Assembly (NCBI GenBank): GCA_001972305.1
Contig: BDDD01001676.1
Location: 121,312 to 185,311 of the forward strand
Length of the DNA stretch: 64,000 nucleotides
Reading direction: 5' to 3'
From: Cephalotus follicularis
Taxonomy: Eukaryota; Streptophyta; Magnoliopsida; Oxalidales; Cephalotaceae
Both the position numbers and the translations under genes were made by a program. Shown here piece by piece: positions 1 to 64,000 of the stretch (the stretch's first letter is position 1; each line of letters begins with the position of its first letter). The notes below the pieces were generated by a model. It was not told the origin of the DNA. It did not search any database and saw only the letters and a program-made list of their open reading frames with translations.

Positions 1-144
1 TCCACCATTTTGGGCGTCTCCTTGGAGTTTGTAAGCCGCCAACCTTACCTTCTGCTGATCATCACACCTCAGAACACTAAAGATCTTCTCCATGTGCGCT
101 ATCCAGTGTTCAGCTTCCACAGGTGTCACAGCCGAAATGAAAGA

Positions 145-402
145 CTACGGCCTCAGTTTCTGAAACCGCTCCAGCCAAACATAAGCAGGTGTGTCATGCC
201 TATCCCCAATTCCCATACCCAACTGAACCTCTGACGGAGCATTCTCCTCAACAACTTGTTCCCGATTCTGTTGTTGAATTACACGATTAACTTCCTGAGC
301 AACTGCCTGACGAACCAGCTCTTCCACAGAAGGCTCATTTCTGACTTCATTCCGAGCCCCAGCTGGTGCAGTTCTCCGAGGAGTGTTTCTTATACGTACC
401 AT
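145..402 (-). pseudogene. gag N-terminal segment of the family A element
   Basis: The open segment encodes an 85-residue gag N-terminus that starts at the only plausible ATG after the primer site and leader. It is hydrophilic, with a run VEELVRQAVAQEVNRVIQQQ that is predicted helical or coiled-coil-like. Gag would package the element's RNA. The assignment rests on position (LTR, primer site, leader, gag) and on the gag words just downstream at 1-140. Part of a broken fossil. Confidence 0.7.
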
Positions 403-558
403 CTATGAAGGAAACCGAAACACGAGATATCAAACCGAAACACAAAAATCAAAACAGAAAACATATATCAGAAAGGCCATAACATAACGGCCCTAACCCA
501 AGTCTACCCAATCTCACAGGTCAAACCTAGTTAGGTCTTCTAAGGAACAAAACCTATC

Positions 559-570
559 TCTCTGATAACA
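559..570 (-). other. Primer binding site (iMet type) of the family A element
   Basis: On the minus strand this reads TGTTATCAGAGA. It matches the usual plant iMet primer site TGGTATCAGAGC at 10 of 12 positions and lies 5 bp inside the LTR end at 576. It fixes the element's orientation and marks 576-6512 as a 5' LTR rather than a solo LTR. Confidence 0.75.
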
Positions 571-1965
571 TAAACTGTAACACCCCCGAGTTGTGGGAGC
601 CACTATAGTGCATATAACAAAAACTTAACATAACTAAACATACTAGAAAAATTCATCTTTATTAAAAATGTGGTGGTTTAAAGCATAACTAATGACATAC
701 TGAACTGGTCATAAACTGAAACTTATTCGTAAACCAAAAGTCATAAACTGAAATTAACATAATGTTCATTAAACAGGTTCAACTAAGTACACATAAACAC
801 AAAAGGATCAGCTCCTAGATGATCCTCAGACATAAGGGAGTCACTCTCATCACACATTGCCCCGTCGCTCCTGATAACCTGCCGCATGGAAACAAAAACG
901 CGGCTGACCAAACCTCAGTACGAATATAGAATATAAAACAGTAAACGATATTTTAAAGCAGGAAGATTTCAAAAGTACTTTAAAACAGAAATCTTAAGGA
1001 AGAAAATAGTTTAAACATACTTTGTAAATGCCCACGGCAAAACATATAAACCAAGTTCATAGCTTTGAAAACATAAGGCATACCTTTCCAAAACATAGGT
1101 TCCATACTGAGCACATAACATATCAGAAACACATAGTAGCAAGGGATTCGCGACATCCACATTGCCAAATAGAATTACAGTGTACGACACTACACATACA
1201 ATTCCCGTATCATAACATATCCCAAATCACATAACTAGGATCGATACATACACCTATATAACAAATCCTATCCAAGGATATCACAGAGAGACGTCGTAAA
1301 CTAATCACACCGTTACGGAAAGTGTCATGCCCCAGTGCCAGGCCCACAGCATGCCTATGGTACGCCCCATAGGTGGGTACAAACACTCAGTATTTCACCA
1401 TTTCAAAAACTTTGATTTCATCAAAATCAATTAAAACACGTAGAAGGGTTTCCGAAAACATAATCATAAATCGTTCTCAACGATATAGTTTCACATAACG
1501 CATACTTTCATAATCAAAAGGCAACTCTTTTATTTTAACAATAAAGAGACATATCACAGTTGAATTTATAAAGCCAGAAAATATAATCGTTTCCGTAAAA
1601 TATCAAACTGACTTTATTTCGAAGCATACCAAATATACTTAGTTCATAAAACCAAAGGAAACATATTCATAAAACTGAATTCATTTCAAATAATTCAGAT
1701 GTCCAAAACTGAATTTATTTTGCTAAAATCGAAAAGAGTAGCAAAGAGCAGAATATCCGTACCTTATGCGATTACAGATTAACTTATGAATATCCGATAA
1801 ATCTATTAGCCTCACGTCGCACAATAATCTACACAACATAACAATATTCAAATAAGGGTCTAAAATTCATTTTGGGCATAAAACATAATCATAATGATGT
1901 TTAAAACAGACCCGGATTCATCGGAAGGGCAAACGGATTGAAACAAAAAGTTACAGGACAAACCA

Positions 1966-2126
1966 GCCGACTGTTTCAGGACTCCAGTCGACTGTCGAAG
2001 GGGTGGCAGTTGACGACACAACAGGGCCAGTCGACTACATCAACTGGACTGCAGGCAGTCGACTGTGACAGGGTTCCAGTCGACTGCTCAACACAAAACA
2101 ACCGACTGTTCATATGGGCAGCCGAC
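1966..2126. repeat. Phased CAGTCGACTG palindrome array (family A LTR)
   Basis: Cores matching or nearly matching GTCGAC start at about 1966, 1987, 2009, 2030, 2058, 2079, 2101 and 2121, with a weaker one near 2044. Steps are 21, 22, 21, 28, 21, 22 and 20 bp. Full sites read CAGTCGACTG; decayed ones read CAGTTGAC, AGCCGACTG and similar. The intervening sequence differs between steps, so this is not a plain tandem duplication. Confidence 0.9.
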
Positions 2127-3034
2127 TGTTCCAGGTGACAGAACAGCAGTTTTGTGCAGTTTTGTGCAATCTACCTGCCAAAACTCAGATTTCTCAACAC
2201 AAGCAGATTACCAACATCAGAAACAACTTTATATGGCTTGTAAAACGATTTTATAACGCTGAATTCGACATAGACATATTGACAGCAAATTATTTTAAAG
2301 TGACAGAAACTTAAACATATCATGCTTGTGCATAACTCCAATTCTATCCACTTATCATGATTACATGCATCAAAACCAGATTATACAATACTCCCTAGGT
2401 GTCTACAGATTGCTACAACCTCAGGATTTATTTGACAGAAAAACAAGAAGGAAGAAATCAAAACAAATCCCTCTCAAGCACCTTATACATGCCCAAAACA
2501 AAATCTTGATAAAACTAACAGCATAACCATCACAGTAAGGCAACAAACTAACCTGCAATGACGACACTAACTGAAGAAGAACACAACTGTTTGACAGAAT
2601 CAAAGGAAAGAACATACACTCAAGGTCTTGACAATGCCATTCAAATATAAATAAAACACTTACTGAATTAAAACTTAAGAGACTAACCTTATTGATGTAG
2701 CAAGAATTACAGAAAACACAGCCCCAATGACACAGGCAGGTTCGGCAGCAGCTATACACGGGAGAAGATGGCTGACACAATGGAAGTGACAGAAACTTAA
2801 ACATATCATGCTTGTGCATAACTCCAATTCTATCCACTTATCATGATTACATGCATCAAAACCAGATTATACATGTAACGCCCGAGATTTTCATGTATTA
2901 TAATTTCACAATGTATTTGTACTTTTGAATTGTGGAATTAATAAAGGATGGATTTTTCGAATTTGGTGATGTTTTCCCATCTCTATAATGTTGAATTTTA
3001 GTGTTAAATGCTAAAAGAATGTAAAAAGGCTAAA

Positions 3035-3203
3035 ACGACGCTGTTCTGGGAGAAACACGTCGACGCCTTTAGAAAGACGTCGACGTCCTTGAGGCATAAA
3101 GGGCGCACGTAGCTGCATGCACATGCACATCGATGCTGACGAAGACATCGACGTCCTTGTGTAAAATGGTGAAAGACATCGACGTCTTTGGAAAGACGTC
3201 GAC
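3035..3203. repeat. GTCGAC palindrome cluster 1 in family B solo LTR
   Basis: Cores lie near 3035, 3059, 3079, 3129, 3147, 3178 and 3198, with flanks giving GACGTCGACGTC or CACGTCGACGCC. The pairs 3059/3079 and 3178/3198 are 20 bp apart; the rest are less regular than in families A and C. The cluster begins about 160 bp inside the LTR start. Confidence 0.8.
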
Positions 3204-3572
3204 GTATTAGCTTCGAATGCCAGGCATGTTACTCTGCTGACAATAACGTGCAAGGGGAATCTAGTTGGGGGCTTTTTGCAGGCGCTTTGAGGCATGGGTT
3301 AGGACGTGTTGGGAATGCACATTACTCCCTAACCTGCATGACTGAAATTATGAGGACAAGTGTGGCATGAGTGTGTACATGCAACAAGTGCAAGAAGAAA
3401 GGGACATGTGTGCATGCAAAGGATGGATAGAATAATGTGGCACTGTCTGGCATGAAGGCTGAGACAAGGACTGAGAAACGAGCCCAGCTGTTGCATGCAG
3501 AGGTGGGGGTGTATCCTAGACACATGTGACCTGCAACAAAAATGCCGAGGAAGAAGAAAGGAGGGTGAGTTG

Positions 3573-3580
3573 CATAAAAG
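3573..3580 (+). promoter_or_regulatory. TATA-like box of family B LTR
   Basis: CATAAAAG lies downstream of palindrome cluster 1 and upstream of a purine-rich stretch (GAGAGGAACACTGTGAG) in the likely transcribed part of the LTR. The call rests on sequence and position only. Confidence 0.4.
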
Positions 3581-4057
3581 ACAGCCTCCACCTCCTACCT
3601 TCGACTGTTATTGATTGGAAAGAACCAGAGGCTTGAGAGGAACACTGTGAGTGTGAGAAAATAGAAAGTAAAGGAGAGAAAACATTTCCACCATTGTTGA
3701 GCTTGGAGCTTGGAGCTTGTGGCTTGCAGCAACGGGAAGGACCTAGAGGCTGCCGTGACCAGTTTGGAACGTAAAGAGGTGGACTTTCCAGTTCCTAACT
3801 TGGGACAAAAGGTAGGGGAAAGCCATGACTGTAATCTTGAGATTGATATTCATGCATGGTCTATGGTTTTGATGTATGAAATGCATGATTCTTGAACTGA
3901 TTTTGTCACTGGATTGATGCCATGATATGCAAGATATGTATTGAGTATCTGCATGTTGGTTTCTTGCCTTGATTACCTGTTATCGTGCATGATTATGGGT
4001 TGTATTGGATACTGTGTGTTAAGTCGTGAGGAAGAAGATGACTGCTGCTAGAAAGAC

Positions 4058-4355
4058 ATCGACACCTTTTAACGAACATCGACGTCTTTTGGGTTTTGCC
4101 TTGTTACTGATGTAAAAGGGATCGACGTTTATGGAAAGACGTCGACTCCTTAGGCTATCTGGTTGGGTTCTGACGTATTACAAGTTGATGCCTAAGGTTC
4201 CCACCTTAATGCGTCGACGCCGTGAACAATACGCTGTCGTTCTGAGGTTCCAGACCTTGAGCGTCGACGCGTATGAAATGGAATCGACGCCTTCTTCTGT
4301 AGAACGCGTTGACATTAAGGACTTGGACATCGACGCCTTTTGGATAGACATCGAC
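4058..4355. repeat. GTCGAC palindrome cluster 2 in family B solo LTR
   Basis: Cores lie near 4058, 4078, 4121, 4141, 4213, 4234, 4263, 4283, 4308, 4329 and 4350. Many successive pairs are 20-21 bp apart. Typical sites are GCGTCGACGC and GACATCGACGCC. The cluster lies about 1.2-1.5 kb into the LTR, a position matched in family C. Confidence 0.82.
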
Positions 4356-6512
4356 GCCTTTGGTACTGTTTGGGGTTTTTCTTCATCTAACGATACGAAA
4401 CGATCCCGATTCCTGTTAGAGTGCATTTGAGCATTTGTATGCATTACATATGCACTGTTTACTGCCTGATTGTATATTGTTTGTGAATTGTTTATGATTT
4501 CTAAAGTTTTAATATTTAGAAATGCATATGTGAACTCAAAATGTGATATTTTGAGCATGAAAAATATGTATTGGTTAATAACGTATTTTCGAACGAACTG
4601 ATAAACCATTTACACTACTGAAACTGTTTAAAGGTATTTTCTATTGAAAATATATATTTCAAATGTTGTCACTTTTGGAAACATTTTGGAAATAACTTGC
4701 CTGTTGTGGAGCAAATCGATCACTACTGTTTACTGTACTGTTACTGCTTGAATTCACTGTTTGCTCTGTGAATTGCTATGTGTTTGTGCTTGAACCACTA
4801 GTTGCATGGCGGAGACTGCCAGCGCCGGCTAGTGGTAGGGTTGACCTAGGGTCCAAGAGTATGGCTGGGTAACTCGCTGACTATACTGTTGCCTCGCTCG
4901 GTTGCCTGATGTAGGGGCCGGAGTGGGAGTGTAGTGTGGGGCCAGGAGTTGGCGGCGCTACACATACCGCCTGTTGTGGTCCTACGTGGACATCCTGCCT
5001 GTTGTAGTCCTATGTGGACATCCTGTACTGCCTGTTGGTCCTTTTCGGACATTGCTGTGCTTGTTGATGTAGCCCTGGCCAGGATACGAGTATACTGATC
5101 TTGCATACATATATTTTCTTATATATGTACCCATTGTTATTTTACTGTACTGTTAAAATATATATATTTCTCACATATATATATGAACTGGTTTTCTACA
5201 CTGCATCATTTATGCATACATTACATGACATGCATTAATGTTGATCCCGAGCTACTTTTATGGCTTAGCCGAGTGAGGGCAAAGGCTAACCCCCTACTTT
5301 ACAGATTGATGCAGTGGACCGATTGGACTGACATGGACGAAGATCAAGTTGTTATGTTCTTGATTTTGTTTCTCCTGTTCTGTAATAAACTGTTGTTTAT
5401 GGATTTATGATGTACCGTTGATTATGGTTTTGCTTAATGATGGATTCTAATCTCGTACTGTAATTCACGCACCGTTTTATGGGCGATTAACTATGGTGAC
5501 TTGTATTTGGGTAGCGTGCAGTATGGGATGCACGTTACGAGTTACAGCTTATGTCTTGTTATGCTTCCGCAACTGATGTTCCTTGGAAAAGTTTTAAATT
5601 TTATGGATTTTAAATGAGCTGTATTTTATGTTAATTGCCTTTACCGCTTTTATGTTATGTTTCTCTTAAACGGGGTGTGACAATACAATACTCCCTAGGT
5701 GTCTACAGATTGGTACAACCTCAAGATTTATTTGACAAAAAAACAAGAAGGCAGAAATCAAAACAAATCCCTCTCAAGCACCTTATACATGCCCAAAACA
5801 AAATCTTGATAAAACTAACAGCATAACCATCACAGTAAGGCAACAAACTAACCTGCAATGGCGACACTAACTGAAGAAGAACACAGTTGTTTGACAGAAT
5901 CAAAGGAAAGAGTCTTGACAATGCCATTCAAATATAAATAAAACATTTCCTGAATTAAACCTTAAGAGACTAACCTTATTGATGTAGCAAGAATTACAGA
6001 AAACACAGCCCCAATGACACAGGCAGGTTCGGTAGCAGCTATACACGGGAGAAGATGGTTGACACAATGGCATTGTCTTACATAAATAGCAAAGAGGAAG
6101 CTAAAACGGAAAGGATAGGAAAAGGAAACCAAATCAGTTTAGATAAGGAAGATGTGCAGATTTTCAGGGAGAGAAGAAGGAAAGAGGGAGAGGATTACGG
6201 GAGAGGATATTGAGAAGGAGAAAGTGACGGGAGAGATAAGGGAGGGAGAGGGAAAAGATAAAAAAAAAATTAAGAGAATTATGGAAATAAAAGAAATAGT
6301 AATTTTAATTAATTTTTTTTAAAAGGTTTATAAAATTGATTTATAAATATAAAATAACCTAAACTTTACCAAACAAAATACTCATACTCACATACCCAAA
6401 TCCAAGGCTGGTATCAGTCAGCCCAAAAACATAAACCCAAAATAAAGTAGACAACTACTAAACGAAACAAATAAAACCCGTAAAAAATGCGTACAGGCAA
6501 CAGGGTATTACA

Positions 6513-7516
6513 AGATCCTTCCCGTCCGACCGGTCAAACTCAGTCACTCAAAAATTAAAAAATATCTTAATATTTTTTGATTTTTTTTAAGTAAAGTTGT
6601 CTAACCGATTAGACCCAGACCCTTTTACGGATCGAGCTTCGATCCAAATTTTAAAATATCAGTTATTAATATGCGTAATTCATCTTTTAAATTTTTTTTT
6701 GAAAAAACTTTTCATTTCATCTTTGATCAAAAGTGCACCGAAAGTTGGGTTCATAACGTGATTACATATTCTCTTTTGTTTTTGAACAAAAGTTCAGGTG
6801 TTGATATTGATAGGTAACAAAACATGTACATGAAGTGTTTATAGATCTACCCTTTATCAAAACTCAGTGCAGTAAAGGATTTATCAAAACTCAGTACTGT
6901 GTGAAAGCAAAAATAAAGAACTATTTTTATCTAAACTCAGTTGGGTTTTTATTTATCAAACAGTAATTGAAAATTGCTTTTATCTAAACTTAGTTGAGTT
7001 TACTTAATTGAGTCATATAGGTTACAAGCTAAAATTGAATCTAAGAAAGGAAGAAAATGAGAGAATTTGCTTTATTATTTGTTTCTCTTTTTTTTTTTCT
7101 TTTTTTTATATGCCATAATTTGATTTCAACTCTTTACCAAAGCTCAAAGAACTTCAAAAAACATAAGAGTCTATCCAGTGGAATAAAGTAGTGTTCTTAT
7201 TTTTTAAGTTAAATCCCACAAGAAAGATACACATTTGTCTTAACATGGTTTATTTAGTCTCATAATATGGCCCCTAAGGTTCTCTCTCTTTTGTTTCGCA
7301 TCAAAGTAACAGAAAAAAAAATGTACAAATTACCAAAAGCCAAAGAAAGAATCTACAAATAACGCTCACACCCTCCCCTACACCTAAATCATGCAATGTC
7401 CTCAATGCATGCAGAAAATAAAGAATAAAGATAAGGGAGAGGGATCATACATTTCAATCAATCATCAAGATAAATAGGATCATGGAGATCTATGACCTCT
7501 TCCACTATAGTAGTTC
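6513..7516. other. Non-coding stretch, 3' flank-like part of the Athila mosaic
   Basis: I find no gene in this AT-rich stretch. Around 6855-7000 the words TATCAAAACTCAGT and TATCTAAACTCAGTTG recur four times as a loose short repeat. At 7371-7420 the minus strand reads GCATTGAGGACATTGCATG, then GATTTAGGTGTAGGGGAGG. This resembles the 'attgaggacaatgc' and purine-rich signature known between integrase and the 3' LTR of Athila/Tat elements. It is probably the 3' non-coding end of an Athila-type copy. Confidence 0.45.
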
Positions 7517-7842
7517 TACGAAAATCATAATTCTGCAAATTTGTTCCAGATGAAGTACAAAGCGTCAACGCTTATCTTGAAACCGTCAGCGCTTAAGTGT
7601 TAGGCGTCGACGCTTAAAGTTAGGCGTTGACGTCCTACTCTATTTTTTGCAGAATTTTGCCAATTCTTCAATCTTTGATCTCCTTGCTCTTAATTTGTGC
7701 CAATTTGACTTGTGTTTCTGCATTTTGCTCTTTTCGGCTTCTTACCTCAAAGTCAATCAAACACCACCAAAGTAATATGTTCCAATCATAAAAATACAAT
7801 AATTAACTCATTAAAAAGAATACATTTTTATGCTAATCAACA
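7517..7842 (-). mobile_element. Athila-type LTR piece (left)
   Basis: Homology to the right LTR (about 16690-17012) runs from ACGAAAATCATAA to the LTR start near 7842 (minus strand, through ATGCTAATCAACA). It carries GCGTCGACGC sites near 7563, 7584, 7605 and 7626, about 21 bp apart. It abuts RT sequence directly on its right. Confidence 0.7.
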
Positions 7843-8136
7843 TGCAATGCTGGAAAGTGATAGGGGTGTTACATAAGCCAAAGGGCATCCGTCGGAAAGC
7901 GAATGAGCCAAAAGGGCATGTAAATGTGGTTTTCTCTTGGTCCTCTGGGCACACACTTACTTGGTTATATCTAGAGTAGCCATCTAAAAAGCTAAAGTAG
8001 CTATTGCCGGATAGCTTCTCAAGGATTTGATCAATGAATGGAAGTGGAAAGTGATCCTTGCGAGTGACAGAATTAAGTTTTCTATAATCAATACATACTC
8101 GCCAACTAGTCATTGTATGAGTGGGAATCTTGTCAC
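7843..8136 (-). pseudogene. Athila-type reverse transcriptase piece
   Basis: The minus strand encodes RT words CIDYRKLNSVTRKDHFPLPF, ILEKLSGNSYFSFLDGYS and FRRMPFGLCNTP. These match RT blocks of Athila gypsy elements (the FSFLDGYSGYNQ and MPFGLCNAPATFQ blocks). RT would copy element RNA into DNA. The segment continues, across the solo LTR, at 11826. Part of a broken fossil. Confidence 0.85.
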
Positions 8137-8154
8137 CTTTTTGTAATACCCCGG

Positions 8155-8188
<34 letters not shown>

Positions 8189-8206
8189 AAAAAAAAAAAA
8201 GAAAGA

Positions 8207-8230
8207 CACCAGGCGTTAAAACGCCTGGTG
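8207..8230. repeat. Inverted repeat near family D LTR start
   Basis: The arms CACCAGGCGTT and AACGCCTGGTG pair perfectly around a 2-bp centre. The same structure is kept in the two other family D LTRs (37145-37168 and, with one arm mismatch, 41644-41667), always within about 100 bp of the LTR start. Confidence 0.9.
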
Positions 8231-8559
8231 CATCAAGAGCAAAAGAAAGAAAAGGGAGGGACTTCGGGAGACAGGGAGCGCGAGAGAGAGAACCAGAGGG
8301 GGAGAGAGACGCCGGCGTGGCGCGACGCCGGGAAAGGAGAGCCCGTCGGACGGAGTCTTCATTTCCACCGGTAAGCCCCTTTTCCCTCTTCCTTCTCCCT
8401 CCTATTTTCTTCTGTTTTGTGTCGCCGAGGGTCACTGTCGACCCCGTTTTCGCCGCTGTTGTCGCCGTGGTTGGAGCCGGTCCGTGTCAAGGAGACTAGC
8501 TCTACCCACGGTGATGTCGGTTTAAGAGTTTTTCCGGCGTAAATCGTTCGTTTTGTGCC

Positions 8560-8900
8560 GGCTGAGTCAGCTGAGTCACCTTGACTCGCTGCCGCCTATG
8601 GCCACGCTTTTAGCGCCGAGTCACGGCGAGTCTCGGTCGTCAATGGACTGATTGAAGGATTTTAAGGTCGGTTATGGCATTTTGGATTGTTGATCGGGAC
8701 TGCTGAGTCCGGCGAGTCGACTCAGTGAGTCAAACTCACTGCCGGCCGTGACCGCCGGTTCCTTGGCGAGTCTCGGCGAGTCTCTGGCTGGGACGCCTAG
8801 AACTGGTGATGGTATGGCATTTTTGGGTGGTGACTGAAATTATGGATGACCGGCGAGTTGACTCAGTGAGTCGACTCGCCGCCGCCTGCGACGCGACGCT
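8560..8900. repeat. GAGTCGACTC-flavoured palindrome region in family D LTR
   Basis: Exact GAGTCGACTC or GAGTCGACTCG occurs near 8716 and 8870. Decayed or half sites (GAGTCAGCTGAGTC, GAGTTGACTC, GTGAGTCAAACTC) lie between, in a GC-rich block. Counterparts are at 36640-36840 and 41145-41320 in the other family D LTRs. Confidence 0.7.
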
Positions 8901-9456
8901 CGACGCTGAGTCTCCAACGGATATGAATTGATCGACCAATGTGGAGTCTGTTTATGGGCGTCGCTGGAGCTAAGTGAGTTGGCCGGAAACTGGCCGAAGC
9001 TCCGATGGCGGCTGTGCTTGGTTTCCGTGCGTAGAGTGTAACGGAAACGTGTTGTATATGCAGGGTGAATAAAGTGATCAAGGATAGGAGGTTCCCAAGC
9101 GATGGCGATTCGATAGCCGGTTCAAGCTTGGAGGAGCTGACGGTTCGTCAGTTCTGCTACAGAATCCCTGGAATAGCAATCGCAACTGTTGTTACTGCTT
9201 CAACTGGTAGGTTATACTATCTGCATTGCATTCATGCATTTCAATGAATTGTATGAATTGTTACTGTGTTACTGTTACTGCTACTGCGTGTTGACTGATT
9301 ATTATACTGTTATTGAAACTGCTACTGTTTACTGGTTATCGCACCGACTGGGAACTGGGTATGGATCCATAAACTGTTTTCACTGAGATTGAAATGGATT
9401 TCATGGGTTTTGGGCTTAGTTCCATTGATTTGCGAACTGTTGTTTCTGATGAAACC

Positions 9457-9739
9457 GTCAACACTTTACTGCTTTCAAAACTGACCTGTCGACGCTCTTA
9501 TGCTTTCAAACTGAGTAGTCGATGCTTTATGTTTATGTTTTCTAAAACCATCGACTCTTTCGTGTGTTAAAACTGAATAGTCGACACTTTACTGCTTTCG
9601 AAACTGACCCGTCGACGCTCTCATGCTTTCAAACTGAGTAGTTGATGCTTTATATTTATGCTTTCTAAAACCATCGACTCTTTTGTGTGTTAAAACTGAA
9701 TAGTCGACACTTTACTGCTTTCAAAACTGACCCGTCGAC
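9457..9739. repeat. 31-bp-phased GTCGAC array in 123-bp tandem repeat (family D)
   Basis: Cores start near 9457, 9488, 9518, 9550, 9580, 9611, 9641, 9673, 9703 and 9734, in steps of 30-32 bp. A 123-bp unit of four sites is repeated about 2.3 times. The four sites in a unit differ in flank (ACACTTTA, CGCTCTTA, ATGCTTTA, ATCGACTC), so the site spacing is older than the unit duplication. Confidence 0.92.
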
Positions 9740-10019
9740 GCTTTGTGCCCTGTTTTGCGAAATGGCACTGTTTCTTGCTGTCTTCAAATCCAAACTGTTT
9801 CTTCTTTAAATTGATTCCATAGGAAGCCTCTCTAAGGCCTTGTACCCTATGCGAATCATCTTATAACACTGTTGAATCTCCAATCAAGTTTTCAAAGTGA
9901 TTCTTGAAGCAATGCAACAAAAGAGTTTTCATGCAAATGGGTTTTAAGAATGGTTAGGATAGCCCTTTTTGGACATCTGGGCCCGGATATCCAATTGGAC
10001 TTCCTCTCCATTGTTTTAC

Positions 10020-10975
10020 AAACTTCGATAGGGACCAGCAACTGTTACTGAAAACTGTTACCGAAACTGTTACTGAATACTGTTACTGAAAACTGTTTTA
10101 CAACTGTATTGACGGATGTGGATCACATTGGTCCTTTAGGTCCCTATCATTTCTACTAGCAATACTGTTACTGTTACTGGGTGCGACTACTGTATGATTA
10201 CTGTTTACTGTTATTGTTTGAGACTATACGGGATAACCCATTCATAATCTTCATTTCCGTCATGAAGTATTATGGGTGTTTGGCCACACATCACTGTTAA
10301 TCCTCCTTTTTTTGTGACCTACGGGAGTCACCGCCTGAGGGATGGATACAGTTACTGTCACTGATACTGTTACTGTTACCGAGAGCTCTACTGTTACTGT
10401 TACTGGCTAGTACCCTTCGGGTCTAGCAATACTGTTACTGTTACTGGCTAGTACCCTTCGAGTCTAGCACTACTGTTACTGTTACTGTTACTGGCTGGCA
10501 CCTTCGGGTTCAGCGCTACTGTACTGTTTTCATGGCCAGTGTTATCCTATGCTCCATACGACTATAACACGGGAGGGTTGTGTTTAGTCGATGGGGGTAC
10601 TATCTCCGGCCGGAGTGGTAGAGAAGTACTTGACCCTACAACTGTTTGTTCCCATATACTGTTACTGACTGATTACTGAGTGTCTGCAGGCCTATGGCCT
10701 TGGATGTGATTAGGACCAGCTAGATATACCCCGCTTAGGGACGGTTGGTATATCGAAGCTCTCCGCAATTGTATACTGATATACTGTACTGCACTGTTAC
10801 TGCCACTCCACTGTACACCGTTACTGTTCACTACACACTGATATACTGCAATGCACTGTTACTGTACACCATTACTGTTCACGGTGCACTTACGGTTACA
10901 CGACATATTGTTACACTGTCACACTACTGTATTGATGCATACATTGCATACTGTTATGACTGTTGCATACATAGC
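10020..10975. repeat. TTACTG hexamer-rich tract in family D LTR
   Basis: Repeated ACTGTTACTG words occur in runs of two to four hexamers separated by unique sequence, for example near 10020-10090, 10350-10500 and 10780-10880. Family D LTRs at 34780-35000 and 39290-39510 show the complementary CAGTAA tract. No gene is visible. Confidence 0.8.
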
Positions 10976-11825
10976 ACATAGTATACCCTACACGACATTA
11001 TGTCGCTGACCCATTTCCCCTGTGTGCGGAATGGGTCAGGCTCAGACACAGGTGATGGTTCACAGTGAAATGGATCGAGCTGGATGGATACTTCAAATGG
11101 ATCTTGGATAGTAGTGGTGTTGGGATGATATTGTTATTGTATATGACTTCGTTATGATCATATTATGGTTTTACTTATATGAATTGTTCTAGTTGAGACA
11201 GGCTAAGATAAATGGGTTATCTATAGCACATTTTGGTTTGCCATATTGTATATGATTTTACTTATGGTAATGGATATGGGTTTGCTTATAAAGAGTTGTA
11301 TAAAAAGGGGCCTTCTGTTTATAGTTGAATTGTACCTATATGTAAGACTTGTTATGTAAAGAGACAAATCTAAAGATGTATAAGAGATGATTTATTTCAG
11401 CTATCGACCTGCCGACATGTGGCAGTGCTTATGATATATGTATTGATGTATTAAACAGGGACAGACCCATCATTTGAGGCATTAGAATGATATGATACTG
11501 GTTTAGTTGTGATTGCTGAGGGCTGAGCCCCATATGTATATAAACTGTTGATTCCTCCTTCGGGAGTGTGAAAATATATAAACTGAGTTTTCTTTACAGG
11601 GGGTTAAGTCCGATAAACGAATACATCATGCCCGATTTTTGGGAGATTTTAAGAGTTAGTTTTTATTTGAATTGGGTATTCCGCTGATGTTATTTGATTG
11701 TTTAAGGGCTTTTATATATAGCACTTATGGTGTATGACGAATATAATGATGAATGACTGAACGGATGGTATCTCACGCGTCGGATCGTGGGGGTTTACCC
11801 TCGCGGTTCGGGGCGTGACACTTTT

Positions 11826-12540
11826 TCATTCTCAACTATAGTAATGCCGGACTTCTTTGGTACTACATGAGTGGGACTAACCCATTTGCTGTCAGAGATG
11901 GGGTAAATATTGCCAGCATCTAACCACTTCACAATCTCATTCTTGGCAACTTCGTGTATATTTGGATTTAATCTTCAATGTGCATCCCTAAAAGGTTTAG
12001 CACAATCTTCACAAAAAATCTGATGCTTACAGATAGATGGGCTTATGCCTTTCAGATCTGCCACTGATCACCCAATGGCTTTTTTGTGATCCTTGAGAAC
12101 TGCCAAAACCTTGTCTTCCTGATTAGTAGTCAAACTAGATGCAATAATGACAGGGAGTGTCTCATTCAGCCCCAAGTAAGAATACTTTAAAGAGTCAGGT
12201 ACGGACTTTCTGTCTAAAACAGGGGGAGATTCTATGGAATTCAGCATTGGTGACTTTGCCAGAGCAGGTAATGGCTCAAATTTATATGTCCACGGAGGAA
12301 GATTTGAAGAGATAGGAAAATTCAACAAGGCATTAATCTGAATAGTGTCTGTATCACAATTGTCACCAAAGATGCTCAAATATTGCTGCAGAGAGTTATT
12401 TACAAGTGTATCAGGTGCACACTCGGATACCACCTCATCTATCATATCTATGGAAAAACAATCCTCCTCACCCTGAGGTCCTAGGGCTGCATTGAAGATG
12501 TTTAGTCTCAACTTCTTATTACCAAAGGATATGTCCATGG
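11826..12540 (-). pseudogene. Athila-type pol: RT N-terminal part and linker
   Basis: Next to the solo LTR the minus strand encodes KWLDAGNIYPISDSKWVSPT and HVVPKKSGIT, the start of the Athila RT domain. To the right (12068-12538) is the linker region, with words DISFGNKKLRLNIFNAALGP and LNETLPVIIASSLT, typical of the segment between Athila protease and RT. Part of the same fossil as 7843-8136. Broken. Confidence 0.85.
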
Positions 12541-13139
12541 ATCTAAATCGACGGTTTATGCAAGCATTTGCTGTGGCTAAGAAAGGACGACCTAAGATAA
12601 TCGACTACTGTTTCCCATTCGAAGGGGTTTCCATATCGAGCACAAGGAAATCCACTAGAAAATAGAGCTCGTCTACTTTCACTAAAACATCTTCAATGAA
12701 TCCCTTAGGAATTTTTAGAGATCTATCAGATGGTTGAAGAGTCACCTCAGTGGGTTTTAATTCTCCAAACCTAAAATGGTCATAAACCGAGTGAGAGAGG
12801 ATGTTAATGATGGCCCCTAAATCCAGGAGTGCTATCTCTATATATAAATTTCCAAATCTTACAAGATATCAGAGGAGCTCCAGGGTCTTTTAGTTTAGGT
12901 GGCAGCTTGTTAGAAAGCACTGCGCTCACCTGCTCTGTTAGATGGACAGTTTTCGGAATATGAGTTTTCAGCTTACGCTTCATGGTGCATAAGTCCTTTA
13001 AGAACTTGGCATATGCTGGCACTTGCCGTATAGCATCCAGGAGAGGAAGGTTGATCTGGACCTGCTTAAACAGTTCCATCATCTCTTCCATCATTGCCAC
13101 ATTTTTACCAAATGGAGGAACAAAAGACAGAGATCGCAA
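12541..13139 (-). pseudogene. Athila-type protease region
   Basis: Minus-strand words include PLLDAIRQVPAYAKFLKDLC, LTEQVSAVLSNKLPPKLKDP and GAPLISCKI, then ILGRPFLATANACI nearer the RT. These are hallmark blocks of the Athila gag-protease junction and aspartic protease domain, which would cut the polyprotein. Part of a broken fossil. Confidence 0.85.
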
Positions 13140-14510
13140 ACAGTCAGGAAAAGTTGCTTAAGATGAAACAAGAGTAATGTCTTTTTCCTTCGCCAGGTGT
13201 TCACTCTCCTTATGCATAGAGGCTGTAGTGACTTCCAGGTCAGACTTACTGAGGGCCTCTTCCTCACCACTCTCTGAGGACACTTTCTCCTCCGGACTCT
13301 TATCATGAATCAGGTCAGGATTTGGAATAGTTACTTGCGGTTCTTCGATTACCCGACCACTTCTCACAGTAGTAATTGCTTGGGCTTGTTCTAAGTAGGA
13401 ACGATGTCCATACTGATTTTTAGGATTGCCTACCACTTGACTAGGTAGGTGTCCTTCTTCTCTCTTCCTGATGATATCGGCTAGCTGTCCTATTTGAGTT
13501 TCCAATTTGGAGATGGATTGGGTATGGGAGTGAAGGATCTGATCATATTTCTGGCCATTCTTGTTGAGCCCATCCAAAGAAAATAGTACCTTATCCATTT
13601 TATATTCAGTTGCCTTAGGCACTTGAGGTGGTGGAAGATTAGATTGTTGCACATCCCTATAGGCATTTTGATAAGCCAGGGTATTGTTTTGCCTATAAGG
13701 GGGATTGTGGCTGGTATTGGGCTACTTCCATCCAAAGTTGGGGTGATTCCTCCATCCCGGGTTATATGTGTTGGAGAACGAATCATTCCTCAGTCTAGGG
13801 AATCCTTGCACTGCCTGCACTTGTTCTTGATTAAATTATGGATATTGCACAGTAAGCGGGAAACCACTCATATAATGTGTCGGGCTAGAACAAAAGGAGC
13901 AAGCCTCTTGTGCAATAGAAGTCTGAGTAGATTGCGTAGGAAGCGTCCCTATAGTTAGCACTTTATCTAATTTCCGAGATAGGATGTCCATCTTATCCTT
14001 GATGGTCTCAAATTGGCTAACCTCATGTATACCCCCTTTCTTCTGAGTACCCATTGCAGAGAACTCTACTCTGGATGATAAATGATGCTGAGATTTCTTG
14101 CTGAGGGATTCAAACAATTGGCAGGCATCGTCCTCATTTTTTTGCATAAATGTGCCTCCACAAGAAGCAGCCACCATCTGTCTATTTTGTGCGATCAATC
14201 CATCATAGAAGCATTGGACTAACTGCCATTTAGGTACGGCATGATGGGGGCATTTCTGATGAGGTCCTTTAATCTTTCGCATGACTCATGGAAATGCTTA
14301 CCATCTTGCTGCGAGAAGCTAATGAGCACTCACCTTATCTGGTTGGTCCGATCTATGGGAAAATATTTCTTAAGGAACTCCTTCTGTAATTGTGCCCATG
14401 TGGTGATAATCATAGAGTCGAAGGAATGGAGCCATTGTTTAGCTCTATCCTTTAATGAGAATGGAAATAAAATCAGCTTAGGGCATCCTCAGACAAGTTC
14501 TGAATTTTAA
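13140..14510 (-). pseudogene. Athila-type gag region
   Basis: The right part encodes words WAQLQKEFLKKYFP and SFSQQDGKHFHESCERLKDL. The middle encodes HHAVPKWQLVQCFYDGLIAQ and MVAASCGGTFMQKNEDDAC. The left part encodes KLETQIGQLADIIRKREEGH and TTVRSGRVIEEP. This order and these blocks match Athila gag (capsid part, then the C-terminal coiled region). Gag would form the particle. Several breaks are present. Confidence 0.85.
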
Positions 14511-14608
14511 ATGTGGAATAGATCTCAATGAATTCATCCAAACGCTTATGCAGTTCCTCTGCAGCAAGTCCATAAAAGGATGGTAACATCTGTATAATAC
14601 TAGACTTG

Positions 14609-14760
14609 ATCTCATATTGAGCATTTTAGACCGTAGGCACCCTACCAATGGATCCACATTTAAAGTCAATAGGCAGCATCTGAAACCCTATGTGGATGGA
14701 ATTACTGATGGACATATCATTGAGTTTGTTGACTTGATTGATCCTGTTTACACTCCTCTG
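14609..14760 (+). pseudogene. Athila integrase C-terminal end, inverted
   Basis: On the plus strand, opposite to the surrounding gag and RT, the sequence encodes GSTFKVNRQHLKPYVDG. This resembles the Athila integrase end (TFKVNGQRLKPY). It lies between gag on the right strand and an RT piece, so it marks an inversion or a second insertion within the mosaic. Confidence 0.6.
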
Positions 14761-14764
14761 TCCT

Positions 14765-15151
14765 TACAACGCTTGAGAACCTTTTCCAACTTAAGGAGGC
14801 CATCATCAAAGGATGCTCCAAACACAGAGAAATCTTCCATAAAAACCTCGAGGAACTCCCCTACCATATCAGAGAATATAGTGAGCATGCAACGCTGGAA
14901 AGTGGCAGGGCGTTACATAAGCCAAAGGGCGTCCGTCGGAAAGCGAATGTCCAAAAGGGCATGTAAATGTGGTTTTCTCTTGGTCTTCTGTGCACACACT
15001 TACTTGGTTATATCCAGAGTAGCCATCTAAAAAGCTAAAGTAGTTATTGCCGGATAGCTTCTCAAGGATTTGATCAATGAATGGAAGTGAAAAGTGATCC
15101 TTGCGAGTGATAGAATTAAGTTTTCTATAATCAATACATACTCACCAACCA
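14765..15151 (-). pseudogene. Second Athila-type RT piece
   Basis: The minus strand encodes the dyad block FMEDFSVFGASFDDGL and upstream RT words. From 14888 to 15151 it is a near-copy of 7845-8121. At its right end it runs into the tRNA-Asp-like sequence through a shared nine-base stretch (GTCATTGTA). Part of a broken fossil. Confidence 0.8.
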
Positions 15152-15226
15152 GTCATTGTAGTATAGTGGTAAGTATTCCCGCCTATCACCCAGGTGACCC
15201 GGGTTCATTCCTCGGCAACGGTACCA
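15152..15226 (+). tRNA. tRNA-Asp-like pseudogene ending in CCA at a retroelement primer site
   Basis: The sequence aligns over its whole length with plant tRNA-Asp(GUC). It has an A box GTAGTATAGTGGTAAGTAT, an anticodon arm ATTCCCGCCTATCACCC, a B-box-like GACCCGGGTTCATTC and an acceptor end followed by CCA (15224-15226). The CCA is not encoded in eukaryotic tRNA genes and points to a copy of the mature primer. It is followed at once by an LTR-tail-like sequence, exactly where the Athila primer site should be. Changes (anticodon GTC to ATC, altered anticodon stem and T loop) make a working tRNA gene unlikely. Confidence 0.85.
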
Positions 15227-15471
15227 AACTTTTGTTCGATGTCTTTGAATCGATTCAAAATTACCCTAATACATGAAGCAGTTGTATACGCACCTGGAGT
15301 AAAGTGTTTACTTAAGGGCCGTCTTGAGGACACATCATTATTATCACCCATTCTGGTATTCCCTCTAATGCCGGCCAAGATTCTCTCAATCTCTAGGTCA
15401 CAGGTAACTACTTTGGAATCTAATGATCGACGACCTAGCATGCACCTAAGCTTTTATGACATTCATTCAGC
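15227..15471 (-). mobile_element. LTR-tail-like piece and leader between the two primer sites
   Basis: 15227-15275 (TTCGATGTCTTTGAATCGATTC region) repeats, with changes, the LTR end at 15492-15540. The remainder to 15471 resembles a short Athila leader. No gene is visible. Together with the tRNA copy it looks like the end of another Athila LTR. Confidence 0.55.
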
Positions 15472-15489
15472 TCCCCAGCAACGGCGCCA
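15472..15489 (-). other. tRNA-Asp primer binding site (Athila type)
   Basis: On the minus strand this reads TGGCGCCGTTGCTGGGGA. That is complementary to the 3' end of tRNA-Asp including CCA, the known primer of Athila/Tat elements. It lies just inside the LTR. Confidence 0.9.
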
Positions 15490-15491
15490 AA

Positions 15492-17012
15492 ATTTTATTC
15501 GATGTCGTTGAACTGATTCAAAATTACCATAATCTAACAATTAGCACAATGGAAAGTAGGGATCGTTCCCACGAAGAGCTGTAATGATACGCAATATAAA
15601 TGAACTTAGCGTGCACTTAAACGAAAATAACGAACACAAAATTAATTTTACCTAAGCGAACAATGCAAATGGAGAAACTTGAAAAGAGAATTGATTTGAA
15701 TTAAACTACTTTAATGAAAAACTGAACAATTCAGATCAAATATTTAATGCAATATGACAAAATAAATAGGAAATTGATATGAGAAAACAGTCCCTTAGAT
15801 GTGAGAATCCCCCATGTATATATATATATACTCAAGTTCATGGCATAAATTCTGGTTTAAGATAACATCACAGAAAATAATGATTTAGCCTAGATTCACC
15901 CTATCCTGTCAAACCTTGATACTCTCAAAAGGTTGATTGGTTAAAGAATGTCTTTGGTGCAATCACATAGAAAAATTAAGAATCATAGCATGATGTAAAT
16001 GAATTAGAGCTACAAGCACTAAAACATCAAACATATTTTATATCATTAAAATTCCTTCTAATCAATGTTCCACACACATTAACAAGAGAAGAGTGTCTTA
16101 CATGCATGCCATTAAACCAGAAAACCAGACTTGAGATATATAAAATACATGGGTTCATCTACATCCAGGGATTAAGATGTTTAGCCGATCATGATGGTGG
16201 TGGTAGTAATCTTCTTCAGAGAATTGTGCATCCAGTAGTCGCCTCTGTTCGTTAACCAGCTTCCCTTTCTTTCTTTGTTATCCTTTTCTTTTTATACTCC
16301 AATTCTCAACAAAAAACGAAAAAAAATCTAACCTACTACAATCTGAATCAAACTGTAAAAACTTCCCAATTCTGTTGCCTAATACGTTGTAAGCGTCGAT
16401 GCTTAAGTTTTAGGAGTCAATGGTTTGGCGTTTTGCATTGACGCTTTGATATGTTGAATGCGCTAAGCGTCGACGTATATGTTGCGTTCTTTAGCTGACT
16501 TAGGTGTTAGGTGCCGACTCTTACAATCAAGGCGTTGAGGCTTAACTTGGCATTGACATCTTCCTCAATGCACGTTAACGGCTAATCTACTATCTTATTT
16601 GTTCATTTTTGGCGTTGACGTCTTTATCATGGTGTTGACACCTAAACATTTGAATTCCCAGCACGTTGACACCAAAAGTTTTGGTGTTGACGAAAATCAT
16701 AAAACTGCAAACTTGTTCCAGCTGAAGTTTAAGGCGTCGACGCTTTCTTTGAAACCGTCAGCACTTAAGAGTTAGGCGTCGACGCTTAATGTCTAAGCGT
16801 CGAGGCTTTGCTCTATTTTATGTAGAATTTTGTTATTTCTTCAATCCCCAATCTCCTAGCTCTCAATCTGCGCGAATTTGACTCGTGTTTCTGCATTTTG
16901 ATCTTTTTGGCCTGTTACCTGAAAGTCAATTAAACACAACCAAAGTAATATGTTCTATGCATAAAAATACAATAATTAACTCATTAAAAAGAATACATTT
17001 TTATGCTCAACA
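15492..17012 (-). mobile_element. Athila-type LTR (right)
   Basis: The minus strand starts TGTTGAGCATAAAAATG at 17012, the usual Athila LTR start, and runs to the primer site. Length is about 1.5 kb. It holds a GTCGAC palindrome array at 16395-16804. The exact inner end is uncertain because several CA dinucleotides lie before the primer site. Confidence 0.8.
16395..16804. repeat. 21-bp-phased GCGTCGACGC array (Athila LTR)
   Basis: Cores are near 16395, 16416, 16437, 16469, 16513, 16534, 16552, 16614, 16634, 16665, 16686, 16736, 16757, 16778 and 16799. The last four are spaced exactly 21 bp, as are the first three. Intact sites read GCGTCGACGC; others are decayed (GCATTGACGC, CCGTCAGCAC). Confidence 0.9.
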
Positions 17013-19078
17013 CGTACTCCTTCAAGAGAAAGTGGAGAGGCTGGCCAAAAAGTATTTCTTCCCGAGAGGCTTGGTATTCTCCCTTTCCCGAGATCCTAAG
17101 GAGGCCACAAAGAGCAGACCTGGCCTCTTCGTGGTTTTTGAGGATGCTCTCTCCCATGGTCTGAGACTCCCTGTACACTCCTTCGCTATTGTGGTTTTGA
17201 GGAGTTTCAGACTTCATCCCTTACTCATTCAACACAGTCATGGAGCTTCATAATGGGATTCTCGGTGAAGTGTTTGGAAGCAGGGGTGACACAAACGGTG
17301 GGCTTGTTCAAGGAGTTCCATGCCCTTGCTGCGTCTCCTAGCAAACGCAGCTATTACTTCAAAGCGCGCACTAGTCTGACCAAGAAACTATTGGTGGATC
17401 CTACGAAATCCATGAAGAACTGGATGGAGATGTGTTTCCTTATTAGGAACCTCCCTGGCTTCACTCCCTCCATTTGGTGTGATTCATTGGACACGCAGCG
17501 CCTTAATCAGAGAGCAAATTTATCTGAAGCAGAGAAGGCAGACCTTGCAAAGCTGACAGAGTTTGAGCTAGAGGAGGTGAACTCCACAACTGAGGATCGT
17601 CTGTGCGACGTTGGGCTGAGTGTGTCCTCTTGACATAGAGACGTCTTTGATGATGAGGAGGAGATCCCACTGGGGATTGAGAGAGAGGGAGTTCTAAAGA
17701 GTAGAGAAGAAACTGAGGCTAAGTGTGTTAATGAGGGGGAAAGCTGTATTAAGCCTTCCTCTCATCTTTTGCTTCTAATCCCTTCCTTTTGTTCACTTAC
17801 TTTTTCCTATAAATTCATGCTTTTAACTCTATTTTCATGGTTCTCTACAGCAATGGCTTCTTCACACCCTCTCACAGACGTCTTGAGAGCTGGTACGGAA
17901 AAAGAGCAGGGCGATGCCGAGAAGGCAAGGCAGAGAGCCTTGAGGGAAGTTGCCGAGGCTGCAAAGAAGAGAGCCGATGAGGAGGCTGCTGTTGCTGACG
18001 CTGCCAAGATAAGGTCTGCTTGTGACAAGCGAGTTATGGAGGACCTACCCCCTCATCGACCCAAAAAGAAAAAGAAGGGAAGAAATGGAGAAGGCTCTTC
18101 TCCGGAGCAAACTAATGTTCCCCCCTTGGTAAGTTCTCTGAAACCCGTTTGTCTTGTTTAGCCTCGGGGCATCGACCAGATTGAGGAAGAGATCGAGGCG
18201 CTAGGCGACTCTGGTGTGGGCCTGAATACTCCAAGGGAGCCTTTTGAGCTCAGCAGGTTGTGCCTCCTTCCCGCTGAGCTAAATGCAAGAAAGGGTTGGA
18301 CCATCAACCAGCTTTGGAATCACTACATTCAAAGCAGCTTTAGGGTATGTGACTTCTTTGTATTTTTCTTTTTATATACACTCTCTGCTCTTCCTCTAAC
18401 CATGATCCTTCTTTGGCAGGCTCTGAATGATATCCATCTAATGATGGAAAACTCTAAGGCTGACCATTAAATTATCAACCAGCTTCGCGGAGAAGTTGTA
18501 GAGCTTAAGCAAGCGGCTAATTCGGCCCACGCCCAGCTGGAAGAGGTTCTTGGGGCCCAGGAGTCTTTGTTGGAAGAGAAGAGGCAAGCTCTTGAAGCTT
18601 TGGCAAAGGAGAAGAGGGAAAGAGAGATAGTTGTTGATAGCAATATAAAACTTCGTGATCTGCTACAAACTACAAATGAAAGGTTCTCCAAATTCCAAGA
18701 GATGGAGGCTGCTCGGACTCAAGCGCCAGCGGATAAAGCCCTCATAGAGTTCAAAGCATCGGTTGAATTCCTTACATTAATGGAAAGCACGGTGGAAGAC
18801 TACAAGGCTTCAGTAGCTTTTGAGGAGGAAGTCTTAAAGGAACCTGCGGCACACCATTTTTGGGGCTTCTACACTTGCCGCAACTGGGTGGCTGCTCTTC
18901 ATCCAGAGGTTTCCTTGGATCCCATTGTTTGTTGTGAGGCAGTGGAAGCCTTCGAGTTCCTTCCTGAGGGGTTGAGGCAGAGGAAGATAAAGCTCGGCTC
19001 GCCCAAGAGGATGAAGAGAGGGCAAAGCACTCAGGTGCAATTGTCCCATACTCTGGGCCTGATGCAGAGACTGTCTTG
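17013..19078 (+). pseudogene. Transposase_28-like ('putative gypsy-type transposon') gene remnant
   Basis: The first part (17013-17633) encodes words such as LRLPVHSFAIVVLRSFRLHP, KCLEAGVTQTVGLFKEFHAL and WMEMCFLIRNLPGF. These resemble the plant domain named 'putative gypsy type transposon'. The following blocks (17851-18128, 18163-18342, 18420-19078) encode a lysine-rich basic stretch (PKKKKKGRNG) and a long Glu/Ala/Lys coiled-coil-like tail. Two stretches look like GT-AG introns (about 18129-18162 and 18343-18419). A polyadenylation-like AATAAA is near 19198. Function is unknown; such genes are usually associated with retroelements. I cannot confirm a start, because the left end abuts the Athila LTR. 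It appears to be a remnant. Confidence 0.55.
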
Positions 19079-19778
19079 ACCCCTAAACCCGAGAACTTCT
19101 AAGAGCTTTCTCGTTCTCATGTAAATAACGCCCCCTTAGGGGATAACAATGTTTAAATTTTTTGCTTTTGTACTCTTGTAATGTAATTTTTCTAAAGTAA
19201 TAAAACTTGACATTTTTGCGTCATTCGAGTTTTTTCATTCCCTTAGGAATTTTTATGCCTTTGTAGGCATTTTCATACTAGTTTGATATTCATCAGACCA
19301 AGTTTAAGCTTTTTAGCCCACATAGGGTACTTGTATCAAAGTACTTAGCCAACGAGACTTGATCTTTGCGAGTTCTTAAGTGTTTGCAGATCAAGATTTT
19401 AGTTATGGTTTGACAAGTTCTTACGGATTTGCACACCAGGATCTCATACTGGTATGATATTTTTCAGACTAGGTTGTCTGAGCTTTCTAGCCCTCGTAGG
19501 GACACTTATATCAAAGCGCTCAATCCAACATACTTGATCATTGCGAGTTCTTATGCGTTCGCCTCTCAATATACGACGTAGGTCTGGTCTGACAAGTTCT
19601 TATGGATTTGCCGACCGCATTTGTCCCTTGGGAGTCTTTAAGTAAACTTGTTTTAAAGTTTTAGTCTGCTTGAGACTTGCTTTGATTGCTCCCGTGGGAG
19701 TCTTGTCTGATTGCTTTCTTAGGAGTCTTCTCTAATTGCTCCCTTAGGAGTCTTTATTTGTCAAAGTGTTGGAGGGTG
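19079..19778 (+). repeat. 3' flank of the Transposase_28-like remnant with 171-bp tandem repeat
   Basis: After an AATAAA-like signal (19198-19205) there are two imperfect 171-bp units (about 19285-19455 and 19456-19626). Each contains GATATT..CAGAC.A, TTGCGAGTTCTTA and GACAAGTTCTTA.GGATTTG. These are followed by about four shorter repeats ending GGAGTCTT (19623-19760). I see no gene here. Confidence 0.75.
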
Positions 19779-19982
19779 TGTAATAACCGTAATTTTTAAT
19801 TAATGTATATTGTACAAGTGATGAATAAAATATACATTATATTGAGATTTGATGTCCAACTACTATGTAAATTGTGGTTATTGAATTGTTTGAAGGCTTA
19901 CTTGAAAGGAAATTAGAGTACATTGACTGAAATTCGAAATAATCGCATGAAAGTTTAAATAAACGGATTCTGGCGCCAAACC

Positions 19983-20098
19983 GTCGATGCCCAATGCCAT
20001 ACCGTCGACACTTTGATCTTAGACACGTATTCACCACGTGTCGAGGAGAACGGAGTTATGGCGTACTAACCATCGACGCCAAGAAGCATACCGTCGAC
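19983..20098. repeat. GTCGAC cluster 1 in family C LTR
   Basis: Core pairs lie at 19983/20004 and 20072/20093, each pair exactly 21 bp apart, in the form CCGTCGACGCTT and decayed variants. The cluster is about 200-315 bp inside the LTR start. Confidence 0.85.
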
Positions 20099-20852
20099 GC
20101 TTTGCAGGGTGCCAGGAGTGTGCTATGCGTCATTTGCAACAGAGCAGTGGGGTTTAAATGGATTATAAGCTGGGCAAGTGTCCAAGGACGTGTCAAAACA
20201 CCATAAACGTGTCCTTACCAGCCGTTGAAGGAAAGATGAGTGTCTTGCATGTACCTGTTACCTGCAAAACAAAGGAGAAAGGAACAAAAGAGCGAGTTAA
20301 TGATTAGAGAGAGAAGAAGGGAGAAAATGTTGAAAACTTGAGTTAATGAGCTGATGAATCACTGAGATACTGAAACCCTTTTATATCAGCTACTGAGTGG
20401 TTAAGTGAGTGTTAGAAACACTGAAAAGAAGAGAAAACGTTCTGGACAGCAATTGGAATTTGCATGTTGATTAGGGAGTGTTCAAAGTGGAAATTGGGAG
20501 CTCAAATTAATGGGTAAGCTTCTGAATTGATACCAGTGTTGCTATGTGGTTAGTTAGTTGGATATACACACTGATTTTGATATATCTATCTACTGTTAAC
20601 ATGCATATATAGAATGAATTTCTGGAATTATTGGAGTTGGTTGGAAGTGGATAGTTTGGGACTCAAAGAGAAGAATCACTCAATTGATTCTGGGAAAAAC
20701 GACTTGAGGTAGGAACTTTGATATGATTTTGAACATATAGTATGTATATCATGTATGGATTATTGCTATATGATTGCATGCTATCAATTGGGTTGAATTG
20801 AATTACAAATGCATGCTCTGTTTTTCTGCAAATTGCCTCTACGCTATAAAGC

Positions 20853-21008
20853 ACTGACGCTTATATATTGATCGTCAACGCTTTAAGCTAAACGTCGACG
20901 CGTAGAGTAGGAAATTTTGACACCTAAGTGAAATAATATTGTCGACGCTTTAGGCATACTGTTGATGCTTTGGATATAAGCGGTGACGCTTTAGTCAAAA
21001 CGGTCGAC
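20853..21008. repeat. GTCGAC cluster 2 in family C LTR, 21-bp phased
   Basis: Cores are near 20853, 20874, 20894, 20916, 20941, 20961, 20982 and 21003, in steps of 20-22 bp with one of 25. Sites read ACGTCGACGCG, TTGTCGACGCTT and CGGTCGACGCTT; others are decayed. The equivalent place in the opposite-strand copy (61452-61561) has the CAGTCGACTG flavour. Confidence 0.88.
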
Positions 21009-22100
21009 GCTTAAGTGCGTTGTTTGACTAAATCGCATAGAATTACACTTGGTTCCATGGAGGATGATTCCATAATCATTCCTGGCCTGGTGTAATCAGA
21101 ATAGAGGATTGGAACGACTTTGTAACTACAGTTTGATTGTACATATTGATATTGATTGTATTGTTTGTTCTGGAATTGATTGAATTGTTAGTATGGATTG
21201 CATATCATACAATTGATTACTATCACAAAGTATTTCACATAAATACTACTGTTTCAAGTGTTTTTCCAGAACTGTTTCAAGTGTTTTCCCCAAGATGTGG
21301 AAAGTGTTAAATGATTGGAAAGGTTTCAAGTGTTTCCAAAAGTGCAGGTGTTCAAGTGTTCAAGTGTTCAAGTGTTTTCTCTACAATGAGAACCAGTGAT
21401 AAGTGTTATTATACCATTGAGCAAAATATTGTTTACTGTTTTCCAAAGTGAATTAACGTTTTATCGTTTTCTCTACAAAGAGAACTTATTATGTTACATT
21501 GCATATATGTAATATCAGTGAATTGATTGTGATTGATGTGATGCTGATGGTCTAGTGATCGGAGTGTATCACTAACTATGGCAGTGAGCCTATGTGCCAG
21601 GAGTTTATGGCTAGAGCTTATTCACCCAACTTATCTGCAATGCAGATCGTGAGTGTTAACTGCCCGCCAAGTGCGGGGAATAGTGTTTACCTAGTCTATC
21701 ATCATCGGAGTGCATGGTGGTAGTCAGGTGGTGTATCATTGGGGCTAGGAGGTAGCGATAGATGACACCCACCAGTGGTCTTCGGACAAAGTGATTGATT
21801 GCTTGTACCCTTGTGCGGTATGATTGATGCCTGAGTGAGTGTAGCCACTTGACATGATTGTTTATATATTGGAATATATATATATTACTGTTTTCAAAAT
21901 GATTAACTGTCATTCATGAGGACAAACGCTAATACCTGCTATTCCAAATCGAAGTAAAGGTTTGCACGAGCTGCTGAAGCCGTACTTGGAGGCTTCTTAT
22001 GTAATGACCCGAATTTCCATTAAAGATATTAATTATGGAAAGATGATTGCTATTGTGTAATTGACCAATATTTCAAGGGATCCGTAGTATGACCCTACGC

Positions 22101-22191
22101 TCGGGGGGTTCGGGGGTTCTGCTCCCCGGTGAGCGGACGGGGGGGTCCCGCTGCCCGGACAGCGGGCAGGGGCTCTGGGGCAGCGCCCCCA
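22101..22191. other. GC-rich block in family E LTR
   Basis: The block has several runs of four to seven G and C-runs, in an otherwise AT-rich LTR. A hairpin with 7-bp arms (CTGCCCG at 22151-22157, CGGGCAG at 22163-22169) is visible. The G-runs could fold as a G-quadruplex, which is inference. Confidence 0.7.
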
Positions 22192-22242
22192 GAAGAAAAT
22201 TGAAATTGGTTATTGCTTAGGATTGGAAATTCTGGCTTAAGC

Positions 22243-22457
22243 ACTGACGGTTCCAGGTAAAGAGTCGACGCTTTGGAGGCAACCGACGACACTCCAAATG
22301 TAAGCATCGACGCTTCGAGATCAAGTATTGAGGTTAACCTGGAGGAGACTTAAAGTGGCGACGCTTTGTAGGAAAGCGTCAGCGCTTTAGTCGGGATAGA
22401 AGTTGGAGAACTCAGTATAAGCCCGTGACCGGCGACGCTTAGGGATAAAGAGTCGAC
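22243..22457. repeat. 21-bp-phased GTCGACGCTT array (family E LTR)
   Basis: Cores are near 22243, 22264, 22285, 22306, 22327, 22357, 22378, 22431 and 22452, with repeated steps of 21 bp. Intact sites read GAGTCGACGCTT; others are decayed (GCATCGACGC, GGCGACGC, GCGTCAGCGC). The array lies about 240 bp upstream of a TATA-like box. Confidence 0.88.
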
Positions 22458-23204
22458 GCTTTGCCCTGTGTCAGGTGCAGAATTCTTGATTTTTATCCCA
22501 TTTCGGAGGATTTAAATGGATTGTAGGACACATGTCAAGCAAGGGAATGAAGACTTATGTTTTTCTGCTGGAAAGGGGCAGGTGGCATCATTGGATTGGA
22601 TGGAATTCCATCACATGGGCAACTAGAAGGCAAACTCACATGGGTGAGGTCATGGATGACTCCATGCAAGCTTGGCCTCCAAGTTTGCCTCTCCTATATA
22701 TGTATGTGCAATTTTAGCTGAGAAATGGTTATTTTTCTGTTGAGATTAGAGAGGAGGATGATTGGGAGAGAAGAAGAGGAGGAGATCAAAGTGAGGTAAG
22801 GAAATTCTATACCCATTTTCACCAAAGTTTCCTCTGTTTTACTTCAAAATTATGCAGCAGATTGTGTTATTCATATCTTACTCGTTTCGAGATGAAATTT
22901 CAAATGGTTGAATGTTTTGAAAACCTTAAGATGTCTAATTTAACTTTTATGTTTTATGCATCTCAAAATTCTATCGAATTGTTGATGAAAAGCCCCGTTT
23001 TCTTCTACTGCTCATGTTCTGTTTTCATATAGAAGCTTTGACTTTAAAAATTTATAATGGATTCGATTCTCAACCAATTTTTATGATCTTGAGCTTTCTA
23101 AATTCGTAAAGATGTATACTTTAATGTTTATGTTTTAAGTTTTCTATGAAAGTGTTTATTTCTATATGAAATTCAAGATTTAGAAAAGATATGCAAAGCT
23201 GTTT

Positions 23205-23545
23205 TATAAATATTTTTGAGTTAATAACTCAAAGTGATGAGAAATGTTTTATGAATTGTGAAAGGAAATGAAATGAAGGTTTCTACATGAGAAATCAGTT
23301 TTAGAAATGTTTTACAATGATGTTTTATGAATTCTTTGAGCTGATCACTCAAGGTATTAAGAAAGATTTTATGAAATGTTTTATGAATGCATTTGAGTTA
23401 ACTACTCAAATGAAGAGAAATGTTTTATGAATGCATTTGAGTCAAGTACTCAAATGAAGAGAAATGTTTTATGAATGCATTTGAGTTAATTACTTGAATG
23501 AAGAGAAATGTTTTATGAATGCTTTGAGCTGGTCACTCAAAGTAT
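23205..23545. repeat. 44-bp repeats with TTTGAGT..ACTCAAA inverted repeats
   Basis: ATGAATGCATT and related words recur at about 23383, 23427, 23471 and 23515, exactly 44 bp apart. Each unit carries an inverted repeat of the type TTTGAGT-N5/6-ACTCAAA. Looser copies occur near 23216 and 23336. Confidence 0.85.
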
Positions 23546-25111
23546 TAAAAAATGTTTAATGAAATGTTTTATGAAATGAACAACTACTGGATTGCGATCC
23601 AGTGAGGATTAATCTAGTAAAGATTAATGAATGAACCACACTTGGATTGCGATCCAAGGGGAATGAAGCGAGATGCTCAATGTTAATGGAGCCGAGCGTG
23701 CTCACGGACATGCATGTGATGTAAGGATAGTAATCGGGCAGTGCACAATGCCTCGGTGAAGCGGTGTGAAAGGGTTCATTAGAGGTTCACGACCATTAAG
23801 TTTTATGAAATGTTCTGTTTCATGAGATATGAACAGAAAAAGGGTTTTAAAGATGTTTTGTTTATGAGTGTGAAGAAAACGATTTTACTGATGTTTTCAA
23901 GTATGGCTGTGATACAAGCCAAAAGAAGGTATGATTGGAAAATGTTTTTGACTGTTTTCAAGTATGTCAGTGTTATACACCAGAAAATGTATGATTTTAG
24001 AAATGTTCTGAATTTTATGAAAGTTATCATAAAAGAGTATTTTAATAGGGAAATGTTCTGGTTTTATAAAACTAGAAGAAGATTTTTAACGATGTTTTGA
24101 AATGTATGAACTGGGAACGTTTTGATAAAGATTATCAAAATAATGGGTTTTGATAACGTTTTATGACTATGATTCTTACTGGGCTCTTTAAAGCTCACTC
24201 CTTTCAATGTCTTGTTTTCAAACAAATCTTCCATGAAACGTTGAACGTGAAGTTGCGAGCTTTAGAGGAAGTTCGCAAAAGAAGGGTAAGGAAAGGAAGT
24301 ATGATATGCTATGAAGTTATGTTTTAATATCATGTGTTAATGTTTTCCACCATGTAACGCTTTTATGATAAACGATGTATAGATGTTAAAGTAAGAAATT
24401 GAATACTATAGGTTATGATGTTTTTTTTTATCTAAGATGATGATTTCAAAAGTTATTGAACATACTTGAGAGTATGAGAAGTTAATGGTAAAGGCGAGTA
24501 TATAATTGTTTTATGATGTAATAAGTTTATGTTTTTTCGCTGTGTAAGGTTATGTTGTTCTAAGTGGTAACCTTAAATAACAAGTTGTTTGCGGAATTAA
24601 CAAATTAAGATTATGAACTAAACAAGCACACAAGAAAACAATCAAACAATAACAAGTAATAAAGAGAGAGAGTTAGAGAGTGTGCAAACGATTTATAGTG
24701 GTTCGGCAAAATCCGTGCCTACGCCCACTTTCTCAAGAACCCCTTGAGTTTCCACTAGAATCCACTAGTAACCTTTGATTTCGGCTTGCGGGTGCAAATC
24801 AAAGCAAAACGACCTTACACTTGATTTTGGGTTCCGGGGCAAATCAATCAAACACCTTACAAGGGTTCACTCCCCTCTATATTCTCACCAAGGGTTTTAA
24901 CACCCTTTGTACAAATAAAGAATTTGTAGAGATGGTTTGTGTTTACAATAACCTCTTAAAGGTTGGATATGAAAGTGTAGAATTACAAATGATAGTTTTG
25001 ATGTGTTTGAAAGTTGTAGCTACTCTCTCTTGAAGATCTTTTCTTTTGATATGAAGGTTGAGCTCTTGAAATGATTTGTGCAAAAATCCCTTTGATCTTG
25101 ATTCTTGACTT

Positions 25112-25122
25112 GTATTTATAGC
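25112..25122 (-). promoter_or_regulatory. TATA-like box of copia-like LTR
   Basis: On the minus strand this reads CTATAAATACA, a good plant TATA box, about 490 bp inside the LTR. The other LTR has the same box near 27427-27437. It is downstream of the palindrome array. Confidence 0.6.
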
Positions 25123-25238
25123 ATTCTTTTGATTCTAGCCGTTGGTAAAGAAATAGAGCCGTTGGAGAAGTCTTAGAAGTTGTTGCTACAAAGTTGGCTC
25201 TTTAAAACATGATTAGTAGCATTTCTGCAGCTTAAAGC

Positions 25239-25493
25239 GTCGACGGTGTCTGTTAAAGCGTCGGCGCTTATGTTACCGTTATGTGTTGTATTTCAATTTT
25301 CTCGCTCTGTCCGCTGGCGCTTTGATATCGGTGTCGACTCTTTGGCATAAAGCGCTGACGCTTTACTCCTAAGCGTCGCCGCTTTGAGTTCTTCAAATGA
25401 TTTTGCACTTCACTGGTTTTAACCGCAGATACACGCTCTTTAGGCGTTGACGCCTTGGACCAAACCGCTGACGCTTTGATTGGAACCGTCGGC
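25239..25493. repeat. 21-bp-phased GTCGAC array in copia-like 3' LTR
   Basis: Cores are near 25239, 25260, 25313, 25333, 25354, 25375, 25446, 25468 and 25488, with steps of 20-22 bp within each group. Sites include GCGTCGACGG, GCGTCGGCGC, GCGCTGACGC and GCGTTGACGCC. On the minus strand the array lies about 120-370 bp upstream of a TATA-like box. Confidence 0.88.
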
Positions 25494-26241
25494 GCTTTGT
25501 CCTGTTTCTGTACTTCTTTATTTTGTTTATCTTTTCTTGCACAGAAAGTAATAAAGCTAAATGCAAATTTGTAATCATTAAAACTTAGGATTGAGACTAA
25601 AAGTCAACAATTTCCCCCTTTTTGATGATTACAAAAATTTGCTTCATTATGGAAAAATCTATACCAATTCAAGACAAAAAGAAATTTTCTTTAGATACCA
25701 AGACAAAGATTTTCTTTAGATGTCAACTTAAAAACTTTAGATAAACCCCCCCTTAATATGACATCTAATTTTCATTTTTCAAAAATAAAGATTTATGCAA
25801 AAAATCTTATCTTTACCCTAAGCTCCCCCTTAACACATTCTTCATTTATAGCACATTTTCATATTTAGCTTCCATTAGCATAAGCTATCAATTTTTCCTA
25901 AAGCATAAAGCATTCTCCCCCTTTTTGTTAGCATCAAAAAGATTATGTCAAAGAATTGACACCAATTAAACAAATTTAAAGGGATATCTACTGAGAATAA
26001 AGGAATACCAATTGAAATAAAATTCATTGAAAGTTAAAATATTAATATCAAATCATTAAAAAGATTTGAGAGTTACCAATTGAAAATTAAAGATTAAATC
26101 AATGAGAGAATTGTTTTAAAAAACATTACCTCCCCCTCAACAAAGGCTTTCTTACCCAAACTCATGTACTTGAGCATTTTAAATTCCAAGTACACCCACA
26201 AAAAACAAGGTTTAAGTTTTTGGTACCCATTTGAACTTGGG

Positions 26242-26904
26242 TCATTGCAAGTTAGTCACAAAAGTTCCTTTCGGAACCCAAATTTTTCTAGTTTTACCAA
26301 AACAAACATTATTTCTAAAAAAGCAAGAAGTAGAAATATGTCCTAATCTACCACAATAATTACAAGAAATTTTAGGCTCATTTTTTTTAATAAAGAAATT
26401 TTTAAAATGTTTGACATTTTTCATTTCTTCATAGCCAAGACCGGCTTTGTCAAACACACACCTTTGAAGACCTAAAGGATTTTCCAATTTAGCACTACTA
26501 TTTGAAAAAATGGAAAAAGATTTCTTTAAAGCAGCAATTTCAATTTTTAGCTTTTCATTTTCTTCCATAAAATCAATTGACAATTTTGAAGAAACATTTA
26601 AAATTTCAATTTCATTCATATAAAAGCTATTTTTACTTTTTAGAGATTCAATTTCTTTCATATTTTTGCTATTTTCATTCTTTAGTATTTCCAATTCTTT
26701 AGACATAGAAATAACATTTTTCTTTAGAGACTTATTCTTCAAGCATACATTTTCATATTCATTAAACAAGTTCTCATATGCATTTTGCAATTCATCGAAA
26801 GTAAAGTTTACCTCATTTTCACTTTCATCTCCACTTGTATCTTCTTCCAAAGCCATGAGAGCAAGGTTTACAACCTCTTCATCACTTTCTTCTTCTTCGG
26901 AGCT
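26242..26904 (-). pseudogene. copia-type gag segment
   Basis: The minus strand encodes an acidic stretch (LALMALEEDTSGDESENEV), then a long Lys/Glu/Asn-rich coiled coil (about residues 20-130), then a zinc knuckle CNYCGRLGHISTSC near residue 165. This order is typical of gag in plant copia elements. The knuckle would bind element RNA. The coding sequence runs into the right LTR, so the segment is partial. Confidence 0.85.
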
Positions 26905-27553
26905 TGCGGAATTAACAAATTAAGATTATGAACTAAACAAGCACACAAGAAAACAATCAAACAATAACAAGTAATAAAGAGAGAGAGTTAGAGAGTGTGC
27001 AAACGATTTATAGTGGTTTGGCAAAATCCGTGCCTACGTCCACTTTCTCAAGAACCCCTTGAGTTTCCACTAGAATCCACTAGCAACCTTTGATTTCAGC
27101 TTGCGGGTGCAAATCAAAGCAAAACCACCTCACACTTGATTTTGGGTTCCGGGTGCAAATCAATCAAACACCTTACAAGGGTTCACTCCCCTCTATATTC
27201 TCACCAAGGGTTTTGACACCCTTTGTACAAATAAAGAATTTGTAGAGATGGTTTGTGTTTACAATAACCTCTTAAAGGTTGGATATGAAAGTGTAGAATT
27301 ACAAATGATAGTTTTGATGTGTTTGAAAGTTGTAGCTACTCTCTCTTGAAGATCTTTTCTTTTGATATGAAGGTTGAGCTCTTGAAATGATTGTGTAAAA
27401 ATCCCTTTGATCTTGATTCTTGACTTGTATTTATAGCATTCTTTTGATTCTAGCCGTTGGTAAAGAAATAGAGCCGTTGGAGAAGTCTTAGAAGTTGTTG
27501 CTACAAAGTTGGCTCTTTAAAACATGATTAGTAGCATTTCTACAGCTTAAAGC

Positions 27554-27808
27554 GTCGACAGTGTCTGTTAAAGCGTCGGCGCTTATGTTACCATTATGTG
27601 TTGTATTTGAATTTTCTCGCTCTGTCCGCTGGTGCTTTGATCTCGGTGTCGACTCTTTGGCATAAAGCGCTGACGCTTTACTCCTAAGCGTCGCCGCTTT
27701 GAGTTCTTCAACTGATTTTGCACTTCACTGGTTTTAACCGCAGATACACGCTCTTTAGGCGTTGACGCCTTGGGCCAAACCGCTGACGCTTTGATTGGAA
27801 CCGTCGGT
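27554..27808. repeat. GTCGAC array in copia-like 5' LTR
   Basis: The array matches that at 25239-25493, with small differences such as GCGTCGACAG for GCGTCGACGG. Nearly all differences are C/T or G/A changes. Confidence 0.88.
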
Positions 27809-29811
27809 GCTTTGTCCTATTTCTGTACTTCTTTATTTTGTTTATCTTTTCTTGCACAGAAAGTCATAAAGTTAAATGCAAATTTGTAATCATTAAAACT
27901 TAGGATTGAGACTAAAAGTCAACAGGTTACATGTTAAGTGATGTACAAATGCAAGGGTATTAGAAACGTTCATGATAACGAGAATATGATATTTTGAAAT
28001 TGGTGTTTTTAAAGATGTAAGCATATACGATCCTGTGAAGTTATTGAGTAATAATGTCAGGTTTTAAATCTAAGTCAAGATTAAATGATATGAAATGGAT
28101 CGTTAAATGGTTAAAGGATTTGACGGTCAAAGGTTACACCCACGTAACGCACCGATTTCTCGAGGCTCGCTTTGAGCATAAAGTGGACTCGGGTCAGGGG
28201 CGTTACATCTTATTTTTAAGGTTGTGGAAGTTATAATGTAATCAAGTCATACTTCGTTATGTTATATTTACATTTCTGATATGTAATATATAACTTGTAT
28301 TGTGCTTGGTATGCATGTAGTATGGGCTACATGCGAATACTTTATATAATCCAGTATATCGAATCCTTTCGCAAATTTTAAATTGTATGACTATGTTGGG
28401 TAAATACTAGATTAAGCGATAACCATGTGTTCAGTTTAAAACACTGGAACACCCCGTGCCTGGAGGACGGACATGTGGCATTACTCTCAATCCAATATAC
28501 AATATAATGGTCGGGACTAGCAATATAAAAATGCGAAAAAACATAAAACTTTACAATTCATGTCATTGTACGGAAGATACAATACAGTTCTCTTGTAAAC
28601 ATTGCAATAATCCATCCATGCAATACAGTACAGTACAAATTCGGTTACAATACTATGTCAGTCATTTAATTACAATACATCTATCAATCTCTTCAATACA
28701 ATTTTACAAGATGAACTCTGTCAGATCCAAAACGATTATGCGGTCACACCGAAACTTCAATCCTTCTATCCGCTCCTACCTGCTGCCCTACCTACGCCAC
28801 ACACAAAATGTACAACACAGCCCCACGCCGAAGGATGGGGTTAGCCACAAGGCTAAGAAGAAACCCCATGCAGCATGTATGCATGTACAATGTGCAGTAT
28901 CAGTGACAATCGATGCAATATCAATGTGCAGTCTACAATACCAATCATGATATGGAAAATGCATGAATACAATTGGCGATTTAATTATCCATATGACACT
29001 GGCCCATAACAGAGCATATGAATAGGATCTATAACAATCAATCAATAGCAGACACTCGGTGGTGGTGTATAAAACACCCAATCAATCAATCATATCCTAT
29101 AGAGCATGAGACCTCGGGTCAATACAATGTCAGTCAATGGTAATGATCAATCCCACGGAAGGTAGTCCTTTGAATAAGGTGGGAGGTCTATCTACTATTC
29201 TCAGAATGATCAAGTCTGGAACTCGTAGATCTTCCAGCCTATGGCTGGGTCAATACAATCTCTATGAGCTACAACCGAGGGAGCTACTATATCGTCAGGG
29301 AGCTACGGCCCTCAAGGGAGCATCAATCGTCAATCAATACAGTACTGCTCGTCAGCAGGTCAATACAATACAATATTTGAAACTATCAACATAATAGGTG
29401 GACAGAGTCAATAACCTAACATCCCGACACGAATCATAAGGTCCCTCTATAGGATCCATACAATACAATCAATCTGTCAGTACAATGTCGATAAGTGGTG
29501 ATGTCTATTGGAGAAATGGGAATGTGCGTCCAACGTTCCAAACTTAGACTCATGACACTTATGACTCAAGAAATCAATCGATCGATATCCAATAGACGGT
29601 GACAATCAGATAACGAGATAGGAAAGAACATCTATCTGGTCAAAGAAGGTCACTGGTCATCGCCTATGGCTCAATCAACAAGAAAGAGACTTGTAATCGC
29701 TGTCCTTGTTGATGGACAAGGATGGAGGCTGCCCATGAGAGAGAGAGAGGAGGAGAAGGATAGAGAGAGGGAGAAGAATGAGAAAATGACAGTGTGAGAG
29801 TAAAGAATTGA

Positions 29812-29822
29812 CTTATATAGTC
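29812..29822 (-). promoter_or_regulatory. TATA-like box of family F LTR
   Basis: On the minus strand this reads CTATATAAGTC, about 190 bp inside the LTR start. A typical spacing for a short LTR promoter. Confidence 0.5.
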
Positions 29823-30099
29823 AATTCTGCCGATTCTTTGAAACTCAGCCCAAAATCTCGACTTTACATGCGTATAATCAATACAATAATAATAGGTATA
29901 GGAATACCTCAATTCAATACAATACAATACAGTTCAATACAATACAATACGGTACAGTATATGCATGAAAAGTGCTCAATAGTACAGAAAGGGAATTCGG
30001 GTCGTTACATTCTCCCCTCCTTAAAAGAATCTGGTCCCCAGATTCATCAGTCACTCGATCAGTTAACTAAACAGGAAGGTATATATCTCTCTCATATCG

Positions 30100-30866
30100 T
30101 CCTCACGCTCCCAGGTGCGCTCCATTGAACCGTGATACTACCATAGAACACTAACCAAAGGAATGGTCTTGTTCCTCAATACTCTGATCTGTCTATCAAC
30201 AATCTATATAGGAGTCTCAATAAAAGACAAGTCAGGTTCTAGTTGAATCTGACTATACTCAATGATGTGTGAGGGGTCTCGAACATATCTTCTCAACTGA
30301 GAAACGTGGAACACCTCATGCACTCCCGACAAGGCTGAAGGCAAAGCAAGCCTATAAGCAAGTCGGCCAATCCGATCCAATACCTCGAAATGTCCAATAA
30401 AACGGGGAAAAAGCTTTCCTTTCTTCCCGAATCTCATGACTCCTTTAGTGGGTGACACTTTGAGAAAAACATGGTCACCAACACTAAACTCCAAGCTTCT
30501 GCGATAAACATCCGTATAGCTTTTCTGTCTACTCTGTGCCACAATCAATCAGTATTTAATCAATTTCACTTTCTCTGAGGTAATCTGTACTATCTCTGGT
30601 CCCAGAATTCTCCTCTCACATACCTGATCCAAACAGAATGGTGATCGGCACTTCCTACCATATAGGGCTTCATAACGAGCCATATGTATACTCTCGTGAT
30701 AACTATTGTTATACGAGAACTCAATCAAATGCAAGTAGTCATCCCAATTACCTCCAAAGTCAAGAACGCATGCTCGAAGCATGTCCTCCAAAGTCTGAAT
30801 GATCCTTTCGGATAACCCATCTGTTTGGGGATGAAAAGCAGTGTTGAAACTCAATTCTGTACCCAT
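30100..30866 (-). pseudogene. Integrase C-terminal part and chromodomain (family F)
   Basis: The right part encodes FNTAFHPQTDGLSERIIQTL and LIEFSYNNSYHESIHMARYE, the integrase core end with its conserved Glu region. Next are SVGDHVFLKVSP and HEVFHVSQLRRYVRDPSHII of the C-terminal domain. The left end encodes IRVLRNKTIPLVSVLW and a chromodomain-like WEREDDMREIY. Chromodomains steer chromovirus integration to marked chromatin. Part of a broken fossil. Confidence 0.87.
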
Positions 30867-30911
30867 AGCTGTCTGTAACTTCCTCCAAAACTCAGAAGTG
30901 AAGCGAGAGTC

Positions 30912-32006
30912 TCAATCCGAAACGATGCTAACAGGAGCTCCATGTGCTTTAACAATCTCTTTCATCAACAATTTGGACAAATTTTCTCTAGAATAAGTCA
31001 TTCGAATCGGTAGAAAGTGGGCCGATTTCGTAAGTCGATCGACCACAACCCATATAGCATCATGTCTGTCGCGTGTCAGAGGTAGACCGGACATGAAATC
31101 CGTGGTAATGTGCTCCCATTTCCACTTGGGAATGGGCAAAGGCTGAAGCAAGCCTGCCGGTCTCTGGTGCTCTGCCTTAACTTGTTGACAAGTGAGGCAT
31201 CTCGATACAAACTCTGCGATTTCTCTCTTCATGTCAATCCACCAATAGCTAAGTTTTAGGTCATGATACATCTTTGTACTCCCTGGATGGATAGAGAGAT
31301 GAGATTTATGAGCTTGATAGAGAAGATTTTCCTTCAATTCGCTATCGGCTGGAATGCAGATTCTGTTCCTGTATCTCAACAACTCATCTGTCGAGACAGA
31401 GAAATCGGGTTTTAAACCCCCGTCAGTTGCAGTAGCCACTTTCTGTAATTCTATGTTCACTATCTGAGCATCTCTAATCTGGTTGAACAAAGCAGGTTGT
31501 ACCTGTATGTGAGAAAGAGTCACACAAGACAACTTGCGACTGAATGCATTTGCAACAATATTTGCCTTTCCCGGATGATATACAATGTCGCAATCATAAT
31601 TATTAAGAAGCTCAAACCACCTTCTATGTCTCATATTCAATTCCTTCCGTGAAAAGAGATATCTCAAACTCTTATGATCAGTAAAAACTGTAAACTTGGT
31701 CCCATAAAGGTAGTGGCGCCATTTTCCAAGAGCAAAGACAATGGCTCCCAATTCCAAGTGATATACTGGGTAGTTTTCTTCATGTGGTTTTATCTTTCTC
31801 GATGCATAAGCTATCACTTTTCCGTATTGCATAAGGATGCAACCGAGACCTTTCCCAAAAGCATCGGTATACACAACAAAGTCTTCATTCCTATCCGGTA
31901 AGGCTAGGACAGGAGCGAAAACCAATCTATCTTTGAACTCTTGAAAACTTCTTTCACAATCACTATCCCACACAAAAGCAGCATTCTTCTGTGTCAATCT
32001 GGTCAA
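30912..32006 (-). pseudogene. RNase H and integrase N-terminal/core (family F)
   Basis: RNase H words [37 protein letters not shown] and [20 protein letters not shown] come first. They are followed by the linker [15 protein letters not shown] and the integrase zinc-binding HHCC module ([15 protein letters not shown] ... CLTCQQVK). The core start is [20 protein letters not shown]. Domain order RT-RNaseH-integrase is that of Ty3/gypsy. Confidence 0.9.
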
Positions 32007-32027
32007 TGGTGTAACAATTCGGGAAAA

Positions 32028-32832
32028 TCACTCAACAAACCGACGATAATACCCTGCTAAACCCAAGAAGCTGCGATCTTCGGATGCATTCATCGGTTGT
32101 TTCCAATCTTTCATTGCATCTATCTTTGATGGATCCACGGATAAACCATCAGCAGAAACAATATGCCCAAGAAAAGCAACCTCCGATAACCAAAATTCGC
32201 ACTTGTCAAATTTGGCATACAATCGATGATCCCTCAATGTCTGCAATATAATGTAGAGGTGATGGGCATGCTCCTCATTGGTCCTGGAATAGACCAAGAG
32301 GTCATCAATGAGGACTACAATAAACTGATCCAAATACTGTCTGAAAACTCGGTTCATCAGGTCCATGAAAGCTGCGGGAGCATTAGTCACACCAAAAGGC
32401 ATAACTAGAAACTCATAATGGCCATATCGCGATCTGAAAAGCAGTCTTTGGAATATCAACCTGTCTGACTATCAGCTGATGGTAGCCCGATCTCAAGTCG
32501 AGCTTAGAAAATACTATTGTTACTTTAAGCTGATCAAACAACTCATCAATGTGCGGTAGAGGGTACTTATTCTTCACTGTAACTTTATTGAGCTGTCGAT
32601 AGTCAATACACATACGGAACGATCCATATATCTTCTTGACAAAACGAATAGGTGCTCCCCAGGGTGAAGCACTAGGTCTTATAAAACCTTTATCTAGAAG
32701 CTTCTGTAGTTGTATCTTTAACTCTTTCAATTCTATCGATGCCATTCGGTACAGTGCTCGGGAAATCGGTGAAGTTTCTGGTATCAGGTCGATCACAAAT
32801 TCTATCTCTCTGTCAGGCGGTAAAGAAGTCAA
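32028..32832 (-). pseudogene. Reverse transcriptase (family F)
   Basis: RT words include [49 protein letters not shown] and [20 protein letters not shown]. The catalytic dyad block is [11 protein letters not shown], and [18 protein letters not shown] follows. Matches the Tekay/Del type. Part of a broken fossil. Confidence 0.9.
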
Positions 32833-32835
32833 ATC

Positions 32836-33540
32836 CTAAGGAAAAACATCTCCGAACTCACAAGCCACTGGGATATCTTCCAGTGCCGGCCGCCATCTAT
32901 CTTTATCAAGCACATGTGCCAGAAACCCCTGGCATCCCTGTCGTAACAATCTTTCCGCATGCAAAGCCGAGATCATCGGATCAAACAATGGCTCTAAGGT
33001 GCCAAGGAATCGGAAAGGTAGTCGTCCCGGAGGACTGAAAACCACTACTTTCTGATGACAATCCACCTGAGCAAAGCTAGCAGACAACCAATCCATGCCT
33101 ACAATCACATCTAGGCTATCCATCGGTAAAACAATACGATCAGCAAACAAACAACAATCGTCAATCTTTACAACACAATCTCTACACACTCGATCGGTGG
33201 TCGCTGTCTCACCGAGAGGTGTGGACACCTCCATCAAAAAAGGAAGGTACTCAGGTCTTAAACAAATATGGGAGACAAAATGCAATGCAATAAATTAATG
33301 AAATGAACCCGGATCAATAAGGACCCGTGCTGGAAGCTGAAAGAGTCGAATGGTACATCCGATCACAATATCAGACCCTGCTGCAGCACTCAGTTCCATA
33401 GCAAAAACTCTATCCTGAACTGTTGGAGCAGAACCCATAGGCTGTTTCCCTTTGGACTGCGAAGTCTCATGGGAAGAAGATGGTCCACTGGGTCCTGCCT
33501 GACTTTGAATAGGTTGACACGTGTATGGCACACATGTCAT
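32836..33540 (-). pseudogene. Protease region and gag C-terminal linker (family F)
   Basis: The protease region has the active-site-like block ARVLIDPGSFH at its start and SLDVIVGMDWLSASFAQVDC further in, as in chromovirus proteases. To the right is a Ser/Gln/Pro-rich linker (PSGPSSSHETSQSKGKQP), typical of the end of gag. The rest of gag is separated by the copia-like insertion. Confidence 0.82.
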
Positions 33541-33717
33541 TTAGTGAAAGGATAACATCGGGGAGATGTTACTTTTCTATTGAGTATTTCATTTGCACGA
33601 TTTAGGTCCATCCAAATCCACGATGAAATATTTCATGCTGAGGGTTGAAATGTATGAAAAATATTTCATGCTGAGGGTTGAAATTTATGAAAAAGAGTGT
33701 CTCACCTTATTGTACAC

Positions 33718-33853
33718 ATCGACGCCATGAAGAGCATGCGTTGACGCCTTGATTAGAAGAGATTGTCTCATCTTTTATCTTAGGCGTCGACACCATGAAG
33801 AGCATGTGTTGATGCCATGAAGAGCATGTCTTGTAGAGTCGTTGGGCGTTAAC
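33718..33853. repeat. GTCGAC-type array in copia-like LTR
   Basis: Cores are near 33718, 33740, 33786, 33808, 33828 and 33848, in steps of 20-22 bp within groups. Several are followed by the word ATGAAGAGCATG. Decayed and intact sites continue at 51764-51920 and 52140-52172 (GGCGTTAACGCC). The family B element inserted inside the last core, GCGTTAACGC. Confidence 0.8.
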
Positions 33854-35223
33854 TGTCACGCCCCGGTTTCAGGTAGACACATTGTCATGCCCCGAAATGC
33901 GAGAGTAAACCCCCACGATCCGACGCGTGAGATACCTTCCATTCAGTCATTTCATCATGTATGATACTCCAATAAGTGCTATAAATATATAAAGCTTTAA
34001 ATCAAAGTCAAACAATATCAGCGGAATAATCAATCCAAATAAAAATTAACTCTTAAAATCTCCCGAAATTTCGGCATGAAGTATTCGTTTATCGGACTAT
34101 ATCCCCCTGTAAAGAAAAACACATTTTTATATATTCACACTCCCGAAGGAGGAATCAACAGTTTATGTATACATATGGGACTTAGCCCTCAACAATCACA
34201 ACTTAACTCATTATTACATCATTTTAATGCCTCAAATGATGGGTGTGTCCCTGTTTAATACATCAACACATATATCATAAGCACTGCCACATGTCGGACG
34301 GTTGATAGCTGAATAAAACATATCTGTTATATATCTTTAGATCCGTCTCTTATACATAACAAGTCCAATATATCGGTAAAGTTCAACTATAAACATAAGG
34401 CCCCTTTTTATACGATTCTTTATAAGTAAACCCAGATCCATTACCATAAGTAAGATCATATACAGTATGGAAAATCAAAACATGCTATAGAGAATCCATC
34501 TATCCCAGCCTGTCTCATTTAATACAATTCATATAAGTAATCCATAACATGATCATAACGAAACCATATACAATAACAATACAATCCCAGCACCACTACT
34601 ATCCAAGATCCATATGAAGTATCCATCCATCTCGATCCATTTCACTGTGATCCATCACCTGGGCCTGAGCCTGACCCATTCCGCACACAGGGGAAATGGG
34701 TCAGCGACATAATGTCGTGTAGGGTATACTATGTGCTGTGTATGCAACAGTTATAGCAGTATGCAATGTATGCATCAATACAGTAGTGTGACAGTGTAAC
34801 AGTATGCCGTGTAACGGTGCAGTGGGAGTACAGTAACAATATAGTGACAGTACAGTGCACAGTGAGCAGTAACAGTGTACAGTAACAGTGCATTTCAGTA
34901 TAACAGTGTGCAGTGAACAGTAACAGTATATAGTATACAGTAACAGTGATAGTAACAGTAACAGTGCAATATGTCAGTGTACAGTTGCGGACAGCTTCGA
35001 TATACCAACCGTCCCTAAGCGGGGTATATCTAGCTAGTCCTAATCACATCCAAGGCCATAGGCCTGCAGACACTCAGTAATAAGTCAGTCACAGTACATT
35101 GGAACAAACAATCCATAGGTCCATCCCACTATCTACGCACTCTCTGAGTCGTAGATGAGTAGGGTTGAGATAACACTGACCACACAGTGCTTACAGTAGG
35201 GCTTGTTCACTATGGTCCAAACC

Positions 35224-35355
35224 CATATCGTCTCGACTGTTCACAACGGTCCAGCCTATGTTGTCTCCACTGTTCACAACGATCCAGTCTATATTGTCTT
35301 GACTGTTCACAACTGTCCAACCTATATTGTCTCGACTGTTCAGAATTGTCCAGCC
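35224..35355. repeat. 33-bp tandem repeat, four units (family D 3' LTR)
   Basis: Units contain GTCTCGACTGTTCACAAC and end TCCAGCC. There are four here and three in the partner LTR (39756-39854). Copies differ by a few bases. Confidence 0.88.
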
Positions 35356-35924
35356 TATTTTATGTGGTCTAACATTCATAACCTTCATGACGGAAACAAA
35401 GGGTATGAATGAGTTATCTCGTTTGGTCTCAAACAGTATCAGTCATAACAGTAATCATACAGTACCCGTACCCGTAACAGTATTACAGTAAACAGTAGAA
35501 ATGATAGTGACCTAAAGGATCAATGGAAGATCCACATCCGTCAAAACAGTTATAAAACAGTTTTCAGTAACAGTATCATTAACAGTTTTCAGTAACAGTA
35601 TCAGTCACAGTTCAGTAATAGTTGGTTGGTCCCTATCGAGTTTGTAAAACAATGGAGAGGAAGTCCAATGAGATCATCCGCATCCAGAGGTCCCAAGGTG
35701 GCTATCCTAATCATTCTTAAAAAACGTTTGTATAAAACTCTTTTGTTGTACTTTCTTCAAGAATCACTTTGAAAACTTGATTTAAGATTCAACAGTGTTA
35801 AAAGATGATTCGCATAGGATACAAGGCCTTAGGGAGGCATCCTATGGAATGAATTTAAAGAAAAAACAGTTTGGATTTGAAGACAGCTAGAAATAGTGCC
35901 ATTTCGCAAAACAGGGCACTAAGC

Positions 35925-36081
35925 GTCGACTAGTTTAGTTTAAAAGTGTAAAGTGTCGACTATTCAGTTTAACACACAAAAGAGTCGACGGTTTTGGAAG
36001 CATAAGTATAAAACATCGACTACTTAGTTTAAAGGCATGAAAGCGTCGACAGGTCAGTTTTGATAGTAGTAAAGTGTCGAC
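35925..36081. repeat. 31-bp-phased GTCGAC array (family D 3' LTR)
   Basis: Cores are near 35925, 35955, 35984, 36015, 36045 and 36076, in steps of 30, 29, 31, 30 and 31 bp. They correspond to the array at 9457-9739 in the solo LTR, here without the 123-bp unit duplication. Confidence 0.92.
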
Positions 36082-37144
36082 GGTTTAATCAGAAACAACA
36101 GTTCGCAAATCAATGGAACTAAGTCCAAAATCCATGAAATCAGTTTCAATCACAGTGAAAACAGTTTAAAGATCCACACCCAGTTCCCAGTTGGTGCGAT
36201 AACCAGTAAACAGTAGCAGTTTCAATAATAGTATAACAATCAATCAGTCAACACGCAGTAACAGTATCACAGTAACAATTCATTGAAATGCATGAATGCA
36301 GTGTAAATAGCATAACCTACCTGTTAAAGCAGTAACAACAATTGCGCTTGCTATTCAAGGGATTCTGTAGCAAAACGGACGAACCATCAGCTCCTCCAAG
36401 ATTGAACCGGCTATCGAATCGCCATCGCTTGGAAACCTCCTATCCTTGATCACTTCATTCACCCTGCATGTACAACACATTCCCGTTATGCTCTACGCAC
36501 AGGAATCAACACTGCTATCACCGAAGCCCCGGCCAGTTTCCGGCCAACTCAACCAGCTTCGACGACACCCATAAACAGACTCCACATTGGCTGATCAATT
36601 CATATCTGCCAAGGAAGCTCCTTGACTCATCGTGAAACGAGTTGTCAACGGCCGGCAGCGAGTTCGACTCACTAAGTCAACTCGCCGGACTTCAACAGTT
36701 CCAGTCAATACTCAAAAATGCCACAACCAAACTTAAAATCCTTCAATCAAGCCGTTGGTGACCGTAACTCTCTGTGACTTGGTACTAAACGCACGGTCAT
36801 AGGTGGCAGCGAGTTGGGTTCTCTAAGTCAACTCGGCAGCTCAAAACTGACCGATTCCGACCAAATGGCGCCTCAACAGTGGTCAAAACGGCCAGAGCTA
36901 GCCTTCTAGAGGAAGACCCGCTCCATCCGCGACGCTAACTGCGGCAAAAACGCACGACCGATGCGCACAGAGACTTGGCGTCGGGGAGGAAGGAAAGAGA
37001 AAGAGGAAGTTACTGTGGGTGAGGTCGCGCCGCTTGCTTTCCCGGTCCGGCGCCTTCGCCGTCATCTTCTCCGGCGTCTCTCTCCCCCTCTGGTTCTTGC
37101 TCTCGCGTGCTCCCTCTCTCGCACTCTCTCCCTTTCTTTTGGCG

Positions 37145-37168
37145 CACCAGGCGTTTTAACGCCTGGTG
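37145..37168. repeat. Inverted repeat near family D 3' LTR start
   Basis: The arms CACCAGGCGTT and AACGCCTGGTG occur as at 8207-8230, with both arms intact. Confidence 0.88.
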
Positions 37169-37189
37169 TCTTTTTTTATTATATTCGCA

Positions 37190-38421
37190 TATGTTGAGTG
37201 ATGAGGTAAGCTTATAGGCAACTGCGCCCATACCCTCTTCATGTCATTCCACCAATTTGAGCTTCAGATCTCGGCACATCTTGCTAATCGCCGGATGTAC
37301 TGAGAAACTGGAGCGACATCCTTCGGCTCTTCATTGTAAAGGATATAACTCTACTCTTCTGGAGGCGTCGATCCCACAGACCGTTTGCCTTGATATCTTC
37401 TCGCACGAGAAGGTGAGTTAGTACCAGGGTGGACCTGATACAACTGTCTAAAATCACGGCTTGACTGATAACTGATACTTTGGTCTTGATGAAGATCTCC
37501 TTGAGATTGACCATACCCTGTCTTTATTGACTCTAGAACCATACCGTTCATGAGGGAACTCTCTAACCATGTGATCCAAAATTCCACGATCCATACACTT
37601 GCCAACTTTCCATCAACAGTCATCAGATGTATAATTTGTACGTTGGCAATGCATGCACAGGTGAAAGGAAATTTGACTACCGCTACTGGCAAGTCTAGAG
37701 TGACCTCCCAGAGCTACCGTCCTCCAATCTCGGTATCCATTTCCCACTATCCGTTACATGCGCCAAGAAACCACTACAACCCTGTCTCATAAGCCTATAT
37801 GCATGCAGGGTTGCTATCGTCGGAACTGGCTGATGATCTAAGGTCTCAATAACTGAAATGGAGACCGTCCTGGCATATTGAAGATCATGACCTTCCCGTA
37901 ACAGTCCACGTGAGCATCATGTACTGCTAACCAATCCATCCCATATCCATCCGTTCCATAACCATAGAAAGGTTAACTAAATACACATACTGTCCACACC
38001 AGCATATATAAGTAGTTGACCATATACCATCATTTAACTATACCATTCCGTAACCACCATACCATTCCGTAACTGTACCGTTCCTTAACCGTGCCATCAG
38101 CCCATATCATAAAACCACGAGGCTAGGGCTTCGCTCCTTTTACCTTCCATATCCACTTGTATAAGAGACAAAAAGTCAGCTATCGATTTCCATAATCATA
38201 ATCCAAGACAATTACAGAATCACAATTCATCAATATCACTCAATTCCATTAAGGGCAACTTGTCCATATCACTTAATCCTTAAGAACTCAACATAACACT
38301 CATTATTATTCCGCATAACCAATTAACTCAATAGCACTTTATTCAATTAATCAATTTCAATTTCCAACAGCCTAAGATCCTATCCTGATGTATCTAGGAT
38401 AGACCAGCTCTGATACCTAGC
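37190..38421 (-). pseudogene. Degenerate gypsy interior of family D element
   Basis: The minus strand near 37200-37320 encodes an integrase zinc-module-like scrap (KMCRDLKLKWWNDMKRV). Around 37340-37700 is a Ser/Gln-rich stretch that may be gag-derived. 38030-38095 holds three or four short repeats containing ACCATTCCGTAAC. The primer site on the minus strand is AGGTATCAGAGC (38407-38418), 11 of 12 to the iMet type. Too short to be autonomous. Confidence 0.65.
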
Positions 38422-39755
38422 TGTCACGCCCCGAACCGCGAGAGTGAACCCCCACGATCCGATGCGTGAGATACCTTCCATTCAGTCATTTCATCATGTA
38501 TGATACTCCAATAAGTGCTATGAATATATAAAGCTGTAAATCAAAGTCAAACAATATCAACGGAATAATCAATCCAAATAAAAACTAACTCTTAAAATCT
38601 CCCAAAATTTTGGCATGAAGTATTCGTTTATCGGACTATATCCCACTGTAAAGAAAAACACATTTTTATATATTCACACTCCCGAAGGAGGAATCAACAG
38701 TTTATGTATACATATGGGGCTCAACCCTCAGCAATCACAACTTAACTCATTATTACATCATTCTAATGCCTCAAATGATGGGTATGTCCCTGTTTAATAC
38801 ATCAACACATATATCATAAGCACTGCCACATGTCGGCAGGTTGATAGCTGAATAAAACATATCTCTTATATCTCTTTATATCTGTCTCTTATACATAACA
38901 AGTCCAATATATCGGTACAGTTCAACTATAAACATAAGGCCCCTTTTTATACGATTCTTTATAAGTAAACCCAGATCCATTACCATAAGTAAGATCATAT
39001 ACAGTATGGCAAATCAAAACATGCTACAGAGAATCCATCCATCCCAGCCTGTCTCATTTAATACAATTCATATAAGTAATCCATAACATGATCATAACGA
39101 AACCATATACAATAACAATACAATCCCAACACCACTACTATCCAAGATCCATATGAAGTATCCATCCATCTCGATCCATTTCACTGTGATCCATCACATG
39201 GGCCTGAGCCTGACCCATTCCGCACACAGGGGAAATGGGTCAGCGACATAATGTCGTGTAGGGTATACTATGTGCTATGTATGCAATAGTTATAGTAGTA
39301 TGCAATGTATGAATCAATACAGTAGTATGACAGTGTAACAGTATGCTGTGTAACGGTGCAGTGGGAGTACAGTAACAGTATAGTGACAGTACAGTGCATA
39401 GTGAGCAGTAACGGTGTACAGTAACAGTGCATTTTAGTATAACAGTGCGCAGTGAACAGTAACAGTATACAGTAATAGTGGCAGTAACAGTAACAGTGCA
39501 ATATGTCAGTGTACAGTTGTGGACAGCTTCGATATACCAACCGTCCCTAAGCGGGGTATATCTAGCTAGTCCTAATCACATCCAAGGCCTGAGGCCTACA
39601 GACACTCAGTAATCAGTCAGTCACAGTAAATGGGAACAAACAATCCATAGGTCCATCCCACTATCTACGTACTCTCTGAGTCGTAGATGAGTAGGGTTGA
39701 GATAACATTGACCACACAGTGCTTACAGTAGGGCTTGTTCACAATGGTCCAAACC

Positions 39756-39854
39756 CATATCGTCTCGACTGTTCACAACGGTCCAGCCTATATTGTCTCG
39801 ACTGTTCACAACTGTCCTGCCTATATTGTCTCGACTGTTCACAACTGTCCAGCC
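39756..39854. repeat. 33-bp tandem repeat, three units (family D 5' LTR)
   Basis: The unit is the same as at 35224-35355 but present three times, with the units more alike. Confidence 0.88.
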
Positions 39855-40411
39855 TATATTATGTGGTCTAACATTCATAACCTTCATGAAGGAAACGAAG
39901 GTTATGAATGGGTTATCTCGTTTGGTCTCAAACAGTATCAATCATAACAGTAATCATACAGTACCCGTACCTGTAACAGTATTACAGTAAACAGTAGAAA
40001 TGATAGGGACCTAAAGGATCAATGTAAGATCCACATCCGTCAAAACAGTTATAAAACAGTTTTCAGTAACCGTATCAGTAACAGTTTTCAGTAACAGTAT
40101 CAGTAACAGTTGGTTGGTCCCTATCGAGTTTGTAAAACAATAGAGAGGAAGTCCAATGAGATCATCCTCGTCCAGAGGTCCCAAAGGGCTATCCTAACCA
40201 TTCTTGAAAATCGTTTGTATAAAACTCTTTTGTTGTACTTTCTTCAAGAATCACTTTGAAAACTTGATTTAAGATTCAACAGTGTTAAAAGATGATTCGC
40301 ATAGGATACAAGGCCTTAGGGAGGCTTCCTATGGAATCAATTTAAAGAAGAAATAGTTTGGATTTGAAGACAGCTAGAAACAGTGCCATTTCAAAAAATA
40401 GGGCACTAAGC

Positions 40412-40568
40412 GTCAACTAGTTTAGTTTAAAAGTGTAAAGTGTCGACTATTCAGTTTAACACACAAAAGAGTCGACGGTTCTGGAAGCATAAGTATAAAA
40501 CATCGACTACTCAGTTTAAAGGCATGAAAGCGTCGACGGGTCAGTTTTGAAAGCAGCAAAGTGTCGAC
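40412..40568. repeat. 31-bp-phased GTCGAC array (family D 5' LTR)
   Basis: Cores are near 40412, 40442, 40471, 40502, 40532 and 40563, in steps of 30, 29, 31, 30 and 31 bp, identical to the partner LTR. Counterparts of the GAGTCGACTC flavour are near 41312. Confidence 0.92.
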
Positions 40569-43024
40569 GGTTTTATCAGAAACAACAGTTCACAAAGCAG
40601 TTTGCAAATCAATGGAACTAAGTTCAAAATCCATGAAATCAGTTTCAATCTCAGTGAAAACAGTTTATAGATCCACACCCAGTTCCCAGTCGGTGCGATA
40701 ACCAGTAAACAGTAGCAATTTCAATAATAGTATAACAATCAATCAATCAACACGTAGTAATAGTATCACAGTAACAGTTCACACAATTCATTGAAATGCA
40801 TGAATGCAATGCAAATAGTATAACCTACCTGTTAAAGCAGTAACAACAGTTGCGCTTGCTATTCAAGGGATTCTGTAGCAAAACCGACGAACCATCTGCT
40901 TCTCCAAGCTTGAACCGGCTACCGAATCGCCATTGCTTGGAAACCTCCTATACTTGATCACTTCATGCACACTGCATATACAACACATTCCCGTTACGCT
41001 CTACGCACAGGAATCAACACTGCCATCACCGAAGCTCCGACCAACTCAACCAGCTTCGGCAACACCCATAAACAGACTCCACATTGGCCGATCAATTCAT
41101 ATCTGCCATGGAACCACCGTGACTCACCGTGAAACGAGTTGTCAATGGCCGTCAGTTAGTTCGACTCACCGGACTTCAACAGTTCTGGTCAACACTCAAA
41201 AAATGCCATAACCGACCTTAAAATCCTTTAATCAAGCCGCCGGTGACCGTTACTCGCCGTGACTCGGCGCTAAACACATGGTCATAGGCGGCAGAGAGTT
41301 AGGTTCGCTGAGTCGACTCGTCAACTCCAATCCGGTCGATCTCTACCGAATGGTGCCTCAATAGTGGTCAAAACGGGCAGAGCTAGCCTTCTAGAGGAAG
41401 ACTCGCTCCATCCGCGACACTAACTGCAGCGAAAACGCACGGCCGATGCGCACAGAGGCTTGGCATCGGGGAGGAAGGAAAGAGAAAAGAAAGAAGAGAA
41501 AGAGGAAGTTAGTGTGTGTGAGGTCGCGCTACTCGCTTTCCCGGTCCGGCGCCTTCGCCGTCATCTTCTCCAACGTCTCTCTCCCCCTCTGGTTCTCTCT
41601 CTCGCGTGCTCCCTCTCTCGCACTCTCTCCCTTTCGTTTGACGCACCAGGCATTTTAACGCCTGGTGTCTTTATATATATATATATAAATGCATATATAA
41701 AATACATATGTATTCGGGGCATTACACACATATAAAAGTGGTTAAGGCAATTAACAAAAAGATTCAGCTCATGCAAATACCATAAAATTTAAACTTTTCA
41801 AATAAGATATCAGTTGCGGAAGCATTGTAACTCATAAGCTGAAAACACGTAACGCGCATCCCATATTGCACGCTACTCAATACAAATCTGTCATTGTTAA
41901 AATCCCACAAAACGGAGCGTGATCACAGTACACTAACCCAAAAGTAAAGTACAATATATAACCATCAGTACAGTACATCATTATCCTTAAAACAAAACAG
42001 TTTATTACAACCCGGAAGAACATAAAGCCAACAACAACTAAGATAAGGCTTGTTCTTCGTCCAAGCTAGTCCAACATCCGTCCACTGCATCAATCTGTAA
42101 AGTATGGGGTTAGCCTTTGTCCTCACTCGGCCAAGTCATAAAAGTAGTTTGGGATTAACATTACATGCATGTCATGAAATGTATGCGTAGATGATGCAGT
42201 ACAGTAGAAAATGCCAGTTTTTATATATATATATATATGAAAAAATATATAAGTTAGCAGTATAATAAATTAACAGTAGGAACATATATATGAAAAATAT
42301 GTGTATGCAAAAACAGTACAGTAGTAGCCCGACCAGGGCTACGTCAACAAGCACAGTAGTGTCCAAATATGACCAGTAAACAGTACAGTAAGTCCATAAA
42401 GGGACCACAAACAGGCAGGCAGTATGTGTAACGCTGCCAACTCCTGGCCCCACGTTACACTCCCACTTTGGTTCCTTCTCCAGGCAACCAAGAAAGACAA
42501 TAGTATAGTACAGTGAGTTACCCAGCAAACTCCAGGCTCCTAGGTCAACCCTGCCACTAGCCGGTGTTGACAGTCTCCGCCATGCAACTAGTGGCTCAAG
42601 CACAAACACAGTAAATTCACTGAGCAAACAGTGAAATCACAGTAAACGGTGCAGTAAACAGTACAGTAGTGATCGTTTAGATCGACAACAGACAGTTCAT
42701 TTCAAAATGTTTTCGAAGGTCATAAACATTTGAAATTTGCATTTTCAGTAGATAGAAAATACTTTTAACAATTCAGTAGGTGGAAATTACTTTCCCAGTA
42801 TGTTCGAAAATATAACAATATTCATTTTATATTTCCATACCCAAATGTGGTAGTTTTCATCTCATATATGCATTTCTAACGTAACAAAACTTTAGAAATC
42901 ATAATCAATTTATAAAAAGTCAGTAATAGGCAGTAAATAGTACATATGCAATGCATACAAATGCTTAAATTCATCCTAAGAGGAATCGGGATCATTTCCT
43001 ATCGTTAAATAAGAAAACTTCCAA

Positions 43025-44190
43025 ACAGTGCAAGAAGGCGTCAATGTCTTTGTCCCTCAGCGTCGACGTTCAAGTCCTTAGCGTCAGTGCTGTCCACTGT
43101 TTGAAGACGTCGATGTCCATCTTTATACGCATCGACGCTCAAGGTATAGAACCTTAAACGTTAGCGTATTGCTTAAGGCATCGACGCATTAAGGTATGAA
43201 CCTTAGGCGTCGATGTATAATACGTCAATATCCAAGCAGATAACCCAAAGGCGTTGATGTTCTTCAAAGACGTCGATGTGTTTCAAGCACCAGTCGTCTT
43301 CTTCCTCACGACGTGACAAACAGTGACCATCAAAATCCACATACATGCAAGACAAAATGTAATCAAGGCAGGAAACCAACATACAGATACATATTACATA
43401 CCCAGCATAACATGGAATTGATCGAGTGATAAAAAATAGTTCAATAATCATGCAATCTATGCACAAAAACCATAGTCCATGCATGAACATTAATCTCAAG
43501 AATACGATTATGGCTTCCCTTACCTTTTTGTTCCAAGTTAGGAACTAGAAAGTCCACCTCTTTAAGTCCTAGAACCGGCCATAACAGCTCCAAGGATCGT
43601 CCCGTTGCTGCTAGCCCACAAGCTTCAAGTTCCAAGCTCTAAAATGCTCAACATGGTGGAACCTCTCTCCTTATTTGCACTCAGGTGTTTTTAGCCGAAC
43701 CAGTGGGGAGAAAAGGATCATTTATGCTATGAAAACTCTCCCCTTTCTTTACTTGTCCGTTGCATGCATCTCACAAATTACATTTTCCCATTTTCTCTCT
43801 TTCACAGCTCTGTCTCTTTTCCTTTGCAGGAGCAGGTGATGAAGACTATCTCTCAGCCTGCATGCACACCCAAGTGTCATGCCATCTCTTCTCTTCTAGC
43901 CCCTGCATGCCTGGTAACATACCAGCATGCTCAACACGTTACGTCCATGCCCCGAGGCACCTGCAAAGTGACCTTAAGTTGTCACCTTGCACGTTATTCT
44001 GTCAGCAGAAGAACGTGTCTGTCATTTGTCGCTAAACGTCGACGTTTTTATGCAGGCATCGATGCTTATAGCGTTTTACCTGAAAGGCGTCGATGCTATT
44101 CACAGGCGTTGACGTGCATGCACATGCATTCACGTGCGTCTCATTGTTTCAAAGGCATCGATGCGTTCAAAAGAGCGTCGACGCGTTTCT
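43025..44190. repeat. GTCGAC clusters in family B 3' LTR
   Basis: One cluster is at about 43030-43285 (GCGTCGACGTTC, GACGTCGATGTC and decayed sites) and another at 44035-44185 (ACGTCGACGTTT, GCGTCGACGCG). The same two positions occur in the 5' LTR of the same element and in the solo LTR at 2874-5682. Confidence 0.85.
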
Positions 44191-44389
44191 CTCAAAAAAG
44201 CGTCGTTTTATCTCAAATTTCCTTTTTAACATTTCTTTAACATTTTTATTCCAAAATCAATATTATTAGAGTTTGGGAAACATCGTCAAAGTTGGAAAAT
44301 CCATCATCTTATTAATTCCACAATAAAGTATATTCACATCCTGAAATTATAAAATATGAAAATCCCGAGCGTTACATCCACCCCTCATT

Positions 44390-45924
44390 CAAGGAATTTC
44401 GTCCTCGAAATTAAAACAACACTAGAACAAAAGCGGGTAACCCTCTCGGATATCCTCCTCACATTCCCAAGTGGCCTCATCCGGTCGGTGGAACTGCCAT
44501 TGAACCTTGACCATGGAGATGGTTCAGTTCCTCAAAGTCTGTGTCTTCCAATCTAGAATCCGCACAAGCAACTCCTCACAAGATAAGTCATCTCGTACAG
44601 GAACATTATCATAATCCAGGACATGTGACGGGTCCGGGATATATCTCCTTAGCATAAATACATGAAAGACGTCGTGCACATTTGACAGTGCAGGAGGTAA
44701 GGCAAGTTGGCAGGCGACCTCCCTAACTTTTTCCAAAATCTCAAAATGACCAATATAGCGTGGAGCTAATTTGCCCTTTTCCGCAAACCATTGCATGCCC
44801 TTCCATGGTGAAACTTTTAAGAAAACACGATCACCAACACTGAAGGTCAAAGGCCTCCTCTTAACACTGTCCAAATAGCTCTTCTGCCGGCTCTAAGCAG
44901 CAAGCAACTTCTCTTTAATCATCCTGATCTTTTCTGAAGTTTCCTCCACTAACCCAGTCCCGAGTAAAGGTCGCTCCCCGACTTCGTCCCAACAAACAGA
45001 AGATCTACACTTCCTCCCATACAACGCTTCAAATGGTGCCATGCCGATACTGGAATGATAGCTATTATTATAAGAAAACTCTATCAAAGGAATGTGATCC
45101 TCCCATGTACCAGCAAAGTCAATAACGCAAGCCCGTAGCATATCCTCAAAGGTCTGGATGGTACGCTCAGATTGCCCATCTGTTTGAGGGTGAAAGGCAG
45201 TACTCAGGTTCAGCTTCGTCCCGAAAGCTGTCTGAAATCTCTTCCAAAAGTTGGAAGTGAAGATGGCATCTCTATCACATACGATGCTGACTGGAACACC
45301 GTGTATCCTCACTATATCCTTCATATACAAATGAGCTAGCTTGCTCGCATAATCAGTAACGTGTGTAGGAAGAAAGTGCGCTGATTTGGTGACTCTATCC
45401 ACGATAACCCACACGACGTTGTGACGGTTTCGAGTTAGAGGAAAACACGAAACAAAATACATCGTAACATGTTCCCACTTCCACTCTGGAATTGGTAAAG
45501 GCTGTAGCAACCCTGCCGGTCTCTGGTGCTCGGCTTTAACTGTCTGGCAAGTCAAACACCTTGCCACATACTCGACGATCTCTCGTTTCATGCCAGGCCA
45601 CCAGTAATCTCTCTTCATTTCTTGGTACATTTTTGTGCTACCAGGGTGAATGCTGTACTGAGATCTATGAGCCTCGTAAAGTAACTCGCTCTTCAACCCA
45701 GGTTCATGTGGAAGACACACACGTCCCCGAAATCTTAAGACACCATCGGCATGTACCCGAAAATCAGACTCCGAGTCCAGATTCTCTCGAATCTTTTGTA
45801 ATTCAGGATTGTGTGCTTGAGCGTTCTTTATTTTGTCAAGCAAAACTGGCTGTACTCTCATACTAGCCATAAAGAATCCAGGTGACCGATTAAACCGAAA
45901 CCACTCTTGGAAGTCTTCTAACAT
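44390..45924 (-). pseudogene. Integrase and chromodomain (family B)
   Basis: The integrase zinc module ([19 protein letters not shown] ... CLTCQTVK) is at the right. The core has WEHVTMYFVSCFPLTRNRHN and [17 protein letters not shown], then LSTAFHPQTDGQSERTIQTF and LIEFSYNNSYHSSIGMAPFE. The C-terminal domain has FSVGDRVFLKVSPWKGM and NVHDVFHVFMLRRYIPDPSH. The left end encodes a chromodomain-like end (FHRPDEATWECEEDIREGYP). Tekay type. Broken. Confidence 0.9.
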
Positions 45925-46009
45925 CTTCCATTACGACACCATCGTACTGGCAACCATAGCCTTGCGGCTCAAGGCATTAGTGAACACATTCGCTTTCCCC
46001 TGGTGGTAC

Positions 46010-47150
46010 TGAACACTGCAATCATAATCGTTAAAGAATTCTACCCATGTTCATTGCCTCATGTTCAATGTGTCCTGATAGAACAGGTACCTCAAACTCT
46101 TATGATCTGTAAAGATCTCAAACTGCGCCCCATAAAGATAGTGCCTCCACTTCTGAAGGGTGAAGATAATAGCTACAAGTTCAAGGTCATGTGTCGGGTA
46201 GTTTTCTTCATACGGCTTTAGCTTCCTGCAAGCATAAGCGATCACTCTTCCTCACTGCATCAGCACGCAGCCCAAGCCCTTACCCGATGCATCACTGTAG
46301 ACTGCAAAGCCCTCATTACCATCGGGTAATGCCAAGATAGGAGCGAAAACTAACCGATCCTTCAGTTCATGGAAAGTAGCTTCACAATCTTCATCCCAGA
46401 CAAATAAGGTCTTCTTCTGGGTCAGTCTAGTCAAGGGTACGACTATCCTTGAAAAGTTCTAGAAAAACCTCTCGTAATACCCCGTAAATCCAAGGAAACT
46501 GCGTACCTCCGTCACATTCTTCGGTTGTGTCCAGTCTCGCATCACTTCAGTCTTTGACGAATCCACCGTCAAGCCTTCCCCAGATACGATGTGACCGAGA
46601 AAGATCACATGATCAAGCCAGAATTCACACTTGCCGAACTTGGCGTACAACCGATGCTCTCTGAGAACCTGCAATACTAGCTTCAGATGATGAGTGTGTT
46701 CCTCCTCAGTCCTCAAATATACCAGTATGTCATCAATAAACACCACGACAAACTGGTCAAGGTATGGCAAGAATACATCATTCAGTTATCACATGAAAGC
46801 TGCGGGCGCATTGGTAACACCGAACGGCATCACCAAGAACTCGTAATGGCCATACCGTGTCCGGAAGGCAGTCTTCTCAATGTCTCCTTCCCTTACTCTC
46901 AGTTGGTGATAACCCAATCTCAAATCGAGCTTGGAAAACACCCTTGATCCTTGCAACTGGTCAAACAACTCCTCAATATGGAGTAAAGGATATTCGTTCT
47001 TGATATAGTTACCTTATTCAACATTCTGTAGTCGATGCAGAGCCTCATCGACCCATCCTTCTTCTTGACAAATAACACCGGTGCACCCCACGGAGAAACA
47101 CTGGGTCTAACAAAACCCTTATCAATCAAGTCTTGTAACTGTAACTTCAG
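46010..47150 (-). pseudogene. Reverse transcriptase and RNase H (family B)
   Basis: RNase H has [37 protein letters not shown] and [16 protein letters not shown] has [35 protein letters not shown] and [19 protein letters not shown] with the catalytic Asp pair, then [17 protein letters not shown]. Domain order is normal. Broken in several places. Confidence 0.9.
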
Positions 47151-47735
47151 CTCTCGCAACTCGGCAGGAGCCATCCGATAAGGTGATTTAGAGATAGGAG
47201 CCGTTCCAGGAACAAGATCAATAACGAACTCCATACTCCTCTTTGGTGGTAAAGACCCCAAGTCATCCGGAAACACATCTGGAAATTCACACACAACCGG
47301 AATTTCCTCCATACTCAAACCCTTCTCTATCATTTGATCAATTACATAAGCCAGGTATCCCTCGCATCCCTTCTCTAGATACTTCGATGCTCGAATAAAG
47401 GATATGATCGGTGTCGAGAACCCTTTGTCTCCCTTGAACTGGAATGTCGTTCCATCGGGTAGACAAAAGTCCATAGTTTTATTATAACAATCCATGCGAG
47501 CACGGTGTGCTGATAGCCAATCCATCCCCAGTATAACATCAAAGTCACGGATAGGCAGTACAATCAAATCTCCATACAAAGAAATGCCCGCCATAGACAT
47601 CTCGCAACTCCTATATATCGAGTCAGTGTACATAGATGTCCCAGTCGGTGTACTCACATCAAGCACATATGACATGCAGTCAGGGGAGACATCTAAACAA
47701 GATGCAAAACGTGCAGATATAAAATAATACTCCAA
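47150..47735 (-). pseudogene. Protease region (family B)
   Basis: The segment encodes [40 protein letters not shown] and [20 protein letters not shown]. These are the usual blocks between the chromovirus protease and the RT start. It would cut the polyprotein. Broken. Confidence 0.85.
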
Positions 47736-47867
47736 AATCCATCAACACTCTAGCAGAAAACCATATATATACAGAGTACCTCCAACAATGGAAGTCGACT
47801 CTGGAACCTCTGTCTGAGCAAGTACAAAAACTCTACCTTGTGCGACGCCCTTGCCAATGTCCTTCCT

Positions 47868-48986
47868 CTATGACGGTCCCGCCGCCGCACCACTACTACT
47901 TCCTGGCCCAGTAGGCGCTGTAGCTGAACTCTTCGGACAGTCTTTCACCGAATGACAAGGTGCCCCGCACCACAAGCACCGGCCATTAAACCTCCAGCAA
48001 TCTTTCTGTTGGTGTCTCGTGCGACCACAATAGTAACAACCTCCGGATCTAGCATTACTCCCATGGCTGGGAGTACCCTGTGAAGCTGTCTGCTGAGATT
48101 TGTTCTTAGACGACTTCATCGGAGAACCACCCTCTTGCCATTTTGACGATGCTGGTCTGGATTGTGTAGGACTCTGTTTATTCTGCTGTGCGTGAGCCCT
48201 CTCAGCCCGATCTTCACTGGATATGGTCTCCAGTAATCTTGCTTTCTGTGCAACCTCCACAAAAGTCCCCACTTCCATAGCCCTAATTCTTGATCGAAGG
48301 TCCTGCCGCAGACCTCTCAGGAATCTCCGTATCTTCTTCACTCCATCAGCTACCAGATAGGGTGAATGTCTGGCTAGCTCCATCAACCTTGCTTGATACT
48401 CTATCACCATCATCTCTCCCTGTCGCAACTCCAAGAGCTCCGTCTCTCGTCGCTCTTGATCAATCCGTGGAACATAGGTCTCCAAGAACTCTGTCTGGAA
48501 TCTGTCCCAAGTGCTGTCAAGCCTCTGAGATTCCCACTTCGCTTTGACCATCTCCCACCAATGAGTGGCCTCACCCCATAGACGATATACAGCAAACTTC
48601 AGTTTTTGATTGTCGGTATAGTCCATTACTTCAAAGATTTTTTCTAAATCCTGCATCCATCTCTCAACAACGGTGGCATCGAGTTCCCCCGAGAAACTTG
48701 GTGGATTCTACCTCATGAACCTTTCAATGTCCCTCCCAAACTGGTTACCATCCTCTCCCGGGCAGTGGTCAGGAGCTCTATGTTGCGGCCGAGCTTGCGC
48801 GTAGTACTGGTGCATCTCCTCCGCCTTTGCCATATTAAAGGCCATCTATTGCTGAAAATAATCCGTAATTCAGGTCATCAGATCTCTCTCATCCTGGGGG
48901 ACATTCATCCCTTGCGGATCATTCGCTTCCTTATGGGCATTGGCTCCAACAGCTCTAGCCCTAACACGTGTTCTCCTTCGGTCCAT
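47868..48986 (-). pseudogene. gag (family B)
   Basis: The start at 48986 follows the primer site by about 100 bp and gives MDRRRTRVRARAVGA. The capsid part has WMQDLEKIFEVMDYTDNQKL, FQTEFLETYVPRIDQERRET and FLRGLRQDLRSRIRAMEVG. Two zinc knuckles follow: CYYCGRTRHQQKDC, with a changed spacing residue, and CLWCGAPCHSVKDC. Gag would form the particle and bind RNA. Broken. Confidence 0.88.
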
Positions 48987-49082
48987 TGGTTCCTATAAAG
49001 AGGAGGACTATTAGTCACGACTTTAGGAAAACAATTCATTAATTGCCAAGGAAAATATCCTAGCTAAGCATATATTGAATAT

Positions 49083-49094
49083 GCTCTGATACCA
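49083..49094 (-). other. Perfect iMet-type primer binding site (family B)
   Basis: On the minus strand this reads TGGTATCAGAGC, four bases inside the 5' LTR end at 49099. Confidence 0.95.
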
Positions 49095-50405
49095 CTCTTG
49101 TCACGCCCCGGTTTCAGGTAGACACACATAAAAGTGGTAAAAGCAATTAACAAGAAGATTCAGCTCATACAAATACCATAAAATTTAAAATTTTCAAATA
49201 AGATATCAGTTGCGGAAGCATTATAACTCATAAGCTGAAAACACGTAATGCGCATCCCATACTACACCCTACTCAATATAAATCTGTCATTGTTAAAAGC
49301 CCACAAAACGGAGCGTGATCACAGTACACTAACCCAAAAGTAAAGTACAATAGATAACCATCAGTACAGTACATCAGTATCCTTAAAACAAAACAGTTTA
49401 TTACAACCCAGAAGAACATAAAGCCAACAACAATTAAGATAAGGCTTGTTCTTCGTCCAAGCTAGTCCAACACCGGTCCACTGCATCAATCTGTAAAGTA
49501 GGGGGTTAGCCTTTGTCCTCACTCGGCCAAGTCATAAAAGTAGTTTTGGATCAACATTACATGCATGTCATGAAATGTATGCGTAGATGATGCAGTACAG
49601 TATTGAAAAAATATATAAGTTAGCAGTATAGTAAATTAACAGTAGGAGCATATATATGAAAAATATGTGTATGCAAAAATAGTACAGTAGTAGCCCGGCC
49701 AGGGCTACGTCAACAGGCACAGTAGAGTCCGAATAGGACCAGTAAATAGTATAGTAACTCCACAAAGCGACCACAAACAGGCAGGCAGTATGTGTAACTC
49801 CGCCAACTCTTGGACCCACGTTACACTCCCACTTCGGTTCCTTCTCCAGGAAACCAAGCAAGACAACAGTACAGTACAGTGAGTTACCCAGCCAACTCTT
49901 GGCTCCTAGGTCAACCCTGCCACTAGCCGGCGCTGGCAGTCTCCGCCATGCAACTAGTGGCTCAAGCACAAACACAGTAAATTCACAGAGCAAACAGTGA
50001 AATCACAGTAAATGGTACAGTAAATAGTACAGTAGTGATCGTTTAGATCGACAACAGGAAGTTCATTTCAAAATGTTTTCAAAGGTCATAAACATTTGAA
50101 ATATGCATTTTCAGTAGATAGAAAATACTTTTAACAGTTCAGTAGGTGGAAATTACTTTCCCAGTATGTTCAAAAATATAACAATATTCATTTTATATTT
50201 CCATACCCAAACATTGTAGTTTTCATCTCATATATGCATTTCTAACGTAACAATACTTTAGAAATCATAATCAATTTATAAACAGTCAGTAACAGACAGT
50301 AAACAGTACATATGCAATGCATACAAATGCTTAAATGCATCCTAATAGGAATCTGGATCGTTTCGTATAGTTAAATAAGAAAACTTCCAAACAGTGCAAG
50401 AAGGC

Positions 50406-51565
50406 GTCGATGTCTATTATTAGGCGTTAATGTATTTGTCCCTCAACGTCGACGTTCAAGTCCTTAGCATCAGCGCTTTCCACTGTTTGAAGACGTCGAT
50501 GTCCATCTTTATACGTAGCGACGCTCAAGGTATGGAACCTTAAACGTCAACGTATTGCTTAAGGTGTCGACGCGTTAAGGTGGGAACCTTAGGCGTCGAT
50601 GTATAATACGTCCATATCCAAGCAGATAACCCAAATGCGTCAATGTTCTTCAAAGACGTCGATGTGTTTCGAGCACCAGTCGTTTTCTTCCTCACGACGT
50701 GACAAACAGTGACCATCAAAATCCACATACATGCAAGACAATATGTAATCAAGGCAGGAAACCAACATACAGATACATATTACATACCCAGCATAACATG
50801 GAATTGATCCAGTGATTAAAAATAGTTCAATAATCATACAATCTATACAGAAAAATAGTAGTCAGGCATGAACATTAATCTCAAGAATACGATTATGGCT
50901 TCCCCTACCTTTTTGTTCCAAGTTAGGAACTAGAAAGTCCACCTCTTTAAGTCCTAGAACCGGCCACAGCAGCTCCAAGGATCGTCCCGTTGCTGCTAGC
51001 CCACAAGCTTCAAATTCCAAGCTCTAAAATGCTCAACAATGGTGAAATCTCTCTCCTTGTTGGCACTCAGGTGTTTTTAGCCGAACCAGTAGGGAGAAGA
51101 GGAGCATTTATGCTATGGGAACTCTCCCCTTTCTTTACTCGTCCGTTGCGCGCATCTCACAAGATACATTTTCCCATTTTTCTCTCTTTCCCAACTCTGT
51201 CTCTTTTCCTCTGCAGGAGCAGGTGATGAAGATTCTCTCTCAGCCTACATGCACACCCAAGTGTCATGCCATCTCTTCTCTTCCCTGCATGCCTGATAAC
51301 ATACCAGCATGCTCAATACCTAACGTCCGTGCCCCAAAGCACCTACGAAGTGACCTTAAGTTGTCACCTTGCATGTTATTCTGTCAGCAGAAGAACGTGT
51401 CTGTCATTTGTCGCTAAACGTCGACGTTTTTATGCAGGCATCGATTCTTATAGCGTTTTACCTGAAAGGCGTCGATGCTATTCACTGGCGTCAATGTGCA
51501 TGCACATGCATTCACGTGCGTCCCTTTGTTTCAAAGGCATCGATGCGTTCAAAAGAGCGTCGACG
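50406..51565. repeat. GTCGAC clusters in family B 5' LTR
   Basis: Cores lie near 50406, 50426, 50448, 50469, 50495, 50517, 50546, 50566, 50595, 50617, 50638 and 50658. Steps are mostly 20-22 bp, with some of 26-29. A second cluster lies near 51418-51565 (ACGTCGACGTTT, GCGTCGACGCG). Confidence 0.87.
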
Positions 51566-51763
51566 CGTTTATCCCAAAACAGCACCATTTTATCTCAAAT
51601 TGCCCTTTTACCATTTCTTTAACATTTTTATTCCAAAATCAATATTATTAGAGTTTGGGAAACATCATCAAAGTTGGAAAATCCATCATATTATTAATTC
51701 CACAATAAAGTATATTCACATTGTGAAATTATAACATATGAAAATCTCGGGCATTACATTAAC

Positions 51764-52619
51764 GCTATGAAAAGCATGTGTTGACGCCAAGAGAAGCAGT
51801 AAGTTAAACTTTGATGTTATGGAGAGCATACGTTGATGCAAAGACAGGATGAGATAGCCTGTCTCATATTATCGTTGGCGTTGATGCCTTGATAAGAAGA
51901 GATGCATGGCGTTGATGCCATACTGGGCTGACACACGACACTTTCACAACTTCAGAGAAGTTGGTGGCAAATGGGAAGTGTGCTTAAGAAAGCAAAGAAT
52001 GGACTTTGAGCATTTAATGAGAAAGGAAAAAAATGAATAAAGGACAAGAGGTCTTGCAACATCAACACACTTTCACTCTTCCTATCTCTCTCTCTTCCGG
52101 TCATGCGTTCTCTTTCTTCTTTCTATCTCATCCCGTATTAGGCGTTAACGCCATGGAGAACATGGGTCAACGCCTATAAGTTTTGGATGAAGAAGAAGCC
52201 ATTTTCAACCATCCTTTCACCCCTCAAAGCTCAATATATATGGAGATAATTTGTTCCTTGCATCTTATCTTTATCCATAGAGTTTTAGTGTAGGTTAAAC
52301 ACATAGACCTCCATCATCTTCTTCCATATCCGTAGCTTAAGGAGGAGCTTGGAGATTCTTGGAGTTTTGGGATTAAAGTAATAAGGGAGCTTTTGAAGGA
52401 AGGAGCCATCACCTTGAGGTAATCTTTTCCTGTTTCCTTCTTTGTGGATTCGGATTGGGGCTAGCCCAAGATGAATAGATATGGTTTTGTTTGTCTTGTG
52501 TTGTTTCGAGTTGTGGCTAAGGTTTGTCTTCCTCGGCCGAACCCACTTGGTTTTTGGAGTTAACCTTTGCAAACCCTTAGGGTTAGGGATTGCCTAGGTT
52601 CGGGTTTGTGGATTCAAAT
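51764..52619 (+). mobile_element. Middle part of the copia-like LTR
   Basis: This is the continuation of the LTR begun at 33567. It has decayed GCGTTGACGCC sites to about 51920, a TATA-like AATATATATGG near 52231 and a purine-rich, probably transcribed part. No gene is visible. It ends at the duplicated CAAAT before the family A solo LTR. Confidence 0.7.
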
Positions 52620-53325
52620 TGTAACACCCCCGAACGGCGGGAGTCGTTACGGTTCATAGTCTAAAACTAAACGTAACATATCATATAATAAAGCTCGACT
52701 TTAATCCTTTTATCAAAATATAATCTTGACTTTATTTAAATGTGGTGGTCTAAACATATCATATATATAATCTAAAACATAGTCTGAAACTTTATTCATA
52801 AACTGAAAGCTTAAACATAAGTTAAAATCATAATCCAAAGTCATAAACTAAAAGGCTTAACATTGTTCAAAGGCAGGTCCTAACATGACCATAAGGAAAC
52901 AACACATAAATGAATCAATCTCCTAGGTGATCCTAAGAAATATGTGGCATCTCTCTCATCACACGTTTCTCAGATGCTGTCCCAGAATACCTGCCGTATG
53001 GAAAACAGAAACCCGACTGAGCAAACCTTAGTACGGATATAGAATCTAAAACATAAAACGATACTTTAAAGTATAGAAAATACATCAATCTTTAAATATC
53101 ATGTATCTCAAGTATGAAATAATTTAATTTTATTTCAGAAAAACAAAGGAAAGTAGTCACATAAACAATTCTATCAATTCAAAACAAATATTCGAATTTC
53201 AAACGTTATCAACTTTTCAAATCGATATCCGAAGGCAAAAATCTGATTTTCAAAGCAATATTCAAATATCAAAGCATAATCCAAGTTTCAAAGCCAATCT
53301 AATTTTCTAAAACAGTATCTGAAAC

Positions 53326-56070
53326 TGTAATGCCCTATTTGTTCGTATGCATGTTTTACAGACTTTTAATCTGTTTGTTTTCGGGCTTTTTAATTAGTTT
53401 CGTTATGAACTCCGTTTGCCCTGTTTCGGGCCTATGTGTTTTGGGCTGACTGATACCAGCCTAAACTTTGGATATGTTGGTATGTGAATGCTTTTTGGAT
53501 GGGCTTAGGTTTATGTCCTTTTTGATATATTTAAATTTCATAATTCCTAATTTTGTTTTATTTTTTTTCTTCTTTTCCTTTTCTTTTCTTCTTTTTCCTT
53601 TCTCTCTTCTTCCTCTCCCGTAGGACTCTCTCTCCCAAATTCTATCTCTCCCGAAATTCTCTCCCGAAATTCTCTCCGTCTCTTAACTCCTCACACGTTT
53701 TCCTTATCCAAATCAGTTTTGTTTTCTTATTCCTTATCTTACCCGATTTGCTTCCTCTTTTCTATTTAAATATGTTATTACCTTTGTTTCTGCCACCCTC
53801 TTCTCTTTCGCTGGTCTTAGCCGAATCTGCCATTGTGAACTCATTGTGTTCTCTGTGTTTCTGCTTCATCAAACAGGTTTGTTTCACCATGGTTAAGTGT
53901 AGGAATCTTTTAATTGGTTTGTATAGCAGTGACAGACTTTGAAATGTTTGTCTTCTTCATTTTCCTTTTGAACAGCCATTGAACACCTTTGATTTGGTGT
54001 CTCTACAACTGTTGTTGGTATCCTTCAGGTTTGTCTCCTTTGTAGTTATGGCCGGGTAATTGTTTTTGGTCTTAATGTTATCCGAATCCATGGTTCATAT
54101 AGGCTGTTAGAGTGGTTGTGATTCTTATCATTGTTTTGTGTCATGTTAATCAGTCCTTGGGCATCTGTGTAAGTTGTAATATGGTCTTAGAAACTGAGAG
54201 TGACTTGTGACAATAAAATTGGACTATAAATAGGTATGCATATGATTAGAGGTTACTTTGTTTTCTCCTTGAATATAGCTACTGGTTTTTATGGTAATGT
54301 GAATTCTGTGTTTTTCTGCTGTCTAAACATCATCCAATGTCACATAAATATGTTTATAGGCCTCTGATATAATGTTATTCAAGTTTGACATGTTTCTGTA
54401 GAAAAATTGTTAAGTTTCTGTTGTTCTGTCATCCAGAATAGTCGGCTGGTTTTATGGACAGTCGGCTATTGTATGTTGAGTAGTCGGTTGCCCTATGAAT
54501 CAGTCAACTGCTTTGCCTTGCACAGTCGACATGACGTCTATCACAGTCCACTGCATGCAGTCCAGTTTGTGTAGTCGACTGGCCATGTGGATTAGTCGAC
54601 TGCCAATCTTCCATAGTCGACTGGAGCTCTGTAACAGTCGACTGTTTTCCCCAGGAAATTTCTATTTTCAATTTTCTTGGTCCGTTTGCATTTCTGGTTG
54701 ATCAGGGTCTGTCCTGAACACTGTTATAAATCTGTTTTATGCCCTTAATGTTTTTCAGACCCTTAAATGAATGATTTTATGTCTTTTAGATAGTTGTCCT
54801 TTGAAGGGCAGTTAAAAATTAATCAGTCTTTTCGTAAGTCTTTTCTGTAAGCGCATAAGGTACGAATACTTCGTTTCTTGTCACTCTCTTCGATAAATTC
54901 AGTTTTATTTGATGTTCCTTCGATTTTATGAACTCGGGTTATATTTTATGATTTAGATATGATTCTGAAAATAAAGTCAGTTTTGACATCTTGTGTAATT
55001 GAATGTCCTTGACCTTATACTTATGCTATGATATGTTATGAACTATGTTATGATCATCTCTTTATAGTGGAAATAAATGAGTTGATGTTCCGATTATAAA
55101 ATGTATGTTATGATATCGTTTGTTAACGATTTTTGAATATGTTTCGAAAAGGCATGTTTGCATGGATTTTAAATTGATTATGATAAATCAATGTTTTCGA
55201 TATTATAAAATACTGAGTATTTGTACCCACCTATGGGGCGTACCATAGGCATGTCGTAGGCCTGGCACGGGGACATGACACTTCCGTAGCGGTGTGATTA
55301 GTCTACGGTGTCTCTGCATGTTATGAATAACTCCCATGAGGTGGATTTATGGCTCTGTTATGTATGATAGAGGCGTATGAATCGATTCTAGTATATGGCA
55401 TACGTGATGAGTTATGCAATGTGTGATATGATATGATATGAGAATTTACTTGTGTAGTGTCGTACACTTCAATTCTAATGGGCATGTGGAATTAGCGTCT
55501 CCCTTGCCATCTATATGTTCTGATACATGATATGTTGTGTGACTCAGTATGAAATTTATGTTTTCGTGTATGTTTTGGAAGTTATGGATTTGACTTCAAA
55601 GAATGTTTAAACTGATTTACTGCTTAAGATTTATGTTTCGAGATAACTTTTGAAATCTTACTGCTTTTAAATTATCGTTTACTGTTTTACATTCTTTATT
55701 CGTACTGAGGTTTGCTCAGCCGCATTTTTGTTTCCATGCGGCAGGTTATCAGGAGCACCGGGGGAAAGTGTGATTGAGAGATGTCCACCGTATGTCAAGG
55801 ATCCTCTAGGAGTGTGATCCTGCTATGTTTTCTATTAGGATTGGTTTTGAACAATATGTTACTTAATGATTTAAGTTCTCAGTTTTTGACCTATGAACAT
55901 GTTTAAGTTTTAGATTATGTTAAGTTTTCAGTTATGGCATCTGAATAAGCTATGTTATGACCACCACGTATTTTGCTAATAAAGTTATGCTTATGTTCAG
56001 TTAAGATATGTTATGTTAAGTTCTGTTAAGTTATGACCTGTAATGGTTCCCACCGTTCGGGGGTGTTACA
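53326..56070 (+). mobile_element. Solo LTR, family A, nested in an inverted sister LTR
   Basis: It starts TGTAATGCCC and ends TTCGGGGGTGTTACA, with TSD GAAAC at 53321-53325 and 56071-56075. Length is 2745 bp. It has one GTCGAC array at 54441-54643 and the block GCGGCAGGTTATCAGGAGC near 55738. Inverted relative to its host LTR. Confidence 0.95.
54441..54643. repeat. 21-bp-phased CAGTCGACTG array (family A solo LTR)
   Basis: Cores are near 54441, 54461, 54483, 54503, 54525, 54546, 54573, 54595, 54616 and 54638, in steps of 20, 22, 20, 22, 21, 27, 22, 21 and 22 bp. One longer step of about 27-28 bp is shared with the arrays at 1966-2126 and 57419-57515. Confidence 0.93.
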
Positions 56071-56893
56071 GAAACAATATCCAAATTTCTTTAACATTAA
56101 CCGAGTTAAAGATTCTAAAACATGATAAAACAGAGATTTATCCGATTTCATAATCTCATCACAGAGATCCAAAATTTCATAAACATGAATAATTGCAAGG
56201 GGTTTGCAAGGCCCACATGCTCCGACGGAAAGACGTTTACGGCACTACACAATCAATCACCAATATCTGAATCCTTAAAATATCCTAGAATCGACCTATA
56301 CGCCTCTATCATACATAACGGATCCATAAATCCACCTCATGGGATTTATTCATAACATAGAGAAACGCCGTAGACTAATCACACTGCTATGGAAGTGTCA
56401 TGTCCCCGTGCCAGGCCTACGACATGCCTATGGTACCTCCATAGGTAGGAAATATCTCTGTATATCCTTATTCCAAAAGTATTGTTTTATTCCAAAACAA
56501 TTCAAAAACATAAACAGATTTTCTAAACGTTTTCTGAACATATCATAATCATTAACATACTTCCTAATGTGAAAGTCATGTTCGTTTAACAAACTTCGAT
56601 AGTGAAAGCCATGTTCCATATCAAAAATCAGTATACTTTCATAAGTGAGAGTCATACTCAATTTATAAAACTGGTAATATTAACTTCAGTAATAAAACAT
56701 GTTTTATAGAAAAGGAACCGAAACAAACATCCGATAACAAAATTCGTACCTTTTCATAAACCAAAAGTAGTATCAAAAGCAGAATATACGTTCATCTCAT
56801 TAACAGATTCGATTCAGATAAAACCGGATGATAACCAAAATGAAGAATCCATATATAGTTTCACAAACACATCGCACTGACTTTATTTCCAAA

Positions 56894-57007
56894 CATATCA
56901 AAATACGGATCAAACATAGTTCATGAAATCGAAAGAATCATATTCACAAACATATCAAAATACGGATCAAACGTAGTTCATGAAATCGAAAGAATCATAT
57001 TCATAAA
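56894..57007. repeat. 57-bp tandem duplication in family A LTR
   Basis: The two units start CATATCAAAATACGGATC at 56894 and 56951 and differ by one or two bases. Recent slippage or unequal exchange. Confidence 0.9.
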
Positions 57008-57418
57008 ACTGATTTTATTTCGAATAAATCAGATGTCCAATAAGAGAAATATCTATACAGAAAACATTATTGAATTCATTTCAATTAAAACTGAGCGAGT
57101 AAACCAAGAACGAGAAATCCGTACATTATTCATAAAGTAAAACTATCTTTTTACTATAATAAAACCAATAGGAGGGTATCAAGGAAAGAAACATCTGTAC
57201 CTTAAGCGATCATAGAAATGACTAATGAATTGATCAACAATTTCTAATTGCCCCCCGTAACACAAAAATCTAGAAGATACAATGTCATTCATATGAGGAT
57301 TCGAAAACCACTTCCGAATATCAAACAAAAATTTAACAGTGTTTAAAACAGATTCCGATTCATTAGAAGAACAAACGAATGACAAAATTTGAAACCAAAA
57401 ACTTCTTGGACACATCCA

Positions 57419-57515
57419 GTCGACTGTAACAAAATCCAGTCGACTGTTCAAAGGGTGGCAGTCGACTGTATAGCATAGGCAGCCGACTACACTGACTGGG
57501 CTGCAACCAGTCGAT
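57419..57515. repeat. CAGTCGACTG array (family A inverted solo LTR)
   Basis: Cores are near 57419, 57439, 57461, 57482 and 57510, in steps of 20, 22, 21 and 28 bp. Fewer sites than in the sister LTR at 54441. Confidence 0.88.
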
Positions 57516-58775
57516 ATGCAATAGAATCAGGGCGACAGAAAAACAAAATATAACAGTTCAATGCAATATTGCTGTCAAAACTCGAATGTTACAATACCAT
57601 AGTGCCATAAACACTTAAAAGGACTCTATAAAGCATTTAAAACAGTAACATAACACTGAATTTAAGAGAGGTACTCAACAATGACCAACTTAAAGTGAGT
57701 GATGAATTTCAACCATTGCATATTCATATACAATCCAATTTCTGTCAAAATACCATTATCATTTATCAAAACCAGATTACACAATTCTTTCTAGATTCCT
57801 AATACATGCTGACAAATTGAGGACCATGACAGAACTTAAAGTTGCAAGAATCAAAACCAAAACACTCTAGCAGCCTATATGCAATAGAATCAGGTGACAT
57901 TAACACCAAAACTGAATACTAAACCATCACAATAGAGGAAAACAAACATGATATGATGAACAATTTCACAAGGAACAAAACAACTCCAAGCTTGCATGCG
58001 GCTACCATGAAATAGAGAGATGGAGATGGCACAAAATAATGGACACGACACTCATAAACAGAAAAGAAGAGGCACAATCGACTGAAATAGAGAAAGAAAA
58101 GACCAAAATCTGATAGGATAAGAAAAAAGGGCAGAAATTTTGGTAGAGATAGAGGAAAGAGGGAGAGATTCGGTGAAATAAGGAGAAGAGAGGAAAGAAA
58201 AATAAGAAAAGAAAATAAGTTTTTCCCAAAATTAGTTATTTTATTTCCTAATAAAATATTTTTACCATATTCATATTTAAAACCAATTTAAAATATGAAA
58301 CAATAAATTTTACTTATCCATAATCATATTCCAAACAATATACAAAAGCCCAAAGATGGTATCACATAGCCCAAAATAAAAAAAAAAAAAAAAAAACCCA
58401 AAACAAAAATAGGCCAACAATATAACAAAACAAAATAAAAGCCCGAAAATATGTACATGAACAAACGAGGTAATACACAAATTGCTAGGGTTTGTTTGTG
58501 TTACCCAATTGCAAGTGCTTGTAATCAAAGTAAGGATTTGTGGCAACTCTTACTCCAATCCCGTTTTCTCCCTTATGCTTGGATCGGTCTGTTGGTTTGG
58601 CCAGATGTTCTATTAGGGTTCCTGGGCTTATTGGGACAATTGTGGACATTGGTTGGGGTATCCCATTGCTTGGGGATCAATCATGTAATTGAAAATTAAA
58701 AGTGATCACCCTATACACCTAATGCCCATAGTTGGTTTGTTTCTTCCGCTACGCGAGCCCCTTTTGTTCTTAACA

Positions 58776-60170
58776 AGTTGTATCAGGGCAACCTAATGAG
58801 CTATAATTAAACATTTTTTTTGATATCTAGTGGCTTGTAGGTTAACTTTGTGTTTTGACAGATTTTTGCAATTTCGACCCTAGAGTGCAATTGGCTATTT
58901 TGGTTCAATTGGAATGTTGCTCATTCTAATTGATTTGTCAATTGGGTGAACTAGTGTAATCGACTAATTAATGGCTAGTTCGATGACCCGAAGATTAGTA
59001 CATATGGACTTTAAGATGTAAGGGAGCATTTAAACATCCGATGTACGATTTAGGATCTCGAATAGACCTTAAAAGGTCACCAAACGAGGGTTTAAAAAGG
59101 GAATGTATTTTTTCTTGAAAACTAGTTGCGTGCATTTCTTTCTGTGAAGGTATTATGCACTTGTTAGTATAGTCTGTCTAGTAGATAACCTGGTTGTTAA
59201 GAGGACAGACACACACTATGGTGTTTCAAGAGAAAATTTAATTCACTTATACACTCAGTTCATTAATATAATTCAATATATTTCAAGAGGAATATTAATA
59301 TTAGTTTACTAATATTCAATTGCATTATTCTTTTATTCGCTCAAGCAAATCAAATGGAAGAGCCATGAGATTAAATGTAGTAAGAGACTATATTAAGGGA
59401 CACTAGATTTTAATTAATTTAGTGGGAGTTGCATTCCCGGTCAGCCATTAGTAAAATCGACAAGTCATTAAATATTAACTTGTTTACGTGTTTATTCATT
59501 AAATATATTGGTTATATTTTTTGAATTTCTTATGCATGCTGGTAGGCTTGGGACTAGACCTAGCATTCTGGTTTCTCTTGTGGATGATTTAAATTCTTTG
59601 TTTTGTATATGGAATTCATATGGTCTGTAATAAGGCTGCCTGCGCGTGCCATCTTTATTTCTTACTCTTATTTTATTCGTGGTAGAATAGAAATCTCTTC
59701 TCCCTCAATTGTATTTCTTTTTCTTTTAATGTTTACTATGGTTGTAAAATTCAATAAAAGAGACCAATGGAGATTGAAGAGAGGATCGAGAAGATTACAA
59801 GACCAAGTGAAGGCCATGTATGCATGGTAGCATATGTAATAAAGTAATTTAAATTAGTACACCTAGGAGACCATGTGATCATGTTGGCTCGCGTGATCAC
59901 ATAGAGTTTATGTCCCAAGTCATGCCACTTTTATGGTGCATGAGATGAATGTTTTCTTTTGCAAACAATCCAAACATGTCCAAGCATGTAAGCCGTTCCA
60001 AAGGGATTGGAAGATTAAAAATGAATCTTAGAAACAACTTTGGTTAAATAACAAAATTTGATGAGACCATAAAATTCCTCCAAACTTGGAAATAATAAGT
60101 CCATAAGCGGTGGGGCATATGACTGCCCTATTGTTGGCCTTCCATCATCTTCGTTGAATGGTGTGGACAT
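58776..60170 (+). mobile_element. Interior of copia-like element, no gene seen
   Basis: It begins AGTTGTATCAGGGC, a primer-site-like sequence (10 of 12 to TGGTATCAGAGC) right after the LTR end. Long AT-rich sequence follows without a recognisable gag or pol. Small open stretches (for example 59603-59830) show no family resemblance. A short A/T-rich tract and a reverse-complement pair near 59875-59900 (GTGATCA/TGATCAC) are the only small features. Confidence 0.55.
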
Positions 60171-61451
60171 TGTCACACCCCTCCTTCCGTTAAAGACAAC
60201 ATAAATGGTGATATCAGTTATAAATAATCCAACACTCAACATTTAAACAAATTTCATTTAACATAAGCGGAAGCATTCATTGCCGGATTATAAAATTATC
60301 CGCACGCAGCCCATACTACGTGCTTATACAATACTAACAATTATCCTTTTACATATTGGAAATGTAAAACAACAACAACAGAGTATGATCGTTCACTACT
60401 AAACAAAACATAGTGAATAACAACTTTAACAAAAATAGAAGCTCTCCAATAAAGCTTCAGCAGCACTTCCCGAACCACTTCACTTAATCTGAAATTGTAG
60501 GGGGTTAGCCGTTGTCCTCACTTGGCTAAGTAGGAATAAAGCATGATAAAGAATATATAAATGTAACATGCATGTCAGTTATTTTGAATATGTAAGTATT
60601 TCAATATATATAAGCAATCATGCCAAGTGGCCATAGACAATACAATTCAAGAATACCGTACAAGGGTAAAATCAATCAATACAGTATTTTGGGTGTCACA
60701 TGTCGCTAACTCCTAGCACCAACTGCGCACCGCCTAACTATCACCCTACAATCCGAAGATGATAGGTCAGGTCAATCCTGCCGGCATTTAGCGGGCAAGT
60801 AATAATCAGGAACTGCATTGCAGATAAGTTTGGTGGAAGCTCTAGCCAACTCCTGGCACATAGGACCACCCCGTAGCCAGTGATGTCTCCTATGACTCGA
60901 CTAACGGCAATAACATAGACAAACAATTCAATCAATCAATAGCAATATTACATATATCTATAATATACGATATAAAAGTTGTTTTCTTTTAGAAATGTTT
61001 AACAGTTCAGTGACCGTCCTCTCTTTTGGAGGAACATTATTCAATACAGTAGTTGTGCCTCTCATGGGAGGAAAATCAGTAATCATTTGACAATAAGTTT
61101 TCATTTTGGAAACAATAAGGAAAACTTGTATTTGTGCTTATAGCACTAGTTGGTTCAATCATTAATATTAAGTGTAACAATAGTATTTATGAACACTTAA
61201 CAGCTATACAGTATGTATAACAGCATCAATAAATAGCAGCAGAATAATCAATTCAAGGGTTCAACAAGATGTTAGCATACCCTAGTCATTCTTGCACAAC
61301 TCTCACAAGGAGTGCACACGTTGTTTACTTTCTGTAATATAACTACCTAAGGCCAGGATTGACTGTTACAATCATCCCATGTGGAGGCCAGGGTAATTAC
61401 ACATAATTTAAAGCCTAACAGCAGCAAATTTTAGTATTTTGTCACTTAACA

Positions 61452-61561
61452 GACGGCTGTTCATAAGAATAGCCAGTTGTTTTCATTAGGTAGTCGACTG
61501 TTTGTCCTTAACAGTCGACTGTTTACATTGAGCAATCGACTGTTGGGATTAAACAGTCAAC
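61452..61561. repeat. 21-bp-phased CAGTCGACTG array (family C solo LTR, cluster 2)
   Basis: Cores are near 61452, 61472, 61493, 61514, 61535 and 61556, in steps of 20, 21, 21, 21 and 21 bp. The most regular array in the window. Confidence 0.93.
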
Positions 61562-62490
61562 TATTTTTGTCCAGAATCGTTAGGCAGCAGTTTCATAAAA
61601 ACAGGGTATTCATGCTCACAATCAAATTCTAACCAATCAATAACATGCAATCATACAGAAATCATCCAGGCATGATATACATATTATATCTTCTAAAACA
61701 TGTCAATACCCCTACCTCAATCTCTATCCCAGAATCAAATTGGATTGATTCTTCGCTTTGAGTTCCAACTTCACTCAACACCAAATCTTCCAAATTCCAG
61801 CAATTAATCTATATGGTTGCAGGTTTACAGGTTTAGATATCAACAACAGTATGTTTATCTAGTTATCTAGTCATGATAACAACTATGATTCGAATAAGTA
61901 GCTTATCAGTAATTTCTAAAGCTTCAATTTCACATTTTTAAACAACTTTCTCACTTCCATCTCTAATTCCAGGATTATAATTCCAAAGTTATGTTTAACA
62001 GTGGATACATATAACTAACATCAGTATGTTTAATTCACTAACAACCTTAATATCAGTAACAACTCGAATGGTGACTTACCAGGAAGATTTAAAGCTTCAA
62101 ACTCCACTTGCAACTCCAACTATCAACATGCAAGCTCCAACAATTCTCTGATTCATTTTTTCTCTCCTCAGTGTTTCCTAACACTCAAATCACTCATGCA
62201 GTCTCTGTTATAAAGGAAATTGTATTCCGATTCTCGTTTCATTCATTAACTCCAATTTTTAGCCTATCCCTCTTTCTCTCTCTTACATGCATCTTTATTT
62301 CTCTTTTGTTCTTCTAACTTCTGTTTTGCAGGTTGCAAGTCTGCAAGTCTACAAGAGGAATAGAGAACATGCAAGGCCTCACCCTTGCATGTTGTTACAG
62401 CTGGTGGCATGCATACAAAACCTGTCCATTGCATGCCACACCTCCACTCTGTCTCACGCCATGCATAGACACTTGTCCTGTGCCTTACCA

Positions 62491-62566
62491 GTCGACTGTA
62501 TTTACTTGGCAGTCGACTGTCCACTCAACGAATCCACCAGTCGACTGTTCCCCTGTGACAGTCGGC
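62491..62566. repeat. CAGTCGACTG array (family C solo LTR, cluster 1)
   Basis: Cores are near 62491, 62512, 62540 and 62561, in steps of 21, 28 and 21 bp, 180-250 bp inside the LTR start. Same position as cluster 1 of the other family C LTR. Confidence 0.9.
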
Positions 62567-62742
62567 TCTTTGAGGCTGGTTTTAGTTTGTTAAGTGTATT
62601 TCACCACCTTTGCATTTTAAATCAAGTCCAACAATTCAACAACCCCGATTTATATAGTAATTGGACATTAAATCTCAATGTGATGCATATTTTATTCATC
62701 ATTGTGTACAATATACATTAATTGAAATCTGCAGTTATTACA

Positions 62743-63393
62743 GACATATTGGGGATGGCACTGTAAAATCAGAAGTCCCCCATATGACCATTTCTATTCA
62801 ATTTCAGTACAATGGTTGTACTGGAAGGAAATGACTTTGTTTTGGCATCAGGACATCGGTACGTGTGGGTGTTTCAAAACAAGTTAATTTCCTTTAGGAT
62901 TGTGGGTTTGACTTATGCCGGGACCATATTGTTTGCACAGTGGAAGTTGGGACTATATGGGCCGGCATGTCGAATCTTGTATCGGATATTACACTAAGGG
63001 CAAGAGGTCCTAATGTAAATTGTTATACAAACCTACCTATTTAGGTATTATGGTTTGCACGACAAAAGTCGGGACCATAGTATATTGGATAGATTCCAAT
63101 CCCCAGTAGGAGGCGAGAGGCTTCCCGAGTTCCACGTTGGAGGTGTGGGATACGATTAGAATAGTGGGAGGAGCCATAATTACAAAAGGCCATGGATTAT
63201 GGTAATAACATTAATTAGAATAATCTACTAATACTTCTCTCATTTTTCTCTAAATAGGTTGCTAGACATACTCAATCTTACTCAATTGGTAGTCAGCACC
63301 ACACATATAAGATCAATGGTCCAAACATCATGCAATGGTAGCGTTAGCTACGCTTAATACTCACGAGCATGAGAGAGGATCATGTGATGATTG
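62743..63393 (+). mobile_element. Interior of copia-like element, second part, no gene seen
   Basis: This continues the interior after the family C solo LTR. GGGACCATA occurs twice (near 62920 and 63073). No gag, protease or RT words are visible on either strand. Confidence 0.45.
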
Positions 63394-64000
63394 TGTAACA
63401 CCCCCGAACGGCGGGAGTCGTCAAAGGGTCATATCATACGTAACATTAACTATCCAATCATAATTTTGCTTTATTAGCAAATAACAGCCAGAAAACGTGG
63501 CAGTCTTATCAAAGATTTAAAACTTAACATTTAACATATTAAGTTGTTGCGAAAAATTCAAAACATAAATCAGTTCCAATTTAAAACATAAAACATAAAA
63601 CATAATAATCCATGTTTCAGACCACTAAACATAACATAAGGATCACTCTCCTAAGGATCCAACACATAGGGTGGTCATCACTCAATCACACTTTCCCCCG
63701 CTGCTCCTGAAAACCTGCCGCATGGAAAACAAAAACGCGGCTGAGCAAACCTCAGTACGGATAAGGGAAATAAAACAGTAAACGGTAATTTAAAAACGTT
63801 AATAATCCAATAATAACGTAACAGAAATCTTTAACAGATAAAACAATTTAATCATATTCAAATGACAATTGTATATTTTTCGAAACAATTACGGAACGTT
63901 ATAAATCGTAGTTCATAAAACATACTGAGCCATATTCATATCACATATCATAAATTTTGGCAAGGGAGGCGCTAATTCCACATGCCCACTAGAATTGAAG
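63394..64000 (-). mobile_element. Family A LTR, cut by right window edge
   Basis: It begins with TGTAACACCCCCGAACGGCGGG, the same end as 52620, and continues with the shared block (rc of GCGGCAGGTTTTCAGGAGC) near 63705. Whether it is solo or part of an element cannot be seen. Confidence 0.9.

Follow-up and report, generated by a model that had tools for sequence, protein, structure and literature searches.

Introduction

Stress-responsive LTR enhancers with transcription-factor sites in U3 are known from Tnt1 and Tto1. Transcription-factor sites, sometimes repeated, also occur in the U3 of Rider (PMC6762207, in part). Enhancers of this kind, that of ONSEN among them, have few copies of a site in single families and are not known to have a phased palindrome in common across superfamilies. 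Dense short motifs in non-coding DNA of transposable elements (TEs), spread via tandem duplication, are described for the VANC arrays of Arabidopsis VANDAL elements; these motifs, as printed, are non-palindromic and all point the same way. The elements are DNA transposons, and the protein that reads the motifs is known and TE-encoded; VANC6 acts on an unrelated element, AT9TSD1, as well (excerpted text of PMC5735166). The maize palindrome CACCGGAC is common to Copia elements and Helitrons, i.e., to two TE orders (PMC10760457, in part). In Sireviruses, the upper half of the LTR contains a palindromic repeated motif (RM) in numerous copies, which have divergent flanks and precede a TATA box. The RM is reported to be specific to Sireviruses and lacking in classic elements, and 12/13 show a CGG–CCG signature; the available portion of that report makes no mention of a 21-bp phasing of the boxes (PMC2829016).

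The arrays described here were found in a 64-kb stretch of Cephalotus follicularis DNA, the whole of which is referred to as the window, and in sample loci. Like the Sirevirus RM, they consist of many palindromic copies with divergent flanks, lying in the upper half of the LTR in the two LTRs given below and upstream of a TATA-like box in part of the LTRs. In grape, the RM CGGTCGACCG is likewise built around GTCGAC (PMC2829016, as far as available), but the present arrays also lie beside Ty3/gypsy domains and in L031 and L021, two copia elements without a Sirevirus assignment. As with VANC, they are dense motif rows in non-coding TE DNA, but palindromic and hence without orientation. The maize palindrome differs in sequence and has no spacing rule in the text available (PMC10760457).

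Results

Abundance and spacing of the GTCGAC core

The window contains 65 exact GTCGAC sites, against a mean of 6.45 in 100 dinucleotide shuffles (standard deviation, 2.42; maximum, 16), which bears out the ~60 sites counted by eye in the initial annotation against 7–16 expected. Among the 64 palindromic hexamers, GTCGAC ranks first in excess in the window (10.5 times the dinucleotide model; runner-up, 4.1 times). The scale is far beyond the window, with 849,481 sites in the 1.577-Gb assembly.

The core step of 20–22 bp, also proposed in that annotation, is a strict peak genome-wide: 166,339 pairs lie at this distance (55,446 per bp of distance) and only 373 at 15–17 bp (124 per bp), the latter being rarer than the ~457 pairs per bp given by uniform placement of all sites (arithmetic from the genome total). 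Triples with two successive 20–22 bp steps number 41,157 genome-wide, versus 152 with a reversed-pattern control. In the window and sample together (314 kb), 40 pairs were found at 20–22 bp (jitter null in 500 trials: mean, 4.9; maximum, 13), two at 6–19 bp, and none at 23–26 bp. The second commonest among the distance classes counted is 27–29 bp (24,429 pairs genome-wide; 8,143 per bp), and pairs at 31–33 bp amount to 2,482 per bp.

A length of 20–22 bp is about two turns of DNA, and the sites had been proposed to face one side of the helix. In its strict form this proposal finds no support, because the 28-bp step, seen in steps of 49 bp (21 + 28), puts some sites off that side, and the 27–29 bp class shows that the phasing is not purely helical. 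Among the 13 core coordinates first given, five are exact, and the others contain one mismatch (four coordinates), two (two), three (one), or four (one).

Motif unit, dialects and spacers

The array unit is a palindrome of ~10 bp around GTCGAC. In 205 sites from the window and sample loci, dyad symmetry extends past the hexamer: the half-sites match in 67% at +1 and in 55% at +2, where independence would give 37% and 33%, respectively. The commonest decamers around these sites are CAGTCGACTG (n = 49) and GCGTCGACGC (n = 26), and the 40 most frequent do not include the CGG–CCG RM CGGTCGACCG. Two main dialects, A (CAGTCGACTG) and B ([GA]CGTCGACG[CT]), are set apart by the core-adjoining bases (AGTCGACT versus CGTCGACG). 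The spacing is also found in dialect-exact pairs, with 37,144 of CAGTCGACTG at 20–22 bp (control, 132) and 3,529 of GCGTCGACGC at 19–23 bp (control, 4). One-mismatch forms enriched near cores are ATCGAC, GCCGAC, and their reverse complements, and also GTTGAC and GTCAAC.

The sequence between cores is mostly unconserved, as initially observed: 82 of the 110 spacers from 55 plus-strand triples listed are distinct. Consecutive spacers are identical in one of the 55 triples and have a mean similarity of 0.405, compared with 0.369 in the shuffled null (49 of 2000 shuffles reach 0.405), a slight likeness, so that some regularity comes down from duplication. A 41-bp near-duplicate is present in L018.

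Arrays in LTRs of two superfamilies

The features of the window are as follows.

1964–2100, unstranded: dialect A array (CAGTCGACTG); exact cores 1987, 2030, 2058, 2079; degenerate GTTGAC 2009
3051–3203, unstranded: dialect B array; cores 3059, 3079, 3198; sequence 73% homologous to the LTR end 43925–44377
4058–4355, unstranded: dialect B array; cores 4141, 4213, 4263; degenerate ATCGAC and GTTGAC sites
9457–9748, unstranded: dialect B-type array; cores 9488, 9580, 9611, 9703, 9734; 31- and 92-bp steps; partly a 123-bp tandem duplication
15477–15489, minus strand: Athila-type primer binding site (PBS), TGGCGCCGTTGCTGGGGAG at 15489 with one mismatch; cores 16469, 16736, 16778 upstream in sense
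16736–16804, unstranded: dialect B array; exact cores 16736, 16778; degenerate 16757 (GTCAGC), 16799 (GTCGAG)
20894–21008, unstranded: dialect B cores 20894, 20941, 21003
24589–25609, minus strand: LTR of a short element, 97.8% identical to 26904–27924; cores 25239, 25333 and degenerate sites
26904–27924, minus strand: partner LTR of 24589–25609; cores 27554, 27648
33883–37184, minus strand: LTR, 91% identical to 38422–41684; cores 35925, 35955, 35984, 36045, 36076 (steps of 30, 29, 61, 31 bp)
38422–41684, minus strand: 5' LTR paired with 33883–37184; an iMet-type PBS (one mismatch) comes next, at 38418; cores 40442, 40471, 40532, 40563, 41312
41723–44377, minus strand: 3' LTR belonging to a Ty3/gypsy element, with arrays in two regions; measured from the LTR start, cores 44177 and 44038 lie at 196 and 335 bp, and core 43062 at 1311 bp
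44893–45930, minus strand: ORF with Integrase_H2C2 (E 2.3e-19)
46920–47741, minus strand: ORF with RVP_2 protease (E 1e-21)
47868–48707, minus strand: ORF with Retrotrans_gag and Ty3_capsid
49119–51759, minus strand: 5' partner of the Ty3/gypsy 3' LTR at 41723–44377 (91.7% between the two); iMet PBS at 49094 without mismatch; cores 51559, 51420, 50566, 50448
54525–54642, unstranded: dialect A array; cores 54525, 54574, 54595, 54616, 54637
57419–57466, unstranded: dialect A array; cores 57419, 57439, 57461
61493–61561, unstranded: dialect A array; cores 61493, 61514; degenerate 61535 (ATCGAC), 61556 (GTCAAC); homologous to LTR sequence in L018, L026, L027
62491–62545, unstranded: dialect A array; cores 62491, 62512, 62540 (21 + 28 bp)

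Nearly all sites had been placed in LTRs; this holds for 48 of the 65 window sites, which lie in sequence homologous to 18 LTR query stretches (41% of the window), and the rest fall outside homology to the queried LTRs. In the sample, the same queries cover 13% of the bases and 86 of the 140 sites. These fractions depend on queries picked partly for carrying sites, with some ends approximate (L028:3000–5793 begins mid-LTR and extends beyond the LTR end), and families outside them are missed.

Each dialect adjoins both Ty1/copia and Ty3/gypsy domains. Dialect A is found in the LTR pair of the Ty1/copia element L031 (gag_2, Pol_BBD, and RVT_2) and in the L026 LTR, which is followed by Ty3/gypsy domains (Retrotrans_gag, Ty3_capsid, RVP_2, and RVT_1); the latter link is less direct than those of LTR pairs, because an inverted LTR fragment intervenes between the array-bearing LTR and gag. 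Dialect B is found in both LTRs of the Ty3/gypsy element spanning 41723–51759 and in the LTR pair flanking a copia-type gag in L011. A restriction to Sireviruses is ruled out by this gypsy pair and by L026. The best match between LTRs of different superfamilies (44 bp, 79.5%, E 7e-4) lies inside the arrays of L028 and L031, and outside arrays no such match had E < 0.01. Not every LTR element has arrays, since among 16 iMet-type PBSs (at most one mismatch) at least two cores are present within 3.3 kb upstream in ten, one in three, and none in three.

The presence of arrays across superfamilies, proposed initially, thus stands; the family labels then used, "Athila" and "chromovirus", are candidate assignments. 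The Athila label of the 16736 array has as its basis the PBS, one mismatch away from the Athila-type 13-mer, and no Pfam family was found in two minus-strand ORFs scanned below it (12068–12604 and 13158–13721). By the look of LTR ends and polypurine tracts, we take L018 and L026 to be chromovirus-type candidates. Elements that look Sirevirus-like by their polypurine tract are L011, L024, and window 24589–27924, the last with AAAAAGGGGGAAAT ahead of the LTR start.

Position in the LTR and conservation

In six of ten LTRs, including L011 and window 26904, a core is followed by a TATAAA[AT] box at no more than 200 bp (chance, 0.02–0.20 per LTR; ~1 expected); the box is absent from this interval in L024, window 38422, L026, and L018. 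In L031, two exact cores and one degenerate core at 299, 320, and 341 are followed by TATAAAT at 361. The cores occupy the upper half of the LTR in L011 (132–486 of 1084 bp) and in window 26904, where the exact cores lie at positions 272 and 366 of the 1021-bp LTR.

Between elements (75 HSPs), divergence is 130/1212 (10.7%) in cores, 911/3617 (25.2%) in flanks, and 8540/43230 (19.8%) in the rest, the core conservation being inflated because phased cores can align out of register. GTCGAC is kept in 82/122 aligned cases at 60–70% identity, versus 224/2625 for other CG-centred hexamers. Within LTR pairs, there is no clear difference among cores (12/180, 6.7%), flanks (52/572, 9.1%), and the rest (673/12138, 5.5%); the CG is kept in 46/51 core cases versus 540/699 elsewhere, which leaves some doubt that inserted copies decay in a purely neutral way. 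The BLAST HSPs are non-independent, and each is counted in both directions for the CG and hexamer counts. Evenly stepped palindromes in the LTRs of both superfamilies, together with conserved cores and mostly unconserved spacers, are the pattern predicted for sites of a shared regulator.

Discussion

The number, spacing, dialects, and palindromy of the units, their presence beside domains of both superfamilies, the between-element conservation of cores, and the TATA-like boxes in part of the LTRs are direct observations. Judging from these sequence features, the arrays are probably promoter-proximal cis-regulatory arrays for a putative dimeric factor, and several lineages would have taken them into use side by side. 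The shared regulator already suggested in the initial annotation is consistent with the phased palindromes in both superfamilies, the conserved cores, and the unlike spacers; the strict one-sided phasing is not borne out. We infer a protein of host origin, for which the ~10-bp palindrome would suit a symmetric dimer; units two turns apart in the presumed promoter-bearing part of the LTR would let bound dimers touch and bind cooperatively. Behind the two dialects there are probably either two classes of affinity or a pair of related factors. Copies retaining strong arrays would be transcribed and copied, and arrays may expand partly via tandem duplication, with spacers drifting while cores and spacing are maintained. 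The same factor or factors may have been adopted by unrelated lineages of Ty1/copia (including Sirevirus-like) and Ty3/gypsy (including chromovirus-type, perhaps Athila).

A tentative alternative, overlapping with this explanation, is that the arrays, with unchanged function, arose once, e.g., in Sireviruses, and spread by recombination between LTRs instead of originating repeatedly by convergence. The occurrence of one dialect beside domains of both superfamilies and the weak L028/L031 match are in line with such an exchange, against which stand the lack of matches (E < 0.01) beyond the arrays and the mostly distinct spacers, although old transfers would leave the same picture.

It is unlikely that, as a special case of the main explanation, the factor is a DREB/CBF-type AP2/ERF protein of the host, with arrays that make the elements stress-inducible. 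The DREB/CBF consensus, RYCGAC, matches GTCGAC and the enriched ATCGAC, GCCGAC, and reverse complements, but GTTGAC and GTCAAC fit it poorly, and ATCGAC in dialect B is also the product of CG deamination. DREB proteins bind as monomers, for which a palindrome is unneeded, and the flanking dialects would be left unexplained, even though DREB/CBF sites are reported for gypsy and copia elements (available text of PMC11656987).

Pairing of adjacent palindromes into hairpins in RNA or DNA, with stems for RNA packaging, dimerisation, or small-RNA production as has been suggested for the palindromes of maize Sireviruses, appears quite improbable. Better folding than in shuffles was seen for all five dialect A arrays folded (z, −4.35 to −6.90) and, among the three of dialect B, for a single array (z, −4.04), and small RNAs target the palindrome regions of maize Sireviruses (PMC10760457, in part); however, the other two dialect B arrays are near shuffle level (z, −1.43 and −1.51), and hairpins require no 20–22 bp spacing, pairs at 15–17 bp being below the uniform expectation. 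The TATA boxes after cores in six of ten LTRs also speak against hairpins, though U3 sits at the RNA 3' end as well.

There is a slim chance that one or two TE-borne proteins, shared by many LTR lineages that evolved or acquired the arrays for this purpose, read the arrays in trans for activation or anti-silencing, in a VANC-like manner across superfamilies; a candidate would perhaps be PF20167, an abundant protein beside copia-type gag, with ORFs in the array-bearing loci L011 and L027. Passive 21-bp minisatellites, with inherited spacing and cores persisting via gene conversion without function, are very improbable, because, despite the duplications at 9453–9748 and in L018 and the slight spacer likeness with its one identical case, most consecutive spacers are little alike while cores stay exact at a mutable CG, and the same period recurs in LTRs of both superfamilies without other clearly common sequence.

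An architecture described as private to Sireviruses (PMC2829016, as far as available) here adjoins domains of both LTR superfamilies. A single genome has ~850,000 sites of the core, and 166,000 pairs keep to the same strict spacing. If one factor reads the arrays, it could control much of the retrotransposon load of the genome at once, and the arrays offer a way to learn how a single regulator, of the host or shared, comes to be used convergently by unrelated transposons.

Abundance and spacing of the GTCGAC palindrome

The window contains 65 GTCGAC hexamers against 6.45 expected from dinucleotide shuffles, which bears out the excess described in the initial annotation, and GTCGAC ranks first in over-representation among the 64 palindromic hexamers there. 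In the whole genome that includes the window (1.577 Gb, 9,746 contigs), GTCGAC occurs 849,481 times and its reversed control, CAGCTG, 231,366 times; a 200-kb sample holds 120 sites against 17.2 predicted from dinucleotides. The spacing of these cores is strongly restricted.

Exact GTCGAC pairs in the whole genome, by start-to-start distance
15–17 bp: 373
18–24 bp: 176,928, including 166,339 at 20–22 bp
27–29 bp: 24,429
31–33 bp: 7,445

Per base, the 20–22 bp class is ~446-fold the 15–17 bp class. Uniform placement of the 849,481 sites would give, by arithmetic, ~457 pairs per base; the 15–17 bp class (124 per base) falls below this value and the 20–22 bp class lies ~120-fold above it. Core triples with two successive steps of 20–22 bp number 41,157 genome-wide (control, 152). 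In the window plus sample (314 kb, the sample being 25 stretches of 10 kb from evenly numbered contigs, not randomly drawn), 40 pairs are 20–22 bp apart, compared with a mean of 4.9 and a maximum of 13 in a jitter null. Many of the 17-bp pairs among those listed in the 15–17 bp class share a AGAAGAGCTAT spacer or near-variants and form a separate family.

Chance origin is rejected, as the shuffle count, the hexamer ranking, and the jitter null are all exceeded. A simple satellite is rejected as well: the sample stretch L017 (1–10000) consists entirely of a satellite with a unit of ~163 bp and has no GTCGAC. A general excess of palindromes at 20–22 bp is likewise rejected, CAGCTG giving 1,742 pairs there against 166,339 for GTCGAC. 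GACGTC, with 19,603 pairs genome-wide, is not an independent control, because many of those listed are the outer arms of sites of dialect B (see below), such as GACGTCGACGTC.

The initial annotation had placed the cores on one face of the helix, their ~21-bp steps corresponding to two turns. Two turns describe neighbouring cores aptly, but the claim fails for whole arrays, in view of a 28-bp step and of a 7-bp period (R 0.46 for the best period, 10.25 bp; R 0.43 for 7 bp; nine periods tried on pooled distances) whose closeness to the best one agrees with that step.

The palindromic unit and its dialects

Over 205 sites, mirror symmetry was found at two bases past the hexamer and, weakly, at some farther positions; the half-sites thus mirror each other beyond the hexamer, and the unit is a palindrome of ~10 bp occurring in two main dialects.

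Forms of the unit among 205 sites
Dialect A, CAGTCGACTG: 49
Dialect B, GCGTCGACGC: 26
Relatives of dialect B: CCGTCGACGC, 15; ACGTCGACGC, 13; ACGTCGACGT, 8
Hybrid form, CAGTCGACGC: 8
Minor form, GAGTCGACTC: 6

Dialect B and its ACGT-armed form intermingle in arrays, and dialect A occurs mostly in arrays of its own: neighbouring exact sites at most 100 bp apart in the sample comprise 28 A–A, 16 B–B, and 2 A–B pairs, plus 21 further pairs that include a site left unclassed by the dialect rule. The arms are sometimes retained despite an altered centre, as in AGCGTCAGCGCTTT of sample stretch L011. Many of the listed 28-bp spacers of dialect A contain a motif of the form ACACGCATCAGG or a CACGTG(-like) core, perhaps a site for a second factor.

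Arrays in unrelated retrotransposon families

Both dialects are found in LTRs beside copia and gypsy domains, in the window and in sample stretches (L numbers), as follows.

Window 41723–51759: Ty3/gypsy LTR pair, dialect B, with Integrase_H2C2, RVP_2, and Retrotrans_gag domains
L026, about 4007–6704: LTR, dialect A, followed, after an intervening inverted LTR fragment, by Ty3/gypsy Retrotrans_gag, Ty3_capsid, RVP_2, and RVT_1 domains
L031: LTR pair, dialect A, Ty1/copia by gag_2, Pol_BBD, and RVT_2
L011: LTR pair, dialect B, enclosing a copia-type gag
L021: copia Pol_BBD domain, with dialect B sites ahead of a TATA box

In L011, whose polypurine tract we take to be Sirevirus-like, a scan of three internal ORFs gave no pol domain. 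The Athila label attached to the window core at 16736 is based on one primer-site match. When LTRs were compared across superfamilies, no match with E < 0.01 was found outside the arrays, one of the stretches treated as an LTR (L028:3000–5793) beginning mid-LTR and extending past the LTR end. As arrays occur in LTRs that lack other clear similarity, a single recently copied family is rejected as the source. The gypsy LTRs of L026 (dialect A) and window 49119 (dialect B) share a 46-bp match elsewhere in the LTR (E 2.5e-9). Dialect thus differs between distantly related gypsy LTRs and is shared by unrelated LTRs, showing that it does not simply follow descent.

Position of the arrays

The window has three array-bearing LTR pairs. 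Among 16 iMet-type primer binding sites (PBSs; at most one mismatch) in the window and sample, 10 have at least two cores within 3.3 kb upstream, three have one, and three have none. Array-free LTR families exist, e.g., the 97.7% LTR pair at L025 4145–5047/8128–9030, which lacks cores upstream of its perfect iMet PBS.

Of 10 sense-oriented LTRs, 6 have TATAAA[AT] at most 200 bp downstream of a core (L031, L011, L021, and window 26904, 15490–17050, and 49119), against ~1 expected from Markov sequence, a count confined to this pattern and null, excluding L028:3000–5793, and made on LTRs that are not all independent (window 26904 is homologous to L024). The pattern is absent from this interval in L024, window 38422, L026, and L018. 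In the L031 copia element, two exact cores and one degenerate core step through 299, 320, and 341, with TATAAAT at 361.

The LTRs of L018 and L026, which we take from likeness to be of chromovirus type, each carry two arrays ~1 kb apart (178–227 and 1292–1394; 173–270 and 1312–1374, respectively). The following were observed in such LTRs and in one apparent leader region.

L018:1705–2450 (−) and window 43500–43560 (−): GTAAGT or GTAAGG downstream of the upstream array
L018: TTCTTGCAG directly preceding the second array
L023:4207–4449: array with dialect B sites, 147–389 bp downstream of a perfect PBS at 4596 (−)

The sequence suggests that chromovirus-type LTRs contain an intron whose 3′ edge coincides with the second array. 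The L023 array apparently sits in the leader, not in the LTR.

Conservation and origin of the arrays

Between elements (75 HSPs, <88% identity, overlapping in descent), divergence is 10.7% in cores, 25.2% in flanks (≤11 bp), and 19.8% at other positions; within the LTR pair of one element it is 6.7% in cores (a small sample of 180 bases), 9.1% in flanks (≤10 bp), and 5.5% elsewhere, one pair (L024) extending beyond the LTR. Mutation of CG dinucleotides is rapid in methylated LTRs. Between elements, CG is retained in 278/319 cases in cores and 1558/2665 elsewhere, and at 60–70% identity GTCGAC is retained in 82 of 122 aligned cases, whereas other CG-centred hexamers are retained in 224 of 2625; these CG and hexamer counts took each HSP both ways. 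Phased cores can also align out of register. Within LTR pairs, CG retention is somewhat higher in cores (46/51) than elsewhere (540/699). The contrast between the two comparisons indicates that cores are held during lineage evolution, and not clearly after a copy lands, a pattern that would be that of function in active copies.

Consecutive spacers in the 55 plus-strand triples listed are slightly more similar than shuffled ones (0.405 against a mean of 0.369 and a maximum of 0.424; 49 of 2000 shuffles attain 0.405). The stronger values from 44 triples (0.423 against 0.364) came from a subset omitting 11 of the 55 rows, mostly close repeats. Identical consecutive spacers occur in one of the 55 triples, and the 110 spacers comprise 82 distinct sequences. 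Tandem duplication thus contributes, yet leaves most arrays unexplained.

Relation to known motifs

The nearest description, in the accessible text of PMC2829016, is the Sirevirus repeated motif, a palindromic sequence that occurs 8–32 times per element, chiefly in the upper half of the LTR ahead of the TATA box, and is termed Sirevirus-specific there; its grape form, CGGTCGACCG, contains the identical GTCGAC core. In the accessible portions of the open-access literature, we found no description of phased cross-superfamily arrays, of an extension to Ty3/gypsy and other elements, or of the 20–22 bp rule, the dialects, and the genome-wide scale, which does not establish absence from print. The terms palindromic, LTR retrotransposon, and GTCGAC were not found together in open-access literature, and LTR retrotransposons appear in none of the titles among the matches listed for the dialect decamers.

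A putative binding array

RNA hairpins are a real rival as the cause of dialect A arrays, the five that were folded all giving z-scores of −4.35 to −6.90. They are weaker as a common cause, because of three dialect B arrays two differ little from shuffled sequence in their folding. The arrays are best read as putative U3 binding arrays for a symmetric DNA-binding protein.

As to the protein, which may be encoded by the host or by a TE, the GTCGAC core fits the DREB/CBF consensus. DREB/CBF sites have been linked to LTRs in the accessible text of PMC11656987. A candidate TE-borne factor is the PF20167 (Transposase_32) protein, for which all 150 scored of 13,073 first-look candidates genome-wide match. 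Its ORFs lie in array-bearing loci with a copia-type gag nearby.

L011:4529–5533 (−): PF20167 ORF, core at 5282 close to its 5′ end
L027:955–2232 (−): PF20167 ORF, cores at 2202 and 2223 close to its 5′ end

This placement recalls the Sirevirus motif upstream of env. With the arrays read as protein-binding sites, the symmetric protein would bind cooperatively at the two-turn spacing, in chromovirus-type LTRs additionally at a mid-LTR array, and the bound protein may promote transcription or hold the promoter open.
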